Shown here: one piece after another, positions 1-64,000 of the stretch
Numbering within the stretch: position 1 is the stretch's first letter
How the letters are laid out: each line of letters opens with the position of its first letter
Source of the DNA: Kroppenstedtia eburnea
GTDB taxonomy: Bacteria > Bacillota > Bacilli > Thermoactinomycetales > DSM-45169
Assembly (NCBI RefSeq): GCF_013282215.1
Contig: NZ_CP048103.1
Coordinates: 3,472,001-3,536,000 of the forward strand
DNA length: 64,000 bases
Direction: 5' to 3'
Notes under the pieces: generated by a model
Seen by the model: only the letters and a program-made list of their open reading frames with translations
The model's database searches: none
Told to the model about the DNA's origin: nothing
Translations under genes and position numbers: made by a program

Positions 1-1
1 T

Positions 2-1198
2 TTCGTATCCCCTGTCAATATGATCCACACCGGTGATCTCCGTCACTCCGGCGGCTGCCAGGCCTGCCACCACAAGAGCGGCTCCTCCTCTGAGATCCGT
101 CGCCCGGACGGTCGCTCCATGCAGAGGTGAGCCTCCCCGGATCAGTGCCGACCGCCCTTCCACCCGAATATCGGCTCCCATTCGATACAGCTCATCCACA
201 TGCTTAAACCGGGAAACATAGATGTTATCCGTCACCAGACTCGTCCCTTCCGCCTGAGTGAGCAAGGAAGTGAAGGGTTGTTGCAAATCCGTGGGAAAGC
301 CGGGATAGGGGAGGGTTTTGATATCCACCGCCCGATACGTTTCCCTCCCGATCACCCGGAGCGACTCATCCGACTCCTTGACGGAGAACCCCATCTCTCT
401 CAGTTTTGCCGACAATGGCTCCAGATGGAGAGGGATCACATTCTCCACCGTCACATCTCCCACAGTGGCCGCTGCAACAATCATATAGGTGCCTGCCTCG
501 ATCCGGTCGGGGATGATGGAGTGGCGGCAACCCTGCAGAGAATGTTTCCCCCGGATCCGGATCACATCGGTGCCGGCCCCCTGGATCCGGGCCCCCATGG
601 AGGAGAGAAGAGTGGCCACATCGATGATCTCCGGTTCTTTGGCTGCATTTTCGATCACGGTGACACCCTCCGCCCGGGAAGCCGCCAACATGATATTGAT
701 GGTTGCCCCCACGCTCATCACATCGAGATAGACTCTCGCCCCTTTCAGACGGGAAGCGGTCAGATGGAGTGAACCATCCTTGTAAACCACCTGGGCTCCC
801 AACGCTTCAAACCCCTTGATATGCTGATCGATGGGACGGGGGCCGAGATTACAGCCTCCGGGGAGCCCCACAACCGCCTCCCCGAACCGGCCCAGCATCG
901 CACCCATCAGATAATAGGAGGCCCGCAGTTTTTTCACGCTTGGATCGGCCATCGGCAGGTTTCTCAATTGTCGTCCGTCGATGCAAAGACGGTCTCCATC
1001 CCGGGCCACTTCCGCTCCCAAGCGACGAAGGATTCCTTCAAAGACTTGCACATCCTGAATATCGGGCAAATTCTCTATCACTGTGACCGACTCGGCAAGA
1101 ATTGTGGCGGGGATCAAAGCCAGCGCGCTGTTCTTCGCCCCGCTGACCGGCACGTGGCCGTAAAGCGGACGTCCTCCTTTGATCATCAGCTTCTCCAT
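2..1198 (-). CDS. murA: UDP-N-acetylglucosamine 1-carboxyvinyltransferase (MurA/MurZ), 3' end cut by window
   Basis: Catalyses the first committed step of peptidoglycan synthesis, transfer of enolpyruvate from PEP to UDP-GlcNAc, in the cytoplasm. The reading frame stays open from the ATG at 1198 to the window edge (399 codons), so about 25-30 C-terminal residues are missing. Visible are the Lys22-Asn23 pair (SGAKNSALA) and the loop [10 protein letters not shown] with the PEP-binding Cys116; the last readable residues ([10 protein letters not shown]) match the family's conserved C-terminal region. A GAGGGAG Shine-Dalgarno precedes the ATG. Its place next to tal-fba-spo0F-pyrG-rpoE matches the B. 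subtilis murAB (murZ) locus, so this is probably the second MurA paralogue. Confidence 0.95.
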
Positions 1199-1323
1199 CT
1201 TGACCCTCCCTCTCAATTGACGCCTGACCCGGGCGCACCCCTCATGAAAAGGGAAATCCGGCGGCGACAGGCCACACCCCCGCACCGCCGGAACACTGAT
1301 GATTGAGATCGTCAGTTCCTGCT

Positions 1324-1971
1324 TTATCCTTTGTTCGCTTGTTCCCAGTCTTGTTTGAACCGCTCGATCCCTTGATCGGTCAGGGGATGTTGCAACAGTT
1401 TTTTCATGACGCCGAAGGGCAGAGTGGCGATATGGGCGCCGCTTTCCGCCGCCTGGGTGACATGAAGGGGATGGCGTACACTGGCTGCGATGATTTCTGT
1501 CCCAATCTCATGTATATCAAAGATATGAGCGATCTGTCCGATCAATTCCATCCCGTCATGGCTGATATCATCCAATCTCCCGATAAAAGGACTCACATAG
1601 GTGGCCCCGGCCCGCGCCGCCATCAAAGCCTGGTTGGCGGAAAAAACCAGGGTGACATTGGTTTGGATCCCCTCCCGGGAGAAACGGTGGACTGCTTTCA
1701 ATCCTTCAGCAGTCATCGGAACCTTGATGGTGATTTTCTCGGAAATGGCCGTGAGCGGCTCCGCCTCTTTCCACATTCCCTCGGCATCATCACTCATCAC
1801 TTCCGCACTGACGGAACCGTCGACGATCTCCACGATTTCCCGGAGGACCTCAGTGAAGTCACGGCCTGATTTGGCCACCAGACTCGGGTTGGTGGTCACT
1901 CCGGCAAGGATGCCCCATTGGTTTGCCTCACGAATCTCATCTACATGGGCGGTATCGATAAAAAATTTCAA
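1324..1971 (-). CDS. tal: Transaldolase / fructose-6-phosphate aldolase-like
   Basis: A 215-residue single-domain TIM-barrel protein of the short transaldolase/FSA family, usual length. The N-terminus [13 protein letters not shown] and the segment VTTNPSL are family signatures. Lys83 in TIKVPMT is the expected Schiff-base lysine. Probable role is transfer of dihydroxyacetone units in the non-oxidative pentose phosphate pathway; FSA-type aldolase activity cannot be excluded from sequence. It lies between fba and murA, all on the minus strand, as in B. subtilis (ywjH). Confidence 0.92.
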
Positions 1972-2024
1972 AGCGGATCATCTCCTGTGAATATTGAACA
2001 AGGGGCCGGTTGGCTCCCCTGAAA

Positions 2025-2879
2025 TCAAGCCTTGCCGGAACTGCCGAACAGACGCATCTTGGCTTGAACCGTCGCTTGGATCGCCTCCCGGCCGGGACCC
2101 AGATATTTACGGGGATCGATCATGTCAGGTTGGCTGACCAGCAGTTCCCGAACCACCTGGGTGCAGGCGACCTGGCTTTCCGTGTTGACATTGATCTTGC
2201 CCACACCCAGTCGGATCGACTCCCGGATCGCCTGGTCGGGCACTCCGGAGCCGCCATGGAGAACGATGGGGGCATCGATGTTTTTAGCCACTTCTTCGAT
2301 AATATCAAAGTGGATCTTCGGTTCCCCTTTGTACATCCCGTGGGCGGTACCAACGGCGATCGCCATCGCGTCCACCCGGGTCTCCTCCCAGAAGCGGATC
2401 GCCTCTTCCGGTCTGGCCAGGGCGGCGTCTGCTTCATCCACCTGAACATCGTCCTCCACCCCGCCGATGGTTCCCAACTCCCCCTCGACGGATACACCTG
2501 CTGCATGGGCGGCTTTGACGATCTCCTTGGTGAGGCGGATGTTTTCCTCAAAGGGGTGATGGGATCCGTCAAACATGACAGAGGAAAAGCCGGCCTGGAT
2601 GCATTTCATCGCCACCTCAAAACTGCTGCCGTGGTCCAGGTGAAGTGCCACCGGCACGCCTGCCTCTTCGGAAGCGATCTCAGCCATAGCCACCACATAT
2701 TCAAGCCCCATATAACGCATGGCCCCTTCACTGACACCGAAAATAAAGGGGGATTTCTCCTCCTTCGCCGCAGCGGCGATGCCCTGGACAAACTCCAGGT
2801 TGTTCATATTGAACTGCCCCACCGCAAAACCTTCTTTTTTGGCGCGGGGGAGAAACTCGGTCATCGGTACCAATGACAT
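2025..2879 (-). CDS. fba: Class II fructose-1,6-bisphosphate aldolase
   Basis: Zinc-dependent cleavage and synthesis of fructose-1,6-bisphosphate in glycolysis and gluconeogenesis. The 284-residue length is normal. HLDHGSS near residues 80-86 carries the first zinc histidine and the catalytic Asp82, and LHGGSG near residue 210 carries a further zinc/phosphate-binding segment. A GAGGAGGA Shine-Dalgarno lies upstream of the ATG at 2879. It is followed at 53 bp by tal. The 5' flank (2880-3197) separates it from a repeat element and the lysine gene kce. Confidence 0.95.
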   Translation of the reverse strand: MSLVPMTEFLPRAKKEGFAVGQFNMNNLEFVQGIAAAAKEEKSPFIFGVSEGAMRYMGLEYVVAMAEIASEEAGVPVALHLDHGSSFEVAMKCIQAGFSSVMFDGSHHPFEENIRLTKEIVKAAHAAGVSVEGELGTIGGVEDDVQVDEADAALARPEEAIRFWEETRVDAMAIAVGTAHGMYKGEPKIHFDIIEEVAKNIDAPIVLHGGSGVPDQAIRESIRLGVGKINVNTESQVACTQVVRELLVSQPDMIDPRKYLGPGREAIQATVQAKMRLFGSSGKA

Positions 2880-3197
2880 ATGAAAATCCTCCTCATCTGG
2901 ATGGGTTTGTGAAAAATGAACCTCCGAACTCCCGTTATGTACCGACTGCCACTATACCGGGAGCCGCCGGCGTCGCCCGCACAAGGCGGGGCGAAACCAT
3001 CGCCAATCCCGAATCGGGAGGGTGTTCATCGGTATTTTAACATAAAACACCTGTCGGTACCTGACCCGGCATCCAGTTCCGATGACCGTCCCTGTGCTAA
3101 AACCGGAACGCCGCCCGGTCCACCCGACTGAAGGATTGGGAATCCCGCTCAGTCGCCGGACCGGTTCAGCGATGGAAACGGCCGCTTGGTGTCGTCC
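2880..3197. other. Intergenic region upstream of fba
   Basis: 318 bp without a convincing gene. It must hold the fba promoter on the minus strand; an AT-rich stretch near 3035-3045 reads GTTAAAAT on the minus strand and could serve as a -10, but no good -35 is visible. A GC-rich imperfect palindrome lies around 2960-3020. Nothing else is recognised. Confidence 0.4.
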
Positions 3198-3435
3198 CTA
3201 GAAGCGTTGTGATTTATGCGTTCATGGCCGGTCGGGATTGGGTTTCACATCTCGTTCCGTTGTTCTTGCGAGCCAAAGTCACTCCATGTGAAACCCAACC
3301 CTCCCATAGCGAGACCGGGAACGGAGTGACCTGGCGAGACTTGTGCTGGCGAGTGCATAGCGAGACCGGGAACGAAGTGACTTTAGCGAGACTTGTGCCC
3401 TATGGGTATGAATGGCTCTTTCACAATGCTTCTAG
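3198..3435 (+). repeat. MITE-like element, type 1, long form (copy 1)
   Basis: 238 bp bounded by CTAGAAGCGTTGTGA on the left and TCACAATGCTTCTAG on the right (terminal inverted repeats with CTAG at both tips). Inside are an inverted repeat GGGTTTCACAT / ATGTGAAACCC with a ~35-nt loop, then two tandem ~51-bp units beginning AGCGAGACCGGGAACG and ending with CCCTATGGGTATGAATGG. No open reading frame. It lies between fba and kce. Confidence 0.9.
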
Positions 3436-3454
3436 GCCCTGCAAGCGTTGTGAT

Positions 3455-3588
3455 TAGGGTGTGTCTGACAAAGCCATAGCTGGGGCCGGCACCTCCGATG
3501 TTTTCACCACGCTTCCAGGGGGTGGCTTGCTTTGAGGCACCGGGTGGTGCTTATTTCCTTCAGCACTTGAATTGACCTGCTACACCCC
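3455..3588 (+). repeat. Remnant of a second element type (type 2)
   Basis: Begins TAGGGTGTGTCTGAC and contains the segment GATGTTTTCACCACGCTTCC followed by a GGGGGTGGCTTGCTTTGAGG stretch and a degenerate right end CTTGAATTGACCTGCTACAC. The same right-hand sequence recurs at 49115-49203 and 51640-51713, where it ends in CCAGACAYRCCCTA, the inverse of the left end here. It stands immediately after type 1 copy 1, with a loose GCAAGCGTTGTGATT fragment between. The rest of the gap to kce (3589-3707) shows nothing recognisable. Confidence 0.6.
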
Positions 3589-3707
3589 AGAGCGTTCTTG
3601 AACGTTTTTTTCACAACGGTTGTCCCCCGGAAGCTGTTTTTCCAGTGTTCCCCTCCTCTTTTACCCGATTTTTCACCAAAATATGAGGGTTCCCCGCCGC
3701 AAACCAG

Positions 3708-4523
3708 CTACTCCTCCCCCAGTCCCAACAACCGCCGGGCCTCATCCGGTGTGGCCACCTCCCGCTCCAGTTCCGTGGCGAGCCGCTTCACCCGGGCCAC
3801 CAGTTGGGCATTGGTGGCCAACTCCCCTTTGCGGTAATAGATGTTGTCCTCCAAACCGACCCGGACATGCCCTCCCAGGGTGATGCCGAGGGCGGCCATC
3901 GGCAGCTGATGTCTGCCGATCCCCGCCACCGTCCAGGTGGCACCTGCGGGCAGCTGATCGATCAAGAGCAGGAGATGGCGGGCCGTCGCGGGCATCCCGC
4001 CGGGAACCCCCATCACAAAGTCAAAGTGGAGGTGGCCGGTGACCCATCCGTCACGAACCAATCTCAGGGCGGTTCCAACCATCCCTGTATCGAAAATCTC
4101 AAACTCCGGCCGCACCCCGTACTGCTTCATCGTCTCCGCAAAGCGGCGGATCTCCGCGGGGGGATTCATAAACACTTCCGTCCCGAAATTGACTGTGCCC
4201 GTGGTCAAGGTTGCCATTTCCGGTCCCAGAGAGACCGGTTGCAACCTCTCTTCCGCCGACATTCCGACGGCTCCCCCGGTGGATACCTGGATGATGATGG
4301 GACAGCGCTTCCGGATCTCCCCGATCGCCGCCTCGTACAACTCCCGGCTTTGACTGGGCCGACCCGCTTCATCCCGGACATGGATGTGGGCGATGGCTGC
4401 CCCCGCCTCCCATGCAAGGGCGGCCGCCTCTCCGATCTCTTCCGGGGTGACCGGAAGGTGGGGAGTCTCTTCCCGGGTCACCTCAGCTCCGACCAAGGCG
4501 GCGGTGATGATCAATTTTTCCAT
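3708..4523 (-). CDS. kce: 3-keto-5-aminohexanoate cleavage enzyme (BKACE family)
   Basis: Condenses 3-keto-5-aminohexanoate with acetyl-CoA to give acetoacetate and 3-aminobutyryl-CoA, the fourth step of lysine fermentation. The 271-residue TIM barrel shows the zinc histidines His46 and His48 in IAHIHVRD, at the positions known for characterised Kce, and a Glu at 225 in GLEDNIYY as the probable third ligand. Other BKACE members act on different beta-keto acids; the kal gene 19 bp upstream and the kdd-kam operon 20 kb away favour the lysine substrate. It appears to be last in a spo0F-kal-kce transcript. Confidence 0.87.
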   Translation of the reverse strand: MEKLIITAALVGAEVTREETPHLPVTPEEIGEAAALAWEAGAAIAHIHVRDEAGRPSQSRELYEAAIGEIRKRCPIIIQVSTGGAVGMSAEERLQPVSLGPEMATLTTGTVNFGTEVFMNPPAEIRRFAETMKQYGVRPEFEIFDTGMVGTALRLVRDGWVTGHLHFDFVMGVPGGMPATARHLLLLIDQLPAGATWTVAGIGRHQLPMAALGITLGGHVRVGLEDNIYYRKGELATNAQLVARVKRLATELEREVATPDEARRLLGLGEE

Positions 4524-4542
4524 AAGTCCACCCCCTCCCGGA

Positions 4543-4938
4543 CTATTTTTTCAGACGTTGCTTATCCACGGGAACCACACAGGTTCCCGTCGCCCGGGCC
4601 ACCAGCAGAGGTTCCTCCAGCACGCGGGCGGCGGAGGGATTGGCAGGGTCGATCTGGGCTTCGATCACTTTGTGAGCGGCGAAGCTCATCCCCCGGGATG
4701 TCTTCCCCTTCCTTGTGATCTTGCCGGTGGCCTCGATATAATCCCCTGCGTGCACCGGCGCTGTGAACTCCACTGAATCATAAGCCACAAACAGGCCCTC
4801 ATCCCCGTCCAGACGGATCAGGAGCTCCGTCGCTACATCGCCGAACAGGGACATCATTCTGGCACCGTCCACCAGATCCCCTCCATAATGAGCATCGGAC
4901 TGACTCATGCGCAAACGGATCTTCACTTCTTCCGACAT
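4543..4938 (-). CDS. kal: 3-aminobutyryl-CoA ammonia-lyase (hotdog fold)
   Basis: Removes ammonia from L-3-aminobutyryl-CoA to give crotonyl-CoA, the step after Kce in lysine fermentation. It is a 131-residue single hotdog domain, normal for Kal; [10 protein letters not shown] and the segment [14 protein letters not shown] are typical of hotdog acyl-CoA enzymes. Start ATG at 4938 follows GGGGGGAAG. It lies only 28 bp downstream of the spo0F stop with no terminator between, so it is probably read through from spo0F. A generic hotdog thioesterase is the alternative, made unlikely by the adjacent kce. Confidence 0.83.
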
Positions 4939-4966
4939 CTTTTCTTCCCCCCGTTTTGTTGGTTCT

Positions 4967-5341
4967 TCACTCTGTATGTGTGAGCTGACGAATCACTTCC
5001 GTCCGCAATTCCATCACGTCAAAAGGTTTCGTAAAGTGGGCTCGGGCCCCCAATTTGGTTGCCTCCTCCACCATATCCAATTCCCCGTAGGCTGTCATCA
5101 TGATCACGATGGCGTCCGTTTGCTCTTTTTTCAGTTGTCGGAGCAGCTCGAGACCGTCCATTCCCGGCATTTTCATGTCCAACAAAATCAAATCCGGCTT
5201 CTCCTTCCGGATGATCTCCAGCGCCAGTTTCCCATTGGCCGCCTGGAAAATGTTGATCCCCTCCCGGGAAAACACCTCCGTTAAAAGAATGCGAATCCCG
5301 TACTGATCATCGACAACCAGGACTTTTTTGTCTGAAAGCAT
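4967..5341 (-). CDS. spo0F: Sporulation phosphorelay response regulator Spo0F
   Basis: Single receiver domain that carries phosphate from sporulation kinases to Spo0B and on to Spo0A. The 124 residues have the Asp10-Asp11 acidic pocket, phospho-acceptor Asp55 in LLLDMKMPG, Thr/Ser position MMTAYG and Lys105 in FTKPF. The ATG at 5341 is chosen because GGAGGG lies 7 nt upstream; an in-frame ATG at 5386 lacks a site and adds 15 atypical residues. A type 1 repeat sits 107 bp upstream. No clear sigma-A or sigma-H promoter was recognised in that gap. The kal-kce pair follows at 28 bp. Confidence 0.95.
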
Positions 5342-5447
5342 ACTTTTCCCTCCTCGTGAAACCCGATTGGCATGTACAGGAAGCATCCATCCTCAACCCG
5401 GTTGGCTTTTTCGATCTATGTATCCGGTATCAACTTTTGGGAGCTGA

Positions 5448-5689
5448 CTAGAAGCGTTGTGATTTATGCGTTCATGGACGGTCGGGATTGGGTTTCACAT
5501 TGCGTTCCGTTGTTCTTACGAGCCAAAGTCACTCCATGTGAAACCCAACCCTCCCTGCATAGCGAGACCGGGAACGGAGTGACCTAGGCGAGACTTGTAC
5601 TGGTGAGTGCATAGCGAGACCAGGTGCGAAAGCACCCTGGCGAGACTTGTGCCCTATGGGTATGAAGGGCTTTTTCACAATGCTTCTAG
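5448..5689 (+). repeat. MITE-like element, type 1, long form (copy 2)
   Basis: 242 bp bounded by CTAGAAGCGTTGTGATTTA and TTTTTCACAATGCTTCTAG. The inner hairpin arms GGGTTTCACAT / ATGTGAAACCC and the two tandem AGCGAGACC units are all present, with the second unit varied (GGTGCGAAAGCACCCTGG instead of GGGAACGGAGTGACCTGG, which itself adds a small GGTGC/GCACC palindrome). It separates the spo0F start from the pyrG 3' end. Confidence 0.9.
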
Positions 5690-5831
5690 TGTCGGCGAGG
5701 AGAAAGTGGGTTCTTTTTTATATTCACAACCTGATGTCGCTTTTCCTCCTATTCAAGGCCGAAAAAGCTGTAAGGAGAGGATGCGACTCCTCTTCCATCC
5801 CCGTTTTCATCAACTTCCTGAACAAAAGCAT

Positions 5832-5857
5832 AAAAAAAAGCGCGCCGGAGGGCGCGG
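5832..5857 (-). terminator. Rho-independent terminator of pyrG
   Basis: On the minus strand, CGCGCC-CTCC-GGCGCG is followed by a run of eight T, 35 bp after the pyrG stop codon. Confidence 0.85.
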
Positions 5858-5891
5858 TGAAAAGATGGGATTTTGTCCTGATTCGGCCCGG

Positions 5892-7523
<1,632 letters not shown>

Positions 7524-7551
7524 TTATCGTTCCCAGAATACTTCCAGACAT

Positions 7552-7586
7552 TAAAAAAAGCGCCTCCCTATGGTCAGGGGGCACCT
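7552..7586 (-). terminator. Leader terminator (attenuator) of pyrG
   Basis: On the minus strand a hairpin GUGCCCCCU...AGGGAGGCGC is followed by a run of seven T, about 45 nt before the pyrG ATG and about 70 nt after the predicted transcription start. The ascending arm holds CCCCC, which can pair with extra G residues added at a GGGC transcript start. This is the arrangement known for pyrG control by CTP in Gram-positive bacteria. Confidence 0.75.
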
Positions 7587-7654
7587 TTACGCGCAAAAGG
7601 CTTATTCAGCGGCAACGGCCGCCATGCTGTAAAAGTGAAAAACAAAATTTAGCC

Positions 7655-7691
7655 CATATGTTACTTTACTGCCGGGATCCCGCTTTGTCAA
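7655..7691 (-). promoter_or_regulatory. pyrG promoter with GGGC initiation site
   Basis: Minus strand: -35 TTGACA (7691-7686), 17-bp spacer, -10 TAAAGT (7668-7663), 7 bp, then GGGC starting at 7655. The -35 overlaps the rpoE stop codon. The GGGC start is the signature of reiterative G addition when CTP is low. Confidence 0.8.
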
Positions 7692-8131
7692 GATCCCTCT
7701 TCTTCCTCTTCCGGGGTTTCATCATCAAACTCCCCGTCGTCAAAGTCCCCGTCAAAATCCTCATCCCCGTCGGGATCCATCTCTTCCAGGTCCGGCTCCT
7801 CCTCATCAAACAGATCCTCTTCCAGTTCGTCGACATCCTCTTTGACATTCTGGGCAACGGCGGAGTCGGTGGCCTGTTCCGTGGGATACCACTGTTTCAG
7901 TCCCCACAGGCTTTTGCCGACACAGATGAAACGGCCATCAATATTGATCTCCGTATACAGCTGGGCGATCAGCCGTTGGGTCTCCTCCTCCGAAAACCCC
8001 TTCAACCCGGCAATCTCCCCCATGATTTCCCGATATAACAGCGGTTCACCTTTTTCATGCAATATATGATAAGCGATGTCGACCATGGCGGTCTCCCGGA
8101 TGTCTTCTTCATTCAACTCTGCCAGGTTCAT
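7688..8131 (-). CDS. rpoE: RNA polymerase delta subunit
   Basis: Gram-positive RNA polymerase accessory subunit that promotes enzyme recycling. 147 residues: a folded N-terminal winged-helix domain (MNLAELNEEDIRETAMVD to about residue 90) and a highly acidic disordered tail rich in Asp and Glu with few other residues (about 100-147). Start ATG at 8131 sits in GTGAGGGATG. A good promoter lies ~70 bp upstream. The stop overlaps the -35 of pyrG. Confidence 0.95.
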   Translation of the reverse strand: MNLAELNEEDIRETAMVDIAYHILHEKGEPLLYREIMGEIAGLKGFSEEETQRLIAQLYTEINIDGRFICVGKSLWGLKQWYPTEQATDSAVAQNVKEDVDELEEDLFDEEEPDLEEMDPDGDEDFDGDFDDGEFDDETPEEEEEGS

Positions 8132-8197
8132 CCCTCACGCACTTCCTTCCTGTGAAAAGTCTGGGGATCTCCGCAAACTCTAGTTTACCGTATGTCT

Positions 8198-8225
8198 ATT
8201 TTAACCAAAACCTTGACGAAGTCAA
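8198..8225 (-). promoter_or_regulatory. rpoE sigma-A promoter
   Basis: Minus strand -35 TTGACT (8225-8220), 16-bp spacer, -10 TAAAAT (8203-8198), giving a leader of about 60 nt before the rpoE ATG. Confidence 0.65.
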
Positions 8226-8266
8226 CTGATGGGGGAGGTCCCCGTCGGATTCCCCGTGCCGGTAAT

Positions 8267-8291
8267 AAAAAAAGCCGGCCCGCCGGCCGGC
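8267..8291 (-). terminator. Terminator of the thl-hbd-acd-meaB-tetR-icmF operon
   Basis: On the minus strand GCCGGCC-GGCG-GGCCGGC is followed by seven T, 22 bp after the icmF stop. Confidence 0.88.
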
Positions 8292-8313
8292 AAGGAGTGG
8301 ATGTTGGTTCAGG

Positions 8314-11300
8314 TTACATATTGCGCCGGTATTCACCGCCGACTGCAAACAAGGCATCTGTGATCTGTCCCAGACTGGCATGCCGAACGGTATGCATCAG
8401 TTCCGCAAACAGATTGCCATTCTCCCGGGCTGTCTGCTTCAGTCGGTGGAGGGCCGCTTTCGCCTCTTCCCGATGAGCCTCCTGGAATTTGCGCAGGTTT
8501 TGGATCTGGGCCTGTTTTTCTTCGGGGGTGGCCCGGGTCAGCTCCACTTCCGGTTCCGTCTCTTCCCCTTCTTTGAGGAAAGTGTTCACCCCGATGATCG
8601 GCAGTTCCCCGGAGTGTTTCTTGGTCTCGTAATAGAGGGACTCCTCCTGGATCTTACCCCGTTGATACTGGGTTTCCATCGCCCCGAGGACGCCTCCCCG
8701 ATCGCTGATCCGGTCAAATTCCGACAATACCGCCTCTTCCACCAGATCCGTCAGCTCCTCGATGATGAAGGAACCTTGCAGCGGGTTTTCGTTCTTGGCG
8801 AGACCCAGCTCCTTGGTGATGATCATCTGGATGGCCATGGCCCGTCGCACCGATTCCTCCGTCGGCGTCGTGATCGCTTCATCATAAGCGTTGGTGTGGA
8901 GGGAATTGCACTGGTCATAGATGGCCATCAAAGCCTGGAGCGTGGTCCGGATATCATTGAAGTCGATTTCCTGAGCGTGCAGGCTGCGGCCGGAAGTTTG
9001 GATGTGATATTTCAACTTTTGGCTCCGTTCACCGGCTCCATACAGCTTTTTCATCACCACCGCCCAGATGCGGCGGGCCACCCGGCCGATCACGGAATAC
9101 TCCGCATCCAGCCCGTTGCTGAAAAAGAAGGAGAGGTTGGGGGCAAATTGATCGATGTCCATGCCCCGGGAGAGATAATACTCCACATAGGTGAAGGCGT
9201 TGGCCAGGGTGAAGGCCAGCTGGGAGATGGGATTGGCTCCCGCCTCGGCGATGTGATAGCCGCTGATGCTGACCGAATAATAGTTGCGCACCCGGTTGGC
9301 AATAAAGTATTCCTGGATGTCCCCCATCATTTTCAGAGCAAACTCGGTGGAGAAGATACAGGTGTTTTGTCCTTGGTCTTCTTTCAGGATATCCGCCTGC
9401 ACCGTACCCCGGACTGTGGACAGGGCCCGGGCCCGGATCTCCTCCTGTTCTTCCGGTTCGGGGTCCCTCCCCTTCTGTTCCCGGAACTTGTCGATCTGCT
9501 GATCGATGGCCGTATTGAGGAACATGGCGAGAAGGATCGGGGCAGGTCCGTTGATCGTCATGGAAACACTGGTGTTGGGAGCACACAGGTCAAAACCGGC
9601 ATACAGCTTTTTCATATCCTCCAGAGTGCAGACACTGACCCCGCTCTCCCCGATCTTGCCATAGATATCCGGCCGTTCATCGGGGTCCCGTCCATACAGT
9701 GTCACCGAATCAAAGGCCGTGGACAACCGCTTGGCCGGCTCCCCTTCGGAAAGGTAGTGGAAGCGGCGGTTGGTCCGCTCCGGGGTCCCTTCGCCGGCAA
9801 ACATCCGCTTGGGATCTTCGTCCGCCCGTTTGAAGGGGAAGACTCCCGCGGTGAAGGGGAATCGTCCCGGTACGTTCTCCAGCATCCCCCACCGCACCAG
9901 CTCGCCCCGGTCCTCAAACCTGGGCAGGGACACTTTGGGAATGCGGGTTCCGGACAAGGTTTCCGTGTACAGAGGCGTGCGGATCTCCCGCTCCCGGATG
10001 GTCACTTTATACTCATCCTGCCGATAGGCTTCCTTCAGCTTGGGCCACTCTGCGAGGAAACGTTTCGTGTCGGGGTCCATCCGGGCTTCCACTTCCCCTT
10101 TGACCCGCTGCAATCTCTCCGAAACTCCCTCCTCCGCCTCGCCGTACTCCGTAAGGGTTTCCAGGCTCCCCTCCAACTGATGGGACTTCCGTGCCAACCG
10201 GCTCTGCTCTTCCACATGCTGCCGGTATTTGCGGACGGTGTTGGATATGTCCCGCAGGTAATGACTTCGTTCCGGCGGGATGATGTGGCCGTCTCCCTGC
10301 TGATCTGCGCCCGGCTCCCAACCGGACTTCCAATCCAAGGACATCTTCTCCCTCAACCGATCCATCAGCTCCCGGTAAAACCGGTTGGTGCCGGGATCGT
10401 TGAACCGGCTGGCCATCGTACCATAGACGGGAATCTCCTCGTCAGGGGCATCAAAGAGTCCATGGTTGCGCCGATACTGTTTTTTCACGTCCCGCAGAGC
10501 GTCTTTGGAGCCTTTGCGGTCAAATTTGTTGATCACGACCAAATCGGCGTAATCCAGCATCTCGATCTTCTCCAGTTGGGAGGGGGCCCCGAATTCCGAG
10601 GTCATCACATAGACGGACAGGTCGCTGACATCGACCACATCGGCATCCCCCTGACCGATTCCGCTGGTCTCCAGAATAATGAGGTCAAAGCCGGATCGTT
10701 TCAAAACAGTCAGAGCTTCTTGTGTGGCTCCGGAGAGCTCCGAGCGGTTTTTCCGGGTGGCCAGACTCCGCATGTATACCCGGGGATGGTGTACGGAATT
10801 CATGCGGATCCGATCCCCGAGAAGCCCTCCGCCGGTTTTCTGCTTGGAGGGGTCGATGGACAGGACCGCCACTTTTTTATCCGGGAAGTCCGCCAGGAAC
10901 CGCCGCACCAGCTCATCGGTCAAGGAGCTCTTACCGGCACCGCCGGTGCCGGTGAGGCCGACCACGGGCACTCGCTGTTCAAAAGCTTCTCCTTTCCCGG
11001 GGGTGGATTGCCGCTGCCCGGAAGTGTTTCCATCGGATGTCTCCAACACATCCCGCTCAGCCAGAGTGATCAGGCGAGCCACCGCCCGGTGATCCCCCTT
11101 CTCTGCGGCCTCCCGCTCCCAGGACTCCCGTTCCACTGTGGGAAAATCACAGGCTTTGATCATATGGTTGATGATCCCCTGCAATCCCAGGTTTCGCCCG
11201 TCTTCCGGAGAAAACACTTTGACCACGCCGTAAGCTTCCAATTCGCGGATTTCCCGGGGAACGATCACCCCGCCTCCTCCTGCGAACACCCGGATGTGAT

Positions 11301-11574
11301 CGGCGCCTTTTTCCTTGAGTCGGTCGATCATATATTTGAAGAATTCCATGTGCCCCCCCTGATAGGAGGAGACGGCAATCCCCTGAACATCTTCCTGGAT
11401 GGCGGCATCGACAATCAGGTCGACGGACCGGTCGTGCCCCAGATGAATCACTTCCGCACCGCTCGCCTGCAGCAGCCTGCGGAACATATTGATCGCGGCA
11501 TCATGGCCGTCAAAGAGACTGGCCGCTGTCACAAACCGGACGGGATTTCGCGGTCGATACACCTCTGTTGACAT
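8314..11574 (-). CDS. icmF: Fused isobutyryl-CoA mutase IcmF
   Basis: Cobalamin-dependent isomerisation of isobutyryl-CoA and butyryl-CoA with a built-in G-protein chaperone. The 1086 residues contain, in order: a B12-binding domain with the lower-ligand His24 in DGHDAA and later GGGGVI; a MeaI-type GTPase domain (Walker [13 protein letters not shown], near residue 210); and a C-terminal mutase catalytic barrel with SMTINGPAP and [18 protein letters not shown]. Only 1 bp separates its ATG from the tetR stop (AAGTGACATG), so translation is probably coupled. In this operon it links branched and straight C4 acyl-CoA metabolism. Confidence 0.95.
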
Positions 11575-11575
11575 G

Positions 11576-12220
11576 TCACTTCCCCCCCGAATTTGGGTTG
11601 ATGCATTGGTTAAGCAACAGGGCCGTCTGGTGACGGGTGTACTCCTCCAAGGTGTAAAGCCTCTTCAAGGACCACCTGCGAAATGTCCACATCTGGCCCA
11701 GAACCATGATGTTGTGAGCCATCAGCTTCACCACCGAGGGATCCAAGGTCAGAGTTCCGTCCCGGATGCCCCTTTGCAAAATCTCTTCAAACAAAGATGT
11801 GATCTCTTCCTCTTTTTTCAAGACATAGGACATGGCCTCTCCAGGCAATGATTTGGTTTCCTGGTAAATGAGGAGTACATCATCGCTCATCTCGGCCATC
11901 ACCCGAAAATGTTGGGCGATGGCCTCCGTGAGCCCTTCCCTGCCGGTTCCCGTTTCCGCAAGGGCTGATTTCAGCCGGGATTCCAATTCAGAATGGATAT
12001 GGTCGCACACCAGGTAAAGAACATCCTCTTTGCTTTGAATATATTCATACATGGTGCCGATGGAGAGACCGCACTCCCGGGCGATCTCACGGGTGGTGGT
12101 TCTGTGGAAACCTTTTCTGACGAAAAGATCACAGGCGCCCCGGATAATCTGTTGCCGACGTTTTTCCACCAGTTGACGGTTTTTGACCACGGAAGGAATC
12201 CTTTTCGGGTCCCGGCTCAT
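11576..12220 (-). CDS. TetR/AcrR family transcriptional regulator of acyl-CoA operon
   Basis: 214 residues with an N-terminal TetR helix-turn-helix ([20 protein letters not shown], then [20 protein letters not shown]) and a helical ligand-binding C-terminal half. It lies inside the acyl-CoA operon, overlapping meaB by 4 bp and touching icmF, so an acyl-CoA ligand and autoregulation are likely. The palindrome at 17870-17889 in front of thl is a candidate operator. It is not clearly the orthologue of B. subtilis FadR. Confidence 0.88.
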
Positions 12221-13212
12221 GTTCCTCCTCCTTCCTCACCGCCTCCGAGCAGGCGGTTCAACCATTTTCGCGCCACCCGGCGGGGGCTTTCCTGTCGGAT
12301 TTGCATCCGGTCCAAATCTTTCCGGAAGGAGGGGGAGTTCATCTCCTGCAGCAGGTGAGCGCGCATCGTCTCTTCGATGATGGTTTGCACTTCCCGCTGA
12401 AGATGGGTGCGGCGCCGCTCCTCCCACTGGCCCTTCTCCCGCAGGAAGCGTCGGTGCTTCTGAAGGCCGCCCCACAGCTCATCGGTCCCCCGGCCGGTCT
12501 TTCCTTCCGTTCGGATGATGGGAGGGATCCATTCCCCCTCTCCTTTGGCCAGGCTCAGCATCTCTTCGATATCCCGGACCAACCGGGCCGCCCCTGCCCG
12601 CTCCGCCTTGTTGACGATGAACAGATCCGCCGTCTCCATGATTCCGGCCTTAAACACCTGAACCGCATCTCCACTGCCGGGAGTCAGCACGAGAGCAACG
12701 GTGTCGGCCAGATGCATAATCTCCACCTCGGATTGGCCCACGCCCACCGTTTCAATGACAATCACCTCAAACCCGGCGGCATCCAGGATGCGGGCCGCCT
12801 CCCGGGTGGCCCGGGCGAGGCCGCCGAGGTTCCCCCGACTGCCCATACTCCGGATAAAGACCCCGGAATCCAGGGCGTGACGCCCCATCCGGACGCGATC
12901 CCCCAGGATGGCACCGCCGGTGAAGGGACTGGTGGGATCGACGGCCAGGACACCCACCTTGCATCCTTCCCCCCGCAAATGGGTGATCAGACGATCCGTC
13001 AGGGTGCTCTTCCCTGCTCCGGGGGCTCCCGTCAATCCCACCAGGAAGGCCTGGCCGGTCCGGGGGTACAGCTTTTCCAACAAGGCTTCCCCCCGGGAAT
13101 CCCCGGATTCGAGACAGGAGATCGCCCGGGCGATCATCCGGTTGTCGCCATTTTTGATCTGATCAGCCCACTGTCGGATCTCATCTTCCCCATGTTCCCG
13201 GAAACGGGTCAT
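12217..13212 (-). CDS. meaB: MeaB/ArgK-type GTPase chaperone of B12 mutases
   Basis: 331-residue G3E-family GTPase with Walker [35 protein letters not shown] and NKAER as base-recognition motif. Such proteins load or protect adenosylcobalamin in acyl-CoA mutases. It is odd beside icmF, which carries its own chaperone domain; it may serve a separate methylmalonyl-CoA mutase encoded elsewhere or the lysine 5,6-aminomutase. It overlaps acd by 4 bp upstream and tetR by 4 bp downstream. Confidence 0.92.
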
Positions 13213-14351
13213 TCTTTCATCAAGTGGTTGGCGATGACCACCCGCTGAATTTCATTGGTCCCTTCGTAGATCTGGGTGATTTTGGCATCCCTCATGAAGC
13301 GTTCCACCGGATATTCCCGGGTGTAACCGTATCCGCCGAATACCTGAACCGCTTCAGTCGTCACCTGCATGGCCGCATCGCCGGCATACAGTTTGGCCAT
13401 GGCTGAAGCTTTTCCATAGGGGAGACCCTGACTTTCCAACCAGGCCGCCTGATAAGTCAGAAGCCGGGCCGCTTCAATCTGGGTGGCCATATCCGCCAGT
13501 TTGAACTGAATCGCCTGCAGTTTTCCGATCGGCTTGCCAAACTGTTTTCGCTCCTTGGCATAAGCGGTGGCGGCATCCAACGCTCCCTGAGCGATTCCGA
13601 CGGCTTGGGCGGCGATCCCGTTACGGCCTCCGTCCAGGGTCATCATGGCGATCTTAAAGCCCTGACCTTCCTCGCCGAGGCGGTTCTCCACAGGAATCCG
13701 GCAGTCTTCAAAGATAATCTCCGTGGTGGGAGAGGAACGGATCCCCAGCTTCTGCTCCTTTTTGCCGATGGAGAAGCCCGGAGTCTCCTTTTCCACGATA
13801 AAGGCGGTGACTCCATGGTGTTTTTTCTCCGGATCGGTCACGGCGAAGACCACATAGATCTCCGCTTCCCCCCCGTTGGTGATAAAGATCTTGTTGCCGT
13901 TGAGAATATAAGCATCCCCGTCCCGGACTGCCGTCGTCCGCATCCCCGCCGCATCGGATCCGGAACCCGGTTCAGTGAGGCCGTAAGCCCCCAGCTTGGT
14001 TCCTTCCGCCAGCGGACGGAGGAAACGCTCTTTCTGTTCGGGGTTTCCAAATTTGTAGATCGGCCAGCTGGCCAGGGACAGGTGGGCCGACAAGGTCACC
14101 CCGGTGGAGGCGCACACCCGGGACAATTCCTCCACGGCGATCACATAACTGAGGAAGTCGGAGCCCACACCCCCCACCTCTTCCGGCCACGGAATTCCCG
14201 TCATGCCCAACCGGCCCATCTGATCGAAGATCGGGCGATCGAAACGCTCCTGCTCATCCCGTTCCGCTGCGGTGGGAGCCACTTCTTTCTCTGCGAATTC
14301 CCGAACCATCTTCCGCATCATCTCGTGTTCTTCGCTCAATCGAAACTGCAT
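13209..14351 (-). CDS. Acyl-CoA dehydrogenase (first of a tandem pair, promoter-distal)
   Basis: FAD-dependent alpha,beta-dehydrogenation of short-chain acyl-CoA. 380 residues in the three-domain ACAD fold; [12 protein letters not shown] (FAD/substrate loop) and the C-terminal YEGTNEIQR with the expected catalytic Glu. The ATG at 14351 is chosen because AAGGAGG lies 9 nt upstream; an upstream ATG at 14399 lacks a site. It shares most motifs with the neighbouring copy, pointing to an old duplication. Butyryl-CoA or isobutyryl-CoA are the likely substrates given thl, hbd and icmF. Electrons would pass through ETF to FadF. Confidence 0.93.
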
Positions 14352-14420
14352 GGTGTGATCCTCCTTTTTGACTGCGGATGGTGACAATGATGTCAACATG
14401 GGATCCGGGCTGAACCGGCT

Positions 14421-15563
14421 TCAACCCTTCAGCAACTCCCCGGCGATCACGAGCCGTTGGATTTCATTGGTTCCTTCATAGATCTGAGTGATCTTGGCAT
14501 CCCGAAACAATCGTTCCACCGGATATTCCCGGGTGTAGCCATAACCGCCGAACACCTGGACCGCTTCGATGGTCGCCTTCATCGCTGTATCTGAGGCAAA
14601 CATTTTGGCCATGGAGGACTCTTTCCGACAGGGCCGACCCTCCTGATAAAGAGTTGCCGCCCGGTAGATCAGCAGGCGGGCCGCCTCCACTTCGGTGGCG
14701 ATGTCCGCCAACTTATACTGGATCGCCTGCAGCTTCCCGATCGGTCTTCCGAACTGATGACGCTCCTTCGCATAAGCGGTTGCCACTTCCAGAGCCGATG
14801 TCGCGATGCCCAAAGCTTGTGCACCGATGCCGATCCGGCCGCCTGCCAGATTGGACAGGGCGATCTCATACCCTTGTCCCTCACGGCCCAGCCGGTTTTT
14901 CACCGGGACCTCCGCCGACTCCAAGATGAGTTCACTGGTATTGGATCCCCCCAGCCCCATCTTTTTCTCTTTTTTGCCGACAATCAACCCGGGGGTGTCC
15001 TTCTCCACAATAAACGCGGAGATCCCTTTGGAGCCTTGATCCGGATCGGTGACGGCAAAGGTGACATAGGTATCCGCAGCCCCGGCGTTGGTGATAAAGA
15101 TCTTGCTCCCATCCAGGATGTACCGGTCCCCTTTTCTCACCGCCCGGGTCCGGATGGCGGAAGCGTCGGAGCCGGCATGGGGTTCCGTCAAGGCAAAGGC
15201 ACCCAGGTACTCCCCCCGGGCCAATCGGGAGACATATTTCTGTTTCTGCTCCTCCGTCCCGTAACGAAGGATGGGAAAGGTACCCACCGAGGTGTGAACC
15301 GCCAGGATCACTCCTGTGGCGGCACTCACTTTGGCGATCTCTTCCAGAGCGAGGATGTAGCTGACAAAATCAGCCCCTGCCCCGCCCCATTCTTCGGGAA
15401 CCGGGATTCCCATCAACCCCAGTTCCCCCATTTTCCGGACCAATTCCCCCGGGAACCGGTCTTCCCCGTCCATCGAAGGAATCCAGGGGGGGATCTCAGT
15501 ACGGGCGAAATCCCGCACCATCTTCCGCATCATTTCCTGTTCTTCCGTGAACCGGAGATCCAT
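14421..15563 (-). CDS. Acyl-CoA dehydrogenase (second of tandem pair)
   Basis: 380-residue ACAD paralogue of the downstream gene, same length and motif order ([52 protein letters not shown]). It sits between hbd (29 bp upstream) and the first ACAD (69 bp downstream). Division of labour between the two, for example straight versus branched C4 acyl-CoA, is inference. Confidence 0.93.
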
Positions 15564-15592
15564 GATTCAAACCTCCTAGCAGCCTCTGGGTG

Positions 15593-16450
15593 TCAAGATT
15601 CATAGGTGTAAAAGCCACGTCCCGTTTTCCGGCCGAGCCAGCCTGCTTTCACATACTTCCGCAGCAGGGGACAGGGACGGTATTTGGAGTCTCCGAACCC
15701 CTCATAAAGGGTCTCCATGATATACAGGCAAGTGTCCAATCCGATAAAGTCCGCCAGGGTGAGCGGGCCCATCGGGTGGTTCATACCCAGCTTCATCACC
15801 TGATCCACCGCCTCCGGCTCCGCCACCCCTTCATAGACGGTGTAAATCGCCTCATTGATCATCGGCATCAGGATGCGGTTGGCGACAAAACCGGGGAAAT
15901 CATTCACTTCCACCGGAGTTTTCCCCATCTGCCGGGCCAGTTGTTCCACCGCATCAAACACTTCATCGGCAGTGGCCAAGCCCCGGATCACTTCCACCAG
16001 TTTCATCACCGGCACCGGATTCATAAAGTGCATCCCGATCACACGCTCCGGCCGGCGGGTGACAGCGGCGATCTCCGTGATGGGGAGGGAGGAAGTGTTG
16101 GTGGCGAGGATTCCGTGAGCGGGGACAACCTGATCCAATTGCCGGAACAGATCGGTTTTCACTTCCATATTCTCAACAGCGGCTTCCACCACGATATCCG
16201 CATCGGCTGCGGCCTCTGCCAGGCTGGTGGTCACCCGGATCCGTCCCAAAACCTCCGCCTTCCCGGCTTCACTCATCTTCCCTTTCTCCACGCTCCGGGA
16301 AAGGTTTTTCTCAATTCCCTTCAGTCCCTTTTGGACAATCTCTTCCTTCAGATCGTGCAGGCAGACTTCCAGTCCGGACTGGGCCGCCGTCTGGGCGATC
16401 CCGCTTCCCATCTGGCCCGCACCGATCACGGTGAATTGTCGGATATTCAA
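15593..16450 (-). CDS. hbd: 3-hydroxybutyryl-CoA dehydrogenase
   Basis: NAD(P)-dependent interconversion of 3-hydroxybutyryl-CoA and acetoacetyl-CoA. 285 residues with Rossmann motif [13 protein letters not shown] at residue 8 and catalytic segment [19 protein letters not shown]. It sits between thl and the acyl-CoA dehydrogenases. No crotonase gene is seen in the window, so crotonyl-CoA hydration must be encoded elsewhere. Confidence 0.94.
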
Positions 16451-16662
16451 AGCGCATCTCCCTCCTGTGGGTTGCAGTGATCCCGCGGGGAGGTCAAGCC
16501 CCCCGCGGAGAGAATCATCTCAAGGCAACGCTTGTGATTACGGGCGTGTCTGGCCGGAAAATAATTGCTCGAATCAATGGGGGTACAGTAAAGGAGAAGC
16601 AAAGCCCCACCTGATGCTCCAGCCAAAATATAATGTGGAATCCCCTCCGCAACCGATCGGCT
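16451..16662. other. thl-hbd spacer with GC hairpin and type 2 remnant
   Basis: 212 bp between thl and hbd. It holds a strong stem CCGCGGGGGGCTT / GACCTCCCCGCGG near 16483-16507 with no T-run, so RNA processing or partial attenuation is possible. A segment at 16525-16556 (CAACGCTTGTGATTACGG, then GCGTGTCTGG) resembles the junction of type 1 and type 2 elements at 3441-3470, suggesting an old insertion inside the operon. Confidence 0.45.
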
Positions 16663-17841
16663 TCAATCCACCCGGATCAGAACGGCGTCACCCTGGGCGG
16701 CGCCGCTGCAGATGCCGGCGACTCCCAATCCGCCCCCACGGCGCTTAAGTTCGTGAATCAGAGTGAGGATGATCCGGGCGCCGCTGGCTCCGATCGGATG
16801 ACCCAGAGCGATCGCACCTCCGTTCACATTCACCTTCTGTTCATCCCAACCGAGGATCTCACCATTGGCCAAGGCGACGGCGGCAAAGGCTTCGTTCACC
16901 TCAAACAGATCGATCTGATCCAGGGTGAGATCGTGTTTCTTCAGGAGTTTCTGAATGGCGTAAGCCGGAGTGACAGGAAAATAGCGGGCCTCCATCCCCA
17001 CTGCCGCATGTCCGAGGATGCGGGCGATGGGCCGGGCCCCCAGCTCTTCCGCCTTATCCGCGGAGGAGAGAACCAGGGCACAGGCCCCGTCGTTCACACC
17101 GGGGGCGTTCCCGGCGGTCACTGTGCCGTCTTTGAGAAAGACCGGTTTCAGACTTCCCAGTTTCTCCAGGGAGGTGTCCCGGCGGGGTGCTTCATCGGTG
17201 TCCACCACGGTCTCCCCTTTTCTTCCTGTCACCTTCACCGGCACAATCTCTTCCGCCAGCTTGCCGGAGTCGATGGCGGTAGTGGCCAGTTGATGACTGC
17301 GCAGGGCCCACCGATCCTGCTCTTCCCGGGAGACCTTGTATTCGGCAGCCACATTGCTTCCATGCACCACCATGTGCACACCATCAAAGGCGCACCAGAG
17401 CCCGTCGTGAATCATCAGGTCGACCACTTTCCCGTCTCCCATCCGCTGTCCCCAGCGGCTGCCGGGAAGCAAGTACGGGGCGTTGGACATGCTCTCCATT
17501 CCACCGGCCACGATCAGATCGGCATCTCCCGAGCGGATGATCTGGTCGGCCAAAGTGGCGCTCCGCATCCCCGAGGCACAAACCTTGTTGATCGTTTCCG
17601 TCCCCACTTCCCAGGGAAGTTCCGCTTTTCGGGCCGCTTGGCGGGAGGGGATCTGGCCTTGCCCCCCCTGCAACACCATGCCCATGATCACTTCCTCCAC
17701 CGCTTCATCGGGGACTCCTGAGCGATCCAGGGCCCCCCGGATGGCGATCCCCCCCAAATCCACCGCGGGTACATCCTTCAATGCACCGCCAAACCGGCCA
17801 AAGGGGGTACGGGCACCTCCGAGCACAACTGTTTCTCTCAT
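16663..17841 (-). CDS. thl: Acetyl-CoA C-acetyltransferase (thiolase)
   Basis: Makes or cleaves acetoacetyl-CoA. 392 residues with acylated Cys88 in [28 protein letters not shown] and the final catalytic Cys in [10 protein letters not shown]. The ATG at 17841 is preferred because GGAGGTG lies 6 nt before it; an upstream ATG at 17856 is itself part of that Shine-Dalgarno. First gene of the acyl-CoA operon; a 20-bp palindrome 29 bp upstream is a likely operator. Confidence 0.94.
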
Positions 17842-17869
17842 GTCAGGCACCTCCATGAAATCAGATCAT

Positions 17870-17889
17870 CCAACTGAGCGCTCGTTCGG
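17870..17889. promoter_or_regulatory. Candidate TetR-family operator in front of thl
   Basis: CCAACTGAGCGCTCGTTCGG, a 20-bp imperfect palindrome centred on GAGC/GCTC (7 of 10 arm positions match), in the leader of the acyl-CoA operon that encodes a TetR regulator. No second copy was found in the window. Confidence 0.5.
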
Positions 17890-18176
17890 AATCGGGTCAA
17901 AAAAACGCTTCCAATATCAAGATTACTCTGTTTCTTCCACCTTGGCAACGCTCTTTTCACTATTGGAAAATGGCGGAAAAAACTGTGTCAATCATATTTT
18001 CATCACGACCCTTGCACCCCACAGGGGACAGGTCTCGCCGTGACAGGACAAGACTCCTTACCGCCATGTGGAGCCCAACAGAAAAAGGCACCCAGCCCGT
18101 GGCAGCATGCCTGAAATCCGGCGACGCTCCTGTGTCGGATTCGATTTCCAATCACCCAGTGAAGAAGGGATATCCA
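17890..18176. other. Intergenic region between the J-domain/VanW gene and thl
   Basis: Holds the thl promoter on the minus strand; a TTGACA (near 17990-17995) lacks a good -10, and TTGCCA-17-TAATCT is a weak alternative. The part around 18000-18060 (CACAGGGGACAGGTCTCGCC) looks like a decayed, inverted copy of the type 1 tandem unit. No gene seen. Confidence 0.35.
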
Positions 18177-19856
18177 TTAAACAGGATCCGGGAGTTCCGG
18201 GCCGCCGGTGACGGAGCCGGAAGAGGCGGAGGAATCCGCTCCTCCCGCAGTGGAGGAGGCGTCTCCCGGATCTCCACCGGAAGTACCCGTGTCGCCGCCG
18301 CTCTCTCCGGGATGTTCACCGGGCTGTTCCCCTGGATCTCTCCCGTTGACCTCCCCTTCACCTCCCCCGGGACCAGTCCCACCCTCAGTGTCGCCACCCG
18401 TTGTAAGGGCATCCCCATCTCCGGTGGATCCATCTCCGCCTCCGGTGCTTGTCCCCTTGGTGCCGCCGGTGGTGGGGACCCTTTGGTCTGATGGATCAAC
18501 TTCCCGATTCGGAGTCCCTTCCTTCACCTGCTTCGGATCCAGTTTATCCGAGGGTTCGTCAGGTTGGGTGGGCACATCCTGAGGCAAAACCCGGGGAGGT
18601 TGAGGAATGGTCCGTTCCATCACTTTCACATCCGGTGTGCTGAAGATCCGAACCGTGACAGAGTGTTCATCCAGTGCAGTTCGGATCAGGATGGGCTCTT
18701 TGAGATTATTCAAAAATCGAAAGTCCGGCTGATCCCATGACACGGTTGCATCCCGGCCAGAGGGGACATAGGTGTCCTGCCTCGCATATGAAAAACGATA
18801 GATGATTTCCATACCCGCCGCATCCACGCTGTTGAACAGGGTGGAGGAGATCTGGGATACCCCGCCTCCCACTCCTTCGCTGAATTCACCGGACACACGG
18901 GATTTGACAGGAAGAAATCCCCGCTCGCGGGAGCGCTCTCCCACTGTTTGATTAAAGGAAAAAACCTCACCGGGATTGAGCACCTTCCGGTCCAACAACT
19001 TGGCTGACAAACGGATATTGTGGACCCGTGCCTGATTCTCTTTGTTGAAATAGGTGGTGTAGGAACCGATCAATTTTCGGTCCACCTGTCGCAGGTCCTT
19101 TGCGGTCACCAGTGGCTTCGCTTTTTTCATGGGAACGGGTTGGGGTGTGTTCAAGATCTTCGGTAGCGTGGACAGATTCCGATGGATGGCGGATTTGTCC
19201 ATGATCCAACCTTCCCTGGCCGGACGGATCGGCTCCCCCAAACGTTGAACCCGGGCGTTTTGCGGAGGTTGATCCACTTCTTTCCGGATCTGATTCAGCC
19301 AGGCATCCAGCTTCTTGCTGTCAATCGTTTCCGGATCTTTTCCATCGAAACCCAAGTCATTCAAATCGATGGACCACTGACGGTCCCCCTCTTGCAGGAT
19401 CAGTCGATTCTTCTCCATCAACCCACCCGGAAACCATGTACAGGCAAGAAAAGCGATGATCAGCAACAAGGGCAATCCCAGGAGAAACCATCCCCAACGT
19501 TGGACAAAACCTTTTTTCAGGGGTTCGGGTTCCGGCCCGATGTCTTCCGGGTCTGAGCCGACATCGGAGGCTTCAGATTCCCGGTGGGAGCATGGGGGTC
19601 CCTGGACGTCTTCCACCTCCTCTCCCACTTCCCCCTCTGCTTCCCCGAAGTCCTCCACCGCCGGCGGGGACGGGGCCGGAAACCGTTGCCTGCGAAGGGC
19701 CTCATAAGCCTCACGCACTTCCCGGAAACGGGCTTCGGCGTCGGGAGAAGGGTTTACATCGGGATGGTATTTCCGGATCAGCCGCCGGTAAGCCTGCTTG
19801 ATCTCCTGCGGGGTGGCCTCCGGATTCACCCCCAAAACGGAATAATTATCTTTCAT
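18177..19856 (-). CDS. J-domain / transmembrane / VanW-domain protein
   Basis: 559 residues, function unknown. Order: J-domain (residues 1-65, [20 protein letters not shown] and the HPD triad in KYHPDVNP); acidic linker; a transmembrane helix (about 120-145, [19 protein letters not shown]); an extracytoplasmic region; a VanW domain (about 240-410: [39 protein letters not shown]); and a low-complexity Gly/Ser/Thr/Asp/Pro tail (about 440-559). A cytoplasmic co-chaperone module joined to a wall-facing VanW domain is unusual. The AAAGGAG Shine-Dalgarno directly abuts a repeat element, so its promoter must be inside or beyond the element. Confidence 0.85.
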
Positions 19857-19869
19857 AGGAATGCTCCTT

Positions 19870-20113
19870 TAGGGTATGTCTGATCAAACTCTGGGCCGAG
19901 CCGGTCGGGATGGGGTTTCACATGACCTTCCCGGTTATTCTTACGAGCCAGAGTCACTCCATGTGAAACCCAACCCTCCCTACATAGCGAGACCGGGAAC
20001 GGAGTGACCCTGGCGAGACTTGTGCTGGTGAGTGCATAGCGAGACCGGGGGCGAAAGCACCCTGGCGAGACTTGTGCCCTATGGGTATGAATGGTTTTTT
20101 CACAACGCTTCTA
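19870..20113 (+). repeat. MITE-like element, hybrid ends (copy 3)
   Basis: Left end TAGGGTATGTCTGATC is of type 2; the body from GGCCGAGCCGGTCGGG onward, the hairpin arms GGGTTTCACATG / CATGTGAAACCC, two tandem units (one with GGGGGCGAAAGCACCC) and right end TCACAACGCTTCTA are type 1. It lies directly upstream of the J-domain/VanW gene on its promoter side. Confidence 0.85.
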
Positions 20114-20368
20114 ATGGAGATGTTTGAATCTCCCCTCCAATATCCAGGCAATCGCTGTCACCCGAAATCTATAATATTGCCTCAATTATTTCTTTGCAAA
20201 AATTATTTTCACCTTTAATAATAAATGAAACCCGGGGGAAGCCCCCGGGTGGATCATGTTACCTGTTTGATTGAGCCGGTCGGGTCGGGGTTCCACGTGA
20301 CCTGTCAAAGTCCGAACTGCCAGCCCACCCGTGTGAAATCCCGGAATCCGTCTCCGGCATTATTGGCT
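20114..20368. other. fadF 3' flank with decayed element fragment
   Basis: Contains an AT-rich stretch, the fadF terminator (separate entry), and at 20270-20345 a degenerate piece of the type 1 core (GAGCCGGTCGGGTCGGGGTT, CCACGTGACC). No gene seen. Confidence 0.4.
20222..20250 (-). terminator. Terminator of fadF
   Basis: On the minus strand CCCGGGGG-CTT-CCCCCGGG followed by TTTCATTTATT, about 120 bp after the stop codon. The T-run is interrupted. Confidence 0.6.
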
Positions 20369-22477
20369 TCAGTGAACTCCTTCGGCAACCGGGGCCGGCT
20401 GTTCCCCGAAATCGACGGACATCGCCAATACCTCGGCCACATCCATGGTTTTGACGTTCTCTTCCACCTCTTTGGCTTTGGTTCCATCGCTCATCATCGT
20501 CAGGCAATAAGGGCATGCACTTCCGATCAGTGTGGGATCGACGGCGAGGGCTTGTTCCGTCCGGGCGGTGTTGACCCGAACCCCCGACTGTTCCTCCAGC
20601 CACATCATGCCGCCGCCGGCACCGCAACACATCCCGTTCTCCCGGTTCCGCTCCATTTCGACGAGTTCCACTCCCGGGATGGACTGGAAGATAAATCGGG
20701 GGGCATCGTACTCGTCGTTGTAACGGCCCAGGTAACAAGAGTCATGATACGTGACCCGTTCCTTCACTTCCTTCACCGGTTTCAGCCGTCCTTCTCTGAG
20801 CAGCTCCGCCAACAGCTGCGTATGGTGGTACACTTTCACCCCTTCCAGACCGAAGTCGGGATACTCGTTTTTGAAGACATTGTAGGCGTGGGGATCGGCG
20901 GTCACAATCTTCTTCACATTGTATTTTTGGAACTGGGCGATGTTATCCATGGCCAGTTGCTGGAACAGAAACTCATTTCCCATCCGACGGGCGGTATCTC
21001 CGGAGTTTTTCTCCTTTTTGCCCAACATGGCAAATTTGACCCCGGCATGGTTGAGCAGTTTCACAAGAGAATGCATCACTTTTTGGCTCCGGTTGTCATA
21101 GGAACCCATCGAGCCGACGAAGAGCAGATATTCAAAGTCTTTCTGCTCCTTCACCGTCGGAGCCTGGATTCCTTCCTCAAGATCCTCCCGCCACTTCTCC
21201 CGGTCCTTTTTGCTGAGTCCCCAAGGGTTCCCCTGGCGCTCAACGTTTTGGAAAGTGCGAGTGGCTTCCGCCGGCATCTTCCCTTGGGTCATCACCAGGT
21301 GGCGACGCATGTCGATGATTTTGCCCACGTGCTCATTGGAGACCGGACAGGCGTCTTCACAGTTGCGGCAGGTGGTGCAAGCCCACAACTCTTCTTCCGT
21401 GATGACATCCCCGATCAACTCGACGGGATATTCGTAGCCTCCACCCTCTTCCCGGGTCACGGCCACTTCCGTGGCGGTGTTGGCTCCGCTGAAGGCATAA
21501 GCCGGCATCCAGGGACTCTTGGAGGTGATGGCAGCCCCTTTCTCCGTCAGATGATCCCGCATCTTGACCAGAAGGTCCATCGGGGAGAGCATCTTTCCGG
21601 TCCCGGAGGCGGGACAGACGTTGGTGCAGCGGCCACACTCCACACAGGCGTAAAGGTCGATCAGATCCTTTTGGTCAAACTGCTCGATTTTGTTGACCCC
21701 GTACTCCGTCAAGGATTCGTCTTCAAAATCGATCGGTTTCAGCTTGCCCGGCGGCGTCTGACGCTTGAGGAACCAGTTGATCGGAGCCACCAGCAAATGA
21801 AAGTGCTTCGATTGGGGCACATAGACCAGAAAGGCTAGTACATCAAGGGTGTGAACCCACCAAAAGATGTAGAACATCACGATCGCCGCTGTCGGTGTCA
21901 TCCAGGAGAAAGCTGCGGCAATCACGGAAGAGACCGGTGTCGCCCAGGTCGGCAACGGCTCCGACAAACCCCAGTGATGCTCAAAAGCGGCGGAAAAGAG
22001 AATGGAGGTCATCAAAACGGTCAGAAAGATAACCACCAAGCCGGCTTTAAAGCCGCGTTTGAGACGGGGCAGCTTCTCGATGAACCGCCGGTAGAAGGAA
22101 TAGAGGGTGGCCAAGAGCACGGTAAGCACCGTAATCTCCTGGATCAGCGTGAACACCGGATAGGCAGGCAAAGGTAAATGCTTTCCGGGAAACAGTCCCT
22201 TGATAAAAAGGTCAATCGCCCCGAACTGGATAATGATAAAACCGTAAAACAGGATGATGTGCATGATTCCGCTTTTGGGATCTTTCATCAGTTTCTTCTG
22301 ACCAAAGACATAGACCAAAAGCTGATTCATCCGAAACTTCATATCGGCGGAGAAATCCGCCGGTTTTCCCAGTCGGACATACATATAGCGGGAATAGACA
22401 ACCTTGGCAAACAGGTAAAAAGCATACCCGAACACCGCGAGAAACGCGATCAGGTTGATGATTTCCAACAAGGACAC
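20369..22477 (-). CDS. fadF: FadF-type membrane Fe-S oxidoreductase (electron transfer for acyl-CoA oxidation)
   Basis: 702 residues. N-terminal half has about five to six hydrophobic helices of the NarI/DHC type. Then come two 4Fe-4S motifs (CVECGRCTNVCP and CTTCRNCEDACP) and C-terminal cysteine-rich CCG domains (HDSCYLGRYN, GMCCGAGGGMMW). The likely role is passing electrons from ETF of acyl-CoA dehydrogenases to the quinone pool. The GTG at 22477 is preferred because AAAGGAG lies about 9 nt upstream and the protein then begins LLEIINLIAF as expected; the frame opens further to 22558. A FadR-like operator overlaps its promoter. Confidence 0.9.
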   Translation of the reverse strand: MSLLEIINLIAFLAVFGYAFYLFAKVVYSRYMYVRLGKPADFSADMKFRMNQLLVYVFGQKKLMKDPKSGIMHIILFYGFIIIQFGAIDLFIKGLFPGKHLPLPAYPVFTLIQEITVLTVLLATLYSFYRRFIEKLPRLKRGFKAGLVVIFLTVLMTSILFSAAFEHHWGLSEPLPTWATPVSSVIAAAFSWMTPTAAIVMFYIFWWVHTLDVLAFLVYVPQSKHFHLLVAPINWFLKRQTPPGKLKPIDFEDESLTEYGVNKIEQFDQKDLIDLYACVECGRCTNVCPASGTGKMLSPMDLLVKMRDHLTEKGAAITSKSPWMPAYAFSGANTATEVAVTREEGGGYEYPVELIGDVITEEELWACTTCRNCEDACPVSNEHVGKIIDMRRHLVMTQGKMPAEATRTFQNVERQGNPWGLSKKDREKWREDLEEGIQAPTVKEQKDFEYLLFVGSMGSYDNRSQKVMHSLVKLLNHAGVKFAMLGKKEKNSGDTARRMGNEFLFQQLAMDNIAQFQKYNVKKIVTADPHAYNVFKNEYPDFGLEGVKVYHHTQLLAELLREGRLKPVKEVKERVTYHDSCYLGRYNDEYDAPRFIFQSIPGVELVEMERNRENGMCCGAGGGMMWLEEQSGVRVNTARTEQALAVDPTLIGSACPYCLTMMSDGTKAKEVEENVKTMDVAEVLAMSVDFGEQPAPVAEGVH

Positions 22478-22593
22478 GTCAATCCACTCCTTTGCGCGGG
22501 AATCGGCCACGGGGGAATATTCGTACAGTTGACAGCGGTTACACTCCTGTTTGACCACATCATCGGATCGGGCGCGCCTTTTTTCTTATGCCC

Positions 22594-22621
22594 ATTGTAG
22601 CATAAAATGAGTGGTCATTCA
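22594..22621 (-). promoter_or_regulatory. fadF promoter overlapped by FadR-like operator
   Basis: Minus strand: TGAATGACCACTCATTTT (22621-22604) matches the Bacillus FadR consensus TGAATGANTANTCATTCA at all but three defined positions, and TACAAT (22599-22594) is a good -10. The operator would cover the -35 region. Confidence 0.65.
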
Positions 22622-22773
22622 TTCATTTTTTTCTCCGGTTCAAATCACCATGTCTCATGTTACCCGCAAGGGGGAAATATGTCGAGACACTCCGCCGCTG
22701 TGAAGATTTCTTGCATCCCCGATCCCGACCGACTGGGAAAGCATAAACTGACCACACTCGCTGTCTTCCCTTC

Positions 22774-23031
22774 TCAACCGGAAAAAACATCGGGGGGAAA
22801 AGGTGTAGCCAGCCGGCGTAAACAGATGTCACAATCCGGATTACCGCAATTTCCCTCCAACCATTCGTTGCAAACCAGACAACAACAGGCCACATACTCC
22901 TCGGAAAAAACAGCGGGTGCCCCACAATTGGAACAGTGATCCTCAATGATCACCCCGCGGATGGAACGACCTGCATACAGGACCCGCTCCCCTTCCTCAC
23001 GAAGCGGACACCTCTTGTTCCGATCCCACAC
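22774..23031 (-). CDS. Small cysteine-rich zinc-ribbon-like protein
   Basis: 85 residues with CxxC pairs HCSNCGAP and CLVCNEW and a third cluster CGNPDCDIC, suggesting one or two structural zinc sites. The GTG start at 23031 is chosen because AAGGAGGGAG stands just upstream; the longer frame to 23103 has no site. Function not recognised. Monocistronic by position between fadF and the parM-like pair. Confidence 0.6.
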   Translation of the reverse strand: MWDRNKRCPLREEGERVLYAGRSIRGVIIEDHCSNCGAPAVFSEEYVACCCLVCNEWLEGNCGNPDCDICLRRLATPFPPDVFSG

Positions 23032-23269
23032 AACACTCCCTCCTTTTTCACCTCCGATTCCTCCGGTAAAGATTTTCTGAAAAAACAGATACACGATCAA
23101 CATTTTTTACCTGATTCCATTGTACAGAATATTGTCTGGGTTCGGAAATAACAAATTTCACCTGAGTTGTTATCTCATCCCGGACACAACTCCCTCACTC
23201 TCCATTTCAATTATTGACCCGCTTTTCAGCCCCGACCCTTTCCGAGGCAGTGGATGGTTCCTTCGTCAT

Positions 23270-23294
23270 AAAAAAGACCGCTGCTTGCGCGGTC
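23270..23294 (-). terminator. Terminator of the ParM/ParR-like operon
   Basis: Minus strand GACCGC-GCAAGCA-GCGGTC followed by six T. The stop codon TAG of the upstream gene overlaps the base of the stem. Confidence 0.85.
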
Positions 23295-23626
23295 TAAAAG
23301 TCAACGGGCATTCCACCGAAGAGTGGTTTATTGGAGGTTGATGTGACCGGGGATGAGGGGGAGGCGGATTCCAATGCGGATGGGGCCGCCCTTTGTCCAT
23401 TTTCTCTCGGAACGGTACCGGAAGAGGTGGAAAATGCCGATTGGGCAAGGGGTCCTCCCGCATTTCCACCCCCCGTCAGATGGGCAAACAGCAGATGTTT
23501 GACCAACCCGCTGAAGTTCACATCCCGCCGGTCGATATATTCCAACATCATCCGTTGGGTACGATCCCGGGGATTAAAACTGACCAAGCGATGAACCCGG
23601 TTTTTCCCCTCATATGGATCAGGCAT
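23294..23626 (-). CDS. ParR-like small partner of the actin-like protein
   Basis: 110 residues. The N-terminal half (RTQRMMLEYIDRRDVNFSGL, then VKHLLFAHL) looks like a short ribbon-helix-helix DNA-binding region. The C-terminal half is low-complexity Ser/Pro/Ala/Gly. The ATG at 23626 overlaps the ParM-like stop (ATGCCTGA) and follows GGAAGGAG, so the two are translationally coupled. The position downstream of a ParM-type gene is that of ParR. Assignment rests on context and is not certain. Confidence 0.6.
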   Translation of the reverse strand: MPDPYEGKNRVHRLVSFNPRDRTQRMMLEYIDRRDVNFSGLVKHLLFAHLTGGGNAGGPLAQSAFSTSSGTVPRENGQRAAPSALESASPSSPVTSTSNKPLFGGMPVDF

Positions 23627-24425
23627 TGATGAGGCTCCTTCCCACGGCATAAAAGCCTTCCACATTGGCAAACATCGGCTCTTCCGCGGCATAGGCGAAT
23701 CCGAACCCGATTCTTTTCAAGGGTTCCTCAAGAGGTGCGGCATTTCCCCCGATGATCTTCACCCGGTCCGAGGGATTCCAGGACTTCCCCACTTCGGAGA
23801 CGATTTGGCCCGCCATCACATCCGCATCGGCTCCACGCACACTGTCCCACCCCAATGGAATCGTGCCGGACTCCCTCCCGATATACGTACCGTCCTGGAA
23901 AGTGGCGTAGTTGGTGGTGCGGGCACCGGGGTCGAGGATCCGGATTGTTCCCGGTTCCGGTTTGGCAAAAAAACTGGAGGCGCATTCAAGGGCAAGGCCC
24001 ACTTTTTCAATGGTAATCTCCCGGTGGATGCCGTTGACGGTGAGATCGTGTTTCCCTTCCAGCAATCGTTTCACGCCCGCACGTTCCTTCTCATCGGTAT
24101 ACAGGTTGATCGGCAGCCCGGTCATCACTTGGCAGCTTCCCGCGATTCCCGATTTGAACACTGCCACCAGAACTTCCAATAACGTCTGCTCATGAACCTT
24201 CGATTCGGTCATCAGACGTTGGGGATAACCTTCCCGTTGAGCCAGTTCCCCGATGAAATAGGCTTTGCCCCTGTACCAGACTTCCAAATCCTCCTCCAGA
24301 GACTCGCGATGACCTTCAATCGCCTTACTGACGGCACTGGGAAACCAAAAGGTTCCTCCTTCTTCCTTGTATTTCACTTTTGTGCCGTGACGACCGGCAT
24401 CCACTGCCACCAACTGGGAAGACAT
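23619..24425 (-). CDS. ParM/StbA-type actin-like protein
   Basis: 268 residues of the plasmid-segregation actin superfamily: phosphate 1 loop VAVDAGRHGTKVKY at residue 5, a central MTGLPINLYTD, phosphate 2 loop LDPGARTTNYATF near residue 170, and adenosine motif IIGGNAAPLEEPL near 230. ParM-like proteins form ATP-driven filaments. The ATG at 24425 follows GAGGAG; the frame runs upstream without a site. It is somewhat shorter than R1 ParM. It lies among housekeeping and catabolic genes with no replication gene near, so this is a chromosomal cassette or a plasmid/phage relic. Confidence 0.8.
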   Translation of the reverse strand: MSSQLVAVDAGRHGTKVKYKEEGGTFWFPSAVSKAIEGHRESLEEDLEVWYRGKAYFIGELAQREGYPQRLMTESKVHEQTLLEVLVAVFKSGIAGSCQVMTGLPINLYTDEKERAGVKRLLEGKHDLTVNGIHREITIEKVGLALECASSFFAKPEPGTIRILDPGARTTNYATFQDGTYIGRESGTIPLGWDSVRGADADVMAGQIVSEVGKSWNPSDRVKIIGGNAAPLEEPLKRIGFGFAYAAEEPMFANVEGFYAVGRSLINA

Positions 24426-24462
24426 GAATCGACCACTCCTCAATATGTAATCATGTGAATTA

Positions 24463-24528
24463 TACATTTGTATATACAATTGAAAACTCAAAGGGATATT
24501 GTATATACAATCGATTATACAATATCCC
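24463..24528. repeat. Centromere/operator-like palindromes upstream of the ParM-like gene
   Basis: Two identical 12-bp palindromes TTGTATATACAA (24468-24479 and 24499-24510) spaced 31 bp apart, about three helical turns. The second sits in a larger inverted repeat GGGATATTGTAT ... ATACAATATCCC (24493-24528). In parMRC systems the parC centromere is an array of ParR sites overlapping the promoter, just as here. Confidence 0.6.
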
Positions 24529-24562
24529 AGGGATCTTAGTCGACTGATTTTTGCAATATCGA

Positions 24563-24626
24563 TTCCTCCCGGAAGTGTTATGAAAAACACCGTCAAAGAA
24601 CCCACTGAACAACACTTCCGGAGGGA
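24563..24626. repeat. Inverted repeat between kamE and the ParM-like operon
   Basis: Left arm CCTCCCGGAAGTGTT and right arm AACACTTCCGGAGGG separated by about 33 bp. There is no T-run on either side. Could be an operator, a relic of a small element, or an RNA stem. Confidence 0.5.
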
Positions 24627-24636
24627 GATACCGGAC

Positions 24637-24666
24637 AAAAGAAAAAGGCCGCCATACCGGCGGTCT
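24637..24666 (-). terminator. Terminator of the kdd-kam operon
   Basis: Minus strand GACCGCC-GGTAT-GGCGGCC followed by TTTTTCTTTTG, 25 bp after the kamE stop. Confidence 0.85.
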
Positions 24667-24690
24667 GTATTTACACGGGAATCCCACCGA

Positions 24691-25446
24691 TCAGCGGTCG
24701 GTTCCCTGCTGTCTCCGCACCAATTCCTGAACGATGAAGGAGGCGACGTCGGGGGCGAGGGAGCCCGGTCCAAACCCGGCATCATAGCCCAGCTCCAGGG
24801 CCATCTCATGGTTGATGCGGGGGCCGCCGCAGATGAGGATCAATTTCTCCCGCAGACCTTCTGCTTCGGCCAGTTCCACCAACTGGGTCAGGTTGGCGAT
24901 ATGGATCCCTTTCTGGGTCACCACTTGGGAGACGAGAATGGCATCCGCATTCAATTCCATCGCCTGGACCAGCATCTCCTCATTGGGCACCTGACTGCCC
25001 AGGTTGTAGGCGTCGATTTCGGGGTAACGCTCCAATCCATATTCCCCGTCATATCCCTTCATATTCATGATGGCATCGATCCCGACCGTATGGGCGTCAG
25101 TGCCGGTGCAAGCACCGATCACCACCACTTTACGCCCGATCCGCTCCCGGATCCATTCATTGATCTGATAGAAATCCATCCGGTCGGATTTCACTTTGGG
25201 AACGCGGATCCGGGTGAAATCCACCTGATGGATGCATTTTCCGTAGACGATAAACCAGGTGTACCCTTCCCCCAAGTCGGCCATGTGATACACCTGGGGC
25301 TCCTCCATCCCCATTTGGGCCACCAGCTGCCGGGCCGCTTCCCGGGCTTCCTCGCCACAGGGCACCGGGAGGGAGAAACTGAGTTGCACGGCTCCATCAT
25401 CCATGGTATCCCCATAGGGTTTAATCCGTCTCAAGTCCACAGCCAT
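24691..25446 (-). CDS. kamE: Lysine 5,6-aminomutase beta subunit (cobalamin- and PLP-binding)
   Basis: With KamD moves the terminal amino group of beta-lysine to C5. 251 residues. DAHTVG contains His119, the cobalt ligand (DxHxxG motif), and Lys130 in MNMKGYDG is 11 residues later, the same spacing as His133/Lys144 of the clostridial enzyme, so it should carry PLP. GGAGGAACAGG precedes the ATG at 25446, which overlaps the kamD end by 26 bp. Confidence 0.93.
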   Translation of the reverse strand: MAVDLRRIKPYGDTMDDGAVQLSFSLPVPCGEEAREAARQLVAQMGMEEPQVYHMADLGEGYTWFIVYGKCIHQVDFTRIRVPKVKSDRMDFYQINEWIRERIGRKVVVIGACTGTDAHTVGIDAIMNMKGYDGEYGLERYPEIDAYNLGSQVPNEEMLVQAMELNADAILVSQVVTQKGIHIANLTQLVELAEAEGLREKLILICGGPRINHEMALELGYDAGFGPGSLAPDVASFIVQELVRRQQGTDR

Positions 25447-27028
25447 GTGCCTGTTCCTCCTCCCGTCGGGGAAGCCCGACCCGTTTTCTCAGTTCGGTCT
25501 CCAAGGGGTTATAATAATCCTGCCCTTTCTCCAGCACACCGGAGAGGCCTTTGCCTCCGGTCCGGCTCCGTTTCACATCTGCCAGCATTCCCCGTTCCAA
25601 AGCGGTGAACAGGCCGATCTTTTCCACATCCTCCAACATGGCAACCGCCCGGTTCAGCACCTCCTGCGCTCTCTGTTCCATCCGTCCTCCGGGTCGGAAC
25701 ATGATTTCCTCCCCCAAATGGCGGGCATTGTTGAAAATATATTGTGCATTTTCGATCGCCAGTTTCCGGTCATGGATGTGAGGGGTGTGCATCGCTTCCG
25801 TCATCATCCCGAGGAGCTGCACACCTTGGCCGGTCATGATGCTGACCAGGTTGAACATCGCATCCTGAAGATGTCCTTTAAATATATTTCCGGTCATGTG
25901 CTTGGTCGGAGGCATGTATTTCAGCGGAGCCTCGGGGAAGATCTGGCGTGCCATCTGGGCCTGGGCCAGCTCCAATAAAAACCCGTCCTCCAGATCCGGA
26001 TTGATCTCAAAGGCGTGGCCCAGTCCCATCTGTTCTGGCGGGAGACCGGAGCGAAGAGCGAACTGCTCATTGATGAATTGGGAAGCGAGCACGGTATGTG
26101 CCGCTTCCACGGCATCGGCGGTGGTGAGATAGTTATCTTCCCCGGTATTGATCATGATCCCGGCATATCCGTTGATCATGCGGGAGAAGGCCTGGTCGAT
26201 CAAGGTCCGTTGCATATTGATATCCCGAAACAGGATCCCGTAGAGGGCATCATTGAGCATCACATCCAGTCGTTCCATGGCCCCCATCGCGGCGATTTCC
26301 GGCATGCAGAGGCCCGAACAGTAGTTGCAGAGACGGATGTACCGTCCCTCCTCTTCCCCCACTTCATCCAGCCCTTTGCGCATCAACCGGAAATTTTCCT
26401 GGGTGGCATAGGTTCCGCCGAATCCTTCCCGGGTGGCGCCAAAGGGAACATAATCGATCAAGCTCTGGCCCGTGCTCCGGATGACGGCCACGATATCCGC
26501 TCCCTGACGGGCGGCTGATTTTCCCTGAATCACATCTTCATATATATCCCCCGTGGCCACGATTACATAGAGATAGGGCTTCCTCCCTTCCCCCCATCGT
26601 CGGATCCGGTCTTCCCGCTCTTTCCGGTTGGCGGCGATCCGGTTCAATCCCGCCACAGCCAATCGGTTCCCTTCCCGGCGGAGGGTTTCCCCGTCGGAAC
26701 GGGAAACCGATGTCAGGTCCAGGGAACCCGATGCCACCCGTTCTGCCACCTGTTGCGGTGTGAGCCCGTATTGGACTCCGGCATTCACCGTCCAAAAGGC
26801 CGCTCCCTTTTCCAACTCCCCTTTTTGCAACAGGTGATCCACCACCACATTGGGCAGGGGAACCCCCTCGGAGTCCACCCCGTCCACCCCCATCAACCGC
26901 AGGACGGTCCGTTCCACCGCCACCGTCGTCCGCTTTGCGATAAATGAATCCAGATCGGTGGCAATCCGGGTCGCTGCAGTGCGGGCCCGGGCAATTTGCG
27001 CCGGATCCAATCGCAATTTGTCTCTCAT
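25421..27028 (-). CDS. kamD: Lysine 5,6-aminomutase alpha subunit
   Basis: 535-residue catalytic barrel subunit of the adenosylcobalamin/PLP-dependent aminomutase. It shows the family's long helical N-terminus (KLRLDPAQIARARTAATRI), then VDYV-like loops, RLCNYCSGLCMPEIAAMGA and the NTGEDNYLTTADAVEAAHT region. It overlaps kamC by 4 bp upstream and kamE downstream, which fits equal expression of the two subunits. Confidence 0.93.
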   Translation of the reverse strand: MRDKLRLDPAQIARARTAATRIATDLDSFIAKRTTVAVERTVLRLMGVDGVDSEGVPLPNVVVDHLLQKGELEKGAAFWTVNAGVQYGLTPQQVAERVASGSLDLTSVSRSDGETLRREGNRLAVAGLNRIAANRKEREDRIRRWGEGRKPYLYVIVATGDIYEDVIQGKSAARQGADIVAVIRSTGQSLIDYVPFGATREGFGGTYATQENFRLMRKGLDEVGEEEGRYIRLCNYCSGLCMPEIAAMGAMERLDVMLNDALYGILFRDINMQRTLIDQAFSRMINGYAGIMINTGEDNYLTTADAVEAAHTVLASQFINEQFALRSGLPPEQMGLGHAFEINPDLEDGFLLELAQAQMARQIFPEAPLKYMPPTKHMTGNIFKGHLQDAMFNLVSIMTGQGVQLLGMMTEAMHTPHIHDRKLAIENAQYIFNNARHLGEEIMFRPGGRMEQRAQEVLNRAVAMLEDVEKIGLFTALERGMLADVKRSRTGGKGLSGVLEKGQDYYNPLETELRKRVGLPRREEEQAHGCGLETD

Positions 27029-28677
27029 TCTTCAACCCCCTTGCTCTCCGTTGCTTCTTCATCTTCTGTCGCGGTTTGTCCGAGACGACGATGTGCATCC
27101 TGCAAAATCACGCGGGGAAGTCCCAACAGGCGGGCGATGGTGAGTGCATCCCTGGGCACGGGTTCCCCGGCCCAGGGAGTGAGCCGGTAATCCATCCCCT
27201 CTGCCAGGCTCCGTTCCCCCAGTCCACGCGGAACCGGGGAGGATGAGGTGCGTAAATCCCGGGACAGGCCCATCACCCGGTAAACCCTCGCCTCCCGGAT
27301 CTCAAGCACCTCCCGAAAGTGAGTCACCTGCAGCGAACGGTTGCCGCATCTTGCCAAGTGACTGGTGAGAGCCGCTGACAGAGCCGCCCCCTCCACCGGG
27401 TTGGTGCCCCGGCCCACCTCATCGGTCAACAGCAGCCCTCCTTCCGGTAGGGAGAAGATGTCGGCAATCCGGCGCACCTCCGCTCCGAAGGTGCTGAGCC
27501 CGAACCGGGGATCCTGGCCATCCCCGATCACTCCGACCAGCCAGGGTGCCAGGGGCATGGAGCAACGACGGGCCGGCACCCGAAATCCGTATTGCCCCAG
27601 GGCGGCGATCAGGCCCACCGTGGTGAGGGCCACCGTTTTCCCGCCCATATTGGGACCGATGATCACCGTGGCCCCCCGGCCCACCTCCACATCCACCGGT
27701 GTGAAGGTTCTCCCCTGCAGCTCCAGGGTGTCGGCCACCAGGGGATGAATCCCCCCTTCGATCCGGTAGGACTCCCCGGGAAGGGGGCGGGTGCCGCCCC
27801 ATTCTTCCGCCGCCCGCATCCGTGCCCACTGCAGGTCCAGATGTGCCATCTCTTCCACGGCCACCGCAAGGAAGGGGAGTTTGGGCTGAAAAGAGGCGAC
27901 GAGGCGGGTCAAAATCTCCCGCTCCACCGCCTCCAATTCTTCCCTGACCCGGTCCAGCCGACATATCGCTTCTGTCTCCTCCTGCGTGGGAGAGGGGCCG
28001 CAGATCACCTCAAAGGGGGTCTCCCGCACCTGGAGCACCCGTGGATCTTCCATCATCTGCTTCAGGACGGGGGAGTGACGGTCCACCACCCATTCCCCCT
28101 CCCGGTTTCGCCGCAGCGAATAATCTTTCTCCACCGCCGCTGCCGCCCGTTCCCCGGCTTCCGCCGCCCGTCGCTCTTCTTCATCGCGACGGGACTGAAG
28201 CGGGCCCAGCCGGGGATCCAAAGCCGGGGTCAGCGCAAAAGCGGCGGAAGGGTGTGGACCGGGATCGAGCAAGGCGATCCCCTCCCTCCACTCCTCTTTC
28301 CGGGTCCGAAACCGGAAATCAGGTGCCGCCTCCGGGATCATCTCCCGCAACAACCTGCCTTGCCACAAAAACTGCTTCAGCCTGAACCAATCGGACACCT
28401 GCGGAATCTCCCCCCGTTCCAACATCCGAAGGACGGCAGTGGGGTCCGGCAACCGCTTCAGACGCTTCTCCACCTGAAGCCCCCACTCTTCCCGGGAATT
28501 CCGGGCGGCCCACAACCCTTCCTGTTCCGCCAGCGACCGCTGCCACTCCTTCTCCTCCCCCGGCATAAAAGGAGACAGCGTCTCTTTGGCACGCTGCCCC
28601 ATCGGAGTCCGGGGCTGAAAACGGGACCAAATCTCATGCCAGCGGAGGGCCCGCCGGGTGGTTTCATCCATCCACAC
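27025..28677 (-). CDS. kamC: Lysine 5,6-aminomutase reactivase, MutS-like ATPase
   Basis: 550 residues with a MutS-family ATPase domain in the C-terminal half: Walker A IIGPNMGGKTVAL, Walker B LLLTDEVGRGTNPVEG, and a helical lever-like N-terminal part. It lacks the mismatch-recognition domain of true MutS. Known KamB-KamC pairs restore inactivated 5,6-aminomutase by exchanging damaged cobalamin; position between kamB and kamD supports this over a DNA-repair role. Confidence 0.85.
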   Translation of the reverse strand: MWMDETTRRALRWHEIWSRFQPRTPMGQRAKETLSPFMPGEEKEWQRSLAEQEGLWAARNSREEWGLQVEKRLKRLPDPTAVLRMLERGEIPQVSDWFRLKQFLWQGRLLREMIPEAAPDFRFRTRKEEWREGIALLDPGPHPSAAFALTPALDPRLGPLQSRRDEEERRAAEAGERAAAAVEKDYSLRRNREGEWVVDRHSPVLKQMMEDPRVLQVRETPFEVICGPSPTQEETEAICRLDRVREELEAVEREILTRLVASFQPKLPFLAVAVEEMAHLDLQWARMRAAEEWGGTRPLPGESYRIEGGIHPLVADTLELQGRTFTPVDVEVGRGATVIIGPNMGGKTVALTTVGLIAALGQYGFRVPARRCSMPLAPWLVGVIGDGQDPRFGLSTFGAEVRRIADIFSLPEGGLLLTDEVGRGTNPVEGAALSAALTSHLARCGNRSLQVTHFREVLEIREARVYRVMGLSRDLRTSSSPVPRGLGERSLAEGMDYRLTPWAGEPVPRDALTIARLLGLPRVILQDAHRRLGQTATEDEEATESKGVEE

Positions 28678-28690
28678 TTTTCATCCCCCG

Positions 28691-29728
28691 CTATTCCTTG
28701 AATATCTCCATCCGTGAATCCCGAACCGCATCAAAGACGGGAATCGGTTCACAGATCCGGGCCACTTGTGCTCTCATCCCCGCCGGATCGAAGGCATACC
28801 CGTCGGGGGAAACCGGGTTGATGGCAACAGCGGCCAACCGGATTCCTTTCAAATAGGAAAGATGGCCCCCCTGCCGGTAAAACTTGCGCAGTGTGGACAG
28901 GGAGACAAAACAACGGGTGGGGTCCGTCACCGTCAAAGAGAGCGGGGAGCCCAGACTCAGCAAAAATTCCAACCCCCGGTCCGTCAGTGAGCCGGGCAAG
29001 GCCAATCCCGCCCACTTCTTCCCGACAAGGGCTTCCCGCACCGACTCCTCCAACAACAGGGAAGTGGCGGGCAACACCTCGGTGTCTCCTTCCCGCACCC
29101 CCACCAGACGGTTGCCCGCCTTGGCCATCTCGGCAGCGGATCGGGCCAGCGGGTCCTTCACCTCGGGGAGAGTGAGGATGCGGATCGTCTCTTCCGTCCG
29201 TTGCAGAATCTGATCCAATGACCGCCCCATGGCGGCGCCGACGACGCAGACGGTGGCATCTGTCACCCAGGGATTGGCCGCCGCCTTCCGATCATAAGCC
29301 CCGTCCACCCAAACCATCCCCGCTCCCAAGCCGCTCAGACGGCTCACCATCTTCCGTACCCCGTCGGTCCGGGTCACCCCTGCCAGTTTGACCTTTGTCC
29401 GGCGACGGGCGCGGGCTAGGGTGACGGGACCCAGGGGGGATGGAAGGGGAGTGGACTCCAGGAGCTCCCAATCCCCGCCCCGGACGTCCAGCAGGGAAGC
29501 CGCTGTCGCAACCAATCCCCCCGCCGGAATCCAAACGGGAGGCTTCTCCCGCAGGCTCCAGACATCCCGCTCCTCCCCGTCCACTCCGACACTGACGAAG
29601 CCGGGGAGCAACCCCTTCTCCTCACCCTCTTTGGCCAGGGTGTTCAGCACCGTCGTCTTGCCAGCATTCTTGGACAGGCCGACGACGGACAGAGAGCGGA
29701 CCCCCTCCGCTGCCAATCGCTCCAACAT
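28691..29728 (-). CDS. kamB: Lysine 5,6-aminomutase reactivase subunit
   Basis: 345 residues with an N-terminal P-loop VVGLSKNAGKTTVLN. The rest resembles no common enzyme. It is the usual companion of the MutS-like KamC in lysine-fermentation operons, lying 13 bp upstream of kamC and 5 bp downstream of kamA. The functional call rests mainly on this conserved neighbourhood. Confidence 0.82.
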   Translation of the reverse strand: MLERLAAEGVRSLSVVGLSKNAGKTTVLNTLAKEGEEKGLLPGFVSVGVDGEERDVWSLREKPPVWIPAGGLVATAASLLDVRGGDWELLESTPLPSPLGPVTLARARRRTKVKLAGVTRTDGVRKMVSRLSGLGAGMVWVDGAYDRKAAANPWVTDATVCVVGAAMGRSLDQILQRTEETIRILTLPEVKDPLARSAAEMAKAGNRLVGVREGDTEVLPATSLLLEESVREALVGKKWAGLALPGSLTDRGLEFLLSLGSPLSLTVTDPTRCFVSLSTLRKFYRQGGHLSYLKGIRLAAVAINPVSPDGYAFDPAGMRAQVARICEPIPVFDAVRDSRMEIFKE

Positions 29729-29733
29729 CGGGT

Positions 29734-31041
29734 TCAGGCCTTGGTTGCGGGAGACTTTTTCGGGACTTTTTTCTTCTTCCTTTCAAAGTCCCCGCGGCGC
29801 TCTTCCCGGCTCAGCACCTTGGGCTCCAGGTTGATCCTCTCATCCGCCATCAAGGAGGTGATGCCGACATTTTTCCCGGCGTTGGCCCGGCAGAACTCAC
29901 AGTTTTCCGCATCGTGCTCTTTGTAGTTCCGGGGTTCGGGATAGGAGGTGATCACCCCTTCAAAGTTTCGCAGGACGGTCTTTTGTGAGCTTTGGGAGAT
30001 CACATAGTTGGGCGCCACCGGGATCTTGCCGCCGCCGCCGGGAGCATCCACCACAAAGGTGGGCACCGCATAGCCCGAGGTGTGACCGCGCAGGTATTCC
30101 ATGATCTCCAACCCTTTGGAGACCGGGGCGCGGAAATGACCGATCCCTTCGGACAAGTCGCACTGATAGATATAGTAGGGACGGACCCGGATCTTCACCA
30201 GCTCATGGTTCAGCTTCTTCATGATGTGGGGACAGTCGTTGATCCCCGCCAAGATGACGGCTTGGTTGCCCAGAGGGACACCTGCGTCGGCCAGCATTTC
30301 ACAGGCCCGCTTCGCTTCCGGTGTGATCTCCTTCGGGTGGTTGAAGTGGGTGTTGAGCCAGACCGGGTGATACTTTTTCAGGATATTGCACAGATCCTCG
30401 GTGATCCGCTGGGGAAAGACCACCGGAGCCCGGGTTCCGATCCGGATGATCTCCACATGGGGAATCTCCCGCAGGTTTTTCAACAGGTACTCGATAATCC
30501 GGTCATTGACCAACAGGCCGTCTCCGCCGGAGAGAAGCACATCCCGCACCTGCGGATTGCTCCGGATGTAGTCGATACAGGCGTCCATCTGCTTTTTGGG
30601 CACGCCCATCCCGATCTGGCCGGAGAAACGGCGACGGGTGCAGTAACGGCAATACATGGAGCACTGGTTGGTGATCAGGAAGAGAACACGGTCCGGATAG
30701 CGATGGGTCAGGCCCGGCACCGGGGAATCGGTGTCTTCCAGCAAGGGGTCTTCCATATCGTATTTCGTCTGCTCCAGTTCCGTGGAGAGGGGGACGGACT
30801 GCATCCGGATCGGGCAGCTCGGATCCTCCGTATCCATCTGCAAGGCATAGTAGGGGGTGATGTTGAGCGGAATCGTCTGATGGGAAATACCGACGCCTCC
30901 CACCTCGTTCTCCTTCAGGTTGATCACTTGTTTCAGATCATCCAGCTTGCGGATGGTGTGGGTCAATTGCCACAGCCAATCGTTCCACTGCTCTTCGGTC
31001 ACATCTTTCCACAACTCCACTTCCCGCCAATCCCGCGCCAT
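29734..31041 (-). CDS. kamA: L-lysine 2,3-aminomutase (radical SAM)
   Basis: Converts L-lysine to L-beta-lysine with a 4Fe-4S cluster, SAM and PLP. 435 residues. Cluster cysteines Cys127, Cys131 and Cys134 in NQCSMYCRYCTRRRFSG; SAM-binding SGGDGLL; PLP lysine Lys339 in VDAPGGGGKIP; a C-terminal CEFC pair near 380 as in zinc-binding clostridial enzymes; then a basic Lys-rich tail. Context in the kam operon rules out the arginine or glutamate variants as the best call. Confidence 0.95.
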   Translation of the reverse strand: MARDWREVELWKDVTEEQWNDWLWQLTHTIRKLDDLKQVINLKENEVGGVGISHQTIPLNITPYYALQMDTEDPSCPIRMQSVPLSTELEQTKYDMEDPLLEDTDSPVPGLTHRYPDRVLFLITNQCSMYCRYCTRRRFSGQIGMGVPKKQMDACIDYIRSNPQVRDVLLSGGDGLLVNDRIIEYLLKNLREIPHVEIIRIGTRAPVVFPQRITEDLCNILKKYHPVWLNTHFNHPKEITPEAKRACEMLADAGVPLGNQAVILAGINDCPHIMKKLNHELVKIRVRPYYIYQCDLSEGIGHFRAPVSKGLEIMEYLRGHTSGYAVPTFVVDAPGGGGKIPVAPNYVISQSSQKTVLRNFEGVITSYPEPRNYKEHDAENCEFCRANAGKNVGITSLMADERINLEPKVLSREERRGDFERKKKKVPKKSPATKA

Positions 31042-31080
31042 ACAGATCCCTTCTTTCCGTTATAGATTTGGGTGATCATT

Positions 31081-32145
31081 TCAACCGGTCGTCACCCGGT
31101 ACCGGGATGCAAAGAGCTCTCTCAGCTCCGGCGACTCCCGCAGGATATTGAGGGCCAGGTCCGCATGTCCCGGGGCAAACCCGTTTCCGATCATCATGTG
31201 GACATCCTTGCCCAGCCCTTCCGCTCCCAAGGCCGCCTGGGTGAAGCGGACCGCAGTGCTGAAATAGTAGACGATTCCCCCGTCCCGGGTGGCCAGGACA
31301 GCCGACAGTTCCGTATCCGGAACATTTACACAGTTAAAGGTCAGATCGGACAGACGGCCTTCGGTGGCGGTCTCCACCGCTTCCAGAACCGCCACCGGAT
31401 CCCGGGCATCCACCTGGATCACCTGATCGGCCAAGCCCAGGGAACGGAGCTCCCCGCAGGCGGACTCCCTGGATTCCAGAGCGAGGACGAACCCGTCTCT
31501 CCCTGCTTGTTTCCGGGCCTGATACAGGGTGAGAAGCCCTGATTTACCACCGGCCCCCAACACCGTCACCCGCTGTCCGGACTTCACCAGCCGGGCGGCC
31601 TGAGCCGGTGCCCCGCATACATCCAAGACCGCCAGGGAGAGATTTTCCGGCAGATCCTCCGGCAGGACGGCAAAGGGACCGCTGGCGAACAGGACCGCCT
31701 GCCCCCGGACTTCCACCTGCCCCGTCGCCAAGTCGACAGATTGGATGGAATCCAGCACCAATGGCGTCAAACTGAGGGAGACCAGCGTGGCGATCCGATC
31801 CCCCGGCCGGATTTTACGATCGGGAAAGGCGGAACCCACCTCCGCCACCTGCCCGATCATCATCCCGCCGGAGCCGGTGACCGGGTTGTGCATCTTCCCC
31901 CGCTCCCGCACGATTTCCAGAATCCGCTTCTTTACGCCGTCCGGATCCCCGCCCGCCTCTTCCTTCAGTTGATTGAAGGAGGCGGAATCGATGTTGAGGC
32001 GAATGGCATCGATCAAAAGTTCATTGTCATGGCAGACCGGCCGGGGATCCAACCTCCAGGCCGGTTGCGGCAAAAGGCCTTCAGGCTCAAGCACCCGGTG
32101 CAACCCGAACCGATGCCCTTTCTGTTGACTGTTTCTGCCTTCCAA
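31081..32145 (-). CDS. kdd: L-erythro-3,5-diaminohexanoate dehydrogenase
   Basis: NAD-dependent oxidative deamination of 3,5-diaminohexanoate to 3-keto-5-aminohexanoate. 354 residues with the family N-terminus FGLHRVLEPEGLLPQPAWRLD, VTVLGAGGKSGL as the Rossmann motif and a zinc-free MDR-like fold. The start is placed at TTG 32145, with GGGGGTG about 5 nt upstream, because the sigma-54 promoter puts +1 near 32165; the ATG at 32163 would be only two bases inside the transcript. First gene of the six-gene kam operon. Confidence 0.88.
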   Translation of the reverse strand: MEGRNSQQKGHRFGLHRVLEPEGLLPQPAWRLDPRPVCHDNELLIDAIRLNIDSASFNQLKEEAGGDPDGVKKRILEIVRERGKMHNPVTGSGGMMIGQVAEVGSAFPDRKIRPGDRIATLVSLSLTPLVLDSIQSVDLATGQVEVRGQAVLFASGPFAVLPEDLPENLSLAVLDVCGAPAQAARLVKSGQRVTVLGAGGKSGLLTLYQARKQAGRDGFVLALESRESACGELRSLGLADQVIQVDARDPVAVLEAVETATEGRLSDLTFNCVNVPDTELSAVLATRDGGIVYYFSTAVRFTQAALGAEGLGKDVHMMIGNGFAPGHADLALNILRESPELRELFASRYRVTTG

Positions 32146-32163
32146 ACCGTCACCCCCATCCAT

Positions 32164-32191
32164 CCCTGTTTAAAATGCAAAATGTGTGCCA
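32164..32191 (-). promoter_or_regulatory. Sigma-54 promoter of the kdd-kam operon
   Basis: Minus strand TGGCAC (32191-32186), 5 bp, TTGCA (32180-32176): a perfect match to the -24/-12 consensus with conserved GG and GC at correct spacing. Start point predicted near 32165. A sigma-54 activator gene lies 670 bp upstream. Confidence 0.88.
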
Positions 32192-32241
32192 CCTTCAAAA
32201 GGCAGGCCACAACAGGGATTTCGCTCATACCGCAAAAAAGA

Positions 32242-32260
32242 GATGCCGATTTTCCGGCAC
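32242..32260. promoter_or_regulatory. Inverted repeat upstream of kdd (activator site or terminator)
   Basis: TGCCGATTTTCCGGCA lies about 80 bp upstream of the predicted kdd start, the right distance for an enhancer bound by the sigma-54 activator. On the minus strand it is followed by CTCTTTTTTG, so it could equally be a rho-independent terminator of the activator transcript. Confidence 0.45.
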
Positions 32261-32359
32261 CTCACAAGGGGGTGAAATAAATTTTTCAGTTGGCAGATGC
32301 AAAAAGCTTCTCCTCGGCCGGGGAGATCCTGTATCCTCCCCCGACCGTTGAATCCACCA

Positions 32360-32523
32360 GGGGTTTCTGATAAATCTCTGGGCCAAGCCGGTCGGGATGG
32401 GGTTTCACATGTCGTTTTCGTTGTTCTGACGATCCAAAATCACTCCATGTGAAACCCAACCTTCCCTCTGTTACTTCTACAACGCCTCACATTCCACGGA
32501 AGATTATTACCAGACACGCCCTA
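32360..32523 (+). repeat. MITE-like element, type 2 ends with type 1 hairpin core (copy 4)
   Basis: Left end degenerate (GGGGTTTCTGATA), core GGCCAAGCCGGTCGGG then arms GGGTTTCACATG / CATGTGAAACCC, no tandem units, right end CCAGACACGCCCTA. Its last bases CTA are shared with the CTAG that opens copy 5, so copy 5 appears to have inserted at its tip. Confidence 0.75.
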
Positions 32524-32761
32524 GAAGCATTGTGATTTAGTGCGTTTGAAGGCGGTCGGGATTGGGTTTCACATTTCGTTCCGTTGTTCTTACGAGCCAA
32601 AGTCACTCCATGTGAAACCCAACCCTCCCTACATAGCGAGACCGGGAACGGAGTGACCTGGCGAGACTTGTGCTGGTGAGTGCATAGCGAGACCGGGAAC
32701 GGAGTGACCTGGCGAGACTTGTGCCCTATGGGTATGAATGGCTTTTTCACAACGCTTCTAG
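32521..32761 (+). repeat. MITE-like element, type 1, long form (copy 5)
   Basis: 241 bp from CTAGAAGCATTGTGATTTA to TTTTTCACAACGCTTCTAG, with both tandem units nearly identical (AGCGAGACCGGGAACGGAGT each). The 100 bp after it up to the activator stop contain a further fragment (CTCCCGGTCTCGCTGCGACA). Confidence 0.9.
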
Positions 32762-32860
32762 GGTACCCGGCGGCTTTGGGCGGCTTCGCTCCCGGTCTCG
32801 CTGCGACAGTGCACGACTCCCATTTCCCGCCCAATTTCGAGCGACCTGTCACTCATCCTC

Positions 32861-34276
32861 TTATCGTTTCAGGTTCAGCCCCAATCGTTTCAGCTTGTAC
32901 TGTAAGGTCTGGCGGGGGATGCCCAGGCGCTCCGCCGCCCGGCGCACATTGTTGCCGGTGGTTTTCAGCGCCCGGCGGAGGGCCTCTTCTTCCACCCGGG
33001 ACAACAGGAGAGGAAGGGGAAGATCCGGATCCGTCTCCCGAAAGGGCGCAAACTTTTCACCTCCACTTCCGGAAGCGATCAGATGGCGGGGGAGATGCTC
33101 CAGCTCGATCCGATCCCCCTCCACCTGATTCATCGCTCCTTCAATGGCATGTTCCAGCTCCCGGACGTTTCCCGGCCAGTTATAACCGGCAAACAGGGCC
33201 TTCACCTCTTCCGACACCCCGATGACCAGGGTCTCAAAGCGATAGTTGTACTTTTGGATGAAGTGGCGGGTGAGCAGGGGGATATCTTCCCTCCGTTCCC
33301 GAAGGGGAGGGATTTCCAGGCGGACCACGTGGATTCGGTAGTAAAGATCTTTCCGGAGCCTCCCTTCTTGTACACTGGTTTCCGGCTCCTCATTGGTGGC
33401 CGCCAAAATCCGCACATCCACCGGGCGTGTCTTCACGTCCCCCACCCGCCGCACGGCACCATCCTCCAGCACCCGGAGCAGTTTGGCCTGCAGATCGACG
33501 GGCATGGCATGAATCTCATCCAAAAAGAGGGAACCTCCCTCCGCCAGCTCAAACAGACCGGGCCGGTCCTCGGCACCGGTGAAGGCCCCCCGCACCGTTC
33601 CAAAGAGAATCCCCTCCAGCAGAGAAGAGGGGATGGCGGCGCAGTTTTGGGCGATGAAGGGCCCTTTGCCGCGGGGGGAAGCGGAATGGAGGGATTGAAC
33701 CAACAACTCCTTTCCCGTCCCCGTCTCCCCCACCACCAACACCGGAGAGCGGGTGGCAGCCGCCCGTCTCGCCCGGTGGATCTCCCTCTTCATCACAGGA
33801 CTCAGGGTCAGAATCTGCTCAAAACGATATAACCCCCTGCCGGCAGGTCGCTTCCTTTCCCGGGGGGACCGCATCCGCCGCTCCAGATCGATCACCTTCT
33901 CTGACAGCTCCTGGATGCGGGTGATATCCTTGGACACCTCCATCGCCCCCACCCGTCGCCCCTCCACCAACACCGGCATGGTGGAGTTGACGGTCACGAT
34001 CCGTTTCCCGTGCCGGTTGGTGTAACTCTGTTGCTGATTGTAAATCGGCTCCCCGGTGCGGATCACCTTCAACAGGGTACTCGTCTTGGGAGTGAGGGAA
34101 GGGAACACCTCCAACAGGTGGTTCCCCAGAACCTCCCCTTCCTCCATCCCGTCCAATCGGGCGGCAAACCGGTTGTAAAAAACGGTTCTTCCCTCTGCGT
34201 CCACCACATGAATCCCTTCGTCAATCCCTTTCAACACTTCCCGTAACATCTTTTCCGTAAAAGAGACTTCCCCCAT
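32861..34276 (-). CDS. PAS-domain sigma-54-dependent activator, probable regulator of lysine catabolism
   Basis: 471 residues. A PAS domain (about 10-110, [15 protein letters not shown]), a short coiled linker, the AAA+ domain (Walker [13 protein letters not shown], the sigma-54 contact loop RGAFTGAED, Walker [11 protein letters not shown], arginine-finger region) and a C-terminal Fis-type helix-turn-helix ([20 protein letters not shown]). The ATG at 34276 is chosen for the GGGAGGGGAG before it. It resembles RocR-type regulators of amino-acid catabolism, and the sigma-54 promoter before kdd is the obvious target. The PAS ligand is unknown. Confidence 0.92.
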
Positions 34277-34287
34277 GCCTCTCCCCT

Positions 34288-34332
34288 CCCGCCCGTGCCG
34301 AATTTTGATCATCCGGGTGCCGAAAATTCGTC
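34288..34332 (-). repeat. Direct repeats in the activator leader
   Basis: Minus strand carries ATTTTCGGCACCCGG and AAAATTCGGCACGGG close together, just downstream of the predicted promoter. The TTYCGGCAC core also occurs in the inverted repeat upstream of kdd, so these may be binding sites for the activator (autoregulation). Confidence 0.4.
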
Positions 34333-34338
34333 ACTTTG

Positions 34339-34367
34339 ATTATATACGGAAGATTGGTTATAGTCTA
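34339..34367 (-). promoter_or_regulatory. Sigma-A promoter of the sigma-54 activator gene
   Basis: Minus strand TAGACT (34367-34362), 17-bp spacer, TATAAT (34344-34339), followed about 60 bp later by the start codon. Confidence 0.7.
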
Positions 34368-34390
34368 TTTTGATCACTTTCGCTGTCACA

Positions 34391-34577
34391 AGAATCGTTG
34401 TGAAAATGTCGTCATACCCACAGGGCACAAGTCTCGCCAGGGTGCTTTCGCCCCCGGTCTCGCTATGCAGGGAGGGTTGGGTTTCACATGAAGCGCCTTT
34501 GGCTCGTCAGAACAACGAAGCGGAATGTGAAACCCAATCCCGACCGGCCCGGCCAGCACTAATTCACAACGCTTCTA
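34391..34577 (-). repeat. MITE-like element, type 1, inverted orientation (copy 6)
   Basis: The only copy in the opposite direction. From AGAATCGTTGTGAAAATG through CATACCCACAGGGCACAAG, one tandem unit, then arms GGGTTTCACATG / ATGTGAAACCC, to TTCACAACGCTTCTA. It lies between the divergent activator and the 34623 gene and could carry or displace their promoters. Confidence 0.85.
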
Positions 34578-34622
34578 AATCTCCACGCTTCAAGGGATCA
34601 CTCAGTACAAGGAGGGATCGGG

Positions 34623-34970
34623 ATGGCTTGGACACAGGAAGAACGGGAAGGGGTACTGGAAGAACTGTGGCCGATGGTGAAGGATGGTCATCGGGAGATG
34701 AGAGAACGCCTGGAGGCCGCCCTCGGCATCATCGAGGCCTACTGGAACGAGAGCTTTGAATATTACTATGACCGGAATTGGGAAGAGCGTCATCCCACCT
34801 ACAAGGAGTACGGTGCGGGCTTTCTGGCCCACCATCTGGATCTCTTTCCCCCGGAATTGGCACCGGCCCTCATCCACCACCTGGGCACCGACCCGGACCT
34901 GCTCGTCCCCGGACACACCCGGTGGGCTCCTGTGGGAAGTCCGGAGCGGAAAGAGATGGAGGGGGAGTGA
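34623..34970 (+). CDS. Hypothetical protein, 115 residues
   Basis: Not recognised. A soluble, acidic and aromatic-rich mostly helical protein (EAYWNESFEYYYDRNWEERH near 38-57) with HHLDLFPPELAPALIHHLG. AAGGAGGGATCGGG before the ATG is a very good ribosome site. Alone on the plus strand between a repeat and a long gene-poor stretch. Confidence 0.6.
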   Translation: MAWTQEEREGVLEELWPMVKDGHREMRERLEAALGIIEAYWNESFEYYYDRNWEERHPTYKEYGAGFLAHHLDLFPPELAPALIHHLGTDPDLLVPGHTRWAPVGSPERKEMEGE

Positions 34971-35498
34971 ATGGAGATCGGCCCTCCCTGGGATCGATGT
35001 AAACCCTCTTTGAAAAAGAAAAGGGCTCCCTTGGCGGAAGCCGGAAAAGAATCACCGGGGAAGCATGGGGTGGATTCAAACTTTCACAGCGCAGAGCGGG
35101 AGCCAAACCGCGGACAAACTGTCAGATATCACCGATACCGGGAGCTGAATGCCATAAAAAGCAAGTTTGCATGATCACCTCCTGAAGAATGGATGATGGA
35201 AATCCGACATACCCGAAGTCGGGATGGTTGATCATCGGAAAACATGCATGGGAAAGGGAGTCGTGTACTGTCAAAGCGAGACCGGGAGGAAAACGGCTTG
35301 GGCCGGACTTGTGCCCTGCGGGGGCGAGTCACCTGAGAAACACGATCACCTCATCCCATATGTGGTCAACCCTCCTACCTGACCCGAAGTAAAAGCGATG
35401 TGGAGGGGAAGTCGATCATCTGACGGGCGAATCACCCGGATTTTTTCGGCTTAAAGGGGTGATCCGAACATCCGGTTGATGATTGCCCGGGTCGGAGA
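34971..35498. other. Gene-poor region
   Basis: 528 bp. A decayed fragment of the type 1 element can be recognised near 35265-35335 (AAGCGAGACCGGGAGG, GGACTTGTGCCCTGCGGG). A minus-strand AGGAGGTGATC-ATG at 35171 opens only a 17-codon frame. No other gene or RNA recognised. Confidence 0.4.
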
Positions 35499-35738
35499 TC
35501 AGGGTGGTCCGGCCCGGCACCGGACATCCGCCTTTTCCACTCCTTTGCTCCCCGGCTTGATTTGACCCGGCCCGATTTTTTCCTCTTGCACGATCAGACT
35601 CTTCACCGGAAATCGGATCCCCACCCTTTCTCCATTTTCCACCTCAGGGGCTTTCGATTGAGCATACAGGTTGAAAGGCATCAGGGTGGCCGTCATCAGA
35701 ATAAATACAGCCATCACTGCCCAACGCAACAGTTTCAC
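35499..35738 (-). CDS. Small secreted protein, hypothetical
   Basis: 79 residues with a clear N-terminal signal peptide (basic KLLR, hydrophobic stretch to about residue 22, likely cleavage near LYAQS). The mature part is short, basic and Gly/Pro/Lys-rich. GTG start with AAGGGGG upstream. No homologue recognised. Confidence 0.5.
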   Translation of the reverse strand: MKLLRWAVMAVFILMTATLMPFNLYAQSKAPEVENGERVGIRFPVKSLIVQEEKIGPGQIKPGSKGVEKADVRCRAGPP

Positions 35739-35871
35739 GATCTGAACCCCCTTCTCATCAATCGGTTCAACTTTTCCATATCATACCTCCCGTCGTTCCA
35801 ATATTTCAACAGATCGGGAAAAAGGAATCCCCCACAGCGGCGGAATTCCGGAGGCCCGGACCGGGAGGGGG

Positions 35872-35958
35872 TCAGATGGTCCATAAGGACAGGAATAAGA
35901 AAAACAGCAGCCAAAGCGCCTTTGTCAAGGCGATGGCAGTTCCGAGCAAAAGGATCAT
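35872..35958 (-). CDS. Candidate 28-residue hydrophobic membrane peptide
   Basis: ATG at 35958 preceded by GAGGTG at 6 nt, TGA at 35872. The peptide is almost wholly hydrophobic (Leu, Phe, Ile, Trp) and fits one transmembrane helix. Small proteins of this kind are common but cannot be proven from one genome. Confidence 0.3.
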   Translation of the reverse strand: MILLLGTAIALTKALWLLFFLFLSLWTI

Positions 35959-36114
35959 GGGCTCACCTCGCAACCCGGTTTCCCGGAGCGGCACATCCGG
36001 CCCGACCGGGTGGTTGCCGGTATTCCTCGAATCCGGCTTCACCTTATGAATATGCCGGTTCGATCAGTAAAGGAAAGGGCTGAAGCAACGACAAACGGGG
36101 GAGGAAAACACCAT

Positions 36115-37692
36115 ATGAAACCACCATCACAAATAATGCATCGACTGGGTTGGGGAACCGCACAAAATCATCATTCCAAGGTCTGGTTCACGTTGAGTGA
36201 GGCTGCTTTGGGGGAAATCTGTTATCCGGACCTCTCCTCTCCCCGGTTTCGCCAATTGCAGTGGACGGGCGCCGATGGGGCGATCCCGCTTCAGAGTGCC
36301 CAACAGGTGGAACCGGTGGAGGAACGCTCCCTGGCATTTCGGCAACTCCTCAGGGACAGAGACCGACGCTTCGGGTTGGCCCAGACCGTCATCACCGATC
36401 CGCTGCGCCAATCCTTGGTACTCCGGGTTCAACCGGAGGCCCTGTCCGCCTCCTCCGGGGGTCTCCATCTCTCCCTGCAGCCGACGGGGGGCAACCATCG
36501 CTTCCGAACCGGATCCGTCGGGGGACGACAGGCTGTCTTTCTGCAGGAAACAGAAGGATCCGTCACCGTTCTCGCCTCCACCGTGCCATTGGGAAGTCCG
36601 GTACAGGTGACAGCGAAAGGAAGCTTGTCCATCCCCATTGACCCCGGGGAGGAAGCCGAATTCACCCTGGTCCTCAGCTTTGGTGAAACTGAAGCCAAAG
36701 CGGCGGAAGAGGCGGAGGGAACCCTGCGTTGCCCCTGGCCTGAACTGCTGGAATCCTACAACCGGGATTGGCAGCTCTACTGCCGCAAATTGAATAGTCT
36801 GGAGGGATGGGCGCCCCCGCTCTATTATCGCAGCCTGATGCTGTTCCGGGCACTGGAGGATAAACAGGATCCCGGCTCTTTCCACTCCGGGTTTCCGGGG
36901 GAGACAGGCGAATCTTCCATTCAGAGACTGATCCCGCTCCTGACCGCCTTTTGGGCGGCAGGGGAGTTGCAAACCCCGAAACGGGTGCTGAAGCACCTCC
37001 TGTCCCGGCGCCAGCAGGCAGATGGAGGTTTTCTTCACCCATCGTCGGGGGAGAAATCCTCTCCGGAGGAGACCGCCTGTGCCGTATGGTTGGCCTGGCA
37101 GTTGGAGGCGGTCCGCCTCTTTGAAAAAGGGATTCGGCCCGCTGCCGATTTCCTGGTGCGAAGCGGTGGAACCACCCCCCCGGAAACAGGGATTGCCGCC
37201 CTCGTCTGTGCCGCCGATCTGGCGGAATCCCGCGGTGATGAAGCATCCGCCCGCCGCTATCGGGAAACAGCCGACCGTTGGCTGGAGGAGCAGATCCTCC
37301 GGGGATCAGAGTCCCCCGGGGTAAAGGGGCTGATCCGCCAAGTCCGGATGGGTGTCCGCCCGGCGGGAGACCCGGTGGTGCGCACCGCACTGGAGAGGGA
37401 GCCCTCTTTTGGACAGCCCGGGACGGGGGATGGACGTCTGTTGTCCATCGGGGAGCGGGCCCATTATGAACTGTTGCTGGACCGGGATGTGGCCTCCTAC
37501 CTCTCTGCCATCGAGACTCTGGCGGAAAAGTGGGGGTTGTTGCCGGAAACCGAACAAGGGGGGATCGTTCCCGACCTGGCCGCCCACGCTGAATATGTCC
37601 GCCTGTTGGTCTCCCAGAGTTGGGGAACCCCCTGTGATCTGGCCCCCGTCGTGGCGGAACGATACGCCGATCATCCCCCGACCACATCCTGA
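36115..37692 (+). CDS. GH15-N-like protein (glucodextranase/glucoamylase N-domain), probably degenerate
   Basis: 525 residues. The N-terminal 230 residues look like the beta-sandwich that precedes the catalytic barrel of GH15 enzymes: GWGTAQNHHSKVWFTLSEAA then LGEICYPDL is the typical opening. The C-terminal half is helical (RSLMLFRALEDKQDPGSFHSGF, QQADGGFLHPSS) like an (alpha/alpha)6 barrel but shorter than usual, and the catalytic Glu motifs of GH15 are not evident. ATG at 36115 with GGGGGAGG. It may be an inactive or altered-specificity sugar-binding protein. It converges on the DUF4129 gene. Confidence 0.65.
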   Translation: MKPPSQIMHRLGWGTAQNHHSKVWFTLSEAALGEICYPDLSSPRFRQLQWTGADGAIPLQSAQQVEPVEERSLAFRQLLRDRDRRFGLAQTVITDPLRQSLVLRVQPEALSASSGGLHLSLQPTGGNHRFRTGSVGGRQAVFLQETEGSVTVLASTVPLGSPVQVTAKGSLSIPIDPGEEAEFTLVLSFGETEAKAAEEAEGTLRCPWPELLESYNRDWQLYCRKLNSLEGWAPPLYYRSLMLFRALEDKQDPGSFHSGFPGETGESSIQRLIPLLTAFWAAGELQTPKRVLKHLLSRRQQADGGFLHPSSGEKSSPEETACAVWLAWQLEAVRLFEKGIRPAADFLVRSGGTTPPETGIAALVCAADLAESRGDEASARRYRETADRWLEEQILRGSESPGVKGLIRQVRMGVRPAGDPVVRTALEREPSFGQPGTGDGRLLSIGERAHYELLLDRDVASYLSAIETLAEKWGLLPETEQGGIVPDLAAHAEYVRLLVSQSWGTPCDLAPVVAERYADHPPTTS

Positions 37693-37703
37693 GTGCATTG
37701 TCA

Positions 37704-37730
37704 AAACCCTCCGGTGATCCGGAGGGTTTC
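37704..37730. terminator. Bidirectional terminator between the GH15-like and DUF4129 genes
   Basis: ACCCTCCGG-TGAT-CCGGAGGGT with short T-runs on both sides (TTTCCC on plus, TTTTG on minus), between convergent genes. Confidence 0.7.
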
Positions 37731-37735
37731 CCTGT

Positions 37736-38971
37736 TCAACGCCCTTTCAGAGACTCCAACAATTGGGTGGTCCGTCTCCGCCGGGATTCCACCGGCAGGT
37801 CCCCGTAACGCTCTTCCATGTAGTAGGCGGTCAGCTCTCCGGCGGACTCCCTCAGTTCCGGCTTCTCTTCTCCCACCCGGCGGGCAAATTCCACCGGTGT
37901 CTCTCCCGCTTGGCGGATCCTGCCCTGTTCCCACATCCTTCCGAGAAACAGGCGGTACTGTCTTCGCATCCAGGTGGGAGCCCCTTCCGGAGCGGGCGGA
38001 TGGGTGGGCTTCCGCCTGTCGGTCCGGATAAACTGACGAACCTCCCCGGCGGTCTCTGATTCGGAGGCGATCCGGGAACGACGGATCCACCTGCGGCGAA
38101 GCCAGAGGATCAGTGCGGCCAGTGCCGCGAGCGTGAACAAGAGGTACAGGATGTCCGGATCGATCCAGCTCCCCCCGGAAACCGTCTGCCATTCATCGGA
38201 AAGAGATTCGGGTTCCGCTGGCTCCATTTTGGAAAAATAACGCTCCCATCCCTCCCTCCAGCCGGACCAATTGGCGAGGGGCTCAAGCAACACGCCGACC
38301 CCGTAGAAGATCCATATCAATCCCCAGTTCGCCCAACCGGCAACCGTCCTCCACAAGGGAGCCGTGAATGGCAAACTCCAGAGGAGAAACAGCAGGACAC
38401 CGGTCACAAACAGAAACGGCATCCCTTCTTTTACGATCAGGCCCCGGGAAACTTCCCCGGCAGTCATGGAGCGGGTCGTTTGCATCAGGGCAAACAGGCG
38501 CGTCCAGAAGAACAGCAGCAGAAGGGGGACCACCTCCCCTCCCACGTCCACTTGTTGGTTATAGAGCGCAGCCAAACCCAAAGCCAGCAAGAATAAGACC
38601 AGATCCAGCTTCCCCTCATTCAGCAGCTGATTCCGCAGCTGGCGGGGATGACCGGCGGCAAGAGATTGCATCCGGCTCCATAACCAGTACCCGAGCCCCA
38701 CCGTCACCAAGAAGGTCCAGAGGGACGGGAACTCTTCGACCATCGCCCAGATCCCCAGACCCGCCACCATGAAGAGGCCCGCACCGACCAGTCTCACCCG
38801 GGCCGCCCCCTCTGGGAGCCGACGACCCACCGTGATCAACAGGTTGACCAGCAACAAACCCGCCACCAACAGAAACAGCGGTCCCGGCTCCCCCAGAGCG
38901 GAGAAGAGGGTGGCCATGGCCGCTCCCTGACTGAGAGCCGCCAAAAGCAATAAACGTCGATCCCGTCTCAT
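37736..38971 (-). CDS. Multi-pass membrane protein with C-terminal DUF4129
   Basis: 411 residues. About seven to eight hydrophobic segments in the first 320 residues, then a cytoplasmic-type DUF4129 tail (RLFLGRMWEQGRIRQAGETP, VEFARRVGEE). In Bacillus the third gene of this operon type encodes a transglutaminase-like protein with the same tail; here the transglutaminase core is absent. The ATG at 38971 overlaps the DUF58 stop (ATGA). Confidence 0.78.
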   Translation of the reverse strand: MRRDRRLLLLAALSQGAAMATLFSALGEPGPLFLLVAGLLLVNLLITVGRRLPEGAARVRLVGAGLFMVAGLGIWAMVEEFPSLWTFLVTVGLGYWLWSRMQSLAAGHPRQLRNQLLNEGKLDLVLFLLALGLAALYNQQVDVGGEVVPLLLLFFWTRLFALMQTTRSMTAGEVSRGLIVKEGMPFLFVTGVLLFLLWSLPFTAPLWRTVAGWANWGLIWIFYGVGVLLEPLANWSGWREGWERYFSKMEPAEPESLSDEWQTVSGGSWIDPDILYLLFTLAALAALILWLRRRWIRRSRIASESETAGEVRQFIRTDRRKPTHPPAPEGAPTWMRRQYRLFLGRMWEQGRIRQAGETPVEFARRVGEEKPELRESAGELTAYYMEERYGDLPVESRRRRTTQLLESLKGR

Positions 38972-40104
38972 GCCGGCACCTCCCCCTGTTCCCCTTTCGG
39001 CAAGGTGACCGGAATCGGGATCACATCCCGCGGGAGCCCGGAAAGGTCCCACTCCCGCCCCGGTTCACCCAGGAGAAGCAGGGTGAGAGGGTGTCCTTCC
39101 CCCCGCAGACGTTCCAGTCCGGCGGCGATCCGCCGATCCCAGTACCCGGTGACGACCCACAGCTGAGCTCCTGGATCCAGCCTGCCGCTTAACCGATTCA
39201 GCAGATGGGAAAAGGACTCCGCCGCTGTGGGGCGAAGGAGTCCCAACGCCTCCTCCGTCCAGTCCAGGTGAGCCGGGGAATTGCCGGCAGGGACGGACAT
39301 CCCCCCGATTCCCTGCCAGGAAGCATTGCTCTCCAACCCATAGCTCAATCCCATCCTCTCCGCCTGTCGGAAAAGGTGAGCAGCCAGGCGGCAGGAAAAG
39401 TCGATCACCCGGGAATCCGCCCCGATCCGATGCAGTTCAAAGAACTGAAAGTTGAGAAGCAGATGGAGAGTGGTGTGAGATGTGGTCTCAAACTGCTTCA
39501 CCAACCACTCTTCACTGCGGGCACTTGCCGCCCAGTGAATTCGACGGAAGGGATCCCCTTCTTGCCAGGGGCGAACCCCGGACAGCCGGGAGGGGTCTTC
39601 CTGGTACCACCTGCGGACTGTTTTCTCCCCCAGGGTTTCCCGCAGTTCAGGGGTGAGCTCCGCCTCATCCAGCGGTCGGGGTCGGACGAGCACCGAACAC
39701 CCGGGATCCAGCTGGTACCATCTCTCCTCCAGCCCGATCCCGTCACTGGTCTCCAGCCGGGCCTGCTCCCAGCGATACCCCCCCCTGCGGGTGCAGGTCA
39801 GGCGAAAACCGGCCCTCACCCGCTGGCGCGGCAACAGATAGGTAACCCACCGAAGACAGTCTGAGTTCTCTCCTTCGCTCCGGAGCACCGGCGGCAGGGG
39901 CTGTTCCAGCGCCACCCAGGGCAACGGCAACCAGGAGCGGTTCTCCAGTTCCATCTCCACCGTCAGAGAATCCCCTTCCCATTTGGCCTCCGAAGGGATC
40001 CGGATTCGATAGAAGAGTTTTCCGTCGGTCCAGCTCCTCCACAATCGACTGTAAAACCAGATGCTTCCCACCAGAAGCAACATCCACCACAGGAGACTCA
40101 TCAA
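38968..40104 (-). CDS. DUF58 (von Willebrand A-like) membrane protein
   Basis: 378 residues with two N-terminal hydrophobic segments and a DUF58 core containing RPWQEGDPFRRIHWAASAR, the family signature, near residue 190. Members act with MoxR ATPases, perhaps in assembling surface or envelope complexes. It overlaps moxR by 4 bp and the DUF4129 gene by 4 bp. Confidence 0.88.
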   Translation of the reverse strand: MMSLLWWMLLLVGSIWFYSRLWRSWTDGKLFYRIRIPSEAKWEGDSLTVEMELENRSWLPLPWVALEQPLPPVLRSEGENSDCLRWVTYLLPRQRVRAGFRLTCTRRGGYRWEQARLETSDGIGLEERWYQLDPGCSVLVRPRPLDEAELTPELRETLGEKTVRRWYQEDPSRLSGVRPWQEGDPFRRIHWAASARSEEWLVKQFETTSHTTLHLLLNFQFFELHRIGADSRVIDFSCRLAAHLFRQAERMGLSYGLESNASWQGIGGMSVPAGNSPAHLDWTEEALGLLRPTAAESFSHLLNRLSGRLDPGAQLWVVTGYWDRRIAAGLERLRGEGHPLTLLLLGEPGREWDLSGLPRDVIPIPVTLPKGEQGEVPA

Positions 40105-41060
40105 CTTTCCACCGGCTCCCCATCCCCCTCCACAGGTACCGGAACCCGATTCACCAGCTCCCGGATCAGATCGGCGGGGGATTGCCGGTCCAACCGGACA
40201 GAAGGGGTTAATAACAGGCGGTGGGACAGGACATGGGGGGCCAGTTCCTTGATATCGTCGGGGATCACATACTCCCGGCCCCGGATTCCGGCCAAGGCCT
40301 GGGAGGCCAGACCCAAGGCGATCAGTCCCCGGGGGGAGACTCCCAGTTCCACCCCGTCCATCTCCCGGGTCTGCCGCACCACTTCCAGGAGATAACCTTC
40401 CACCGCTTCGTTCATGTGTACCTGCCGGACCGCTTTCCGCACCGCCATGATTTCCGCCGGTTCCGCCACCGGGGTGACCTCCTTCAACACCTCATCCCTT
40501 TTGGCCAATCGGAAGATTTCCCGCTCTTCCTCTGCGGCGGGATAACCCATGGAGACTTTCATCAGAAACCGGTCCAACTGGGCTTCCGGGAGGGGAAAGG
40601 TCCCCTGGGATTCCACCGGATTCTGGGTGGCGATCACAAAGAAGGGGGAATCGAGCAGACGGGTTTCCCCGTCCACACTCACCTGCCCTTCGGCCATCGC
40701 TTCCAGCAGGGCGGATTGGGTCCGGGGGATGGCCCGGTTGATCTCATCCACCAAAAGCAATCGATTGAACAGGGGCCCTTTTCTGAAATAAAACTTCTCT
40801 TCTTTCCGGTTGTAGACCGTCGTGCCTGTCACATCCGACGGCAGTAAATCCGGTGTGCACTGGATCCTGCCGAAGGAGCTGTCGATGCTTGCCGCCAAGG
40901 CTTTGGCCAGCAGGGTTTTCCCCACTCCGGGCACATCCTCCAGCAACACATGCCCTCCAGAAAACAACCCCACCAGCAACAGATCTAGCGTCTCGACCTG
41001 TCCCACCACGGCATGGGCCACAGCTTTGCGAATCTTTTTCGCGGTCTCCCCTATGATCAT
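40101..41060 (-). CDS. MoxR family AAA+ ATPase
   Basis: 319 residues. Walker A LLEDVPGVGKTLLAK, Walker B LLLVDEINRAIPRTQSALLEAM, sensor ATQNPVESQGTFPLPEAQLDR, all typical of MoxR. The ATG at 41060 (MIIGETAKKI) is preferred; the frame upstream to 41159 is Cys/Lys-rich and does not look like MoxR. It drives a chaperone-like cycle with the DUF58 protein. Confidence 0.9.
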   Translation of the reverse strand: MIIGETAKKIRKAVAHAVVGQVETLDLLLVGLFSGGHVLLEDVPGVGKTLLAKALAASIDSSFGRIQCTPDLLPSDVTGTTVYNRKEEKFYFRKGPLFNRLLLVDEINRAIPRTQSALLEAMAEGQVSVDGETRLLDSPFFVIATQNPVESQGTFPLPEAQLDRFLMKVSMGYPAAEEEREIFRLAKRDEVLKEVTPVAEPAEIMAVRKAVRQVHMNEAVEGYLLEVVRQTREMDGVELGVSPRGLIALGLASQALAGIRGREYVIPDDIKELAPHVLSHRLLLTPSVRLDRQSPADLIRELVNRVPVPVEGDGEPVES

Positions 41061-41423
41061 TTCCAAGTCATCGCCCCCTGAACAATATTCCCAAGCTTTA
41101 CATATCGATACTACCTTTTTTGAAACTCTCTTACAATCTGAGGGGCACTTGGTGTGCAATCAGCCATGTCTTGGATCGGGACCTCCCTGTCACCACACAT
41201 CTTCCCGGTCAAACAGGGTCCCCGAACTTTCCAAACCGGCTGGGAAGGCGACGGGCGACCACTTGTCAACTATTGGACACAAATTCTGTCTCCAATCGGG
41301 GTGCAAGGTGCTATCCTCTGTATTTGTGAGCTTCGCAAAAACTTTTCAACCAACAGATTCCGTCTTCGATCCCGCAATTGTGACTGTAGAGATGATAAGG
41401 ACTTGGAAAAGGTGGGTATCGGG
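41061..41423. other. Intergenic region upstream of moxR
   Basis: Should contain the moxR promoter on the minus strand; TTTCAA-17-TGTAAA near 41090-41120 is a moderate candidate. No convincing gene or repeat. Confidence 0.35.
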
Positions 41424-41516
41424 ATGTCGAGGGATAACCAGGTGATCGCATTGATCTACTCTTTTGCGGTCGCCGGTGCATGCATGGGTGCCGGACTGCT
41501 GTTCGTGGGGCCGTAA
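41424..41516 (+). CDS. Candidate 30-residue membrane peptide
   Basis: ATG at 41424 with AAGGTGGG upstream, a hydrophobic helix with GxxxG-type spacing (VAGACMGAGLLFVG), TAA at 41514, then a strong terminator 26 bp later. The terminator gives it better support than most short frames. Confidence 0.4.
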   Translation: MSRDNQVIALIYSFAVAGACMGAGLLFVGP

Positions 41517-41538
41517 GAGCCACCGACAGTCCGCAAGG

Positions 41539-41579
41539 AAAAGACCGGACCCGGGGAAACCCCCGGGTCCGGTCCTTTT
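41539..41579. terminator. Strong bidirectional terminator downstream of argS
   Basis: GACCGGACCCGGGG-AAAC-CCCCGGGTCCGGTC with CCTTTTA on the plus side and TTTTCC on the minus side. It serves argS and any plus-strand transcript of the 30-residue frame. Confidence 0.85.
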
Positions 41580-41589
41580 ATCAGTTCCA

Positions 41590-43260
41590 CTACATCTGTT
41601 CCGGCGCGGAGACACCGATCATCCGGAGACCGCTTTTCAGCACTTGGGCCACCCCGAGCAAGAGGGAGAGACGGGCGCGGGTCAGTCTCTCATCTTCCTG
41701 AATCACCCGGTAAGCATTGTAGTAGCTTTGCAGCTGAGTGGCCAGATCATACAGATAGCGGACCATCCGATGGGGAGCCATCTGCTTTGCCGCCGTTGCG
41801 ATTTCCTCGGGGAATTCCGCCAGTTTCTGCAACAGATCAAACTCTGCTTCCTCTTGCAAGGCGGACAGGCTGTCCGGATCCAGCTTTACCTCCATCCCCT
41901 GCTCCCCGGCCCGGCGAAAGACACTGTTGATGCGGGCGTGGGCATACTGTACGTAGAAGACGGGATTCTCATTGGATTGGGAGACCGCCAGATCCATATC
42001 AAAATCCAAGTGGCTGTCCGGTCCTCTGGAGGCAAAAAAGTACCGGGTGGCATCCACTCCGACTTCCTCCATCAGTTCCGCCAAGGTGATCGCCTTCCCT
42101 GTCCGCTTGGACATTTTGACCAATTCCCCGCCCTGGTACAGTTTCACCATCTGGGTGATGAGAAATGTCATCTTGTCCACATCGAAGCCCAGGGCGGCCA
42201 TGGCCGCTTTCATCCGGGGCACATAGCCGTGATGATCCGCTCCGAAGATATCGACGATCCGGTCAAAGCCCCGATTGTATTTGTTGCGGTGGTAAGCGAT
42301 ATCCGGAGTGATATAAGTGTAGGAACCATCCTGTTTCACCAACACCCGGTCCTTGTCATCTCCAAACTGGGAGGACTTCAGCCAGAGAGCCCCGTCCTGT
42401 TCGTAGGTTTGGCCCCGGCGGGTCAGCTCCTCCACACTCTCCTGGACCGATCCGGAATCGTGCAGGGATTGTTCGCTGAACCAGCTGTCAAATTGGACCC
42501 GGTATTCCTTCAGGTCTTTTTTGATTCCTTCCAACAGCCGGTTGAGTCCGTATCTGCGAATCCAGGCAAACCGCTCCTCTTCATCCAGACTGAGCAGTCG
42601 GTCTCCTTCCTCCTCGGCCAATCGTTTCCCCAGATCGACGATATCCTGACCGCGATAGCCATCTTCCGGAAAGTCCACCTTCCGGCCGAGAGCCTCCCGG
42701 TAGCGGGCTTCCAGGGACAGGGTCATGTTGCGGATCTGGTTGCCGGCATCATTGATGTAATATTCCCGGGTGACATCATATCCCGCCGCTTCCAACACAT
42801 TGCACAGCACATCCCCGATGGCCGCTCCCCGGGCATGTCCCAGGTGAAGACTGCCGGTGGGATTGACGCTGACAAACTCCACCAACACCTTCTCCCCGTT
42901 GCCGGCAGAGCTGCGGCCGTAGGCATCCCCCGCCCGCCCGATCTCCACCAGCACCTCACGCAGATGGGAACGATCGATAAAAAAGTTGATAAAACCGGGC
43001 CCTGCGATGTGGATCTCCCGGACCGCCACCCGATCCCTGTTCATCCCGTCCACAATCGCTTCCGCGATCTGGCGGGGGTTTTTCTTGGCGATCCGGGCCA
43101 GTTGCATGGCCATATTGGTGGCCAGGTCCCCGTGGGATTTTTCCCGGGGCACTTCCAGAACCACTTCCGGGAGCTCCTCCTCCGCCGCCAAGCCCGCCCG
43201 GAGCACTGCTTCCCGAATCTCCTGTCTCAGGTTCTCCTTCATCCGTTCCAAGGCATTCAT
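41590..43260 (-). CDS. argS: Arginyl-tRNA synthetase
   Basis: 556 residues, class I synthetase: N-terminal Add-1 domain, HIGH-type motif in [18 protein letters not shown] near residue 125, a KMSKRTG loop, and C-terminal DALR anticodon-binding domain ([20 protein letters not shown]). The ATG at 43260 is 2 bp past the DUF1934 stop and has GGAGGTG upstream; an ATG at 43284 lies inside DUF1934. Adjacency to DUF1934 (ywiB) is as in Bacillus. Confidence 0.95.
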
Positions 43261-43262
43261 GC

Positions 43263-43688
43263 TTATGCAGGCACCTCCGTCCATTGAATCAGCAGTTGGT
43301 ACCGGCCCATCGGCTCCCCGGCCATGGTCAGGCGGAAGGAAAATTGAATCCGTCCCTGCGCCTCTTCCCGTTCCCGTCGGTAAGCCAAAGTATGAACCTC
43401 CATCTCCGATGTGCCCCCCGGCGTCTCCACCACACAGATGGTGGTCTCCCCGGGATGGTACCTCTGTCTGTAAGCGATCATCCCCTGCCGGATGATCGTC
43501 ACTTCATCTTCCCCGGCCTTCACCGTGGTCTTCACTTCATCGGGTGTCCCCGGCTTTTCCGTATACTTCACCACCCATTCCGATTCCCGTTCGATCAACC
43601 GGCCTTCCATCTCTTGTACAATCTCCTCGGGATCCCCGCCGTCTTCAGGGTCGATCGTGGAGATGATCGAAAGTCGAATCTGTTTCAG
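43263..43688 (-). CDS. DUF1934 beta-barrel protein (YwiB-like) with apparent CTG start
   Basis: 141 residues of the small beta-barrel YwiB family. The frame with its first strand ([15 protein letters not shown]) is open upstream of the only ATG (43610), and the first codon after AAGGAGAG at normal spacing is CTG at 43688; no ATG, GTG or TTG exists before the in-frame TAA. Length then equals that of B. subtilis YwiB. A start at 43610 would remove the conserved first 26 residues. Function unknown; co-transcribed with argS. Confidence 0.82.
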
Positions 43689-43750
43689 GGCTGATCGCTC
43701 TCCTTTCGATTGCTTTGTATCTTACCATGGGCACCCCGCCATTTCCAGTG

Positions 43751-43985
43751 ACCCAGAATTATTGTGATTTAGTGCGTTTGAAGGCGGTCGGGATTGGGTT
43801 TCACATGACCATCCGGTTGTCCTTACGAGCCAAAGTCACTCCATCTGAAACCCCACCCTCCCATAGCGAGACCGGGGAGCGAAGCGACCCTGGCGAGACT
43901 TGTACTGGTGAGTGCATAGCGAGACCGGGAACGGAGTCTTGGCGAAACTTGTGCCCTGTGGGTATGACGATGTCTTCAACCGGAG
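43751..43985 (+). repeat. MITE-like element, type 1, long form (copy 7)
   Basis: Left end CCAGAATTATTGTGATTTA is degenerate, with arms GGGTTTCACATG / CATCTGAAACCC, two tandem units (GGGGAGCGAAGCGACCC variant), and a decayed right end CATGTCTTC-like (GATGTCTTCAACC). It sits 18 bp past the speB stop and upstream of DUF1934, filling nearly the whole gap. Confidence 0.8.
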
Positions 43986-44003
43986 GCACCTTCTTTCCCA
44001 TCC

Positions 44004-44873
44004 TCAGGAGAAGCCGAGAAGCATCTCCCGGATCACCTTGGCCGCAGTCACCGGGGTCTGTTCCGTGGGATCGTAGACCGGGGCCACTTCCACCAAATCG
44101 GCTCCCACCACCTCCACCCCGGAACGTGCGATGGTGTGAATCGCCTCCAGAAGTTCCCCGGAGGTGATCCCGCCGGGTTCCGGCGTTCCCGTCCCCGGTG
44201 CATAGGCCGGATCCAGCACATCGATATCCACAGTGACATAAACCGGCCGTCCTTGGAGACCGGGGAGCTCTTCCTTCAGGGGCCGGAGCACTTCAAAGGG
44301 ATGAAAATGGATCTTGGCCCGCTCCGCATATGCAAACTCCTCCCGGGTCCCCGAGCGAATGCCAAACTGGTACACATTTTCCGGCCCCAGGAGCTCCACG
44401 ATCTTGCGCAAGGGAGTGGCGTGGGATAAGCTTTCCCCTTCATAGTCGGTCCGAAGATCGGCGTGGGCATCCAAATGGATCACCGCCAGTTCCCGGTGAG
44501 TTTTATACAGGGTCCGGACCACCGGCCAGGTGACCAGATGTTCTCCGCCGATCCCCAGGGGCATCTTCTTCTGTTGTATGATCCGGTCCACAAACTCCCC
44601 GATGGCCTCCGTGCTTTTCTCCGGGTTGCCGAAGGGCAAGGGGAGGTCCCCGGCGTCATAATAGTTCACTTCCGAAAGCTCCCGCCTCAGATACGGGCTG
44701 AACTCTTCCAACACCAGGGACGCTTCCCGAATCCGCTTGGGGCCGAAGCGGGAGCCCGGCCGAAAACTGGCTGTCCAATCCATCGGCATGCCATAGATCA
44801 CGATTTGGGATGATTCCAGATCCGGATGGGCCCCGATAAACACGTTTCCGGAATAAGCTTCGTCAAACCGCAT
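44004..44873 (-). CDS. speB: Agmatinase
   Basis: Hydrolyses agmatine to putrescine and urea. 289 residues of the ureohydrolase family with binuclear manganese motifs GGEHLVTWP, HLDAHADLR and VDIDVLDPAYAPG. Three bases after speE. With SpeE it completes a route from arginine via agmatine to spermidine; the decarboxylase is not in the window. Confidence 0.95.
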   Translation of the reverse strand: MRFDEAYSGNVFIGAHPDLESSQIVIYGMPMDWTASFRPGSRFGPKRIREASLVLEEFSPYLRRELSEVNYYDAGDLPLPFGNPEKSTEAIGEFVDRIIQQKKMPLGIGGEHLVTWPVVRTLYKTHRELAVIHLDAHADLRTDYEGESLSHATPLRKIVELLGPENVYQFGIRSGTREEFAYAERAKIHFHPFEVLRPLKEELPGLQGRPVYVTVDIDVLDPAYAPGTGTPEPGGITSGELLEAIHTIARSGVEVVGADLVEVAPVYDPTEQTPVTAAKVIREMLLGFS

Positions 44874-44876
44874 CCT

Positions 44877-45722
44877 TCATCCCTCCTTCCGAACCGTCAA
44901 TTCTTCCACAAAGCGGGGCAACTGGAAAAGAGCCCGATGCAACTCCGGCCGGTAATACCGGGTATCCGGCACATGAAGTCGCTCCGGTGGCACCTCCAGC
45001 GGATCCGGCCCCTTGGATCCCAGCGTGAAGCTCCACAAGCCACTGGGATAAGTGGGAATGCTGGCGGTGTACAGGCGGGTGACGGGAAAGGTATCTGAGA
45101 TATCCCGATATACCTGTGCAATCAGCTCCCGGTTGAACCAAGGGGATTCCGTCTGAGCCACCATCACGCCTCCGGGCCGCAGAGCATCATAGATCCCCTG
45201 ATAAAATGGTTTCTGGAACAATCCCACCGCCGGCCCCACCGGCTCGGTGGAGTCGACCAGAATCACATCATATTCCGCCGGATGGGCTTCGATATGCTTG
45301 ATCCCGTCTTCCACCCGAATCTCCACCCGGGAATCCCCCAAAGCACCGGCAATCTCCGGAAAGTATTCCCTGGAAACCTCTATCACCCGGCCGTCGATCT
45401 CGCACAGGACCGCTTTTTCCACAGAGGGATGTTTCAACACCTCCCGGATGGCCCCGCCATCCCCCCCGCCGACCACCAGCACCCGCTTCGGTGACTGATG
45501 GGTGTTCATTCCCACATGGGTCAGCATCTCATGATAAACAAATTCATCCCGGTCCGTGGTCATCACCATGCCGTCCAGCACGAGCATGCGCCCGAACTGT
45601 TCCGTCTCGATCACGTCCATCCTCTGAAACGGTGTCTGCTCATGATGCAGCGTGCGGCTGATCTTGGCAGTGATTCCGAAGTGGGGAGTCTGTTTCTCCG
45701 TATACCAAAGTTCCATGTCCAT
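44877..45722 (-). CDS. speE: Spermidine synthase
   Basis: Aminopropyl transfer from decarboxylated SAM to putrescine. 281 residues; [17 protein letters not shown] at the start, SAM-binding [14 protein letters not shown], catalytic Asp in [10 protein letters not shown], and [16 protein letters not shown]. The ATG at 45722 has GGAAGGAG 10 nt upstream; an ATG two codons later is a possible alternative. The frame further up to 45809 lacks a site. Confidence 0.95.
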
Positions 45723-45930
45723 AAGTTTCAATGGCTCCTTCCGATGGTCCGCCCTTGGAATGAAAAACCTTTCCTTAGGATAATCCAACTCTCCTCCCGA
45801 GACAATCATGAGCTCCCTCCTCTCGCCCGATGCATAGAGGAATCACTTTTCCCTCATACTACTTCATGGGTTTTTCCATCCTTTTCATTGCTTGCCGTCC
45901 ATGGTGGAGCCATTCGAGGAGTGGGATCCG

Positions 45931-47976
45931 ATGGGAGACGAACTCAATCGGTCATTGCCGCCGGAAACACCGGACTGGGAGCACCTTCCCCTGGGGAAGT
46001 GGTGGTCCCTGGGCCGGATGTTCCTGCACTGGTTTGGATTTTGCCTGATTGCGGGAGTCAGCTTGGCACTGATCGCTCTTCTGTATCTGAAATCGAAGCC
46101 TTTACCGCCCCCGCAACTGGGACTGACCACCCGTATTCTGGATTCCCGCGGAAAGCTGATCGATACCCTGGATCGCGGAGAGAGACGGGATCCCGTTCAG
46201 TTGAAAGAGTTGCCCAAATCGATTCAGGAGGCGACATTGACGGCGGAAGATCAACGATTTTATGAACACTGGGGGTTCTCTCCCAAGGGAATCCTCCGGG
46301 CGGTATGGATCAACCTGAAAAAAGGCCAGGTATCCCAGGGAGCGAGCACAATCACGCAGCAGTTGGCCCGCAATCTTTATCTGACCCATGACCGGACCTG
46401 GTCCCGCAAATGGCGGGAAGCCGTTCTGACCACCCAACTGGAAATCCACTTTTCCAAGAAAGAGATTTTGGAGATGTATCTGAACAAGATCTATTACGGT
46501 CATGGAGCCTATGGCATTGAGCGGGCGGCCCGGATCTATTTCGGCAAACCGGCCCATGATCTCACCCTGGCGGAAAGTGCCATGCTGGCGGGGATCCCCC
46601 GGGGACCCCGTTGGTATTCTCCCTTGAACGACCCGGACCGGGCCAAGGCTCGTCAGGAAGCCATCCTGGACCGGATGGTCCGGTCGGGGCGGATCACCCC
46701 CCGGGAGGCGAAGGCCGCCAAAGAAGAGGTCCTCGTCTATGCCGACCCTCCCCGGCCCCAGCCGGCCCAGGCCCCTTATTTCCGGGATTATGTGATTCAA
46801 GAGGCGGGTCGGTTGGGATTGGATGAGAGTCTGCTTCAAAACGGCGGGTTAAAGATCTATACCACCCTGGATCTGAAGATGCAGGAAGAAGCGGAAACTG
46901 CCATCCGTAAGTATCTGAAAAACAGCGGTGAACTGGAGGCCTCCCTGATCAGCATCGACCCGCGAAACGGACAGATCCGGGCGATGGTCGGCGGAAAGGA
47001 CTACGGTCGTTCCCAGTATAACCGGATCTTCGGCCAACGACAGCCGGGATCCACCTTTAAACCGATCCTCTATCTGGCTGCTCTGGAACAGGGTTTAACC
47101 CCCGTCTCCCGCTTTGACAGCAAACCGACCACCTTCGTTTACCAGGGAGGCAACTACCGTCCCACCAACTATCGCAACCGGTATGCCAACCGACCGATCA
47201 CGATGGCGGAAGCCTTGGCCACTTCGGACAACATTTACGCTGTCCACACCCACCTGGCCATCGGCGAAGAGAAAGCGGTCCAAATGGGTCGGCGCCTGGG
47301 AATTGGAAGCCCATTGAAACCCGTGCCCTCCCTGGCATTGGGAACGAGTGCCGTCAGCCCCTATGACATGGTTCAAGTCTACGCCAGCCTGGCAGCCGGG
47401 GGAATTCATCACCCTCCCGTCTCCATCCTGCGGATTGAGGACGCGGAGGGAAACATCCTGTCAGAGAGCCGACCGTCGCCGGAACAGGTGATCACCCCCG
47501 CGGAAGCCTTTGTCATGACCCGGATGCTGGAGGGGGTGTTCGCCCCGGGGGGGACCGCCAACCGGGTGAAACAGATGCTTTCCCGACCGGTGGCGGGAAA
47601 AACCGGAAGCACCAATTGGGATTCCTGGCTGTCCGGGTACACTCCCCGTCTGGCAACCACAGTCTGGGTCGGATTCGACCGTGGGAAGACCCTTCCCGAC
47701 GGGGCCTCCCGTCTCACCCACGGAATCTGGGGAAGCTACATGCGTGCCGCATTGAAGGGGATCCCTCCTCAACCTTTTCAACCCCCTGCCGGGGTTGTCA
47801 AAGCAAAAGTGGATCCGGAAACGGGAGAACGGGCCGGCCCGGCCTGTCCCCGCTCCGTCGACCACTGGTTCCTCGCCGGAACGGAACCGAAGCGCACCTG
47901 CGGAGCCCATCCACCACCTGTGGATTCATCCCCACCCTCCCTGTGGCAACGGTTTAAAAAATGGTGGACCGGTTAA
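45931..47976 (+). CDS. pbpG: Class A penicillin-binding protein (PbpG/PBP2d-like)
   Basis: Bifunctional peptidoglycan polymerase and transpeptidase. 681 residues: short cytoplasmic N-terminus, one transmembrane helix (about 35-57), GT51 domain with catalytic Glu in TAEDQRFYEHWG and SQGASTITQQLARNLYL, then transpeptidase motifs STFKPI (SxxK), TSDN and KTGS. The ATG at 45931 has GAGGAG at good spacing. The position next to speE and ywhD matches B. subtilis pbpG, expressed in the forespore; sporulation timing here is inference. Confidence 0.92.
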   Translation: MGDELNRSLPPETPDWEHLPLGKWWSLGRMFLHWFGFCLIAGVSLALIALLYLKSKPLPPPQLGLTTRILDSRGKLIDTLDRGERRDPVQLKELPKSIQEATLTAEDQRFYEHWGFSPKGILRAVWINLKKGQVSQGASTITQQLARNLYLTHDRTWSRKWREAVLTTQLEIHFSKKEILEMYLNKIYYGHGAYGIERAARIYFGKPAHDLTLAESAMLAGIPRGPRWYSPLNDPDRAKARQEAILDRMVRSGRITPREAKAAKEEVLVYADPPRPQPAQAPYFRDYVIQEAGRLGLDESLLQNGGLKIYTTLDLKMQEEAETAIRKYLKNSGELEASLISIDPRNGQIRAMVGGKDYGRSQYNRIFGQRQPGSTFKPILYLAALEQGLTPVSRFDSKPTTFVYQGGNYRPTNYRNRYANRPITMAEALATSDNIYAVHTHLAIGEEKAVQMGRRLGIGSPLKPVPSLALGTSAVSPYDMVQVYASLAAGGIHHPPVSILRIEDAEGNILSESRPSPEQVITPAEAFVMTRMLEGVFAPGGTANRVKQMLSRPVAGKTGSTNWDSWLSGYTPRLATTVWVGFDRGKTLPDGASRLTHGIWGSYMRAALKGIPPQPFQPPAGVVKAKVDPETGERAGPACPRSVDHWFLAGTEPKRTCGAHPPPVDSSPPSLWQRFKKWWTG

Positions 47977-47995
47977 ACCCGGCCCACCATTTTTG
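47960..47995 (+). terminator. Terminator of the class A PBP gene
   Basis: ATGGTGG-A-CCGG-TTAAA-CCCGG-C-CCACCAT followed by TTTTGCATTT; the stop codon lies in the loop. Confidence 0.85.
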
Positions 47996-47999
47996 CATT

Positions 48000-48242
48000 T
48001 CAGCATTCATCACTGCCGCCGATCTTTCCTTCTCCATCCGCCAACAGACCGTCATCACGCAGAGTGATCAGATCCGCTTGGCTCAGTTCCTTCATGATTT
48101 CATAAAAGGTTTCCCGACGTCCCGGCGGAAGGTTTTGCACAAACCGGTTGATCTCCTCCGGGGATGCCTTGGGAGTGAAATGAGTCCCTCCGTGAAGGGC
48201 GAAGTGTCCCTCCCCGGTATCTCTCCGGTCTTTCGGTGTCAT
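48000..48242 (-). CDS. Hypothetical protein, 80 residues
   Basis: Not recognised. Soluble and charged, helical in the middle (ASPEEINRFVQNLPPGRRET, FYEIMKELSQADLI). AAGGAGGGG stands 6 nt before the ATG at 48242. Convergent with the PBP gene, monocistronic behind the ywhD terminator. Confidence 0.6.
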   Translation of the reverse strand: MTPKDRRDTGEGHFALHGGTHFTPKASPEEINRFVQNLPPGRRETFYEIMKELSQADLITLRDDGLLADGEGKIGGSDEC

Positions 48243-48312
48243 GACAACCCCTCCTTTTCTGCTTAGCATGCTCCACAGAAGGGATCGCCAAAGATGGAAA
48301 CCACATGAAAAA

Positions 48313-48359
48313 GACACCAAAAGGGCGGGCTCATCGGCCCGCCCTTTTGGTGTCCTAGC
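48313..48359 (-). terminator. Terminator of ywhD
   Basis: A nearly perfect 18-bp stem GACACCAAAAGGGCGGGC / GCCCGCCCTTTTGGTGTC followed on the minus strand by TTTTTCATG. Confidence 0.88.
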
Positions 48360-48441
48360 AAGTTGGTTCCGTAACCTGGATCTAAGTGTACCCCACGTCA
48401 TCTCCCCGAACAAGGAGACCCGTCGATTGTTCACACAGCGT

Positions 48442-48942
48442 TCATGATTCCGCAGCCAAGGCTTCCTTCAATTCATCGGATGACCGCTTCCACATGTCCG
48501 GGTCATTCTCCATCAACAACCGGCGCAGGGCACCCCTTTCCACATCATTCAATTCCTCCACCCGGATCCGCCGCTTCAGGGCATCATCCATCCGGTTGAC
48601 GTGGTCCGCCAGATTTTTCCATCCCCGTCTGATTTCCCGGTTCACCCGCATCGTGCAGGCCGCCACACCGGCATAATAGGGTCCTTCCTCTTTGCGATCC
48701 ACAGCCACCCAAACCACCCGGTATTCTGTTCCACCCGGGACTTCATCCGGGTTGCTCAAAAACTTGATTCCCCGCTCCACCCTGCTTTTGGCATGAATCA
48801 GGCCGAGGTCGATCCGGGCCTCATCCCCTTCGATCAGAACGGCGGAAAGATTGCTCAGATTGAGTGTACCCGTATGGTAACCACCGTGGGTGGTGGAGTC
48901 ACCCCGAATGATGTTGAATTCCGATTTTTTATTTCTGCTCAC
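48442..48942 (-). CDS. ywhD: YwhD family protein
   Basis: 166 residues of the uncharacterised Firmicute YwhD family (FNIIRGDSTTHGGYHTGTLN, LSNLSAVLIEG; VERGIKFL). The GTG at 48942 is chosen for AAGGGGGGAG before it; the frame up to 48984 has no site. Its location near pbpG-speE is conserved with Bacillus. No function known. Confidence 0.88.
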   Translation of the reverse strand: MSRNKKSEFNIIRGDSTTHGGYHTGTLNLSNLSAVLIEGDEARIDLGLIHAKSRVERGIKFLSNPDEVPGGTEYRVVWVAVDRKEEGPYYAGVAACTMRVNREIRRGWKNLADHVNRMDDALKRRIRVEELNDVERGALRRLLMENDPDMWKRSSDELKEALAAES

Positions 48943-49002
48943 CGAACTCCCCCCTTTTTTGTATTGTATCTCAGGGCGCATCACCTTTCAAAAAGGGGAG
49001 CA

Positions 49003-49204
49003 CTAGAAGCGTTGTGATTTAGTGCGTTTAAAGGCGGTCGGGATTGAGTTTCACATGTCGTTTTCGTTGTTCTGACGATCCAAAATCACTCCATGTGAAA
49101 CCCAACCCTCCCTCCGATGTTTTTACCACGCTTCCAGGGCGTGGCTTGCATTGATTCAAGCCGTATGGTTTCCTTTGACACTTGAATGACCAGACATGCC
49201 CTAG
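49003..49204 (+). repeat. MITE-like element, hybrid type 1 left / type 2 right (copy 8)
   Basis: Left end CTAGAAGCGTTGTGATTTAG, arms (GGGATTGAGTTTCACATG / CATGTGAAACCCAACC), then type 2 sequence GATGTTTTTACCACGCTTCC and right end CCAGACATGCCCTAG. The final CTA is the reverse complement of the TAG stop codon of the following minus-strand kinase gene. Confidence 0.82.
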
Positions 49205-50973
49205 AAACTTCTCAACATATTGACCCGTTCCACCACTTCACTCCGGTTGAGATTGGGAACCAGGGGCACCTGTTCCGGCTCCGGCGGGCTTTCCTCCTCC
49301 CGCACCGGTTGCCTCAGAGGCATGTGGATGTTAAAGGTGGTGCCGCGCCCCGGTTGACTTGTCACATGAATCTGCCCTCCGTGCTCCGATATAATGCGAT
49401 GGCAGATGGAAAGTCCCATTCCGGTCCCATCCCCTTTGGTGCTGAAAAAGGGATCAAAGATGCGGGACATATGTTCCGGAGGGATCCCGCTGCCGCTGTC
49501 CCGGACACGGACCACAACCCGGTCTCCCGCCTCTTTCCAACCGACGCTGACCATCCCCTTGCTTTTGAGGGATTCCAGACCGTTTTGCACCAGATTGATC
49601 AAAACTTGCTTCAGTTGCTCCGTGTCCGCTTCGACAATCACCGGAGAAGCCGGAGGCCGGGGGACCAATTCATGTCCCATCAAAATGGCCCGGGGGTTGA
49701 GGAGCTGCAGGACATCATCGATCAATCGATCCAGGTTGAACAGGGTATGCCGGACCGGCCGGGATTCGCTCAGGTGCAAGAACTGTTTCAACAGATCGTT
49801 GATCCGATCGATCTCAGGGAGGATCACGGACTCCCATTTTTTCACTTCCGGAGATTCCGCCGCCGAGATCTGGATAAAACCGCGGATGGAGGTCAGGGGG
49901 TTGCGGATCTCATGGGCCAACCCCGCCGCCAGCAGACCGACGGCAGACAACTTCTCCAGGTGGCGCCGCTGTTCTTCCTCCCGGTGCCGGATCCGGGTTT
50001 GCTCAATGGACAGCCGGTATTCCGCCAGCCGGATCAGTTCGGCTCCATTTTGGGCATCCATCGGATAGGAAGCTGTACCGAGACAGTAGTGGACCCTGCA
50101 TCGTTCCGACCGAAAACCATTGATCACCTGTTCCACCGTATCCAGAATGAGGCGCATGGTGGAATCATCCCCCATCAGCCCGATGGCGAACTGATCCCCG
50201 TCATAGCGTGCCACCTGTGCATAGGGAGGGAGTTTCTTTTTCATTTCCCGTGCGATCCCGATCAGCAGTTGGTCCCCGGCATCGACTCCTTCCTTCGTGT
50301 TTACCTGCCGGAAGTCGACCAAGTCGACACAGATCACATGATAAGCTTGTTCTGCCGCCAAACAACGGGACAAACTTTTGGTCACTTGTTCCTGAAAGCC
50401 ACCGAAATTGTACATGCCGGTCAAATAGTCTCTCCGGGAAATCTCCTTCAGTTCATCGATGTGGGAATGAAGACGGGTGTGGGCATCTTCCACCTTCCGA
50501 AGGAGCTTTCTGTTTTCCTCCTTCAAGTCATCCCACCGGCGCTGCACACGGCGAAGGTAGATACCCAACCACGCGGAACAGGCGAAGAGGGTGATCTCAC
50601 CCAGCAGGCGAAAGTAATCTTCTCCCGCCGCAGCACCGAAACCCACCCATTCGTACACCAAGAAAAAACAGATGGCGGAAACCACGGTGGTTTCTGTGGA
50701 TAAACGATCATGTAAGAGGGCCAGCACCACAAGGTAAACCCACAGAAAGGACACATCCCCGGTCAGACGGTCCGAGACCGCCAACAGAAGGAGCACGATC
50801 AACGGATACAGCAGAAAAGGGAACTTCGGAGCCCATTTGCGTCTCATCCAAAGCATCAGCAGCAGGATTCCCAGGGCGACCCCGGTTGTGAACCACCTCA
50901 GCTCCGGTTCGAAAAGCCACGGAGCCATTGCTCCAAGGGCTTCATACCTGTTTGCCAAGTTTGAACCCCCCAT
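49201..50973 (-). CDS. Membrane sensor histidine kinase with degenerate GGDEF domain
   Basis: 590 residues. Five or six N-terminal hydrophobic helices (to about 160), a GGDEF-type domain (about 190-345) whose active-site motif reads RYDGDQFA instead of RYGGDEFA, then a HisKA domain with the phospho-histidine in AGLAHEIRNPLTS and an ATPase domain with NLVQNGLESL, DSGSGIPPEH and GTGMGLSICH. The mutated motif suggests no cyclase activity, perhaps a GTP or nucleotide sensor. It resembles orphan sporulation kinases and could feed Spo0F. Start is uncertain: ATG 50973 or TTG 50958 after GGGGGG. Confidence 0.87.
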   Translation of the reverse strand: MGGSNLANRYEALGAMAPWLFEPELRWFTTGVALGILLLMLWMRRKWAPKFPFLLYPLIVLLLLAVSDRLTGDVSFLWVYLVVLALLHDRLSTETTVVSAICFFLVYEWVGFGAAAGEDYFRLLGEITLFACSAWLGIYLRRVQRRWDDLKEENRKLLRKVEDAHTRLHSHIDELKEISRRDYLTGMYNFGGFQEQVTKSLSRCLAAEQAYHVICVDLVDFRQVNTKEGVDAGDQLLIGIAREMKKKLPPYAQVARYDGDQFAIGLMGDDSTMRLILDTVEQVINGFRSERCRVHYCLGTASYPMDAQNGAELIRLAEYRLSIEQTRIRHREEEQRRHLEKLSAVGLLAAGLAHEIRNPLTSIRGFIQISAAESPEVKKWESVILPEIDRINDLLKQFLHLSESRPVRHTLFNLDRLIDDVLQLLNPRAILMGHELVPRPPASPVIVEADTEQLKQVLINLVQNGLESLKSKGMVSVGWKEAGDRVVVRVRDSGSGIPPEHMSRIFDPFFSTKGDGTGMGLSICHRIISEHGGQIHVTSQPGRGTTFNIHMPLRQPVREEESPPEPEQVPLVPNLNRSEVVERVNMLRSF

Positions 50974-51115
50974 TTTTTCCAATCGGCGATTCAGGTTGTA
51001 TCCTTAACAACGGTTTTACTTCCCCGTCCGCTTTTTTCTCTCGTGGCAGATTGCCGATGAAATCAAATTATGATTCCATGTTCGCTCCCATTTTTCCTTC
51101 CTGAAAATCAGCATT

Positions 51116-51369
51116 CGACAAAACCTATCAAATACTGATATAAATTTCTCTCCTTCCTTTGTGTTAAAATCCGAATTGGAAATATTCTAACCCGGATTCC
51201 TGTTTATGTATTTCTTCGGGTTTAACAAAGAACTGGATGGCAACTACGGGAAGAGCGCCCACCAAGCGGGGGGAATATGAGCATCTGATGGCCGGTCCCC
51301 GAACCGGAAACCATCCACCCCTTGTCCGCAAAACAGCCCCCTCTTTCCCCGGGGGCTGTTGTTTTTTAT
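51116..51369 (+). ncRNA. Candidate non-coding RNA with own promoter and terminator
   Basis: Plus strand: -35 TCGACA (51116-51121), 18-bp spacer, -10 TATAAA (51140-51145), start near 51152; about 180 nt without a credible frame; then a terminator AACAGCCCCC...GGGGGCTGTT plus GTTTTTTAT (51332-51367). Internal pairings include CTTTGTGTTAAA / TTTAACAAAG, GGATGG / CCATCC and CCGGT-CCCCGA-ACCGG. It does not match riboswitch, 6S, SRP or tmRNA patterns I know. No gene follows in sense, so a trans-acting RNA is more likely than a leader. Confidence 0.45.
51332..51367 (+). terminator. Terminator of the candidate RNA
   Basis: 10-bp stem AACAGCCCCC / GGGGGCTGTT with a loop TCTTTCCCC, followed by GTTTTTTATC on the plus strand. 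Confidence 0.8.
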
Positions 51370-51472
51370 CGTTCTCCTTTCCCGACCCTCTGTGACCTTC
51401 TCTCTGTAAATATTCGTCAAGTCTCACGTGACTGCCAACACTCCGGCATCCGGAAGCGCAGATCCACCCGCT

Positions 51473-51713
51473 CTGGAAGCGTTGTGATTTGGTTCTGGCT
51501 GGGTCGGTCGGGATTGGGTTTCACATGTCGTTTTCGTTGTTCTTACGATCCAAAATCACTCCATGTGAAACCCAACCCTCCCATAGCGTGACCGGGGAGC
51601 GAAGCGACCCTGGGCACGACTTGTGCCCTATGGGTATGACGATGTTTTCACCACGTTTTCCAGGGTGTGGCTTCTTTGAGGCACCGGGCACTTGAATCAC
51701 CAGACACACCCTA
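51473..51713 (+). repeat. MITE-like element, hybrid type 1 left / type 2 right (copy 9)
   Basis: Left end CTGGAAGCGTTGTGATTTGG, arms GGGTTTCACATG / CATGTGAAACCC, one tandem unit (GGGGAGCGAAGCGACCC), CCCTATGGGTATGACGATG, then type 2 sequence and right end CCAGACACACCCTA. The final CTA is the TAG stop of the next minus-strand gene. Confidence 0.82.
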
Positions 51714-52364
51714 AACCATCCGACCGATCCAACGGGGGGCTTGTTCCTTCTTCTGTTCCCCAGGATCCCCCTGTGCCTCTTCCTGCCAACGATACAGAAC
51801 CCGTTGACTCCCTCCCTTCGGTCTTTTCCCGGGCCTGGTTGCCGAAAAGGCATCCACTCCTTCCCGGACCGCCGCCGTTGTCCATTGCTCCCGACCGTCG
51901 GGTGGAGACTCTCCCCCGCCTTGCCAATGGACCATCATTCCGTTGGCGGCAGGCTCGTACACCGGCGGCTCCGGACTCTTCCACAGATTGTTGTAGCGCT
52001 GCCGGGCCAGGGGCGTCCGCTCATGTTCCTCCAAGAGCGTATGTACGATGGTATCCTTCAAAATCGTTTTGATTTCCTCACTGCGATACCCGTTGTCCAC
52101 ATCCTCCACCCACTCAAACACGGGACCATCCTCTTCCGTAAAGGTCACGTTTCGCTGAGTGGGGGACAATTCCTTCATTGAGGTGAGCCGTTCCCGGAAG
52201 GAATCGGCATCACAGATCGTGTCCAGCGGAAAGTAGATTCCTTTCAAATAGGACTGAATGCAGTATTTAACCAGCAACGGAAACTGTCCTCTGGGCAGGA
52301 TATCATACCAGTTGCGAAGAAAACGGTCTTTCTTTCCGAGGTAAACCCCCACGGTGATCGCCAT
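51711..52364 (-). CDS. Hypothetical protein, 217 residues, C-terminus ended by repeat
   Basis: Not recognised. N-terminal part (MAITVGVYLGKKDRFLRNWY, DILPRGQFPLLVKYCIQSYL) has the look of a small helical or ribbon-helix-helix domain; the middle is acidic (FTEEDGPVFEWVEDVDN); the C-terminal 60 residues are Gln/Gly/Lys/Arg-rich and low in complexity. ATG at 52364 has only a weak site (GGCGGG). The stop lies in the end of a repeat element, so the original protein may have been longer. Confidence 0.55.
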   Translation of the reverse strand: MAITVGVYLGKKDRFLRNWYDILPRGQFPLLVKYCIQSYLKGIYFPLDTICDADSFRERLTSMKELSPTQRNVTFTEEDGPVFEWVEDVDNGYRSEEIKTILKDTIVHTLLEEHERTPLARQRYNNLWKSPEPPVYEPAANGMMVHWQGGGESPPDGREQWTTAAVREGVDAFSATRPGKRPKGGSQRVLYRWQEEAQGDPGEQKKEQAPRWIGRMV

Positions 52365-52717
52365 TCTGCTGACCCGCCTTTCATGGATTGGGATCAGGCG
52401 TGCTGACCAGCTGTTTTTTGGGTGTGGAAACCGTGTTCCGCCGCGCGACCGTTGCACCCGCAGGGCACAAGTCGCGCCGGGACACGACTCCCTGTCCTTT
52501 TCCAGTTGATCAACAGTCCTGGATTGGGTTGGGGATTCCGTCCGGCCGTCGGCCGGAACGGAACCGGAACCGGAAAACAGGCAAAGAAGGTGGCGCTGCA
52601 TTTTTTTCTCTCCATTCCGCCGCGAACCCTTCTTTTGGTAAATATACTATCAATGGCTTGCCTGCATCGTCAACAGAATATTTTGTCGAATATGGACAAG
52701 TTCTCCCGGAACCTGGA
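52365..52717. other. Gene-poor region with decayed repeat fragment
   Basis: 353 bp. A fragment CACCCGCAGGGCACAAGTCG near 52450-52470 is a relic of the type 1 tandem unit in reverse. No convincing gene or promoter seen. Confidence 0.35.
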
Positions 52718-53509
52718 TCACCTGATGATCCGCCGATGGTTGTTCAGGATTCGCCGATACAAGGACGGATTTTCGATCTTGCTGAACATGCGGAAGTAAG
52801 GACGGGTGTTCACTTCAAAAATCCACGGCTTGCCCACCCCGTCCAACCCCACATCGATCCCCAACTCCTTCAGCCCCGGAAAACGCCGCTCCAAAACGTC
52901 TGCGGTCAAATACGAGATTTTTGCCAACTCCCGCATGATTTTCTCGGGAAAGATCCCTTCTCCATCCATGGCTTGCAGAGCTTTTTTCATCTCCATGGGT
53001 TGACCGCCTTTACAGTGATTGGTGACAAACCGCCCCCGGGCGGCCACCTTTGCCACCATGCCGCTGAGGACCCATCGATTCCCGGGCTTTTGCAACAAAA
53101 TCCGGATATCGAAGGGCCTCCCTTCGATTGTGGCCAACTCCACCCCTTCCTGCAAAATATACCTGCGGGAGGGGGACAGAAGTTTTCCCACCGTCCGACC
53201 CAAGTTCCCTTCCTCCACCATCCGGCAGTTCTTTCGAAAACAGATCTCAAACCGGTGGGCGAGCTTCCGGATCCGGATAATTCCGGAACCACCTCCTCCT
53301 TTATCCGGTTTTACAAATACGGAGGGGGATTGCCTCAACATTTTTTTTATGTTTTCTTCAGAATACCAGACAGTTTCCGGCAGACAGGAGCGCAGATGGG
53401 GGTGTTGCCACATCACAACGTGTTTCATGCCTTTGCTGGCGATCTGACGGTATTTTCGCTTACGCTTCACCACAGCCACCTCTTCCGTCTCATCGGCTTG
53501 TCGCGACAC
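52718..53509 (-). CDS. YheC/YheD-like ATP-grasp protein (spore coat-associated family)
   Basis: 263 residues. ATP-grasp elements: VFVKPDKGGGGSGIIRI (phosphate loop), YILQEGVELATIEGRPFDIR, and metal-binding IFEVNTRP near residue 240. Members are found in endospore-forming Firmicutes and linked to the spore coat; the ligated substrate is unknown. Shorter than YheC/YheD of B. subtilis, which carry extra N-terminal domains. Divergent from the metalloprotein gene. Confidence 0.8.
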   Translation of the reverse strand: MSRQADETEEVAVVKRKRKYRQIASKGMKHVVMWQHPHLRSCLPETVWYSEENIKKMLRQSPSVFVKPDKGGGGSGIIRIRKLAHRFEICFRKNCRMVEEGNLGRTVGKLLSPSRRYILQEGVELATIEGRPFDIRILLQKPGNRWVLSGMVAKVAARGRFVTNHCKGGQPMEMKKALQAMDGEGIFPEKIMRELAKISYLTADVLERRFPGLKELGIDVGLDGVGKPWIFEVNTRPYFRMFSKIENPSLYRRILNNHRRIIR

Positions 53510-53626
53510 TGTCAGTCTATTCCCCCTTCGGTTGTTCAGGAAGGGTTTTTCCGCCCAAAATTGCGGAATGTGTTAAAATGTAAAAGCAAACACCCTTAAG
53601 TTCACCATGGAAGGGATGGTGAAAAA

Positions 53627-54496
53627 ATGCGCAAAAAACATCCCTCTCGTATAAAATCTTTCAGCTTGTGGTTTCTCTTGTTCATCCTGTTGCTCACATT
53701 TCTCAGTCCCCAGGGCAAGATGTTTGCCCAGCCTGTTCTCCATAAAGGAAATCAAGTGTTGGAAAGCTGGCGCTTCCGGGATTACCAACAATGGTCCGGA
53801 AAAAATGTGATCGTAACCTATCATTCCGGATTCCGGAACCAGGCAAAGTTGGTGGCACAAGAGATGGATCGGGTCCTCGCCGGTTTTGAGAAGGAGTATG
53901 GATTTGACCCGGGCCGGCCTGTTCCCGTCTTTCTCTTTCCGGACCGGACCTCCCTGCAGGATCACTTTTCCTGGGATGAGGATCAAAGTGCCACGGGAGT
54001 CTACTTTTCCGGTGCGATCTATCTTCTGAATCCCCAGGTGTGGAGCGAAGAGTTTCCTTCTGCCGAGTTGGAGCCGACACGCTGGGCTCTCCTCTTCCAT
54101 AAGCAGGGACCCCTCTACCACGAAACGGCCCATTTCTATCTGGACCGGTACACCGGTGGCAATTATCCTCTCTGGTATACTGAGGCTTTCGCTCAATGGG
54201 TGGAATACCGGGAGCTCGGCTATCAATGGGTGGTCCCGGCGAACGATCTGTCCCGGCATCCGCTCTATGAATATCGGGAACTGGCGGACCGCTTCCAGCA
54301 GCTTCCCAACCAGGCTCTCGCCTATCGACAATCCTTTCTGTGGCTCCGTTGGATGGTGGAGGCCCATGGGGACTCCTCCCTCGACCGCCTCCACCACCGA
54401 CTCTCCCGGGGAATTCCTTTTGATTCCGCCTGGAAACAGGTCTTTGGAAGCTCTCCCGGGGAATCCTTTGAAGAATGGCGCCGACAGACAACCTAA
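53627..54496 (+). CDS. Secreted peptidase-MA-like metallohydrolase
   Basis: 289 residues. An N-terminal signal/anchor (basic RKKHPSRIK, hydrophobic FSLWFLLFILLLTFL, possible cleavage near MFA). The catalytic region has LYHETAHFYLDRY, an HExxH zinc motif, followed by the Glu in WYTEAFAQWVEY about 20 residues on, as in gluzincins of the peptidase MA family. Substrate unknown. The TAA stop overlaps the CTAA tip of a repeat element. Confidence 0.82.
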   Translation: MRKKHPSRIKSFSLWFLLFILLLTFLSPQGKMFAQPVLHKGNQVLESWRFRDYQQWSGKNVIVTYHSGFRNQAKLVAQEMDRVLAGFEKEYGFDPGRPVPVFLFPDRTSLQDHFSWDEDQSATGVYFSGAIYLLNPQVWSEEFPSAELEPTRWALLFHKQGPLYHETAHFYLDRYTGGNYPLWYTEAFAQWVEYRELGYQWVVPANDLSRHPLYEYRELADRFQQLPNQALAYRQSFLWLRWMVEAHGDSSLDRLHHRLSRGIPFDSAWKQVFGSSPGESFEEWRRQTT

Positions 54497-54630
54497 TAGT
54501 GTTGTGATTTAGTGCGTTCTTGGACGGTCGGGATTGGGTTTCACATGTCCTTCCGTTGTTCTTACGAGCCAAAGTCACTCCATGTGAAACCCAACCCTCC
54601 CTCGGATGAATCTATTCACAACGCTTCCAA
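54493..54630 (+). repeat. MITE-like element, type 1, short form (copy 10)
   Basis: 138 bp: CTAATAGTGTTGTGATTTAG, arms GGGTTTCACATG / CATGTGAAACCC, no tandem unit, and right end TTCACAACGCTTCCA. It fills almost the entire gap between the metalloprotein stop and walR, ending 29 bp before the walR ATG. Confidence 0.85.
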
Positions 54631-54658
54631 TTTTTCAGATGACAGGGGTGTAAAGATC

Positions 54659-55366
54659 ATGGCTGCCAAAATCCTCGTCGTAGAAGACGAGAAGCCGATT
54701 GCCGACATTTTGCAATTCAACCTGAGCAAAGAAGGGTTTGAAGTGGAGTGCATCCATGACGGGGATGAAGCCTTGAAACGAATCCACGAGGAACCCCCGG
54801 ACCTGATCCTGCTGGATCTGATGCTTCCGGGAACAGACGGCATCGAAATCTGCCGCAAAGTCCGGGAGAAATACCGGATGCCGATCATTATGGTCACCGC
54901 CAAGGACTCTGAAGTGGACAAAGTGCTGGGATTGGAACTGGGAGCGGATGACTATGTCACCAAACCCTTCAGCAACCGGGAACTGTTGGCCCGGATCAAG
55001 GCCAATCTGCGCCGGGTCCGGGACCACGGAGAATCCTCCACCGATCCCGGCGATCAGGTTCAGGTGGGATCACTGACGATCGATCAGGGGAGTTATCTCG
55101 TCACCAAGCATCAAAAAACGCTGGATCTGACCCACCGGGAATTTGAACTTCTCCTCTATATGGCCAAACATGTCAACCAGGTCCTGACCCGTGAACATCT
55201 GTTGCAATCCGTGTGGGGATATGATTACTTCGGTGATGTCCGCACCGTGGATGTGACGATTCGACGCCTGCGGGAGAAAATTGAACAGGATCCCAGTCAG
55301 CCCCAGTACATCATCACCCGGCGCGGGATCGGCTACACCATGCGGGATCCCGGAACCGACCGGTGA
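54659..55366 (+). CDS. walR: Essential response regulator WalR
   Basis: Controls cell-wall hydrolase genes with WalK. 235 residues, OmpR family: receiver domain with Asp53 in [10 protein letters not shown], Lys in VTKPFSNRE, and a winged-helix DNA-binding domain ([28 protein letters not shown]). The ATG at 54659 follows GGGGTG. A type 1 repeat ends 29 bp upstream, so no standard promoter fits between; transcription must start in or before the element. Confidence 0.97.
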
Positions 55367-57159
55367 ACCCTATGAAATGGCTGCGCATTTTCAACAGCGT
55401 CCACTGGAAACTGGTGACCATCTACGGTTTGCTGCTTCTGATCTCCATGCAACTGATCGGGGTTTATTTTTTCAAGGAGTTGAAGTCCACCTTTGAAACC
55501 AACCTCGAAAACAGTCTCGAAAAGCAGGCCGGATCCATCCGTTCCGTCATCGGCACCTCAGTGATGGCTGATTCCGACCGAAAAAAACTGGACAAAATTC
55601 TGGATCAGCTCACACTGGATAAAAAGAACACCGTCCAAATCGTGAACCAGGACGGCTTTATCATCGCCACCACCGGGGATGACAGCGACCGGGCACAGAA
55701 AAACACCTGGGTGAACCCCATCTTGCAAGGTGAAGAAAAACTGACCAAGATCATCCCCAAAGCCGGCAACCGGTATATGTTGTTCGGTGTCCCCATCAAG
55801 AATGACGGGAAGGTGCTCGGTGCCGTCTATATCGAGGCACCGATGCGGGAGATGTATGAGAACATCCGCAACATCACGGAGATTCTGATCAAAATCACAG
55901 TGGTCTCCATGGTGGGCTCCTCCGTCCTCGGGATTGTCCTCGCACGGACCATCACCAATCCGATCAAGGAGATCACCGAACAGGCCACTGTCATGGCTGA
56001 AGGTGACTTCGACCGTCAGGTGACAGTCAAAAGCGATGATGAGATCGGAAAGCTGGCCTCCGCCTTCAACCATCTGGCCCAACACCTGCGAGATGCCCTC
56101 TCCCAAAACGAGGAGGAGAAAGGCCGGCTGCAGTCTGTCCTGGCCAATATGAGTGACGGGGTGATCGCCACCGACCGCAAGGGAAAAGTGATTGTCTCCA
56201 ACCGCAGGGCGGAGGGAATGCTGGACAAGAAAATCGGTGACGGGGAAGAGATCAACCAGGTTCTCCCTTTGGCCAACCCCTTGGTTTTCCCGGTGACGGA
56301 AATGAGGCAGACCTTTCTGGAACTGGATGCACAGGATGAGGAAGAGCTGACCGTCATCAAACTGACCTTCACCCCGGTTCTCCGGGCCAGTCGGGAAGCT
56401 GTGGGCCTGATCGTGGTTTTGCAGGATGTGACGGAAGAGGAGAAGCTGGACCGACAGCGGAAAGAATTTGTGGCCAACGTCTCCCATGAGTTGCGAACGC
56501 CGCTGACGACCATCAAAAGCTATCTGGAAGCCCTGGATGAAGGCGGGGCGATGGAGGAGCCGGAACTGGCCTCCCGTTTTATGCGGGTGACCCGGCAGGA
56601 AGCGGAACGCATGACCCGGCTGATCCATGACTTGTTGCAGCTGTCCCGGCTGGATGCCGAGAAAGTCCGTTTCCGCAAAGCTCCGCTCCCACTGGAATCC
56701 GTCCTGGTGGATGCCGCCGACCGGTTTGCCTTCCAATGCCGGCAAAAAGAGATCGATTTCCAACTTTCTCTGGAGGAGGATCTGCCGCGGGTCTACGCCG
56801 ACCGGGACCAGATCGACCAGGTCCTGGACAACCTTCTGTCCAACGCGGTCAAATACACCCCCGAGGGGAAAAAGATCTCCCTCACCGCCCGCAAATGCTC
56901 TGACGGGTATGTGGAAGTCGCTGTCGCCGACAGAGGAATCGGGATTCCCAAAAAGGATCTGGAACGAATATTCGAACGCTTCTACCGGGTGGACAAAGCC
57001 CGCTCCCGCAGTTTGGGCGGCACCGGCCTGGGCCTTTCCATCGCCCGGGAAATCGTGCGGGCCCACGGGGGTTCGATCCAACTGGAAAGCAATTATGGAA
57101 AGGGAACCACCGTACGATTTACACTCCCTCCCTGTGAGCCGGAGGTGACGCAGTTGTGA
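55363..57159 (+). CDS. walK: Sensor histidine kinase WalK
   Basis: 598 residues. First transmembrane helix about 16-38, extracytoplasmic Cache/PAS region, second helix about 180-205, HAMP, cytoplasmic PAS ([20 protein letters not shown]), HisKA with [13 protein letters not shown], ATPase domain with [20 protein letters not shown] and [14 protein letters not shown] start overlaps the walR stop by 4 bp; ATG at 55372 is an alternative. It phosphorylates WalR in response to cell-wall status. Confidence 0.96.
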
Positions 57160-58544
57160 AGGAGCATCTGAAATCCCTGGCCTTAATCTTCCTGGTGGGT
57201 GCAAGTTTGCTCCAAACCGGGATCCTCTGGTACAGTTCGCCGTCCTATCAGGAAAAAAGAAACGTCGAAGATATCCCCAAGATCGGACATGAAACCTTTC
57301 AAAAGAAGGGGGGATATCAATTGATCTCTCCCGGGGAGATCCTGGTGCATCGGGAAGGAAAACAGCGGCGAATCCTCCCCGGCAAGGAATATTGGGCCTT
57401 GACAGATCAACTCCACCATGCCCGGCTGGAAGATATTCGATCCGTGGAACCTTCTCCCGCCCAGTGGGCCGGATTGATGAAGGATGAGCCGGGACTGGAG
57501 TTGAGGTTTCACCAGGATTTCCCTGCCAATGTGGTGAATACCTTTTTCTCCGGCAATGAAGAGATCGAGGGACTCCAATATATCAACCGAATTTGGCTGT
57601 TTGGAGAGGGAGACAACAACCGGGTCACCATCTGGTTGATTTCCGACCGGGAACAGTCGGTACTGGAGGGAACCGCTCTGATCCGGGACTACACCGAATG
57701 GTTGGACCAGACAGCAGGGATCGACGGGGAACTTCTTCACCCGGTCTTTCCCGACGGGAAATCCACCCTGGATAAGAAAAGCCTGAGGGACGGGGAAATC
57801 CCCTATGCCTTTTATCTTCCGAAGGATTCCCTCCCGGTGAACCGACTCACCTTCCGTCTCAAAAAAATCGATGTGAACGACATGATTTTGATCCTGTTCA
57901 GAAATCCGTACAATCCGAAAAAAACCCAGGTGTTTGATTCCACTTACATCTATATGGATTCAGACTCCGGGCGAACTCTTCAGCATAACGAACAAAATCA
58001 GACCATGGTATATAACAATCCCATGAACGACACCGGGGGGGAAGCCTCTCCCGGCAGTGATCTGGCCACGATCACCACCTTTATGAACCGGCACAACGGC
58101 TGGACGGGAGACTTCCTCCTCAACCGGGTGGAGATGGATTTGAACAACGGAAGCAATAACTACGTTTTTCAGCTCTATCTGAAGGGGTACCCCGTGTATG
58201 CCTCGGCACAACACTCCGGGTTGGACACGATTCGATTGACCGCCCGGCAAGGGGTCTCCACCTATGAACGCTCTCTCCACTATTTCTCACCCCGGCCCGT
58301 CAGGGAGGAGAAGGGCTGGCTGCCCACACAGGATGAAGTGCTCGCGGCTTTGAAGAGTGTCGGCTCCGATTGGTCGGATCTTCGCTCCATCCATCCCGGT
58401 TACCAGACCGCATTGAAGGGTAAAAAGATGGAATTGGAACCGGTGTGGGTCGTTCAATTCCACAATGGAAAACAAGGATTCCTGGCGGCTACGGAAGGGG
58501 GGAGAGGTGCAAAATGGACTGGAGCAGAGCCAAATCCATCCTGA
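57156..58544 (+). CDS. walH: WalK regulator WalH (YycH)
   Basis: 462 residues with a single N-terminal membrane anchor (LKSLALIFLVGASLLQTGIL) and a large extracytoplasmic domain of YycH type. In Bacillus it restrains WalK together with WalI through the membrane helices. It starts 4 bp inside the walK end and overlaps walI by 31 bp. Confidence 0.92.
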   Translation: MKEHLKSLALIFLVGASLLQTGILWYSSPSYQEKRNVEDIPKIGHETFQKKGGYQLISPGEILVHREGKQRRILPGKEYWALTDQLHHARLEDIRSVEPSPAQWAGLMKDEPGLELRFHQDFPANVVNTFFSGNEEIEGLQYINRIWLFGEGDNNRVTIWLISDREQSVLEGTALIRDYTEWLDQTAGIDGELLHPVFPDGKSTLDKKSLRDGEIPYAFYLPKDSLPVNRLTFRLKKIDVNDMILILFRNPYNPKKTQVFDSTYIYMDSDSGRTLQHNEQNQTMVYNNPMNDTGGEASPGSDLATITTFMNRHNGWTGDFLLNRVEMDLNNGSNNYVFQLYLKGYPVYASAQHSGLDTIRLTARQGVSTYERSLHYFSPRPVREEKGWLPTQDEVLAALKSVGSDWSDLRSIHPGYQTALKGKKMELEPVWVVQFHNGKQGFLAATEGGRGAKWTGAEPNPS

Positions 58545-59305
58545 TCCTGGCTTTTTTCTCCCTGAATGTTTTTCTCGCCTATCAATTGCTCGAGGCAAAG
58601 GGGGAGCAATCCCAGACCCAACAGGTATCCCAGGATACCCGGCGGGAGCTGACGGAACTCACTTCCGACAAACACATCGACATCCGGGACCAACTTCCGG
58701 AAAACACTCCCGATGTCTCTTATTTGCAGGCGGAACCTCTCAAGATGGAGAGTCTGCGCAAACAGGACCCGCGTTGGAGGAAAAACTCATCAGGGGGTTA
58801 CACCCTGACCTTCAGGTCTCCCTTGCAAAAAACCGGGGACTTGCAAAAGATCCTGGACCGGTATGTCCCCGGCTTTCAGCAATATAAGTCGGTGGACAAA
58901 ACCGACGGGGATTCCCCGATCCTGTTCCAAATGTGGAACGGCCGGCCGATCTTTGATGATCGTCTGACCGTGACCCTGAAGGGAGAGAGCATCACCCGCC
59001 TGGAACTCACCCCTTTTCAGGTCCGCTCAGACAACGCCACCGCCACCCGACCCGGTTGGTCGGCGCAAAGCGCACTGGTCACCCTGATCAAATCCGGCCA
59101 GATCCGGGAAGGCGCCGTCATCACCGATGTCATCTTGGGTTACCATGGTCAGTCCTATGACGGCGATAAACAGTTGTTATCCCCCGTCTGGAGAATCCGC
59201 ACCGAGGACACCACATTCTATGTCAACGCGATTACCGGTGCCAGCGAAATCGATACCAACGGTCAGATTCATGAGCAACAAACAGAAAGAGGAAGATTTA
59301 ATTGA
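58514..59305 (+). CDS. walI: WalK regulator WalI (YycI)
   Basis: 263 residues: one N-terminal helix (SILILAFFSLNVFLAYQLL) followed by an extracytoplasmic YycI domain (YVPGFQQYKSVDKTDG; VWRIRTEDTTFYVNAITGA). The ATG at 58514 has GGAAGGGGGGAGAGG upstream. Works with WalH on WalK. Confidence 0.92.
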   Translation: MDWSRAKSILILAFFSLNVFLAYQLLEAKGEQSQTQQVSQDTRRELTELTSDKHIDIRDQLPENTPDVSYLQAEPLKMESLRKQDPRWRKNSSGGYTLTFRSPLQKTGDLQKILDRYVPGFQQYKSVDKTDGDSPILFQMWNGRPIFDDRLTVTLKGESITRLELTPFQVRSDNATATRPGWSAQSALVTLIKSGQIREGAVITDVILGYHGQSYDGDKQLLSPVWRIRTEDTTFYVNAITGASEIDTNGQIHEQQTERGRFN

Positions 59306-60111
59306 AATACAGTGTCCTGGCGAGCGGAAGCAGTGGCAATGCCCTCTATGTGGAGACTGAAAGATCACGAATTCTGGTGGATGCGGGATTGAGTGGAAAG
59401 CAGTTGGAGAATCTCCTCCGTTCCATCGACGTCGATCCTTCCACCCTGCAAGCCATTTTGGTGACCCACGAACACAGTGACCATGTCAAAGGATTGGGAG
59501 TGTTCGCCCGCAGATACCGGCTGCCCGTCTATATGAATGAAGCCACCTGGGAGAACCTCCCCTCCGGTGTGGGCCAAATCCCTCCGGAACAGCAACATGT
59601 TTTTGCCACTCTGGCCACACTGGAATTGGAAGACCTGACGGTGGAATCCTTTCCCATCTCCCATGATGCAGCGGAACCGATGGGATTTTGCTTTCATCAC
59701 GAAGGGGCCCGCTTGGGCCTGGTAACTGACACAGGCTATATCAATCGGCGAATCCTTGAGAAGGTGGCCGGCTGTGACGCCTTGATATTTGAGTCCAATC
59801 ACGATGTCAATATGTTGCGGATGGGGAGATACCCTTGGAATGTCAAAAGGAGGATCCTGAGCGATGTGGGCCACCTCTCCAATGAAGATGCGGGTTGGGC
59901 TCTTACGGAGATTCTGAGGGGAAACGGGGAAGATATCTTCCTCGCCCATCTCAGCCAAGATAACAACCTGACTGAACTGGCACATCTGACGGTCAAAGGC
60001 GTGCTTCAAGAACAGGGGCTTCGTGTGGGACAGGACGTCCGACTTTGGGAAACCCATCCGGACCGTCCCACCCCCCTGGCCACACTTGAAAAAAAACATC
60101 GCTTGCTGTAA
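59302..60111 (+). CDS. walJ: Metallo-beta-lactamase-fold protein WalJ (YycJ)
   Basis: 269 residues with the MBL metal motif VTHEHSDHVKG near residue 55, SHDAAEP and DTGYINRR, ending with the HLS segment. Proposed 5'-3' exonuclease in DNA repair or replication coordination. TTG start at 59302 overlaps the walI stop (TTGA) and has GAGGAAG upstream. Confidence 0.92.
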   Translation: MKYSVLASGSSGNALYVETERSRILVDAGLSGKQLENLLRSIDVDPSTLQAILVTHEHSDHVKGLGVFARRYRLPVYMNEATWENLPSGVGQIPPEQQHVFATLATLELEDLTVESFPISHDAAEPMGFCFHHEGARLGLVTDTGYINRRILEKVAGCDALIFESNHDVNMLRMGRYPWNVKRRILSDVGHLSNEDAGWALTEILRGNGEDIFLAHLSQDNNLTELAHLTVKGVLQEQGLRVGQDVRLWETHPDRPTPLATLEKKHRLL

Positions 60112-60306
60112 AGGGTTCATCCTCTCTCATGCTTGAATATCATGAGAAACCACCCTCGTCCCTTTTGTCCGGTCCATCCACTTGTTATGATAGGGTAGTG
60201 GAACAACTCCTGTTTGAAATACAAGCGAATCGGGCTTTATTTCGGGATGAATGGGAAATAGTAAAAACAGGCTTTCACGCAAAAAGAAATGAGGAGGTTT
60301 GATGCC

Positions 60307-61494
60307 GTGGGCTATTATGACCAATCAGACCGTGTACGCCGCGGCATGTTGATCTTTCTGACCGCAATCATATCCGCCGTGATTGGAGGGCTCCTGGTCC
60401 TCACCCTGTCCCCGGCCTTGGTGAGGATGGGCCTGTTGCCGCAGCAGTACTTCTCTCCTGGAAATGCCCCCCTCTCGGAAGGAGCCGGTCCCACCCAATC
60501 TGTCAGCGTCGATGTGAACAATGACATCACCAAGGCGGTGCAGAAGGTTCGTCCGGCAGTGGTGGGTGTGGTCAACTTGCAGGAGAGCGGTGGCCCCTTC
60601 AACGAGGAACCGGTGCAAAGCGGAACCGGTTCCGGAGTGGTCATTGAGAAAGACGGGGGAAAAGCCTTGGTGGTGACCAACCACCATGTGATTGAAGGTG
60701 CCAACCAAATCGGGGTGGTGATCCCCGGGGAGGACGGTGGGAAGAATGTTGCGGCCAAGCTGTTGGGCAGTGACAAAGCCACCGACCTGGCCGTGCTGGA
60801 GATCCCATCCAAATACGTGACAAAAGTGGCCAAATTCGGCAACTCGGATCGAGTCAAAGCGGGGGAACCGGCGATCGCCATCGGTAACCCCCTCGGACTG
60901 GAATTCTCCCAATCAGTCACTGCCGGAGTGATCAGTTCTCCCCAGCGACAAATCAAGGTTTCCGAAACGATGGATATGGACGTGATCCAGACCGATGCCG
61001 CCATCAACCCCGGAAACAGCGGCGGAGCCCTGGTCAACGCCGCCGGTCAGCTGATCGGCATCAACAGCCTCAAGATTGCGGAACAGGGGGTGGAGGGACT
61101 CGGCTTTGCCATCCCTGTCAATGACGCCAAGCCGATCATCAATGATCTGATTCAATTCGGCGAGGTGCACCGTCCTTATCTGGGTGTCGCACTGAGAGAC
61201 CTGGAAACAGTTGACTTGCAAGCCCGATCCACCAAACTTCACTTGCCCGATTCCGTCACACGGGGCGTGGTCGTTCTGGATATCACTCCAGGCAGCGGTT
61301 CTGCCAAAGCGGGATTGCAACGGCTGGACGTCATTGTTCAACTGGACGGACAAAACATCCGCGACGGTTCTGCTCTCCGTTCCTATCTGTGGAAGAAAAA
61401 AGAGATCGGCGATCAGATGAAAGTCGTCTTTTACCGCGACGGTGAGAAAAAAAGCACCACCCTCACCCTGACCAAAGCTCCAAAGCGTCCGTAA
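60307..61494 (+). CDS. htrA: HtrA/DegP-like membrane serine protease
   Basis: 395 residues. One N-terminal transmembrane helix (GMLIFLTAIISAVIGGLLVL), trypsin-like domain with His in VVTNHHVIEGA, Asp in ATDLAVLEI and Ser in INPGNSGGALV, then one PDZ domain (TRGVVVLDITPGSGSAKAGL). The GTG at 60307 is preferred: the in-frame ATGAGGAGG at 60289 is itself the Shine-Dalgarno. Final gene of the wal block, as B. subtilis htrC (yycK); a separate promoter in the 195-bp gap is possible. Confidence 0.94.
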   Translation: MGYYDQSDRVRRGMLIFLTAIISAVIGGLLVLTLSPALVRMGLLPQQYFSPGNAPLSEGAGPTQSVSVDVNNDITKAVQKVRPAVVGVVNLQESGGPFNEEPVQSGTGSGVVIEKDGGKALVVTNHHVIEGANQIGVVIPGEDGGKNVAAKLLGSDKATDLAVLEIPSKYVTKVAKFGNSDRVKAGEPAIAIGNPLGLEFSQSVTAGVISSPQRQIKVSETMDMDVIQTDAAINPGNSGGALVNAAGQLIGINSLKIAEQGVEGLGFAIPVNDAKPIINDLIQFGEVHRPYLGVALRDLETVDLQARSTKLHLPDSVTRGVVVLDITPGSGSAKAGLQRLDVIVQLDGQNIRDGSALRSYLWKKKEIGDQMKVVFYRDGEKKSTTLTLTKAPKRP

Positions 61495-61507
61495 TAACCC
61501 ATTTTAT

Positions 61508-61530
61508 CCGCCCCGCACTTGCGGGGCGGA
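61508..61530 (+). terminator. Stem-loop after htrA
   Basis: CCGCCCCGC-ACTT-GCGGGGCGG followed by a weak T stretch (ACCCTTTG). It may end the wal transcript partly or limit read-through into the small gene and rlmH. Confidence 0.5.
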
Positions 61531-61561
61531 CCCTTTGCCGCGAAAAAAGGGAGTGAAATCC

Positions 61562-61753
61562 TTGCAGGAAAACCTGATCTGGTATGCTTGTGCAGAACAT
61601 ATCGATCCGATTCTGGACGAAATTGTGGATGAACAGGGCCGGGCCCCGGATCTCCTCCCCCTGACCGCGAAAGAGCGCACCGGGGAAGCCGACTGCCACT
61701 GGTGTGGGAAAGAACCGGATTATCTGCTGATCTTGGATGGAGGGGAAAAATGA
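61562..61753 (+). CDS. CxxH/CxxC small zinc-binding protein (BA_5709 family)
   Basis: 63 residues with an N-terminal WYACAEHIDPILDE (CxxH) and C-terminal CHWCGKEPDYLL (CxxC), the two metal half-sites of this small Firmicute family. TTG start at 61562 with GGGAG upstream; the longer frame from 61535 lacks a site. It overlaps rlmH by 4 bp (ATGA). Function unknown; next to rlmH also in Bacillus. Confidence 0.82.
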   Translation: MQENLIWYACAEHIDPILDEIVDEQGRAPDLLPLTAKERTGEADCHWCGKEPDYLLILDGGEK

Positions 61754-62229
61754 AAATTCAAATCCTTGCAGTGGGAAAGTTGAAAGAATCTTATCTTCGC
61801 ATGGGGGTGGAGGATTATCTGCAGCGGCTCTCCCCCTACGCCAAAGTGGAAGTGAAAGAGATTGCCGAGGAAAAGGCAACGGAGCCTCTTACTGAAGCTG
61901 AAATCCGGCGGGTGACAGACCGGGAGGGGGAGCGGATTCTCCGGCACCTGACCCCGGACACCTATACCATCTCCCTCGTCATCCAGGGGGTTGCCCTCTC
62001 CTCCGAAACTTTGGCCAATCACCTGGATCAATTGGCCACCTACGGCAAAAGCCGCATCGCTTTTATCATCGGCGGCTCTTATGGATTGTCAGAGCAGGTG
62101 AGGCAACGGGCCGATTATTCCCTGTCCTTTTCCAAGATGACGTTTCCCCACCAGTTGATGCGATTGATTTTGCTGGAACAACTCTACCGCTCCTTCAAGA
62201 TCAACCGTGGAGAAACCTATCATAAGTAA
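61750..62229 (+). CDS. rlmH: 23S rRNA pseudouridine-1915 N3-methyltransferase
   Basis: SPOUT methyltransferase acting on 70S ribosomes. 159 residues: MKIQILAVGKLKE start, SAM-binding knot FIIGGSYGLSEQV, and C-terminal SKMTFPHQLMRLILLEQLYR with final YHK, all highly conserved. Confidence 0.96.
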   Translation: MKIQILAVGKLKESYLRMGVEDYLQRLSPYAKVEVKEIAEEKATEPLTEAEIRRVTDREGERILRHLTPDTYTISLVIQGVALSSETLANHLDQLATYGKSRIAFIIGGSYGLSEQVRQRADYSLSFSKMTFPHQLMRLILLEQLYRSFKINRGETYHK

Positions 62230-62244
62230 AGGAATCCCCTTGGA

Positions 62245-62271
62245 CCCCCAACCCCCGTCTGTCGGGGGTTG
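62245..62271 (+). terminator. Probable terminator of rlmH
   Basis: CCCCCAACCCCCG-TCTGT-CGGGGGTT, followed only by TGATCC; a strong stem with a poor T-run. Confidence 0.45.
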
Positions 62272-62283
62272 ATCCGGACATAA

Positions 62284-62310
62284 GAAAAAAGCGCCCGCAA
62301 AGGAGCGCTT
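62284..62310 (-). terminator. Terminator of purA
   Basis: Minus strand AAGCGC-TCCTTTGCGG-GCGCTT followed by TTTTCTTATG, about 50 bp after the purA stop. Confidence 0.8.
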
Positions 62311-62362
62311 GAAACTGTCAGCCTATGTCTGAAACCTGTTGCTTTGATCAGCTTGTGGTGAT

Positions 62363-63649
62363 TCAAGCGTATACCGGACGTACCTGAATGGTCTGCTCCC
62401 GATCGGGGCCAACGGAAAAGAGAGTAAGGGGGATTCCCGTCAGGTGAGTGATCCGTTCCACATAATGCTGGGCCGCCAAGGGCAGGTCCGACAGATTCCG
62501 CACTCCGGTGATATCCTCCTCCCAGCCTGGCAACTCTTCAATCACCGGTTCACATTCCGCGAGTATATCCAGGTTGGCCGGATAGTTTTCCAATACCTCT
62601 CCCCGGTAACGATAAGCCGTGCAAATCTTGACCGTGGGCAGGCCGGTCAACACATCCAGGGAGTTCAGGGAGAGGCCGGTGATCCCGCTCACCCGGCGGG
62701 CATGACGCACCACCACACTGTCAAACCATCCCACCCGTCGGGGACGCCCTGTCGTCGTGCCGTACTCCCGTCCCACTTCCCTGATCCGGTCCCCTGTATC
62801 ATCATGAAGTTCCGTCGGGAACGGGCCGTCCCCGACCCGGGAAGTGTAGGCTTTGGCCACCCCGATCACCTGATGAACTTTGGTGGGTCCCACACCGGAT
62901 CCGATACAGACACCTCCGGCGACCGGATTGGAAGATGTGACAAAGGGATACGTTCCCTGGTCAATATCCAACATTACACCCTGGGCACCTTCAAACAATA
63001 CCCGCTTCCCTTGATCGATCGCTTCGTTCAAGACGACGGAGGTGTCGGTCACATAAGGACGGATCCGCTCCGCACAGCCCAGATAGGACTGATATATCTC
63101 GTCAAAGGCGAACCCGGTGGTGTCATAAACCTTCTCCAGCAACCGGTTCTTGTCTTCCAGGGTTTGTTTCAGTTTGGCGGCAAAGCGGTCCCGGTCCAGC
63201 AGATCGGAGACCCTGATTCCGATTCGGGCCGCCTTGTCCATATAGGCGGGACCGATCCCTTTTCCGGTGGTTCCGATTTTTCCTGAACCCTTGCGACTTT
63301 CCTCCACCATATCCAGCTTGATATGGTAAGGCATGATCACATGGGCCCGGTCCGAGATCCGCAAATTGCCGGTGGAAACGCCGTGCCCCTCAAGATAATC
63401 CAGCTCTTCCACCATCGCCTGCGGGTGGAGCACCATTCCGTTTCCCAGGACGCAAACCTTTTCGGAATAAAAGATTCCCGATGGAATCAGATGAAGTTTG
63501 TATCGTTTTCCACCAAAAACAATGGTATGGCCGGCATTGTTTCCTCCCTGGTAGCGAGCAACCACTTCCGCCTTTTCCGCGAGGAAGTCGGTAATCTTTC
63601 CTTTCCCTTCGTCCCCCCACTGAGTCCCGACAACGACCACCGTCGACAT
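62363..63649 (-). CDS. purA: Adenylosuccinate synthetase
   Basis: GTP-dependent joining of IMP and aspartate in AMP synthesis. 428 residues: [18 protein letters not shown] loop, NNAGHTIV with catalytic His, [15 protein letters not shown], and a complete C-terminus. The ATG at 63649 is chosen for AAGGAGAG upstream. Convergent with rlmH; downstream of dnaB as in many Firmicutes. Confidence 0.96.
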
Positions 63650-63782
63650 GATCAAGGCTCTCCTTTCCTGACGGGTTCTGCTTACCCCCCTGCATTCAAC
63701 CTTTATCAGTTTACAAGGAAAAAAGCTCGGTGTCAACGCAAAAACCGAACATTAATCTATTTTACTATCAAATCATTCGTTT

Positions 63783-64000
63783 TTATGGCCCTCCTTGCTG
63801 GCCGTGGTGCAGATCCAGACTGAGAAACTTATTATAGTTCTTCAGGAAGAGAAGTTCCACTTTCCCCACCGGTCCGTTCCGGTGTTTGGCCAGAATCACC
63901 TCGATAATGTTCTTTTTCTCCGAATCCTCGTTATAATAATCATCCCGGTACAGAAAGGAGACGATATCGGCATCCTGCTCAATGGAGCCGGATTCCCGAA
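63783..64000 (-). CDS. dnaB: Replicative DNA helicase, C-terminal fragment
   Basis: Last 72 codons of the gene, cut by the window. [19 protein letters not shown] (the conserved C-terminal RecA-domain segment), then [19 protein letters not shown] and the TAA stop at 63783. Called dnaC in B. subtilis. Confidence 0.93.

Follow-up and report, generated by a model that had tools for sequence, protein, structure and literature searches.

The ten related copies found in the window, the whole 64-kb stretch of the Kroppenstedtia eburnea genome analysed here, are probably members of a MITE family (non-autonomous DNA transposons) that is present in many copies and modular inside; these elements would be moved in trans and carry a shared structured unit. 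Inverted ends, target duplications, quantised sizes, intergenic placement and presence or absence between species were directly observed, as were a common site at which one unit has been gained or lost, compensatory changes in the unit and the same core inside a second frame. The features named first, together with hundreds of copies by extrapolation, agreed with the MITE-like reading of the initial annotation, which had missed that the unit folds and is conserved as a module of its own, found in other Bacilli families, that a second frame exists and that an orientation bias runs through the whole sample.

All ten copies listed in the initial annotation were located, nine on the forward strand and one (34.4 kb) on the reverse strand (Table 1), and both arms of the proposed common inner hairpin were present in 10/10 with at most one mismatch. 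Matches to the arm CTAGAAGCGTTGTGA (≤3 mismatches) numbered 18 in the window against 0.86 expected, a count reached in 0/100 shuffles, and those to the hairpin arm GGGTTTCACATG (≤2 mismatches) numbered 28 against 8.2 expected. Common terminal arms were confirmed, but not for all ten copies: those at 19.87 and 32.36 kb had another left end, the right arm was gone at 43.75 kb, and the right arms at 49.0 and 51.5 kb were degenerate. Likewise, the range of zero to two units per copy held within the window but rose to three elsewhere. Among the decayed fragments, those at 35.3 and 52.4 kb were recovered by covariance model, whereas the remnants at 18.0, 20.3 and 32.8 kb were recognized by eye only; the head profile gave no match at E 1e-3 to the decayed head at 20288..20341. 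Repeat-like sequence continued past the 49003..49137 copy to about 49206.

Table 1. Copies and decayed remnants in the window (positions of the window; unit positions in brackets)
Feature	Position	Strand	Ends and flanks	Interior and remarks
Type A MITE, 238 bp	3198..3435	+	both arms, CTAG on either side	head, 2 units (3305-3354, 3356-3411)
Type A MITE, 242 bp, query copy	5448..5689	+	both arms, CTAG on either side	head, 2 units (5558-5608, 5610-5665)
Hybrid copy	19869..20114	+	type B left end TTAGGGTATGTCTGATC, type A right arm	head, 2 units (19983-20033, 20035-20090)
Decayed head hairpin	20288..20341	+		by eye and two 2-mismatch arm matches
Type B copy	32359..32520	+	left end AGGGGTTTCTGATAAATC.., right end ..CCAGACACGCC adjoining next element	head, no unit
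Type A MITE, 241 bp	32521..32761	+	CTAG on either side	head, 2 units (32632-32681, 32683-32737)
Type A MITE	34389..34578	-		head, 1 unit (34412-34467); same site in K. guangzhouensis without unit
Decayed lone unit	35272..35327	+		covariance model R1, E 1.8e-10
Type A copy	43753..43972 (right end approximate)	+	worn left arm, right arm lost	head, 2 units (43862-43913, 43915-43967)
Type A copy, 135 bp	49003..49137	+	degenerate right arm TTACCACGCTTCCAG	no unit
Copy with type A left arm	51473..51663	+	degenerate right arm TTTCACCACGTTTTCCAG	head, 1 unit (51582-51639)
Decayed lone unit	52452..52501	-		covariance model R1, E 6e-4
Type A MITE, 138 bp	54493..54630	+	worn target copies CTAA / CCAA	no unit

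The type A frame had AAGCRTTGTGA (11 bp) as its terminal inverted repeats and was flanked by target duplications of 4 bp (YTAR); its interior consisted of a ~70-bp head hairpin (CGGTCGGGATTGGGTTTCACATG .. CATGTGAAACCCAACCCTCCCT) followed by 0–3 tandem units, a complete copy measuring ~138 bp plus 0–3 units of ~53 bp. The 47 two-ended copies spanned 116–297 bp with no transposase gene inside, and their lengths clustered at ~138, ~190, ~243 and 297 bp, corresponding to 0, 1, 2 and 3 units (n = 20, 12, 10 and 5, respectively). Identical flanks were observed in 26 of them (17 palindromic; 9 non-palindromic, CTAA/CTAA, TTAG/TTAG and CAAG/CAAG) and flanks that were inverted only in 2, whereas in 19/47 the flanks matched neither way, which counts against the MITE reading. 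Tandem dimers had a single CTAG common to both members (for instance, 1178827/1179067 and 3424268/3424399). The same head was also found inside 12 of 21 paired sites of a second terminal-repeat frame, GGGYGTGTCTG; cores and units may have been exchanged between co-resident frames, and the number of units would change via slippage or unequal recombination. Regarding the properties of MITEs in general, short length, absence of coding sequence, terminal inverted repeats, target duplication and polymorphic insertion were all found, but two typical though optional ones were not, namely AT-richness (judged on the units alone) and an autonomous IS with the same ends (four Pfam families searched). Typical MITEs are AT-rich, whereas GC content was 0.52–0.62 in the twelve strong unit matches of the window and 0.68 and 0.64 in its two decayed units, a further point against the MITE reading.

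The consensus proved abundant outside the window when searched over the genome. A 1.264-Mb sample (35% of the genome) contained 139 heads, which extrapolates to ~390 genome-wide, and the terminal arms matched genome-wide (≤1 mismatch) at 125 forward and 124 reverse positions, compared with 0 and 0 for the backwards control. The initial annotation was thus right about an abundant family but overstated the density of the window, which is just mildly dense (10 heads per 64 kb) against one head per 9.3 kb beyond it (129 per 1.2 Mb). Only 1/139 sampled heads overlapped a predicted gene by >30 bp, though coding sequence made up 78% of the sample, in line with the claim that the copies are non-coding; the gene calls came from a simple purpose-made gene finder, an earlier version of which gave 2/100 heads.

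Comparison with K. guangzhouensis revealed one filled/empty site, one unit-level difference and one double insertion absent there. At 41.58 kb the window is empty, and K. guangzhouensis has a copy with CTAG on both sides; the 34.4 kb copy is common to both species, but has one extra 53-bp unit in the window; and the double insertion 32359..32520 + 32521..32761 is absent from K. guangzhouensis. Divergence of the flanks keeps these sites from being resolved to the base, and this imprecision weighs against the MITE reading. Since the 34.4 kb copy occupies an orthologous site, a long residence is indicated, as initially suggested. Conservation at orthologous sites as parts of known RNA families had been named as a contrary finding, as had absence of the consensus outside the window, and neither appeared in full: this one copy lies at such a site, but the Rfam search of the window gave 0 matches at the gathering score, and that of 6 loci at E up to 1 gave two weak matches only, both away from the units.

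A conserved hairpin makes up the ~53-bp unit and shows compensatory changes, among them the replacement of its tandem G.A core by Watson-Crick pairs. The unit is laid out as GCAUAGCGAGAC, a variable stem-loop and GCGAGACUUGUGC, followed by a small 3' hairpin. In alignment A1, comprising 92 of 266 distinct units taken by random draw with a limit per group (L146, one of the 93 drawn, was left out as a poor match), 101 cells showed both-sided pair changes compared to 34.5 in shuffles, and 0/500 shuffles had as many. The pair neighbouring the G.A core was C-G in 67, U-A in 21, A-U in 1 and other in 3 units (n = 92). Core exchange was counted in the 230 distinct units whose frame on either side of the two free bases was exact: a tandem GA/GA core was present in 186, and the core was fully Watson-Crick in 21 (GT/AC 14, GC/GC 5, AC/GT 2). 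Among the 44 non-GA/GA units, 7 were GA/AC half-swaps that are not fully paired, and 29 formed two acceptable pairs versus 24.0 in shuffles (14/2000 as high), a modest excess that counts against the preferred reading of a MITE family with a structured unit. The outer stem CATAG/TTGTG, whose 3' strand overlaps the second hairpin, was nearly invariant, and its pairing therefore stands outside the covariation test. It is the G.A strand, not the C.T strand, that would hold the invariant core together. The long-stem RNA fold of one whole copy, a computed prediction only, had a z value of −3.7 on one strand and −4.4 on the other.

The unit is more widespread than its frame, and its fold is kept across genera while carriers change. 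It was present in 16/398 Bacilli genomes from four families. In Brevibacillus the units ride a different carrier, without the Kroppenstedtia frame, in which no terminal inverted repeat was visible by eye and which lies directly behind terminator T-runs; in M. profundicolus they are arrayed in tandem, with as many as 9 in a row. In a phylum-wide draw of 398 genomes searched with the unit model, matches were obtained in the Kroppenstedtia genome itself, in G514 (a divergent tandem pair, E 6.6e-6 and 8.9e-5) and in G595 (E 2.3e-4, probably by chance); with strict filters and 14 candidates per genome among the matches listed, absence from this draw is weak evidence. No match to the repeat was found in phages and plasmids by blastn or in viral contigs by exact pattern search, and a literature search by title yielded no description of it, the motif strings occurring only in one unrelated wheat paper. 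We tentatively entertain the broader idea that the unit is an undescribed structured RNA family with an exchangeable tandem G.A core, which would spread among Bacilli genera, and perhaps into other classes, by means of three or more unrelated non-autonomous carriers, and would have a conserved host partner.

Regarding the mover, the frame was probably mobilized in trans by an IS5- or IS701-type DDE transposase. IS5 makes a 4-bp YTAR target duplication, according to the account in PMC10359306, and IS701 members are described with duplications of 4 or 5 bp, or 4–9 bp for two Geobacillus ones (PMC8024623); compared with IS5-type MITEs so described, the Kroppenstedtia element has the same 4-bp YTAR duplication but differs in that no AAGCRTTGTGA-ended IS was found in the genome. 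The proposed search for a full-length transposon with the same ends came back empty, which argues against the MITE reading: PF01609 gave 2 matches in the genome, neither with AAGCRTTGTGA ends, PF13586 and PF13340 gave 0 each, PF13546 gave one fragment, and in ten family genomes no PF13546 gene was flanked by a YTAR-bordered pair of such ends. Some of the 11 transposase loci checked did contain a lone match to the end at two mismatches. At two mismatches, 96 arm pairs lay 600–3000 bp apart in the sampled loci, 5 of them with equal flanks; two of these were rejected as an autonomous element (one enclosed host genes between repeats, one was a chance intragenic match), and the remaining three coincided with neighbouring copies. 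An intact IS701-type gene at 767722 (NCBIfam NF033540, E 3e-49) has the ends ATGAGCAAAA and, by eye, YTAR-like flanks; it may have its target in common with the MITE frame, though its ends differ, and we do not claim it as the mover.

The uniform orientation of nine of the ten copies held, and extended as a bias over the whole sample: 101/139 heads opposed the replication fork (73:27, binomial p 9e-8), and in one-way gene pairs of the Kroppenstedtia sample 78 heads lay opposite to the genes and 23 in the same direction. The fork ratio was 4:3 where one-way genes ran against the fork, 11:7 between divergent and 7:6 between convergent genes. Because only 7 heads lay in fork-opposing one-way gene pairs (4:3), the fork bias is inseparable from gene direction, and replication-strand insertion was not retained as its cause (139 heads). 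The bias is unexplained by transposition alone and in this respect does not favour the MITE reading. In Brevibacillus (18 distinct units) the upstream gene ran in the same direction in 16/18, with 12 same/same and 0 opposite/opposite, and in M. profundicolus (n = 110) 33 units were same/same and 14 opposite/opposite to the genes. Since orientation to genes differs in this way between lineages, cis-regulatory use at a fixed place was ruled out.

These observations bear on three other explanations. The unit could be a structured RNA whose function, as a regulator or as a protein-binding module, is under host selection, the mobile frames being mere vehicles for it; this would account for compensatory changes across genera at the tandem G.A core and at its C-G to U-A neighbour, for the dependence of the core on the G.A strand, for units in four families and on a foreign carrier, and for the upstream gene direction common to 16/18 units in Brevibacillus. 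We regard it as rather unlikely, however, as gene orientation is opposing in Kroppenstedtia, the same in Brevibacillus and mostly the same in M. profundicolus, and the ten neighbouring genes tested had unrelated functions. Interspersed hairpins, often in tandem, are also known from REP/BIME elements with RAYT transposases, and the fork bias and the Brevibacillus carrier behind T-runs would suit a single-stranded DNA hairpin used REP-like by a Y1 (IS200/IS605 or RAYT) transposase on the lagging strand. On the other hand, Y1_Tnp (PF01797) had 0 matches in the Kroppenstedtia genome, K. guangzhouensis and Brevibacillus G380, all unit carriers, only 3/30 Y1 loci had a weak unit match, and the Kroppenstedtia element has defined inverted ends with YTAR duplications; a Y1/RAYT mover was rejected, and with a fork bias inseparable from gene direction this explanation is highly improbable. 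Equally hard to credit are BIME/REP-like DNA sites that serve the host (as nucleoid, gyrase or mRNA-end elements) and have spread via recombination instead of transposition: nearly all copies are intergenic and palindromic, and the M. profundicolus arrays fit, but defined ends with target duplications, species-specific sites and the lack of a consistent position relative to genes do not. In the preferred reading of a MITE family carrying a structured unit, the unit would be retained for the fold of its GA-rich strand, whether in RNA or in single-stranded DNA.

Modular MITEs are already known, and their inner repeats are usually taken as passengers. BOX of S. pneumoniae and S. suis, as outlined in PMC3049150, has inverted-end outer modules around variable tandem self-folding inner modules, with the S. 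suis inner boxB common to two outer frames and 125 BOX copies counted in the one pneumococcal genome examined. The Kroppenstedtia frame, head, 0–3 units and tail follow the same A-(B)n-C architecture, a likeness of construction; they differ from BOX so outlined in an unrelated host group, in ~390 copies (extrapolated), and in an inner unit that has compensatory changes and occurs across Bacilli families and outside the frame. BrickBuilt of Porphyromonas gingivalis is likewise portrayed as an intergenic MITE with a tandem repeat trapped between leader and tail and no internal transposase, but its repeat is a 23-nt minisatellite, its host range is narrow, with 19 copies in ATCC 33277, and its ends resemble those of resident IS elements (PMC4596501), whereas the Kroppenstedtia units are ~53-nt hairpins found across families, and no IS with its ends was found. 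The unit on different carriers in distant bacteria hints at a common, undescribed structured module, and its independence of carrier allows a test of whether such repeats persist through recognition by the cell or by the mover. The covariance model can be used to annotate at least 16 Bacilli genomes. Should the unit turn out to be inert, what is left is a dense family of BOX-like repeats in Kroppenstedtia and its relatives.

All ten copies described in the window by the initial annotation were found, nine of them on the + strand, and the counts of arms and hairpins there were far above chance. The window spans bases 3472001-3536000 of its source genome. G001, the single further genome under this genus label, is Kroppenstedtia guangzhouensis, since its unit positions in contigs C1 and C7 coincide with those in NZ_BMEX01000001 and NZ_BMEX01000007; this places the window genome in Kroppenstedtia. 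Matching of this kind also gave names for M. profundicolus (G009), M. thermohalophilus (G003), Paludifilum halophilum (G007), Shimazuella (G028 and G029) and Brevibacillus centrosporus (G388). The source genome is closed (3,564,999 bases), the protein at its base 1 is DnaA by eye, and the sign of its G/C skew flips between 1.82 and 1.89 Mb in sampled stretches. By profile search for the head, a hairpin of ~70 bp, 139 heads were detected in a sample of 1.264 Mb (60 stretches of 20 kb and the window), or 129 per 1.2 Mb with the window excluded, which given a fair sample extrapolates to about 383 heads genome-wide. The window, for which a very high density had been claimed, is mildly richer than the remainder.

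Both ends of the type A frame (AAGCRTTGTGA inverted ends with a YTAR target duplication) were within reach in 47 of the first 100 heads, and the lengths of these two-ended copies were quantised by the number of units, ~53-bp tandem folded modules (no recognised unit: 20 copies, 135–139 bp in 16; one unit: 12 copies, 188–195 bp in 11; two units: 10 copies, 229–245 bp in 9; three units: 5 copies, 294–297 bp). The unit has a single entry point, where CCCTG adjoins TGAATGGC in unit-free copies and the junction reads CCCTG-CATAGCGAGAC..CCCTATGGGTA-TGAATGGC in unit-bearing ones. The bases that border AAGCRTTGTGA on its outer side show the pattern of a target duplication: flanks were identical and palindromic (CTAG, TTAA) in 17 of the 47 copies, identical and non-palindromic in 9, inverted in 2 and without match in 19. 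Both members of tandem dimers had one CTAG in common, which would result if a second copy inserted into the target duplicated by the first.

The initial annotation had taken the terminal ends as common to the copies, which is true for part of them; ends differ among copies. In the sample, the same head was present inside 12 of the 21 pairs of GGGYGTGTCTG-like sites (type B; ≤3 mismatches over both sides, 90–700 bp apart), with 0, 1, 2 or 4 units, and TA adjoined both ends in 5 of these 12. At two mismatches, single GGGYGTGTCTG sites numbered 445, only moderately more than the 284 of the backwards control, so the argument for this second frame rests on the pairs and the common head. By eye, the core common to both frames consists of the stretch running from CGGTCGGGAT through CCCTCCCT together with the units. 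The window has a further repeat-like stretch, CTGCAAGCGTTGTGATTAGGGTGTGTCTGAC..CACCACGCTTCCAG, that combines ends of types A and B but contains no head.

The window could be aligned from 31.0 to 51.0 kb to a K. guangzhouensis contig (G001:C5). One K. guangzhouensis copy, with CTAG on either side, corresponded to an empty site in the window (41.58 kb), and two window copies at 32.36–32.76 kb were missing from K. guangzhouensis. The copy at 34.4 kb was common to both, with one additional 53-bp unit in the window version; those at 43.75 and 49.0 kb differed too, with flanks too altered to read. Exact YTAR-arms (the end with its adjoining YTAR) occurred in six of ten family genomes (window genome 214, M. 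profundicolus 92, Paludifilum 67, K. guangzhouensis 57, M. thermohalophilus 4, G006 3) and were absent from the other four. Two of the zero-arm genomes, G002 and G008, gave 20 and 78 exact unit matches, showing that the unit exists there without an exact copy of the arm.

No transposase gene with AAGCRTTGTGA ends was found in our searches, so we infer a mover of the type A frame, which may have been lost. PMC10359306 gives 4-bp YTAR as the IS5 target duplication, and PMC8024623 says that IS701 members give 4 or 5 bp. An IS701-family transposase gene, intact with a frame of 408 aa, also lies in the window genome, in an element with ends ATGAGCAAAA and, by eye, TTAG/CTAG-like flanks; an element 80% identical to it is present twice in M. 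profundicolus.

Heads overlapped a predicted gene by >30 bp in 1 of 139 cases. They opposed the replication fork in 101 of 139 (p 9e-8), and between one-way gene pairs 78 pointed against the genes and 23 along them. The count was 4:3 where genes and fork disagree, 11:7 in divergent gaps and 7:6 in convergent gaps; the bias may be caused either by replication or by read-through transcription. Nine of ten neighbouring genes tested were assigned to a family (fructose-bisphosphate aldolase, BKACE enzyme, two response regulators, CTP synthase, arginase family and others).

On the GCGAGAC strand of the unit, the first CGAG lies opposite the second, pairing as C-G, G.A, A.G and G-C. GA occupied both core positions in 186 of 230 distinct units; the core was jointly Watson-Crick in 21 (GT/AC 14, GC/GC 5, AC/GT 2) and half-changed or otherwise combined in 23. 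GT/AC cores were present in the genus Kroppenstedtia and the genus labelled g40, and AC/GT in g40. A pair neighbouring the G.A core was C-G in 67, U-A in 21, A-U in 1 and other in 3 of 92 units, and that above the inner G.A stack was G-C in 53, A-U in 19, G-U in 6 and unpaired in 11; in the second hairpin, C-G was replaced by U-A in 26. Two-sided changes filled 101 cells over all 20 pairs versus 34.5 after shuffling (0/500 as many), counts that relatedness of the units inflates, although GT/AC cores span two genera, and every slid version of the pairing scored below the proposed register. Since the opposite strand would have C.T mismatches at the core, we infer that the GA strand is the folding one, either as RNA or as single-stranded DNA.

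The exact two-block unit pattern, AGCGAGAC-N14..22-GCGAGACTTGTGC, matched 16 of the 398 Bacilli genomes searched (7 of the 10 family genomes, three of the genus Shimazuella, two of g40 and four of the genus Brevibacillus), with 0 in every row of the backwards control, and a scan of named genomes gave at least 120 unit stretches. M. profundicolus had 110 arrays of 1 to 9 units each, some cut by contig ends; since many of those among the matches listed (L042–L161) lie at contig ends, they probably break its short-read assemblies and are hence undercounted. In one Brevibacillus genome (G380), ten single units each lay in a copy of another, ~165-bp dispersed element (L204, L212–L220), directly behind terminator T-runs in 9 of 10, whose conserved ends (GTACAGATAGG.. 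and ..GGTTTTCTAA) are other than those of the Kroppenstedtia frame. No terminal inverted repeats were visible in it by eye, and 0 of 19 Brevibacillus loci had an exact YTAR-arm. The nearest known designs are BrickBuilt (PMC4596501) and BOX, in which, according to PMC3049150, boxB modules likewise vary in number and in S. suis are set in two outer frames; what is new here is a conserved, covarying unit occurring outside its frames.

The matches listed for the unit include two Clostridia-type MAGs, where misbinning is possible. G514, a genome of another family of the same phylum, has a tandem unit, GCATAGAAGACTTGCCAGCTTTGCTGGTTTAGTCGCGCTTGTGC, that is divergent: its outer bases are the same and its period is similar, but its core differs.

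Coordinates of the divergent units and of two further loci
Feature	Locus	Position
Divergent unit	L296	G514:C1:2046206-2046261
Divergent unit	L293	G514:C1:1062573-1062627
IS701-family transposase gene, window genome	L203	G000:C1:766222-769806
Headless repeat-like stretch		window 3439-3518
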